DNA from: Bacteroidales bacterium
GTDB lineage: Bacteria > Bacteroidota > Bacteroidia > Bacteroidales > UBA932
DNA length: 19,547 nt
Direction of reading: 5' to 3'
Assembly: GCA_017615135.1 (NCBI GenBank)
Contig: JAGAAU010000243.1
Location: 1 to 19,547, forward strand
Part shown: positions 1 to 19,547 of the stretch, piece after piece
Layout: the number at the start of each line of letters is the position of its first letter
Numbering within the stretch: the stretch's first letter is position 1
Program-made: the position numbers and the translations under genes
Notes under the pieces: model-generated
Told to the model about the DNA's origin: nothing
What the model saw: the letters and a program-made list of their open reading frames with translations, nothing else
Databases searched by the model: none

Positions 1-1
1 A

Positions 2-373
2 TCCGACCTTGGGGTGCACATGTCGGGCCGCACGAACCTCGAGGCCTGGGCCCGGCAGGGAGTTCTGCTCCTGAACTCAACCCTCACGGTAAGGGCAGGG
101 CAGCCCACCTCGCACACCCGCATAGGCTGGCAGCAATTTACCGATGCAGTAATAAGCACTATATCGGATCGCCTGGACGGCATCGTCTTCCTCCTTTGGG
201 GGAACTACGCACGCGCCAAAAAGGAGCTGATAGATTCTTCGCGGCACCATATTCTCGAAGCAGCCCACCCGTCTCCGCTCGCCGGGGGAGCTTTTTTCGG
301 ATGCAGACATTTTTCCAAGACAAACTCAATACTCCGGAGCGAGGGTAAAACTCCAATACAATGGGAACTGTAG
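2..373 (+). CDS. ung: Uracil-DNA glycosylase, 3' part (5' end outside window)
   Basis: This is the C-terminal part of a family 1 uracil-DNA glycosylase, the base-excision repair enzyme that removes uracil from DNA in the cytoplasm. The reading frame is open to the left edge, so the N-terminal half, including the catalytic-Asp motif (GQDPYH in the family), is not in the window. What is visible matches the family well: the LLLNSTLTVRAGQPTSH stretch, FLLWG, and the DNA-intercalation loop HPSPLA containing the conserved His, followed by FFGCRHF and a C-terminal TPIQW close to the E. coli ending. The stop codon lies inside the start of coaD, a 13-base overlap that suggests co-transcription. There is no sign of damage. 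Confidence 0.95.
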   Translation, partial: SDLGVHMSGRTNLEAWARQGVLLLNSTLTVRAGQPTSHTRIGWQQFTDAVISTISDRLDGIVFLLWGNYARAKKELIDSSRHHILEAAHPSPLAGGAFFGCRHFSKTNSILRSEGKTPIQWEL

Positions 374-831
374 CATTATTCCCCGGATCTTTCGATCCCT
401 TTACCGCAGGGCACCTGAACATACTCAAGCGCGCCCTCACCATGTTCGACAAGGTGGTGGTGGCAATAGGTGTAAACCAGGACAAGCGCGGGCATTTCAC
501 AACAGAGCAGAAAGTAGACATCGCCCGCCAGGCCGTAAAGGACCTTAAGGGCGTGGAAGTCATCAACTATGACGGCCTTACCGTAGATATCTGCCGCCAG
601 ATGGGAATACGGCACATAGTGCGCGGAGTGCGGAACATGATAGACTTCGAGACGGAACGCAGCATTGCGGACGCAAACCGCAGACTCGCCCCGGAAATAG
701 AGACTATCATCATACCTACCGCCCAGGAATTCGCCCACATCTCATCTTCGGCCGTACGCGACCTTCTGAGCCATAAGGGCGACACTTCCCTCTTCCTGCC
801 GGAAGGCGTCATCTTACCTGAAGCGAAATGA
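361..831 (+). CDS. coaD: Phosphopantetheine adenylyltransferase (PPAT)
   Basis: CoaD transfers AMP from ATP to 4'-phosphopantetheine to give dephospho-CoA, the penultimate step of coenzyme A synthesis, in the cytoplasm. The 156-residue protein has the usual length. The nucleotidyltransferase signature is complete: FPGSFDPFTAGH at residues 7-18, with the T/HxGH motif as TAGH, an RGVRN loop around 88-92, and the C-terminal ISSSAVR motif at 127-133 (ISSTxVR in the family). The start at 361 overlaps the ung stop by 13 bases, and the stop overlaps the next start as ATGA, so three genes appear to be translationally coupled. Confidence 0.97.
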   Translation: MGTVALFPGSFDPFTAGHLNILKRALTMFDKVVVAIGVNQDKRGHFTTEQKVDIARQAVKDLKGVEVINYDGLTVDICRQMGIRHIVRGVRNMIDFETERSIADANRRLAPEIETIIIPTAQEFAHISSSAVRDLLSHKGDTSLFLPEGVILPEAK

Positions 832-1685
832 AGAACCTGCATACCCTGGCCGCAAGCGCGCTGATATTTACGGCAGCCTTCCTGCTGCCGCACACTTCCC
901 TGCACGCCCAGCCGGATTCACTGAAGCTGGCTCCGCTGGACTCGCTTATGAACCGCTACTACGAGGCTATGATGCCTATGCTGAATGCGGAGAAGGCGGC
1001 CGAGTGCGATTTTCTGATAGAAAGCTGCGCAGACAGCCTCACCCGCAGACACGTAGCCCTTTTCCTGTTCGACAAATACCGCAACTCCAACCTTATGGGA
1101 GAGGAGGAAGTTGCCATCTATTTGTATGACAAATGGTTCGCCACCAAAAAGATAGCCATGCGCAGCGAGTTTGACGAACTGGATGCAGACATTTTCGTCC
1201 GATTCAACCGCAACACGCTGATTGGGGACAAGGCACCTGCCGTTACCCTTCGCAAAACCTGTCTCGGCAAGAAGACCATCCCGGAAACCGGCACCAGCCA
1301 CCTGCTGTTCTTCTACGACGTAAGCTGCGCCAAATGCCGTTATGAATCGGCCCTGCTGCCTTCAGCGCTGGCTGCGGTAGATTTCCCGCTGGTTCTGGAT
1401 GCGGTCTATACCGGCACTTCGCGGAAAGAATGGAGGGAATTCAGAAAGACTTTCAAGCTAAGCTGCCCCTTCGTTACGGTGCGCCATTTCTGGGATCCGG
1501 GCATGGATTCAAACTACCAGCTGCTGTACGGGGTGATAAGCACACCGAAGATGTATATGACGGAACCCTCCGGTTCCATTATCGGCAGAAGGCTGGAGTG
1601 CGAGTCGCTTGCAGCCCTGCTTCCATATGCCGCAGTGCTGGACAAGCTCTACCGGGAATCTTCCAAAGATTTGCACATCAAATAA
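828..1685 (+). CDS. Exported thioredoxin-fold protein, DUF5106-like
   Basis: The protein is 285 residues with an N-terminal signal peptide (hydrophobic 7-20, likely cleavage after LHA at 27) and no lipobox, so it is probably periplasmic. Residues about 35-130 are helical and resemble the DUF5106 region that precedes thioredoxin domains in Bacteroidales. The thioredoxin-like part starts near GDKAP (133-137) and has a CxxC pair, C167-A-K-C170, in the context FFYDVSCAKC, and a cis-proline loop STP at 238-240. A thiol-disulfide role is therefore plausible; the substrate is unknown. The gene starts inside the coaD stop (ATGA), so it belongs to the housekeeping block rather than to the operon that follows 20 bases later. 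The DUF5106 assignment is from recalled family features. Confidence 0.8.
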   Translation: MKNLHTLAASALIFTAAFLLPHTSLHAQPDSLKLAPLDSLMNRYYEAMMPMLNAEKAAECDFLIESCADSLTRRHVALFLFDKYRNSNLMGEEEVAIYLYDKWFATKKIAMRSEFDELDADIFVRFNRNTLIGDKAPAVTLRKTCLGKKTIPETGTSHLLFFYDVSCAKCRYESALLPSALAAVDFPLVLDAVYTGTSRKEWREFRKTFKLSCPFVTVRHFWDPGMDSNYQLLYGVISTPKMYMTEPSGSIIGRRLECESLAALLPYAAVLDKLYRESSKDLHIK

Positions 1686-1701
1686 TTATTTGCCATATTT
1701 G
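1670..1701 (+). promoter_or_regulatory. Candidate Bacteroidota promoter (-33 TTTG / -7 CATATTTG)
   Basis: A TTTG at 1670-1673 and CATATTTG at 1694-1701 are separated by 20 bases. The recognised Bacteroides housekeeping promoter is TTTG, 19-21 bases, TAnnTTTG, so this differs from consensus at one base. It lies across the 3' end of the DUF5106-like gene and just ahead of the small ribbon-helix-helix gene. A start point a few bases beyond 1701 would fall at or next to the ATG at 1706, implying a nearly leaderless message. If real, it would be the main promoter of the accessory operon. Confidence 0.4.
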
Positions 1702-1705
1702 CGAT

Positions 1706-1942
1706 ATGGCACGCACGAAAAAGAAAAAGTATTCCGGAGTAGACCCTGCATATATTGAAAAGCAGAAAGACTCTCTGAAAAGGAAAAACCGCAAGACCGT
1801 GTTTCTTAACGGTCCGGAGCTTGCCGCCCTCGACGAATATTGCAAACGCTTCAAGGTAACGTCCCGTTCCGCGCTCATCCGTAATGCGCTCATGAAGCAT
1901 ATCCTCACGGAACTCGACAAAAATCAGCCCACACTCTTCTGA
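1706..1942 (+). CDS. Small ribbon-helix-helix-like (putative DNA-binding) protein
   Basis: The 78-residue protein begins with a very basic segment (MARTKKKK) and has a second basic stretch around 25-30. The C-terminal half reads as a beta strand (KTVFLNGPELAALDEYC) followed by two helices (VTSRSALIRNALMKHIL), the pattern of CopG/Arc-type ribbon-helix-helix DNA-binding proteins. The frame is open upstream to 1430, but that extension runs inside the DUF5106-like gene and is not credible; 1706 is the first ATG after that gene ends. The stop and the sigma-factor start share one base (TGATG), which indicates coupled translation. A regulator of the locus is an inference from context; it could also be a small conserved protein of unrelated function. 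Confidence 0.7.
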   Translation: MARTKKKKYSGVDPAYIEKQKDSLKRKNRKTVFLNGPELAALDEYCKRFKVTSRSALIRNALMKHILTELDKNQPTLF

Positions 1943-2481
1943 TGGGCGAAATATCATCACTGGTTCGCGAAATGGGGAAGGGGTCTGTTGACGCCTTCGA
2001 CCGCCTGTATCTGATATTCAGACCAAAGGTAGACAAAGTAGTTGGGTCCATTATCGGAGGAGGTGTATCCAACTATAATATGGTGAACGACATAGCTCAG
2101 AACATTTTTCTGAAAGTATGGAAAAACCGGGCTCAGATTGCATCTACGGTCCGGGACTTCGATGCATATCTGTTCAAAATGACAAAGAATGAGGCCCTGC
2201 TTTTCCTGTCTCGATACAGAATGCCTTTCGACGACCTTCATGACAATATTCCCGCATTGTCGCCCGACGACATTCAGCTTTCCGTCGAGGCAAGAGACCT
2301 GCAAAAAAGAGTTGCCGCTGCGGTAAAGCTGTTACCTCCGCAACAGCAGCGCGTATTTGAGCTCAGCCGTATAAACCAGCTTTCTTATATAGAAATCGCC
2401 CAGGCCCTTGACATTTCACCCAAAACTGTGGAAAACCATCTCTCGAGGGCGCTTAAAGATATCAAAAAAACTATCAGTTAG
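1942..2481 (+). CDS. ECF RNA polymerase sigma factor (FecI-like)
   Basis: This is a 179-residue extracytoplasmic-function sigma factor. Region 2 spans about residues 13-90, with the core-binding and -10 recognition helix visible as NDIAQNIFLKVWKNR. Region 4 spans about 120-176 and has the typical LPPQQQRVFELSR...LSYIEIAQALDISPKTVENHLSRAL helix-turn-helix. The gene is followed by a FecR-type anti-sigma gene and a SusC carrying an STN domain, the classic Bacteroidota cell-surface signalling arrangement in which the sigma factor is held inactive until SusC binds its ligand. It probably directs transcription of the downstream genes; its own promoter sequence cannot be recognised by eye. Confidence 0.93.
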   Translation: MGEISSLVREMGKGSVDAFDRLYLIFRPKVDKVVGSIIGGGVSNYNMVNDIAQNIFLKVWKNRAQIASTVRDFDAYLFKMTKNEALLFLSRYRMPFDDLHDNIPALSPDDIQLSVEARDLQKRVAAAVKLLPPQQQRVFELSRINQLSYIEIAQALDISPKTVENHLSRALKDIKKTIS

Positions 2482-2497
2482 ACTGGGGGTTTTTTCG

Positions 2498-2505
2498 TAT
2501 TTTTG
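2498..2505 (+). promoter_or_regulatory. Isolated -7 box (TATTTTTG) ahead of the anti-sigma gene
   Basis: TATTTTTG matches the Bacteroidota -7 consensus TAnnTTTG exactly and sits 14 bases before the fecR-like start in the only sizeable gap (38 bases) between sigma and anti-sigma genes. I see no good TTTG about 20 bases upstream, and a start site here would leave a leader of under ten bases. It may be a weak extra promoter that sets the anti-sigma level separately, or chance in a T-rich stretch. Confidence 0.25.
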
Positions 2506-2519
2506 CATCTTTATAAGGT

Positions 2520-3383
2520 ATGGATGCAAAACAACAAATTGGCGACCCTCTATGGAAAATCTGGTGCGAGACGGAAAGCGCCTCGGCCGGGTCTGTCTTT
2601 GAGGACGACCTGCGGATGATTCATCGTTCGATGGACATTCCAAAATCCAGCCCGAACTCACGCAGAAGATGGATTTTCGGCTTTGCGGCTGCCCTCGCCC
2701 TGCTGTTCATAACGGGCGGAGAATATTTTATCCTCAGAAAAGGCACACAAACCGTAGAGACGGTTTCGCTCATAACCTCGCCCGATTCCAAGGGAGAATT
2801 TTCACTTCCAGACGGCTCGCATGTGTGGCTGAATTCATCTTCATCGCTTACCTATAACAAATCCAACCCGCGCCTGGTAAAGCTGGACGGGGAGGGGTTT
2901 TTCGACGTGGCAAAGAAAGACGGCCAGGAATTCGTGGTAAAATCCGGAACAATCTCTGTAAAAGTGCTCGGAACCAGGTTCAACGTCAGAAACAGCAGTC
3001 ACTTCGACTATGAGGAGGTATCCCTCGTCAGCGGAAAGGTAGAAATCGAGAGCGGAGAACGCACAGAAATCCTTTCCCCCGGAGAAAGGGCGGAGATTAC
3101 CGCCGGAGCCATCGAAACAAAAAGCGCCGATGTTACCTTTGATTCAGCATGGATAGGCAGGGAACTAGTGTTCGACAATGTGGCCCTCTCGGACATCCTC
3201 ACCAGCCTGGAACATTGGTACAACGTGAACATCCGGGTAGCTCCCAGTGTAAATCAGGAATCCAGGCTGTCGTTCAAAGTGCGGAAAGAATCCCTGGCCG
3301 AGACAGAGAGAATCATCACCCGCATTACCGGATATCGTTTCAAAACTCTCGATACACATAATATAATTATTACAAGACCATAA
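2520..3383 (+). CDS. FecR-family anti-sigma factor
   Basis: The protein is 287 residues and spans the inner membrane once. Residues 1-50 are cytoplasmic and would bind the ECF sigma factor; residues 51-71 form the transmembrane helix after an RRR cluster. The periplasmic part has the FecR core at about 90-190 (FSLPDGSHVWLNSSSSLTY, GEGFFDVAKKDGQEFVV, VKVLGTRFNVR) and a C-terminal STN-like/DUF4974 domain at about 215-287 (FDNVALSDILTSLEHWYNVNI), the part expected to touch the SusC signalling domain. An in-frame TAA at 2514 fixes 2520 as the first possible ATG. The cytoplasmic segment is rather short for this family. The susC start follows the stop after 9 bases. Confidence 0.93.
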   Translation: MDAKQQIGDPLWKIWCETESASAGSVFEDDLRMIHRSMDIPKSSPNSRRRWIFGFAAALALLFITGGEYFILRKGTQTVETVSLITSPDSKGEFSLPDGSHVWLNSSSSLTYNKSNPRLVKLDGEGFFDVAKKDGQEFVVKSGTISVKVLGTRFNVRNSSHFDYEEVSLVSGKVEIESGERTEILSPGERAEITAGAIETKSADVTFDSAWIGRELVFDNVALSDILTSLEHWYNVNIRVAPSVNQESRLSFKVRKESLAETERIITRITGYRFKTLDTHNIIITRP

Positions 3384-3392
3384 TATAATAAC

Positions 3393-6300
3393 ATGTTCAA
3401 AAAACTCTCATTGTTAACTGTCGTTGCAGTATTTGCCCTGAGCGTTTCAGCCTGGGGGCAAGTGCGGCAGATTACCATAGGCGACGAGACCATGACGGTG
3501 CGGGAGCTTCTTAAAGAGGTTGAACGCCAGTCTGGAATCACTTTCGCCTATGACAATTCCGACGTAGACCTGGGCGCCGTAGTTCAGGGGAAGGCAAACA
3601 AGGAAGATGTTCTGCCCTACCTCAACAGGGTGCTCGCAGCTCAGAATCTCAAGGCCCAGATGGATGGCACGAGGATCTTCCTGAAGAAAATCCCTGCCAC
3701 CGCCGAAGCTCCGGCTACTCCCAAGAAAGTGGCCAAAGGATTGAACGGCACCGTTAAAGACGCCGCCGGAATTCCGCTCATAGGAGCCACGCTTCAGGTG
3801 CAGGGAACGCAAACTTACGCCATTACCGATCTGGACGGGGCATTTTCCCTGAAAGGACAGAACGCGGCTTACAATCTTATCGTATCCCTCCTGGGATATA
3901 AAACCCAGACTGTCCCATGTTCTCCGGAAACTACCGTGCTGGATATCGTGCTGGAAGAAGAAACATCCTTCCTGGACGAGGTGGTGGTTGTGGGATACGG
4001 TTCCCAGCGCCGCGAACTCCTGACCAACGCCATTACCAAATTCAAGCCCGGAGAAGATAATATCAGGCAGGCTCTGAGCCCCTCTGAACTGCTTCAGGGC
4101 AGGGTTGCCGGTATGACGGTGTCCACCCAGTCCGGTAACCTCGGAACCGCCGAACGCGTAAGCATCCGCGGCTCGGCATCGCTCAACGCCAGCAACGAAC
4201 CGCTGTACGTTCTGGACGGAATTCCCCTGAACAACAGCGCCGGTTCCCTGTACAGTTACGGCGAAGACCTGAGCTCCCTGTCGGTGCTGAACCTTTCGGA
4301 CATCGAGTCCATTGAAGTGTTGAAAGATGCCGCATCGGCCGCAATTTACGGTTCCCGAGCCACCAACGGCGTCATCCTCATCACCACCAAGAGCGGCCGG
4401 GACGGAAAGGCGGAAACCAAGGTATCCTACAACTTCGGTATAAACACCTTCCCCAACAGGAACAGGGTAAAATATACAGACTCCGCATCCTGGGTTAAGG
4501 TTTACAATGCAGGTGTAGACAATTACAACGCGCAGATGGGGTACACCGTTGCGGATGCTGCTTTCCAGTCCCACGTGATGAATCCCTACGAAGGCCTTCC
4601 CGATACCGACTGGCTGGGTCTGATTACCCGCCCGGGGCTTTTCCACAACGTGGACGCTTCGTTCTCCGGCGGCACCAAAAAGACCAAATATTACATCGGC
4701 GGCTCCTACCGTTCGGAAGAAGGTATCATCAAGACCAACGACATCCAGAAGGGCAACCTCAAGGTGAACGTGAGCAGCGATATGACCAAATGGCTCACTG
4801 TAGGGTCCAACCTTAGCGGAAACTTCATCAGGACTAACCGCGTTCCCGGAGCCAATCTTGGTTCTACTGCGATTGCCCGTGCAGTTGAGCAGCGCCCCTT
4901 CGACCGTCCGTTCAAGCCAGACGGCAGCTATTACCTAGGCGGAACTGATGAACTGACCAGACACAATCCCGTGCAGCTGATGACGGAATCCACTTCCTAC
5001 GTAAACAACTACCGCTTCCTGGGCAGCCTGTTCGCTGATGTGCATCCCCTCGAGGGGTTGAACATCAAGGTCTCTTACAGCACGGACGCCAGCTACACCC
5101 TGGATTACATTTATTACAATGCAAATCACCCGTACTGCGAAGACAACGGCCGAATAATCGAGAAGAACCGCTTCTTCATCTCCCACCTGCTGGAGACCTT
5201 CGCGAACTATCAGCATAAATTCGGAGATTTCGACTTCAACGCCATGGCCGGTCATTCCTTCCAGAAGACCACCAACCGGAACAACAGCATCGATGCGCAG
5301 AATTTCCCCTCTACGTCTTTCGACACGGTGGGAAGTGCGGCCGTATTTTCCGGAGCGAGCGGCGGAATCGGCGAATATGCCATCGAATCCTGGTTCGCCC
5401 GCGCAGGCCTGTCCTGGAAAGACCGTTACGTACTCACCGCCACGATGCGTGCCGACGGTTCCTCCCGCTTTGCACCCGCGCACCGCTGGGGCTTCTTCCC
5501 CAGTGTCTCCGCCGGATGGAACATTTCAAAGGAACCATTCTGGAAATGGTCTTCAACGGACCTGAAATTCCGCGCCAGTTACGGTAAGACCGGCAACCAG
5601 GACGGAATCAGCAATTACGGCTGGCAGGCCAGCATAGGTTCGGGTGCAAACTACGACGAGGTGAGCGGCATATCGGTAACCTCCAACGGAAACGAGAACC
5701 TCACCTGGGAAACTGCAGACCAGTACGACTTCGGATTCGACCTTTCCTTCTTCAAGGGCAAACTCGGAATTATTTTCGACGCTTATTTGAAGAATACCTA
5801 CAACCTGCTGTATTCCAAGCCTACGGCATCTACAACCGGCTTCACATCACTTACCAGCAACATCGGCTCCATGCGCAACTATGGATTCGAGCTTACGCTG
5901 GACGGCCACGTGGACATAGGTCCCGTCAAATGGGATACCTCGCTCAACATTACACACAACAAGAATGAGCTCACTTCCCTGCTCAACAAGGAGATAATTT
6001 CCCTTAACAACTACCATGCTTTGCAGGTAGGGCAGGAAGTCGGCGCCTTCTACCTGTATCAGTTCGACGGCATTTACCAGTATGACGGAGAAGTGCCTGC
6101 ACCCCAGTACGAGTTGGGCGTGCGCGCCGGAGACGTGAAATATCACGATTTCAACGGCGACGGAATCATAAACGACAAAGACCGTATTATAGTGGGCTCT
6201 CCCAATCCCTACCTTTCCGGCGGTTGGAGCAACACCTTCAAGTATAAGGGCATAGAATTGGGAATCTTCCTCACCTATTCCCTCGGAAATCAGGTTTATG

Positions 6301-6707
6301 CCCTCTGGATGGCAGGTCCTACCCGTCTGGGCAACTACCAGGCCCTGCTGGATGAGTGGGCACAGCACTATTGGACCGGCCCCGGCAGCACCAACACCTA
6401 CCCCAGGCCCATCTATTCGCTGCATGGGCAGAACTGCAAGGCGGCCACCAATTACCTGAAGGACGGCTCCAACATCCGCCTGTCTTCGGTATCCCTCGGG
6501 TACAGCTTCCCGGCCAACCTGACAGACAAGATGCATATCAAGGGGCTGAGGGTATATGTTCAGGGTGAAAACCTGGCGCTCATTTCCCGCTATCCCGGCT
6601 GGGATCCGGACATTTCCACCAGTGTGGATCCGTCCCTTATCGGCGTAGACAACTACGGAGTGCCCCGTTCTACGGTTTATAAAATGGGTGTAACCCTTAA
6701 ATTCTAG
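3393..6707 (+). CDS. SusC/RagA-family TonB-dependent outer-membrane transporter with STN signalling domain
   Basis: The 1104-residue protein is a complete SusC-type TonB-dependent transporter. In order: signal peptide (1-22, SAWGQ); STN domain (about 25-100, with VRELLKEVERQSGITFAYD), the marker of transporters that signal to FecR; carboxypeptidase-regulatory-like domain (about 116-190, GTVKDAAGIPLIGATLQVQG, then DLDGAFSLKG); the family motif EVVVVGYG at 196-203; the plug (about 205-335, PLYVLDGIPLN, IESIEVLKDAASAAIYGSRA, NGVILITTKSG); and a 22-strand-type barrel ending in Phe. It should act with the SusD lipoprotein encoded next, importing a ligand too large for porins while reporting its presence to the anti-sigma factor. 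The ligand cannot be read from sequence; the downstream NAGPA genes hint at a phosphodiester-containing glycan. Confidence 0.96.
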   Translation: MFKKLSLLTVVAVFALSVSAWGQVRQITIGDETMTVRELLKEVERQSGITFAYDNSDVDLGAVVQGKANKEDVLPYLNRVLAAQNLKAQMDGTRIFLKKIPATAEAPATPKKVAKGLNGTVKDAAGIPLIGATLQVQGTQTYAITDLDGAFSLKGQNAAYNLIVSLLGYKTQTVPCSPETTVLDIVLEEETSFLDEVVVVGYGSQRRELLTNAITKFKPGEDNIRQALSPSELLQGRVAGMTVSTQSGNLGTAERVSIRGSASLNASNEPLYVLDGIPLNNSAGSLYSYGEDLSSLSVLNLSDIESIEVLKDAASAAIYGSRATNGVILITTKSGRDGKAETKVSYNFGINTFPNRNRVKYTDSASWVKVYNAGVDNYNAQMGYTVADAAFQSHVMNPYEGLPDTDWLGLITRPGLFHNVDASFSGGTKKTKYYIGGSYRSEEGIIKTNDIQKGNLKVNVSSDMTKWLTVGSNLSGNFIRTNRVPGANLGSTAIARAVEQRPFDRPFKPDGSYYLGGTDELTRHNPVQLMTESTSYVNNYRFLGSLFADVHPLEGLNIKVSYSTDASYTLDYIYYNANHPYCEDNGRIIEKNRFFISHLLETFANYQHKFGDFDFNAMAGHSFQKTTNRNNSIDAQNFPSTSFDTVGSAAVFSGASGGIGEYAIESWFARAGLSWKDRYVLTATMRADGSSRFAPAHRWGFFPSVSAGWNISKEPFWKWSSTDLKFRASYGKTGNQDGISNYGWQASIGSGANYDEVSGISVTSNGNENLTWETADQYDFGFDLSFFKGKLGIIFDAYLKNTYNLLYSKPTASTTGFTSLTSNIGSMRNYGFELTLDGHVDIGPVKWDTSLNITHNKNELTSLLNKEIISLNNYHALQVGQEVGAFYLYQFDGIYQYDGEVPAPQYELGVRAGDVKYHDFNGDGIINDKDRIIVGSPNPYLSGGWSNTFKYKGIELGIFLTYSLGNQVYALWMAGPTRLGNYQALLDEWAQHYWTGPGSTNTYPRPIYSLHGQNCKAATNYLKDGSNIRLSSVSLGYSFPANLTDKMHIKGLRVYVQGENLALISRYPGWDPDISTSVDPSLIGVDNYGVPRSTVYKMGVTLKF

Positions 6708-6711
6708 GAGG
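6706..6711 (+). promoter_or_regulatory. Strong Shine-Dalgarno AGGAGG that decides the susD start
   Basis: A perfect AGGAGG overlaps the susC stop codon (TAG at 6705-6707). It lies 8 bases before the ATG at 6720 but only 2 bases before the in-frame GTG at 6714, so ATG 6720 is the likely start. Such a strong site is uncommon in Bacteroidota, where most genes in this window have none, and suggests that SusD translation is set high and tied to SusC termination. Confidence 0.65.
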
Positions 6712-6719
6712 ACGTGAAG

Positions 6720-7994
6720 ATGAAAAAGATATTCGTAATTTTTCTCATGACAGCCCTGGCCTGTTCCTGCAACAAGATGCTGGAGTTGTATCCCCACTCC
6801 GCAGTCGCCCCTGAAACGATAACGGAAAGCGACATCCCCCAGCTAAGGGTTGGAATGTACTGGATGGTACAGGAGCAGCCCGGCCGTACTTCGTACATAA
6901 TCGAAGACATGCTCGGAGGCAACCTTACCCAGAAAAACAGCACCAGCACCATAGCCCTTATCAACAGCATACTGAACGCCCAGAGCGACATCGTATTCGA
7001 TGCCTGGAAGGGCGCTTACAAGTCTCTTTATCAGGTAAACAACGTTTACAGCATAGCAGAACGGCTGCCCGAGGGCGACCTTCGCAACCAGGTGCTTGGA
7101 GAGGCTTCCTATTTCCGCGCCTACATCTACATCCAGCTGGTTACGCGCTGGGGAGACGTACCGCTGCTCACCCGCAATACCGTGGAAGACGTTCCCCGCA
7201 CCAAGGCCGCTCTGGTATGGGACCAGATTATGAAAGACCTCGACAATGCCATAGCCCTGCTTGGCGACAATACCAAGGTCCATTATGTTTCCCAGGATGC
7301 CGCAAAGGCTCTCAAGGCCCGCGCACTGCTGTTCACCGGAGAAAAAGTGAAAGCCGCTCAACTGGCGGACGAACTGATTGCCAAACCCCGTTATGCCCTG
7401 GATTCCTTTGAGAACATCTACCGCAACGACAGGGACACTGAGACTATCTTTGAGTTCAAATGCGCTACCGCAGACGGCTCCAATATCACTCTCAGCAATC
7501 TGTTCTATTCATATAACCATCCGAACAAGGGAACATATTCGTATATGCCCGCTCCGGATGTAATGACTCTGTTTGAAGAAGGCGACAAGCGCAAGGAAAT
7601 CACCGTCACTACGCTGGACGGCCTGAATTTCATCAATAAATATCCCAGCGGCCAGACCGGGACCGATCCGTTCATAGTCTCCCGCCTGGCGGAGATGTAT
7701 CTCATCAGCGCCGAGGCCAAGGGAGTGGACGGCGGACTGGGCCTGTTGAACGAGCTCCGTACGAACAGAGGCCTGGAGGCCATATATCCTTCAACTGAAA
7801 GGGCTTTCCAGAATGCCGTAATGCTGGAGCGCCGCCGCGAGTTCGTTGCGGAAAATATGCGCTTCACAGATCTGGTGCGCACCGGACGTGCCGTAGAAGA
7901 ACTCGGCATACAGGAGTATCAGCAGCTGCTCCCCATCCCGGAGAGCGAGCTTCAGAACAATGCACTGTTAAGGCCCCAGAACCCGAATTATTAA
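6720..7994 (+). CDS. SusD/RagB-family outer-membrane lipoprotein
   Basis: This is the surface glycan-binding partner that closes over the SusC barrel. The protein is 424 residues from the chosen ATG (GTG at 6714 would add two). It has a lipoprotein signal peptide ending ACSCNKMLELYP, the usual SusD beginning; either of the two cysteines could be the lipidated one. Family landmarks are EASYFRAYIYIQLVTRWGDVPLLT, WDQIMKDLDNAI, YLISAEAKG and the C-terminal ERRREFVAENMRFTDLVRTGRA. It is shorter than most SusD proteins (roughly 500 or more residues), so some ligand-side loops are reduced. The gene starts 12 bases after susC, and the next gene starts 4 bases after its stop. Confidence 0.95.
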   Translation: MKKIFVIFLMTALACSCNKMLELYPHSAVAPETITESDIPQLRVGMYWMVQEQPGRTSYIIEDMLGGNLTQKNSTSTIALINSILNAQSDIVFDAWKGAYKSLYQVNNVYSIAERLPEGDLRNQVLGEASYFRAYIYIQLVTRWGDVPLLTRNTVEDVPRTKAALVWDQIMKDLDNAIALLGDNTKVHYVSQDAAKALKARALLFTGEKVKAAQLADELIAKPRYALDSFENIYRNDRDTETIFEFKCATADGSNITLSNLFYSYNHPNKGTYSYMPAPDVMTLFEEGDKRKEITVTTLDGLNFINKYPSGQTGTDPFIVSRLAEMYLISAEAKGVDGGLGLLNELRTNRGLEAIYPSTERAFQNAVMLERRREFVAENMRFTDLVRTGRAVEELGIQEYQQLLPIPESELQNNALLRPQNPNY

Positions 7995-7998
7995 TGGT

Positions 7999-8895
7999 AT
8001 GAAAAAGACTGTTATCATATTGCTGACAACCCTTGCGGCCATATCGTGCCGCACGGGAGATGTGTTTGAACAGGCTCCATATTCGCTGGAGACATCTACG
8101 AGGATGGCCGGGGAAATTGTAAACGGAACCACCGGTTACTTCGGACACATCAAAAACGACAAGGTGACCAACCTGGCACAGGGAGTGAGCCTTCTGGATC
8201 TGAGCTACCTGAATATGAACGGGTACGCGATGCAGCTGTATATGTACAAGGTGGTGCTTGGCAGCGCCACCCTGGCCGTGGCAGTTCCTGCAACAGATAA
8301 GAAAGCCGACCTTACCAGCGCCCTGGCCGCCAATCTGAACAACGAGACCACCGTTCTCGGAGCCGTTAACGGCGACTCCCAGGCTGCGGACAAAGCTGCA
8401 GCCGGAATCGTCTATCGAAACGGAACCGCGGTCAAATCTACATTCTCGGACGACAAGGGCGGATTCTTCGCCACCCTGAAGGACGGCACTGCAGTTATTG
8501 CAGACCAATCCGACTATGGCACGTACCGTAGTTCTCTGTTTAATGCCATCGGCACCCGCGACCGCATCCTGACGGACGGATATCCCATAATGGAAGACAA
8601 ACCTGCCGGCGCTGCCCGCACCTTCGTTGCGGTCTCTCAGGACGGAATGACCGTATGGCTGGGTGTCGTGGACGGAGTGTATTTTTACTACTCCAACGGA
8701 ATCTCCCGCAGCGACCTTGCCGCCGTGCTCAAGGCAGCCGGTGCCTGGAACGCTTCGTTGCTCAATTCCGGAGCCGTAACCACGCTTGTAAAACGTGACG
8801 ACCTGGGCGAGACACTCTTCCCCGTCATCAATCGACCTTCCCAGAAAGGGATTGAGATGGAAACCGTGAACGCCCTGGCCATCGTAGCAAACTAA
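7999..8895 (+). CDS. NAGPA/DUF2233-domain lipoprotein with degenerate active-site motif
   Basis: The 298-residue protein has a lipobox signal peptide (LAAISC, Cys17) and one NAGPA/DUF2233 domain, the fold of the phosphodiester alpha-N-acetylglucosaminidase that uncovers mannose-6-phosphate in animals. Recognisable parts are AVNGDSQ at 122-128 (VNGDFF in active members), YRNGTAVKS (139-147), ARTFVAVSQDG (206-216) and VVDG (223-226). The hallmark NLDGGGSST segment is replaced by LLNSGAVTT at about 254-262, losing the conserved Asp and most glycines. It aligns along its length with the C-terminal domain of the protein at 13169-14650, which keeps the motif, so it looks like a diverged paralogue and perhaps a binding pseudoenzyme. 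It follows SusD directly, the usual slot for surface glycan-binding lipoproteins. Confidence 0.8.
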   Translation: MKKTVIILLTTLAAISCRTGDVFEQAPYSLETSTRMAGEIVNGTTGYFGHIKNDKVTNLAQGVSLLDLSYLNMNGYAMQLYMYKVVLGSATLAVAVPATDKKADLTSALAANLNNETTVLGAVNGDSQAADKAAAGIVYRNGTAVKSTFSDDKGGFFATLKDGTAVIADQSDYGTYRSSLFNAIGTRDRILTDGYPIMEDKPAGAARTFVAVSQDGMTVWLGVVDGVYFYYSNGISRSDLAAVLKAAGAWNASLLNSGAVTTLVKRDDLGETLFPVINRPSQKGIEMETVNALAIVAN

Positions 8896-10676
8896 TGGAC
8901 ATTATGAGAAAAGGTATATTGATACTGAGTCTGGCCGCCATTGGCCTGACCGGCTGCCTCAAAGATTATGAGGATACTTCTTTTGTCCCCCAGCCTGCCG
9001 TTATTTCCTGGTCTGAGGAAAGCATGGCTGTAACCAAGGATGCCACCACCTTTGAAATAACTCTCCACAGCAACCTTCCCTGGATGGCTGTCTCCAGTGC
9101 AAGTTGGATCAGCGTTACCCCGGACCGGGGCCTTGGAGACGCCGTTCTTACTGTTAAGGTGGCAAAAAACCGCACTGTAGAAGCCCGCAGCGCTTATCTC
9201 AGGGTGATAGTCACAGCAGACCAGTTCAGCGATTTCCCTGTAACACAGGCCGCAGCTGAAGGTGGCGACAGCAATATATACTATGTGCGCGCAGACGGTG
9301 ATCCGGAAGCGTCCGGACTTTCCTGGGCCAACGCCACTACCCTGCCCAATGCCATAGACCAGGCTTCGGACGGAGATGCCATTTATGTTGCGGCCGGTCT
9401 CTATACCCCCGGAAATTTCCTGGAGAACACAGACGGGACCGATCCCCGCGACAAGACCTTCCAGCTTCACAGCAACTTTACCCTTCAGGGAGGCTTCCCG
9501 GCCAATGCAGACGACGCATCCTTTGATCCGGTGGCCGACTACGACCCTTCAGTTAACGTGACCACGCTTTCCGGCACCATGGAAGACGGGAAGAGCGCCT
9601 ACCACGTACTGACTGCCACAGCTACAAAGGCCGAAGGCAAAATGATTGTGCTGAAGGGCTTCACCATCACCGGAGGCAAATCTGCCACGGAAGAATCTAT
9701 AGTTACCGTCAACGCCAGCACCTTCAAGAGGAGTCATGGAGCCGGCCTTAACGTAGGAGCTTCCAGGATGGAGATTTCAGACTGTATAATTACCGGCAAC
9801 GAGGCTGGACTGCATGCAGCCGGCGCCATTTTCAACGCAAAGTCTGAAATCAACATGACAGACTGCCGGGTGGTAAGCAACGAAGCCAAGAACAACTGCG
9901 GCGGCATATGGAACTGTGGCGGCACCCTTTATATGGACCGCTGCTCCATATCCGACAATATTGCCGGGCAGCAGGCCGCAGGGTATTACAGCATCAACTC
10001 AGACGGGGCTCCCAGCGTAAGCCGCATTTACAACTGCACCATTTCCGGAAATACCAACACTGCTACCGAGGGACGTTCAGGCGGCGGCGCATACATCCGT
10101 GAATGGTCCGATGCCGTATTTGTGAACTGCACGTTCTACGGCAACAAATCCGGCAACGGCGGCGGCATCCAGGGCTATGGCGCCAACGGCAAGAACTCTA
10201 CCCTCCGCCTTATCTGCTGCACCATTACCGGCAATAGCGCAACCGTACTGGGCGGCGGAATCAGCCTTTGGAACAACTACAACACCACCAATATCTACAA
10301 CTGCATCATTTCCGGCAACCAGTGCGTGGCCGGGGCAGATATCGGATACGGCTCAGCCATAACCGTAACGCCAAACCTGTTCTACGAGACTTCAATAGTC
10401 GGGAACTCCCTATATGCAACTACTGGTTCGGCAGTGGGAGGATGGAGCTTCGACCCCGCCTCAATGCTTTCCGAATTCGGCCTGTGGGGCGGAAAAACCC
10501 AGACTTGCACGCTTATCGAAGGAGCTTCCAACCCTGCCTGCTCTCAGGGCATGTCAAAAGAAGAACTCGTTGCCCTGGGCGGGAGCCTGTCACCTGCAGT
10601 GGAGGCTTCGGTCTTCGATACAGACCAGCGCGGCGTTGCACGCAATCAGAATACCATTGGATCAATAACACTTTAA
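8895..10676 (+). CDS. BACON-domain + right-handed beta-helix surface lipoprotein
   Basis: The protein is 593 residues. A lipoprotein signal peptide ends GLTGC (Cys21). Residues about 35-120 form a BACON domain (LPWMAVSSASWISVTP, AYLRVIVTADQFSDFPVTQ), a stalk or mucin/carbohydrate-association module in Bacteroidota. From about 127 it enters a parallel beta-helix: the entry sequence YYVRADGD...SGLSWANATTLPNAI is typical of Pmp-like and DUF1565-like proteins, followed by repeated rungs such as DCIITGNEA, NCTISGN, NCTFYGNKSGNGGGI, CCTITGNSA and NCIISGN. No catalytic pair of a polysaccharide lyase can be assigned by eye, so adhesion is as likely as enzymatic activity. The start overlaps the previous stop (TAATG); ATG 8904 is an alternative that leaves the signal peptide intact. 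Confidence 0.85.
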   Translation: MDIMRKGILILSLAAIGLTGCLKDYEDTSFVPQPAVISWSEESMAVTKDATTFEITLHSNLPWMAVSSASWISVTPDRGLGDAVLTVKVAKNRTVEARSAYLRVIVTADQFSDFPVTQAAAEGGDSNIYYVRADGDPEASGLSWANATTLPNAIDQASDGDAIYVAAGLYTPGNFLENTDGTDPRDKTFQLHSNFTLQGGFPANADDASFDPVADYDPSVNVTTLSGTMEDGKSAYHVLTATATKAEGKMIVLKGFTITGGKSATEESIVTVNASTFKRSHGAGLNVGASRMEISDCIITGNEAGLHAAGAIFNAKSEINMTDCRVVSNEAKNNCGGIWNCGGTLYMDRCSISDNIAGQQAAGYYSINSDGAPSVSRIYNCTISGNTNTATEGRSGGGAYIREWSDAVFVNCTFYGNKSGNGGGIQGYGANGKNSTLRLICCTITGNSATVLGGGISLWNNYNTTNIYNCIISGNQCVAGADIGYGSAITVTPNLFYETSIVGNSLYATTGSAVGGWSFDPASMLSEFGLWGGKTQTCTLIEGASNPACSQGMSKEELVALGGSLSPAVEASVFDTDQRGVARNQNTIGSITL

Positions 10677-10680
10677 CAAT

Positions 10681-13179
10681 ATGAAAAAGTACATCCTTTT
10701 CTTTTCGATGGCCACTGCAATGGCCCTTGTGTCCTGTAATCCTACCAATCCCGAAGAAGAGTTCGGTAAGAAGGACCTGACAATCAAAGCATCGATTGAA
10801 ACTTCCAAGGCTGCCGTTGGCGCAGAAGGCATTACCTGGACGGCTGGAGATGCCATCCTTGTAAGCTGCGACGGCGAGGCCTACAACTTCACCACTTCCC
10901 AGGCCGGAGCGACCGCAGATTTCACCTCCTCCGAAGGCCTTACCCAGGCAATGGTAGGAATCAATCCGCTGACGGCCTATTTCGGCTGTACTCAGTTCGG
11001 TGCCTTTACCATCCAGCAGAACCAGACCATTTCCGGCGGCGAGAGCCAGACAAAGCTCCCGATGTATGCCTATACGGCTACAGCTCCGGAAAAGGCAGTT
11101 GTCTCCATGGTTTTCATTCCGGCGGCCTCTGTGCTTGAGGTTTCCATCTCTTCCGCCGACATCACCCTTAACAAGGTTGAGTTCGCGCCAGTGGAAGAGA
11201 CCGCTGTAGTAGGTAATGTAGCCGGCGCCGGCAATGTAAATCCCATTACCGGCAATGTAACCTTCAGCGGCAACCTGAAAAGCGTCAGCGCCAACTTCCC
11301 CGGCGGCGTAAGCCTGAAGAACGGATATTCCTTCCGTATGCCCATAGGCTGGTTCTCCGTTACCGGAGGCATGAAACTGGTACTTACCTACAACGAAACC
11401 TCCACCTACGAGGAAATACTCTGGGATGCCGAGACCTTCCAGTCCTATTCCGGAACCGCCGAGGCAAAAGCCTATAAATTCGTTCCTATAAGCCTGGAAC
11501 TGGTTATGGGTGCCCGCGACTACTATGTTGCCCCCAACGGTAAGGTTTCTTCCAAGGGTATCCGCGAAAGCGACCCCACCACTCTTGATTATGCACTTGC
11601 TTCCGCCGACGCAGGTTCCACCATCCACCTGGCTGCCGGTAACTATATGCCTTCCCGGAACATTGCAGGAGACATTACCGGTGATGCAGCCCACAAGACC
11701 TTCGAGATTTCCCGCGGCCTTACTCTCATAGGAGCCGGCAAAAGAGAAACCGTCCTGGAGGCAGACGGAGCCTTCCATGTAGTATCCGTAACCGCCCCTG
11801 CCGAGTCGAAAGTCGTATTGAAAGACCTTACTATCATGGGAGGAGACAATTCAGCTGCCGAGGAAGATGCCAATGTGGAGTCTCCGGTGAACGGGAGATC
11901 CTATTCCGACGGATATGGCGCCGGTCTCATCGCTATTGGAGTAGAACTCGGGCTGGAAAATATCCTTATAGACCAGAATAACGGCAGGAATGCCGTCGGC
12001 GCTTATATTAACGACTGCAAGGCTACCGTAAAGAGCATTGAGGTAACCAACAACACTTCTTCCGGCAACGGCACAGGATTCTGGGCATCAGCCAGCGAAC
12101 TTACCATGGACGACTGTATAATTGGCGGTAATTTTGGCGAGGGTGTTGCTACCGGTCTCTATATTTATTCTGCAGCCGAAACTGCATGCTCCGCCGTTGT
12201 AAGGAACTGTAAGTTCGATTCCAACGAAACGAGCAAGAATAACGTCGGCGTATATGTGCGCGGAGCTGATGCATCAGCAAATGTCTCTGCAACATTCACC
12301 AATTGCGCAATAACAAGAAACAAGGGCAACATGGGCAGCAGCTTTGGCGTTACCTATGCTACCGTACTGTTCGACAACTGCCAGATATCAAACAATATCA
12401 GTAGTGGAAACGGTGGCTCTCTGGTATATCCCGGAGCTAAAGTTACAGTTAAGGATTGTATATTCCGCGAGAATAAGGCAACCCTCGGCGCTGCCATTTA
12501 TGAGTATACCAATGGGGATGCGGTTGAGCTGACCATTCTGAATTCCGAGTTCTCCGCCAATACCACCAACGGCCGTGGCGGAGCCATCTATGCGCGTGCC
12601 GGTGCGGCTTCAGGCGTTTCGCTGAATGTCGCCAACTCCACCTTCTTCAGCAACGAGGCCGCCTCTACCGGAAGCGCCATAGCGCTTTATGGCTCGGCTA
12701 CATTCCCCGTCAAAGCCAACATTTACAGCAGCACCTTTACCGGAAACATCTGCACCCGCAACAAGAACGACGTAGGCGGAGCCATCGGACTCGAGACCGC
12801 AGGGCTTGAGGCCAATATTTACAACTGTGTGCTGGCCGGCAATATCTGGGAGGCCAACAAGGCTGCCGCAGACGTCTTCGTCAAGGCGGGTAATGTCTTC
12901 GTTTCCAGGAGTGTCGTAAATACAGCCGTCTATGCTGGAGATAATACAGTAGATACAGGAGCTCCTGCATTCAACGCCGCAACCATGCTTTCCAAGAAAG
13001 AAGCCGAAGGCAAGACCACTGTATTCAGTCTGACCGGCTCTGACAACCCTGCCAGGACACTCGGTCTTGACGTACCCGGACTTAAGGAACTGAAAGCAAC
13101 CATTGATAATTCCATTCTCGAAAAAGACCAGTGGGGCAATGCCCGCACCGGTGCCGTAATGGGAGCATATGTGGAATAG
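10681..13179 (+). CDS. Fimbrillin-like domain + Pmp-type beta-helix surface lipoprotein
   Basis: This 832-residue lipoprotein (lipobox LVSC, Cys19) has two parts. Residues about 32-272 resemble the fimbrillin-like (Mfa-like) N-terminal domain: a SKAAVGAEGITWTAGDAILV segment, a GNVxGxGNV region and KFVPISLEL at the end. From about 278 (DYYVAPNGKVSSKG) it becomes a right-handed beta-helix with many short rungs; the C-terminal half has GGAI- and FxxN-like tetrapeptides (SEFSANTTNGRGGAIYA, STFFSNEAASTGSAIAL, STFTGN, DVGGAIGL) as in chlamydial polymorphic membrane proteins. It is a sibling of the preceding beta-helix protein with a different stalk. A surface adhesin or glycan-binding role is inferred. 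The stop lies 11 bases inside the next gene. Confidence 0.85.
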   Translation: MKKYILFFSMATAMALVSCNPTNPEEEFGKKDLTIKASIETSKAAVGAEGITWTAGDAILVSCDGEAYNFTTSQAGATADFTSSEGLTQAMVGINPLTAYFGCTQFGAFTIQQNQTISGGESQTKLPMYAYTATAPEKAVVSMVFIPAASVLEVSISSADITLNKVEFAPVEETAVVGNVAGAGNVNPITGNVTFSGNLKSVSANFPGGVSLKNGYSFRMPIGWFSVTGGMKLVLTYNETSTYEEILWDAETFQSYSGTAEAKAYKFVPISLELVMGARDYYVAPNGKVSSKGIRESDPTTLDYALASADAGSTIHLAAGNYMPSRNIAGDITGDAAHKTFEISRGLTLIGAGKRETVLEADGAFHVVSVTAPAESKVVLKDLTIMGGDNSAAEEDANVESPVNGRSYSDGYGAGLIAIGVELGLENILIDQNNGRNAVGAYINDCKATVKSIEVTNNTSSGNGTGFWASASELTMDDCIIGGNFGEGVATGLYIYSAAETACSAVVRNCKFDSNETSKNNVGVYVRGADASANVSATFTNCAITRNKGNMGSSFGVTYATVLFDNCQISNNISSGNGGSLVYPGAKVTVKDCIFRENKATLGAAIYEYTNGDAVELTILNSEFSANTTNGRGGAIYARAGAASGVSLNVANSTFFSNEAASTGSAIALYGSATFPVKANIYSSTFTGNICTRNKNDVGGAIGLETAGLEANIYNCVLAGNIWEANKAAADVFVKAGNVFVSRSVVNTAVYAGDNTVDTGAPAFNAATMLSKKEAEGKTTVFSLTGSDNPARTLGLDVPGLKELKATIDNSILEKDQWGNARTGAVMGAYVE

Positions 13180-14650
13180 GATTATACTGATTTTTGCCGC
13201 CCTCTGGCTTCTCCTCTCCTGTGAAAACGGAGGAGCCGGGGATCCGGCGGCTATAGCCTTTGCCCAGAACCCGCTGATGGTAAGTTGCGACGCTGCAGTG
13301 GTGGATTGCGGGCTCATCTGCAATGCATCCTGGACAGCAAGTTCCAAAGACGGCTGGGTTACGGTACTTACCCCGGACGGCAAGTCGGGCGATGCTCTGA
13401 AAGTCCGGGTAAGTGCGAACAATGATGTGGCAGACCGCAATGCCACCGTTACCGTTAAGGCGGGAAATGCCGGGAAGGTACTCCAGCTGGTGCAGTACGG
13501 CAGCGCCACTTCCGGTTTTGTATCGGAAACCAGCGTCCATCTGGACACTTACGGAACCGCCACCTACATCTCCATCAATACGGACGGAGAGTGGACATGG
13601 ACCGCAAGTTCCGCAGAGTGGCTTACGCTGGAGAAGAAGGGGCCTGCGGCTCTGGGGATATCGGCCGAAATCAATTTCACCGGAGAGTCCAGAAGTGCCG
13701 GCTTCACCGTAAGCTCCGCAGACGGTAGCCGAAGGGCTGAAGTTACAGTTACCCAGGAATTCAGCAACGAAAAATTCCTGGCCTCCACTGATTTCGGACG
13801 CAGGTTCGTATACGCAGCCGGCAGCTACATCAAGAGCGTGTCGGCAGACAGCTATAAACAACTGGCAGACGGAATAGAAAGCTTTGAAATGAGCTGTACC
13901 CTGCAGGATGGGCTCGGCGGGGAAACCTCGCCCAGGAAGCGCAATATCTATCTCTTCAAGGTGGATATGACGAAGGCTACCATCCTGGTCACCCTGCCCG
14001 ATGACAATAACGCCAACCTGCACACCACTCAGCAGATGTCCTCACAGCTACCGGCCCTTCAGAAAAAGCGCTCAGGCCTGACCGTTTATGGCGGCACCAA
14101 CGGGGATTTCTTCTATGAAGACTCCAGCGGTTCAAACACCTACACCCTTCAGGGCTGTCTATACCGCGGGGGAACCTGCCTGAAAAGCGACTTCTACCAG
14201 GCCACCAACACTGTCTTCGCAGTGTTTAAGGACGGTACGGCCAAATGCATGAGCATGGCTGCATACAATGCTTCCATCTCCCGTATTCAGGAAGCCATCG
14301 GCGGCCGCCAGCATCTGATTAAGGACGGCGTTACTATGGAATTCACAGATAACAGCCAGCACCCGCGCACAGCCGTAGGAACCAGCGCAGACGGGAAAAC
14401 CGTATGGATGCTGGTGGTGGATGGCCGCGACGAGCTGTACGGCACGGGCTCCTTCAGCGTAAGCTATGAAGTGCTGGCCCGTATCCTGAAGGCTGCCGGG
14501 GCCTCCGACGCCATCAATCTGGACGGCGGCGGTTCCTCTACCTATGTAGTACGGGAAAGCAACGGTTCCTTCACCCGACGCAACAAACCTGCCAACGCAG
14601 GCCGCACGGAACGCAAGGTGCTGGACGGTCTTGCCATAGTTAAATCCTAA
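13169..14650 (+). CDS. BACON-BACON-NAGPA lipoprotein, intact phosphodiester glycosidase motif
   Basis: This 493-residue lipoprotein (lipobox LLLSC, Cys18) carries two BACON-like domains (about 30-110 and 113-196; the second contains TDGEWTWTASSAEWLTLEKKG and ends VTVTQ) and a full NAGPA/DUF2233 domain (about 235-493). The domain has every landmark: GGTNGDFFY (308-316), HPRTAVGTSADG (398-409), LVVDGR (415-420), the hallmark NLDGGGSST (450-458) and the C-terminal ERKVLDGLAIV. It is the best candidate in the locus for a working phosphodiester alpha-glycosidase, likely displayed at the cell surface on a BACON stalk. The substrate is unknown; family precedent is GlcNAc-1-phospho-6-mannose. Translation starts inside the 3' end of the beta-helix gene. 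Confidence 0.9.
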   Translation: MWNRIILIFAALWLLLSCENGGAGDPAAIAFAQNPLMVSCDAAVVDCGLICNASWTASSKDGWVTVLTPDGKSGDALKVRVSANNDVADRNATVTVKAGNAGKVLQLVQYGSATSGFVSETSVHLDTYGTATYISINTDGEWTWTASSAEWLTLEKKGPAALGISAEINFTGESRSAGFTVSSADGSRRAEVTVTQEFSNEKFLASTDFGRRFVYAAGSYIKSVSADSYKQLADGIESFEMSCTLQDGLGGETSPRKRNIYLFKVDMTKATILVTLPDDNNANLHTTQQMSSQLPALQKKRSGLTVYGGTNGDFFYEDSSGSNTYTLQGCLYRGGTCLKSDFYQATNTVFAVFKDGTAKCMSMAAYNASISRIQEAIGGRQHLIKDGVTMEFTDNSQHPRTAVGTSADGKTVWMLVVDGRDELYGTGSFSVSYEVLARILKAAGASDAINLDGGGSSTYVVRESNGSFTRRNKPANAGRTERKVLDGLAIVKS

Positions 14651-14664
14651 TAATAAGGATATCA

Positions 14665-14793
14665 ATGATAATTAAGAGTTTATACTTCTCCCCGGAGGTT
14701 GAATCGATAACGGTCGACGACCTCTCTGTACTTTGTTCTTCACAAGGAAACACCCAAGGTTACGAATACGATGAAAGCTATGTTCTTGAATAA
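14665..14793 (+). CDS. 42-residue small protein between the NAGPA genes
   Basis: An ORF of 42 codons fills the gap between the two large NAGPA genes. It starts at ATG 14665, 5 bases after an AAGGA (14655-14659), which is a better ribosome site than most genes here have, and its stop (TAA 14791-14793) lies inside the start of the next gene, as at most junctions in this operon. The product begins MIIKSLYFSPEVESITV, continues through DLSVLCSSQGNTQGYEYDE and has no signal peptide. The layout (aromatic-x-Pro near the N-terminus, hydrophobic strand, then a Cys/Ser-rich LCSSQGN and an acidic tail) resembles small unnamed peptides I recall beside fimbrillin and surface lipoprotein genes in Bacteroidales. 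Function unknown. Alternative: non-coding leader with a fortuitous ORF. Confidence 0.6.
   Translation: MIIKSLYFSPEVESITVDDLSVLCSSQGNTQGYEYDESYVLE
14695..14724 (+). promoter_or_regulatory. Stem-loop inside the small ORF, upstream of the double-NAGPA gene
   Basis: GAGGTTG (14695-14701) pairs with CGACCTC (14718-14724) with one G-U wobble, and TCGA (14704-14707) pairs with TCGA (14714-14717), leaving a 2-base AA bulge and a 6-base loop (TAACGG). This is an 11-bp hairpin in a 30-base span. No uninterrupted T-run follows, only T-rich sequence, so it is not a standard terminator. It could modulate or protect the transcript between the two NAGPA genes. Confidence 0.4.
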
Positions 14794-17512
14794 AGCAACC
14801 ACGCTCCTGGCGTGCGTATCGCTACTGCTGGGACTTTCCTCCTGTGTCAGGGAACTGAACGACACAACAATCACAAATGACAGCACTACCCTCAGCGCCG
14901 GTATTCAGCAGGTGGAACCCGAGGGGAAGACCTCCCTTTCAGAAGGCGTGAACGTACTCTGGACGGAAGGCGATGCCATTCGCGTGTACAATGCAGATTT
15001 TTCATCTTCCTCTTCCGCAGTGGCCAGGTCTTCCGGGTCTTACTCTCTGTTCGATCTGGAAACCTCCATTTCCGGCGACGGCTTCTGTGCGGTATATCCT
15101 GCAAGTGCCAGCTCTCCCGCCGGCGGTGATGCCTTCGCATCCAGTGCAGGCGCAGCTGCCGAGGGCTATGCGCTGAGGACGCGCAATATAGTATTCTCTA
15201 CGCAGAGGGCTGTTGCAGACGGCTTCGACCCCGCCAGTACGCCTATGGCTGCCGTCAAGGGGAGCAATGCCGCATACACTTTCGTGAACTTTGCCTCACT
15301 TCTGCAGTTTACACTCGCAGGAAACGGCATAGCCAGCGTTGTAGTGGAAAGCAACAAGGGCAACGTCAAGCTTGCCGGTTCATTCCTGGCAGACTGCGCC
15401 GATTCCAACTCCGACGGAGTGCTGGACAGCTTTTCTTTCAGTGACGATCCCTCGGAAGTGGATGGCTCCGCCACCATCACCCTTCTTCCCCCTGCCGGCT
15501 CTTCAGTATTTGCACCCGGGACCTATTACGTAGCAGTCCGTCCGGATATTACAGTTAACGGCGGCATCAGGCTCACTTCCTACGACGCAACAGGCAATCC
15601 CATGCGCACTCTGGCAGGCACTGCCAACGTTACGCTCAACCGCGGAAAAATCAGGCCGCTGGGTTCATTGGCAGTGGGAAGCGACCTGGAGCGTCTCCAG
15701 GCATGCTCCGCCGTGAGCTCAATCACCCAGCTTTCTACCCGCACCCTCGCAACCGGCATCCAGCATACCGATTATCAGGTTACCTGGACGGCACATGACG
15801 GGCTGGCATCTGAAGTTGCGCTGATGCACGTAGTGCGCTTCGACAGGGAAAAGGCTACAGCCGCAGGCGCGAAAATCCGCACCCTGAACGCTTTCAACGG
15901 CGTTGGCGTGGTGTACGACGGAAGCGACAACACCTATACCCGTCAGACCATCCGCAATATGATGATTTGCGCCGATTCCAAGGAAGAAACAGTGGTATTC
16001 GGCACAGGAGCATCCTTCAACGACAACGGAACCCCTAACGGCCCCATGCACAAAGACGGAGTCATATTGTACGACCAGGTGAAGGTTACCTCCCGCACAA
16101 TGGCCGGCGTGAAGGCAGATAACACAATGTATATAGGCTACCAGACCAACTGGACAAACTGGACTGAAGCCCAGAGAGCCAACTATACAGATTTGAACGA
16201 CGCCAGCTTCCTGGCCGTGAACGGCGGAAAAGTCCAGACAAGCCTAAACAACAATACCCGTTATGGCATTTCCGCCGAAGGCTACACCGTACGCGGCAGT
16301 GTCAACGGCGATATCTATTTCGTAGTTGTGGATCCTTCCGGATATGGGTCAAATACTTCCTGCGGAGCAACCTACAGGGAAGTGGCATACATCATGCAGG
16401 CACTCGGCTGTGAACGTGCAGCCTACGGCCAGAGTGGAGTCACTACAGCCATGTGGGCCCGCAATCCGCAGTCGCACATCCTGGAGCCTCTGGGAGACGG
16501 TAACTTTGACAGCCGGCCTCTGGCGGCCTGGGGTATTACCGTACCCGGAAAGAGCTATACTTCCGTACGTGACGCCATTGCCGCTTCAGCGGTCGTCAAA
16601 TCGGTCAATTCCTCATCCGAAACCACTGTAAGGCCTGGCTGCTCATATACCAAAATGAGCCTTACCATGAGTCTGCCGTACAACACGGCCCAGAACTTTA
16701 CCGGCAATGACATGGGGGATAAACTCAACATATGGGTGCTGAGGGTGGATCCGGCCGCAGCCGGCATGTCCGTCAAAGTGCTGATGAAAAACGATTCATA
16801 CACTGCAAACGCATCATCGTTCGGCACTGACCGTCTGGATAACATGGCCAAGGCTTATGTAGACCATACCGGCAAACAGCCGCTGATTGTCATTAACGGC
16901 GACTTCTACGAAACCAGCTCCCCCTACAATCCCGTAGGTCCGGTGCATGCACGCGGAAAGGCCGTCAGAACAAAATGGGCCAGCGCGGAGCAGAAGGGAC
17001 GCTCATTTATAGGAATCAGGAGCGACAACACCATCTACATCGGAGATAAGGATGAATATTCCTCATCGCTCACTTCCACTTATCCCGAACTGATGGGAGC
17101 CGGACTCATGTTCCTCAAGGACGGTAAATTCAACCCTTCTTATGTGGCCTCAACCGGACACTGGGTAGGCTCTGAAAACTCCTACATCGGCAAATATAAC
17201 TGGCCCGGTGCCAGCCATCCCCGTATGTCCATGGGTTACGATGACAATGGTGTCATATATGTAATCTGCGCGGACGGCCGCAATGCCGGCACTTCAAAGG
17301 GTGCCTGCTATGTGGAACTGTGCGAGATGTTCAAGAGTCTTGGCTGCGTGCGTGCAGTTAACCTGGACGGAGGCAAATCCTCACAGTTCATAAAGTGGAA
17401 TTCAGGCACCAGTTACTCCATCCTCAACGACCCTCGAGACGACGACAAGCCCGTAGGGACGCAGATGAAGTGGCGGGCGGTATCAGACGGTTTTGCTTTT
17501 GTAGCAGACTAG
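14771..17512 (+). CDS. Fimbrillin-like + double NAGPA/DUF2233 lipoprotein
   Basis: This 913-residue lipoprotein (lipobox GLSSC, Cys25) has a fimbrillin-like domain at about 40-300 (GKTSLSEGVNVLWTEGDAIRVY; RGKIRPLGSL near its end) followed by two NAGPA-type domains. The first (about 325-590) is degenerate: it keeps GPMHKDG (424-430) and VVVDP, but GTGASFND replaces VNGDFF and YGQSGVTTA (552-560) replaces NLDGGGSST. The second (about 615-913) is close to canonical: VINGDFYE (707-714), GPVHARG, HPRMSMG (816-822), CADGR (833-837) and NLDGGKSSQF (864-873), where Lys replaces the third Gly. So one protein may pair a binding domain with a catalytic one. ATG 14780 is an alternative start; both overlap the small ORF. 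A strong terminator follows 10 bases after the stop. Confidence 0.88.
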   Translation: MKAMFLNKATTLLACVSLLLGLSSCVRELNDTTITNDSTTLSAGIQQVEPEGKTSLSEGVNVLWTEGDAIRVYNADFSSSSSAVARSSGSYSLFDLETSISGDGFCAVYPASASSPAGGDAFASSAGAAAEGYALRTRNIVFSTQRAVADGFDPASTPMAAVKGSNAAYTFVNFASLLQFTLAGNGIASVVVESNKGNVKLAGSFLADCADSNSDGVLDSFSFSDDPSEVDGSATITLLPPAGSSVFAPGTYYVAVRPDITVNGGIRLTSYDATGNPMRTLAGTANVTLNRGKIRPLGSLAVGSDLERLQACSAVSSITQLSTRTLATGIQHTDYQVTWTAHDGLASEVALMHVVRFDREKATAAGAKIRTLNAFNGVGVVYDGSDNTYTRQTIRNMMICADSKEETVVFGTGASFNDNGTPNGPMHKDGVILYDQVKVTSRTMAGVKADNTMYIGYQTNWTNWTEAQRANYTDLNDASFLAVNGGKVQTSLNNNTRYGISAEGYTVRGSVNGDIYFVVVDPSGYGSNTSCGATYREVAYIMQALGCERAAYGQSGVTTAMWARNPQSHILEPLGDGNFDSRPLAAWGITVPGKSYTSVRDAIAASAVVKSVNSSSETTVRPGCSYTKMSLTMSLPYNTAQNFTGNDMGDKLNIWVLRVDPAAAGMSVKVLMKNDSYTANASSFGTDRLDNMAKAYVDHTGKQPLIVINGDFYETSSPYNPVGPVHARGKAVRTKWASAEQKGRSFIGIRSDNTIYIGDKDEYSSSLTSTYPELMGAGLMFLKDGKFNPSYVASTGHWVGSENSYIGKYNWPGASHPRMSMGYDDNGVIYVICADGRNAGTSKGACYVELCEMFKSLGCVRAVNLDGGKSSQFIKWNSGTSYSILNDPRDDDKPVGTQMKWRAVSDGFAFVAD

Positions 17513-17522
17513 ACGACACAGA

Positions 17523-17558
17523 AAAAGGGGCGGATCCGATTTTGGATTCGCCCCTTTT
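17523..17558. terminator. Strong intrinsic terminator, likely bidirectional
   Basis: AAAAGGGGCGGATCC (17523-17537) pairs with GGATTCGCCCCTTTT (17544-17558), giving 15 base pairs with a single G-U wobble and a 6-base loop. The A-run on the left and T-run on the right make it work on either strand. It ends the plus-strand accessory operon and also lies just downstream of the minus-strand tRNA-Leu. Confidence 0.92.
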
Positions 17559-17572
17559 AATTTAAAAGTGAG

Positions 17573-17655
17573 TGCGCGGGATGAGACTCGAACTCACACA
17601 GGTTTTACCCCACTAGCTCCTGAAACTAGCGCGTCTACCATTTCGCCACCCGCGC
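17573..17655 (-). tRNA. tRNA-Leu, anticodon CAG
   Basis: The minus strand folds as an 83-base class II tRNA. The acceptor stem is GCGCGGG/CCCGCGC with discriminator A; the D arm contains AAATGGTAGACGC; the anticodon stem CTAGT/GCTAG encloses loop TTCAGGA, giving anticodon CAG (reads CUG leucine codons); there is a long variable arm (TGGGGTAAAACCTGT); and the T loop is TTCGAGT. CCA is not encoded: the sequence after the discriminator is CTC. It has its own promoter upstream and the shared terminator downstream. Confidence 0.96.
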
Positions 17656-17667
17656 ATCAAAGGACTG

Positions 17668-17700
17668 CAAATATACAACAATTTCAGAAAATATATGCAA
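17668..17700 (-). promoter_or_regulatory. Promoter for tRNA-Leu
   Basis: On the minus strand, TATATTTG (17675 to 17668) matches TAnnTTTG exactly and lies 12 bases before the mature tRNA 5' end. A TTG at 17700-17698 is 22 bases further upstream, slightly longer than the usual 19-21. The position just ahead of the tRNA supports it. Confidence 0.65.
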
Positions 17701-18247
17701 TCGAGACGATTAAATCGTCTGGCAGTGCGAAATATTTTGCCCCAGTAACCAGGACGGTGCCGCAATTGGGGCAGGAGTAGGTTTTATATTTATCGTACCC
17801 GGCCCAGAGCGAAATACCTATATCCAGATTAAGGTGCTTGTTCAGCATAAAGGCATAACCTGCCTGTATAACCCCGCCGAAGCGGTCTCCCTCCGATGTG
17901 AGCTGAGAGGAAAAGCCTCCGCGCCTGTACTCCTGCCACTGCGCCCGGGCTCCTGTCCACCATCCGGAGTATATGTGCCAGGGCCACCAGCGAAAACCAG
18001 CGCTGACAGAACGCTGCTTAGCCTGGAAGGCATCCTCTCCTTTTCCGAAGGTGAACGGGTTGTACCGTACTGCGGCAGATACGCTCCAGTGCCGGATAAA
18101 ACCATAAGAAGCGTCTATGTTGAATGTGCCCAGGTTTGCATAATCTGCCGCATTGGTCGAAAGTGCGACAGACTGAGCGCCAAGCCTGCCGCCAGGAAGG
18201 ACAAGGGCTGCCGCCAGAAGCAAAGACAGAACAAAAGCCTTATTCAT
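17684..18247 (-). CDS. DUF3575-type outer-membrane beta-barrel protein
   Basis: The protein is 187 residues with a signal peptide (1-24, cleavage after LGA), no lipobox, and alternating hydrophobic strands ending in Phe, consistent with a small outer-membrane barrel. The opening SVALSTNAADYANLGTFNIDASYGF, the RYNPFTF turn, and the CPNCG pair (159-162) before a terminal YFALPDDLIVSIAYIF match the DUF3575 family of Bacteroidota, often found at the head of fimbrial gene clusters. The ATG overlaps the upstream gene's stop by 8 bases, so the two are coupled. The role is not established; a link to surface fimbriae or the neighbouring metallopeptidase is inferred. Confidence 0.82.
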   Translation of the reverse strand: MNKAFVLSLLLAAALVLPGGRLGAQSVALSTNAADYANLGTFNIDASYGFIRHWSVSAAVRYNPFTFGKGEDAFQAKQRSVSAGFRWWPWHIYSGWWTGARAQWQEYRRGGFSSQLTSEGDRFGGVIQAGYAFMLNKHLNLDIGISLWAGYDKYKTYSCPNCGTVLVTGAKYFALPDDLIVSIAYIF

Positions 18248-19547
18248 AGCGCAGGAAAGCCTGGTTAATCATACTCTTGAACTCGGGATAATAGTATATG
18301 AGCCTGTCGTTCAGAGTTTCCATATCCGTGACACCGCTGTCCAGCGCCTTGAAAATCTTGTAGCGGGTAAGTCCCCGGTCGTGCAGGTAGAGCAGAATCT
18401 GCGGATGGAACCAGAAGGAAGTTCCGTAAACATTCTGACTGCCATAACGCTCCTGCACCATCACGGACTCTACAAAATACGCCCAGGTCTCTGCCACCGC
18501 ACAATATCCACTGGACTCCTCGCTTCCGGAACCGTAAGTCCGGCCTCCGCTGGTAAGGAAAGTTTCAGCTATATACTGTATCAGCACGTCCCAGTACGAA
18601 ATGCCGGCCTTGCAGAAATGACTTGCATGCGCACACTCGTGCACGGCAGAGGCATATATAGACTTGTAACTTTCGCTTCCGCGCAGACCGATGGTAATGT
18701 CCGGAAGGAAGATTTTCACCAGCGATGCGTAGTTTCCGAGCCAGGACTGTATCTTTTCATGACCGAGCATACAGCCCTGCTGAAGCATTACCGCACTGCT
18801 CAGGTTCAGCAACTGGAAAGTCCAGATGCGCAGGTTGGCCGGAGGAGGCAGGATAGACTCTCCCCCGCTGCCGGAACAGGAATCGTAATAATCCCGGACG
18901 GCATTGTTTATGGCGCAGCGGCAGAAGAAGCTGCGGTTGGTGGCATCCGCCACTATACTCACGCCCTCAGGTCCGGCAGGCCCCAGCGTAGAGATGGAAG
19001 AAGGCGCCAGAATAAGGTTCAAACCCTGGGAAAAGCCCTTTTCATTCTTAAAAATCACCCTGTAGCGCAGCTCGGAGGAAAACCCGCGGTTCATCTCGTA
19101 ATGGCCGTCGTCGTCTGTATATGCAGTGCCGATCTTTACGAAGGTATTGCAGCAGACCATCACTCCACGCACGCCTATGGGTTCATCCGAGTATTCGCTG
19201 TCAATAATCCTGATACTCCCCTGCGGAACCGCCGAAACCTCTGCGCGCGAAGATGGAACTATAAGACCGGAATTCCCCGTGAGACGGTACGATTCGAGCT
19301 CTACCGCCGCCCAATCTATATCTTCCGCCGATTTGGACGCGGGAGCGTTCTCGGCAATATAGCACTCGTCCAGAATCTCGCAGCGTATGCCGTCCGGGAA
19401 ATCAAAGTCTTTAGGCACCACGGCATACTGCCAGGTTATGGAACCTTCCGGCAGCGAAGGGTCTACATAATAGTCTCCCTCGCGGACGATGCGATAATCC
19501 ATGGGATGGTCCAGCAGTTGCAGGCCCATGGAGGCAAGCAACTCGTA
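18240..19547 (-). CDS. HExxH metallopeptidase-like surface protein, 5' end outside window
   Basis: The frame is open to the right edge, so the N-terminus (signal peptide or lipobox) is missing; about 435 residues are visible. Numbered from the first in-window TTG codon (19541), residues about 105-165 resemble a carboxypeptidase-regulatory-like beta-sandwich (GSIRIIDSEYSDEPIGVRGV, then TAYTDDDGHYEM). The C-terminal half contains AVHECAHASHF, an HExxH zinc motif (301-305), and AVAETWAYFVE, whose Glu351 could be the third zinc ligand as in gluzincins. A catalytic role is therefore plausible but the family is not recognised. It sits in an operon with the DUF3575 gene. Several cysteines (53-60, 130-131, 207-209) suggest disulfides in an exported protein. 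Confidence 0.75.
   Translation of the reverse strand, partial: YELLASMGLQLLDHPMDYRIVREGDYYVDPSLPEGSITWQYAVVPKDFDFPDGIRCEILDECYIAENAPASKSAEDIDWAAVELESYRLTGNSGLIVPSSRAEVSAVPQGSIRIIDSEYSDEPIGVRGVMVCCNTFVKIGTAYTDDDGHYEMNRGFSSELRYRVIFKNEKGFSQGLNLILAPSSISTLGPAGPEGVSIVADATNRSFFCRCAINNAVRDYYDSCSGSGGESILPPPANLRIWTFQLLNLSSAVMLQQGCMLGHEKIQSWLGNYASLVKIFLPDITIGLRGSESYKSIYASAVHECAHASHFCKAGISYWDVLIQYIAETFLTSGGRTYGSGSEESSGYCAVAETWAYFVESVMVQERYGSQNVYGTSFWFHPQILLYLHDRGLTRYKIFKALDSGVTDMETLNDRLIYYYPEFKSMINQAFLRYE

Follow-up and report, generated by a model that had tools for sequence, protein, structure and literature searches.

An ECF/FecR-associated SusCD locus with NAGPA-domain and beta-helix lipoproteins in a Bacteroidales genome, a candidate uptake system for phosphodiester-linked glycans

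Results

Gene content and layout

The DNA analysed here (hereafter the window) is a stretch of 19,547 nucleotides from a Bacteroidales bacterium (UBA932; assembly GCA_017615135.1, contig JAGAAU010000243.1, positions 1 to 19,547 of the forward strand), in which the feature of interest occupies positions 1706..17512. Ten genes follow one another on the plus strand, coding for a weakly matched ribbon-helix-helix (RHH) protein, an ECF sigma factor, a FecR anti-sigma factor, SusC, SusD, the lipoprotein NAGPA1, two beta-helix lipoproteins (BH1 and BH2), NAGPA2 and NAGPA3/4 (Table 1). A sequence-only reading of this DNA had described a continuous gene train with short gaps or overlaps, and this is indeed the arrangement found: the open reading frames overlap at the RHH/ECF, NAGPA1/BH1 and BH2/NAGPA2 junctions, and the remaining gaps measure 38 bp (ECF-FecR), 9 bp (FecR-SusC), 12 bp (SusC-SusD), 4 bp (SusD-NAGPA1 and BH1-BH2) and 120 bp (NAGPA2-NAGPA3/4). 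Directly 5' of the train, on the same strand, lie coaD and a gene at 828-1685. Promoter and terminator scans of the window gave sites no more commonly than in shuffled sequences, so that the ends of the operon are not fixed by them. An inverted repeat overlapping the RHH start is a possible operator; as a class, stem-loop sites are no more frequent in the window than in shuffles. No tandem repeats were found in the window, and the only Rfam match there is a tRNA.

Table 1. Features of the SusCD-NAGPA locus, in window coordinates
Feature	Position	Strand	Evidence
Inverted repeat TGCCATAT/ATATGGCA	1691..1711	.	8-pair stem overlapping RHH start
RHH-like small DNA-binding protein, 78 aa	1706..1942	+	RHH_1 19.1 bits, below cut-off 20.5
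ECF sigma factor	1942..2481	+	Sigma70_r4_2 7.2e-17; TIGR02985 3.7e-32; TIGR02937 over its cut-off
FecR anti-sigma factor	2520..3383	+	FecR 7.4e-15; FecR_C 1.2e-12
SusC/RagA TonB-dependent transporter	3393..6707	+	TIGR04056 5.3e-256, 852.6 bits
SusD lipoprotein	6720..7994	+	SusD-like_3 1.3e-19; SusD_RagB 3.7e-16
NAGPA1 lipoprotein	7999..8895	+	Pfam NAGPA E=5.6e-19; NLDGGGS lost, NAGPA fold kept (predicted)
BH1 lipoprotein	8895..10676	+	BACON + right-handed beta-helix, pectate-lyase-9-like fold
BH2 lipoprotein	10681..13179	+	beta-helix; BH1 paralogue (27% identity, E=2e-22)
NAGPA2 lipoprotein	13169..14650	+	two BACON + NAGPA (Pfam E=2.4e-32); all family motifs
NAGPA3/4 lipoprotein	14771..17512	+	Pfam NAGPA 3e-40, two stretches

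The proposed signalling cassette (RHH, ECF, FecR and a SusC with an STN domain) is borne out for the ECF sigma factor, FecR and SusC; RHH and STN gave matches below cut-off only, the latter at the SusC N-terminus being weak (E=0.002, 18.4 bits against a cut-off of 28.4). The ECF sigma factor itself scores 111.8 bits against TIGR02985, under the cut-off of that family (126.4). As had been noted, none of the operon genes matches a glycoside hydrolase, polysaccharide lyase or sulfatase family (Pfam, E<=0.01), and NAGPA is the sole enzyme-type family matched in the window.

NAGPA domains

Four NAGPA domains were expected on three lipoproteins, and all four were recovered both by Pfam (PF09992, over cut-off) and by the genome scan. 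Their sequences do not support four working enzymes, however: of the motifs checked (NGD, PRT, DGR and NLDGGGS), the complete set is present in NAGPA2 only, NLDGGGS being lost from NAGPA1 and NAGPA3, and NAGPA4 carrying GGK for GGG as well as RM. At least one NAGPA-type protein of the locus is apparently no longer able to cut. Among the mapped loci described below, a full-length NAGPA3/4 counterpart (>55% identity over 900 aa) was seen in two only (L100 and L101).

The closest solved sequence to both NAGPA1 and NAGPA2 is BACOVA_00430 of Bacteroides ovatus, a DUF2233/NAGPA protein (3OHG; E=2.3e-29 with NAGPA2), from which NAGPA1 differs in lacking NLDGGGS and NAGPA2 in carrying two BACON domains. 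The predicted structure of NAGPA1 also finds its closest fold in 3OHG (TM 0.81). Vertebrate GlcNAc-1-phosphodiester enzymes have motifs in common with NAGPA2 and share their fold with NAGPA1, although they are remote (16-17% identity over the fold), and phosphodiester cleavage by these bacterial proteins would be a property carried over by analogy from the vertebrate enzyme.

The loss of NLDGGGS from NAGPA1 extends to all 14 close loci (the window and L100-L112), with retention in the counterparts of L054, L113 and L164. NAGPA1 might still be a catalyst that employs other residues, which would be compatible with any of the readings considered here: the window protein still has VNGD and VVDG, and its fold is predicted to be kept. 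We regard this as very improbable, given that the letters replacing NLDGGGS vary from one sub-branch to another and that NGD is likewise not kept in the nine loci whose SusD is 55-57% identical (two of these have gaps at that motif). NAGPA1 is nevertheless kept under purifying selection despite the loss of the motif, with dN/dS of 0.11-0.19 against 0.13-0.17 for NAGPA2, values limited by dS of 1.0-1.9, near saturation, for both genes. Taken with the structural model, it is probably a non-catalytic glycan-binding protein with a NAGPA fold.

Beta-helix proteins

BH1 and BH2 had been described as Pmp-like beta-helix lipoproteins. The beta-helices were recovered, and the PMP repeat of BH2 is weak, scoring 19.2 bits for the whole protein against a cut-off of 20.6 (21.7 bits for its C-terminal piece, Chlam_PMP). 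BH1 resembles family 9 pectate/rhamnogalacturonan lyases (1RU4, 5OLQ) in fold, at 16% identity; among the Foldseek matches listed, TM normalised by query length reaches at most 0.36. Family 9 polysaccharide lyases possess calcium-binding acids and a catalytic lysine. Across 16 BH1 relatives, the helix body (approximately residues 170-520) holds no invariant Asp, Glu or Lys, D217 being nearly invariant, and a pectate-type lyase is not favoured as the identity of BH1, since the fold fits but residue conservation lends no support. A connection between BH1 and NAGPA is substantiated by protein P0073, a fusion of a NAGPA domain with NLDGGGS and a helix of the BH1 type (35% over 455 aa, E=1e-62). 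A search with P0073 at E<=1e-40 among the three best candidates from each of 324 genomes of the order retrieved the window BH1 only, and BH1 itself, at the same threshold among the four best candidates from each of 299 genomes of the family, retrieved the window and one further genome (G312).

SusD relatives across the genus

A search of 400 genomes of the genus at E<=1e-40 gave 69 SusD relatives, all of which were mapped; as only the best four or eight candidates per genome were scored, these counts are lower bounds, and many of the loci, being from closely related bacteria, do not count as independent. At E<=1e-60, the four best candidates from each of 395 genomes of the class yielded the window SusD itself only. 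Among the four genes that precede susD, 66/69 loci have a susC match (the two genes adjoin in the window) and 61/69 a FecR match, two close relatives of the window locus (L103 and L108) having no FecR match. An rhh match was seen in only the window, L147 and L149 among the mapped loci listed.

The next gene called after SusD is a NAGPA in 51 of the 69 relatives. The association of SusCD with NAGPA is further upheld in ten genomes of the genus: of their 30 NAGPA domains, 19 are no more than 10 kb downstream from a SusD, against about 1.4 by hand arithmetic, these genomes having been picked for holding a SusD relative (10/21 once window-type loci are set aside). SusCD loci free of the NAGPA and beta-helix genes would speak against the proposed arrangement, and here the picture is mixed: no NAGPA was called beside SusD in 18/69 loci, one of which (L159) stops at a contig edge, but 16 of these are distant (30-39% identity) and two stand at 46%. 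In the SusD tree, adjacency is the basal state within the group holding the window, with loss in a nested sub-clade, and the outermost branch (L060, L157 and L160) has no NAGPA called adjacent. This suggests that NAGPA adjacency is old in that group, with later loss from one sub-clade and from a side branch. The beta-helix genes, on the other hand, are not a general part of the arrangement, BH1 being present in just 16 of the 69 loci (window included). All 16 have the SusD-adjacent NAGPA, and the SusC-SusD-NAGPA-BH1 order occurs more than by chance.

Variant loci

Sphingobacterium sp. SGG-5 has a version in the order FecR, SusC (48%), SusD (51%), a NAGPA with NLDGGGS, BH1 (33%) and GH20. It has a bearing on an alternative role for the lipoproteins, as adhesins or decoration of the cell surface or as proteins acting on exopolysaccharide made by the cell itself, with SusCD only co-regulated. 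The PMP-like repeat of BH2 and the restriction of degradative enzyme families in the window to NAGPA would fit such a role, which we find improbable because a NAGPA directly follows SusD both in most mapped loci and in Sphingobacterium.

Another branch, of which L055 and L057 were scanned, has TIG/NHL propeller proteins along with Exo_endo_phos genes where the beta-helix genes would be. The SusD-adjacent NAGPAs of this sister branch keep DGGG, and many have NAD for NGD and PRN for PRT, so that their activity is not assured. Exo_endo_phos was considered as a diagnostic phosphodiesterase partner and dropped as evidence for phosphodiesters, since it also occurs near SusD on contigs that gave no NAGPA hit (for example G034:C21, G010:C131 and G053:C67).

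The family name may itself mislead: in an ordinary SusCD glycan uptake system, the NAGPA fold might cleave or bind a non-phosphorylated alpha-linked sugar. The nearest solved relative, 3OHG, is listed just as an uncharacterised DUF2233 protein, and ordinary glycoside hydrolases accompany the SGG-5 version (GH20) and the one scanned member of the NAGPA-free sub-clade (L059, GH3). We consider this unlikely, though deserving of attention, as NAGPA2 keeps the motifs common to the vertebrate enzymes and as genes for a calcineurin-like phosphoesterase and a GlcNAc 2-epimerase lie close to L241, a NAGPA-SusCD locus of a different type.

Discussion

The locus shares SusC, SusD, downstream lipoproteins and an upstream ECF/FecR pair with SusCD polysaccharide utilisation loci under ECF/FecR control; it differs from them in the absence of a glycoside hydrolase, lyase or sulfatase from the window. 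Among the literature matches listed (British spelling, subscription journals and preprints lying outside the scope of the search), none links NAGPA/DUF2233 with polysaccharide utilisation loci, and none describes the SusCD-NAGPA-beta-helix arrangement; DUF2233 and Bacteroides appeared together in one Veillonella proteome paper, and the best 8 of 804 matches in a further search carried SusC/SusD terms only.

On balance, we lean towards the view that the locus belongs to a family of SusCD systems dedicated to the uptake of a glycan that contains sugar-1-phosphodiester bonds, one of its NAGPA proteins being complete in its motifs and another, beside SusD, a probable binder with the NAGPA fold. 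By analogy with FecI/FecR/FecA-type signalling, substrate on an STN-bearing SusC would turn the operon on through the ECF sigma factor and FecR. SusD, NAGPA1, BH1 and BH2, presumably exposed and able to bind, would hold the glycan at the cell surface, NAGPA2 would cut the phosphodiester and SusC would import the product. The ancestor of NAGPA1 would have been a motif-bearing enzyme beside SusD, retained in this branch as a probable non-catalytic binder, and the BACON-fused NAGPA2 would have kept the motifs while NAGPA1 changed role. The window is also without an enzyme for further breakdown of the glycan, which stands against this view.

As to the substrate, the sequence-only reading had conjectured host phosphomannosyl glycoproteins, fungal phosphomannan or capsules with sugar-1-phosphate links. 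The GH20 of the Sphingobacterium version hints at HexNAc, and the most likely candidate would be a HexNAc-1-phosphate-containing glycan of a microbial cell envelope or capsule. More speculatively, and we would not expect all of it to hold, such SusCD loci may recur in a Bacteroidales genus with ruminant-gut members to exploit microbial phosphodiester glycans (teichoic-acid-like or capsular HexNAc-1-phosphate polymers), the phosphodiester glycosidase at the side of SusD having become a glycan-capture protein and a duplicated enzyme with the beta-helix pair doing the cutting.

If the favoured view is true, gut Bacteroidota would have a class of loci for phosphate-linked glycans, serving as a source of both carbon and phosphate, that escapes annotation based on glycoside hydrolases and lyases. 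The change from enzyme to binder beside SusD would provide a testable case for the origin of surface glycan-binding proteins, a question that Sphingobacterium sp. SGG-5 may open to genetics.

The operon and its flanks

The window is the entire 19,547-bp contig C172 of an incomplete genome (1.51 Mb in 249 contigs, 62% complete). Open reading frame coordinates together with Pfam and TIGRFAM-type profile matches bear out the gene order and gene identities of the sequence-only reading, namely ECF sigma, FecR, SusC and SusD followed by NAGPA1, the beta-helix lipoproteins BH1 and BH2, NAGPA2 and the two-domain NAGPA3/4. The RHH and STN domains that it had also listed are present only as matches weaker than stated, at 19.1 bits (cut-off 20.5) and 18.4 bits (cut-off 28.4), respectively, and in our locus maps, which show four upstream genes, an RHH match was found for the window, L147 and L149 only. 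SusD, NAGPA1, BH1, BH2, NAGPA2 and NAGPA3/4 were called lipoproteins from an N-terminal hydrophobic stretch ending in cysteine, read by eye; all 27 NAGPA1-type and all 26 NAGPA2-type sequences aligned share this cysteine. The 435-aa ORF at the end of the contig carries a HECAH (HExxH-type) motif and has no Pfam match.

Features flanking the operon in the window
Feature	Position	Strand	Remark
coaD and gene 828-1685	828-1685 (gene)	same as operon	directly upstream of operon; about 20 bp from RHH
Inverted repeat, perfect 8-bp arms	1691-1711		over RHH start codon; candidate autoregulation site
tRNA-Leu (CAG)	17572-17655	minus	behind operon
DUF3575 protein	17684-18247	minus	behind operon
435-aa ORF	18240-19547	minus	open at contig edge

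Adjacency of SusD and NAGPA in the genus

A search for relatives of the window's SusD in 400 genus genomes, a sample of a larger group, scored four candidates in each and gave at least 69 matches at E≤1e-40 in at least 55 genomes. To map the DNA around all 69, we predicted genes, identified NAGPA with a profile made from 107 of 120 listed proteins, and ran BLASTP against the window proteins. NAGPA is the next same-strand gene behind SusD in 51 of these 69 loci, which are not independent, as they include close kin (e.g. L143-L145, L123-L125 and L118-L120); among the remaining 18, L159 stops at a contig edge. Within four genes upstream of SusD, a SusC match occurs in 66 loci and a FecR match in 61; L103 and L108, both close to the window's locus, have genes of 732 and 541 aa before SusC instead of a FecR match.

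Of the 18 loci whose SusD exceeds 45% identity to that of the window, 16 have an adjoining NAGPA, and the same 16 are the only loci with BH1. L114 and L115, the two exceptions, carry a NAGPA gene upstream of FecR that is encoded on the other strand. BH1 is followed by a BH2 match in 12 loci, 11 of which continue with a NAGPA2-type gene; L102, L107, L110 and L113 are broken by contig ends, and L054 lacks BH2. Two loci of the other main branch, which lies at 35-43% identity, were scanned with Pfam; downstream of NAGPA, both (L055 and L057) encode TIG/NHL propeller and Exo_endo_phos proteins.

The association is also visible from the NAGPA side. In ten genus genomes (nine with any NAGPA) picked because each has a SusD relative, at least 19 of 30 NAGPA domains have a same-strand SusD no more than 10 kb upstream; hand arithmetic (about 201 SusD matches in about 22 Mb) puts the chance expectation at about 1.4 of 30. 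The 19 include the window's four and five others at window-type SusD genes; with these nine set aside, the count is at least 10 of 21. NAGPA itself is widespread, with matches in at least 279 of 400 genus genomes. The window's genome (1.5 Mb, incomplete) encodes ten NAGPA domains, and two more of its SusD genes, on contigs C182 and C79, have a downstream NAGPA; elsewhere in it (L073:4143-8234), a DUF4886 protein with a GLUG stretch at cut-off directly adjoins a NAGPA gene.

A FastTree phylogeny of 66 of the 69 SusD relatives, the SGG-5 protein (see below) and three remote SusD sequences bears on whether adjacency was gained or lost. A sub-clade that is NAGPA-free beside SusD (L059, L132, L133, L136, L137, L139, L143-L146, L148 and L158, and also L159, too short for the tree) is nested within NAGPA-bearing loci, so that loss of the SusD-adjacent NAGPA would be the simpler reading, likewise for L114 and L115. 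NAGPA is likewise missing behind SusD in L060, L157 and L160, which form the outermost branch, and adjacency is therefore basal only within the remaining loci. L134 groups with the NAGPA-free sub-clade yet has a SusD-adjacent NAGPA with a decayed motif (ASLGNGEY), possibly an intermediate between the two states. In L059, the one locus of this sub-clade that was scanned, the opposite strand encodes GDSL esterase, TIG/NHL and GH3 proteins.

State of the NAGPA domains

The NLDGGGS motif, which we take to be part of the NAGPA active site, is conserved in the NAGPA alignments. NAGPA2 of the window has all family motifs (TNGDFF, HPRTAVG, VVDGRD and INLDGGGSST), and NLDGGGS is kept at this position in 11 of 11 loci, window included. 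NAGPA1 reads VNGD, ART and VVDG, with LLNSGAV in place of NLDGGGS, and the motif is lost at this position in 14 of 14 loci (the window and L100-L112). It is lost in NAGPA3 as well; NAGPA4 reads DGGK for DGGG and RM for RT. The SusD-adjacent NAGPAs of L054, L113 and L164 keep NLDGGGS, and DGGG is kept in 34 of 35 others (all but L134), many of which have NAD instead of NGD and PRN instead of PRT.

NAGPA1 is maintained despite the loss of its motif. Its dN/dS is 0.11-0.19 (four pairs) versus 0.13-0.17 for NAGPA2 (three pairs), with synonymous change near saturation, and its structural model (pLDDT 89) best matches 3OHG, the DUF2233 protein BACOVA_00430 of Bacteroides ovatus (TM 0.81/0.84). In a midpoint-rooted domain tree NAGPA1 sits on a long stem within a large group shared with NAGPA2 and the L164 enzyme. 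The simplest account is that NAGPA1 is a former enzyme turned putative binder.

Relatives beyond the genus

Scanning named genomes with the NAGPA2 alignment gave at least 80 loci, ten of which were mapped. Among these ten, the order SusC-SusD-NAGPA-BH1 was found in L164 alone, from Sphingobacterium sp. SGG-5, taken to be an isolate because its record is not labelled as a MAG: FecR, SusC (48%), SusD (51%), a NAGPA with NLDGGGS and BH1 (33%), followed 206 bp behind BH1 by a GH20 beta-N-acetylhexosaminidase (PF00728, E=7.4e-100). Outside the ten, L161 (JAFYVM010000057.1, Bacteroidales bacterium isolate RGIG7459, water buffalo colon) appears to be the contig of L108, which would give the genus at least one ruminant-gut member. 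L217 encodes a BH1 relative (36%) with a NAGPA match at the contig edge, and in L166 NAGPA precedes a remote SusCD pair. With four candidates scored per genome, SusD reached E≤1e-60 in one of 395 class genomes, that of the window, which suggests that the locus type is rare in broad sampling.

NAGPA also occurs in fusion proteins: the single chain of P0073 contains a motif-bearing NAGPA together with a helix of the BH1 type (35% over 455 aa, E=1e-62), and in P0075 NAGPA is joined to a SASA-like esterase stretch whose 23.3 bits fall short of the cut-off of 24.8. The paralogy of BH1 and BH2 suggests that the operon consists of two NAGPA/beta-helix pairs, NAGPA1-BH1 and BH2-NAGPA2, set back to back.

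Possible substrates

The GH20 of the SGG-5 locus hints at a HexNAc, and GDSL esterases near some related loci provide a further hint. Another NAGPA-SusCD type (L241:3053-17205) encodes a GlcNAc 2-epimerase, DUF5018, GHL10/DUF4985, BACON and a calcineurin-like phosphoesterase; the window contains no GH20, GlcNAc 2-epimerase, calcineurin-like phosphoesterase or GDSL esterase. Such hints leave host phosphomannosyl glycans, fungal phosphomannan, teichoic acids and capsules as candidates, among which we favour a microbial envelope glycan. The SusCD locus variant itself is real and conserved, its mechanism is shown in part, and within the literature searched it is undescribed.
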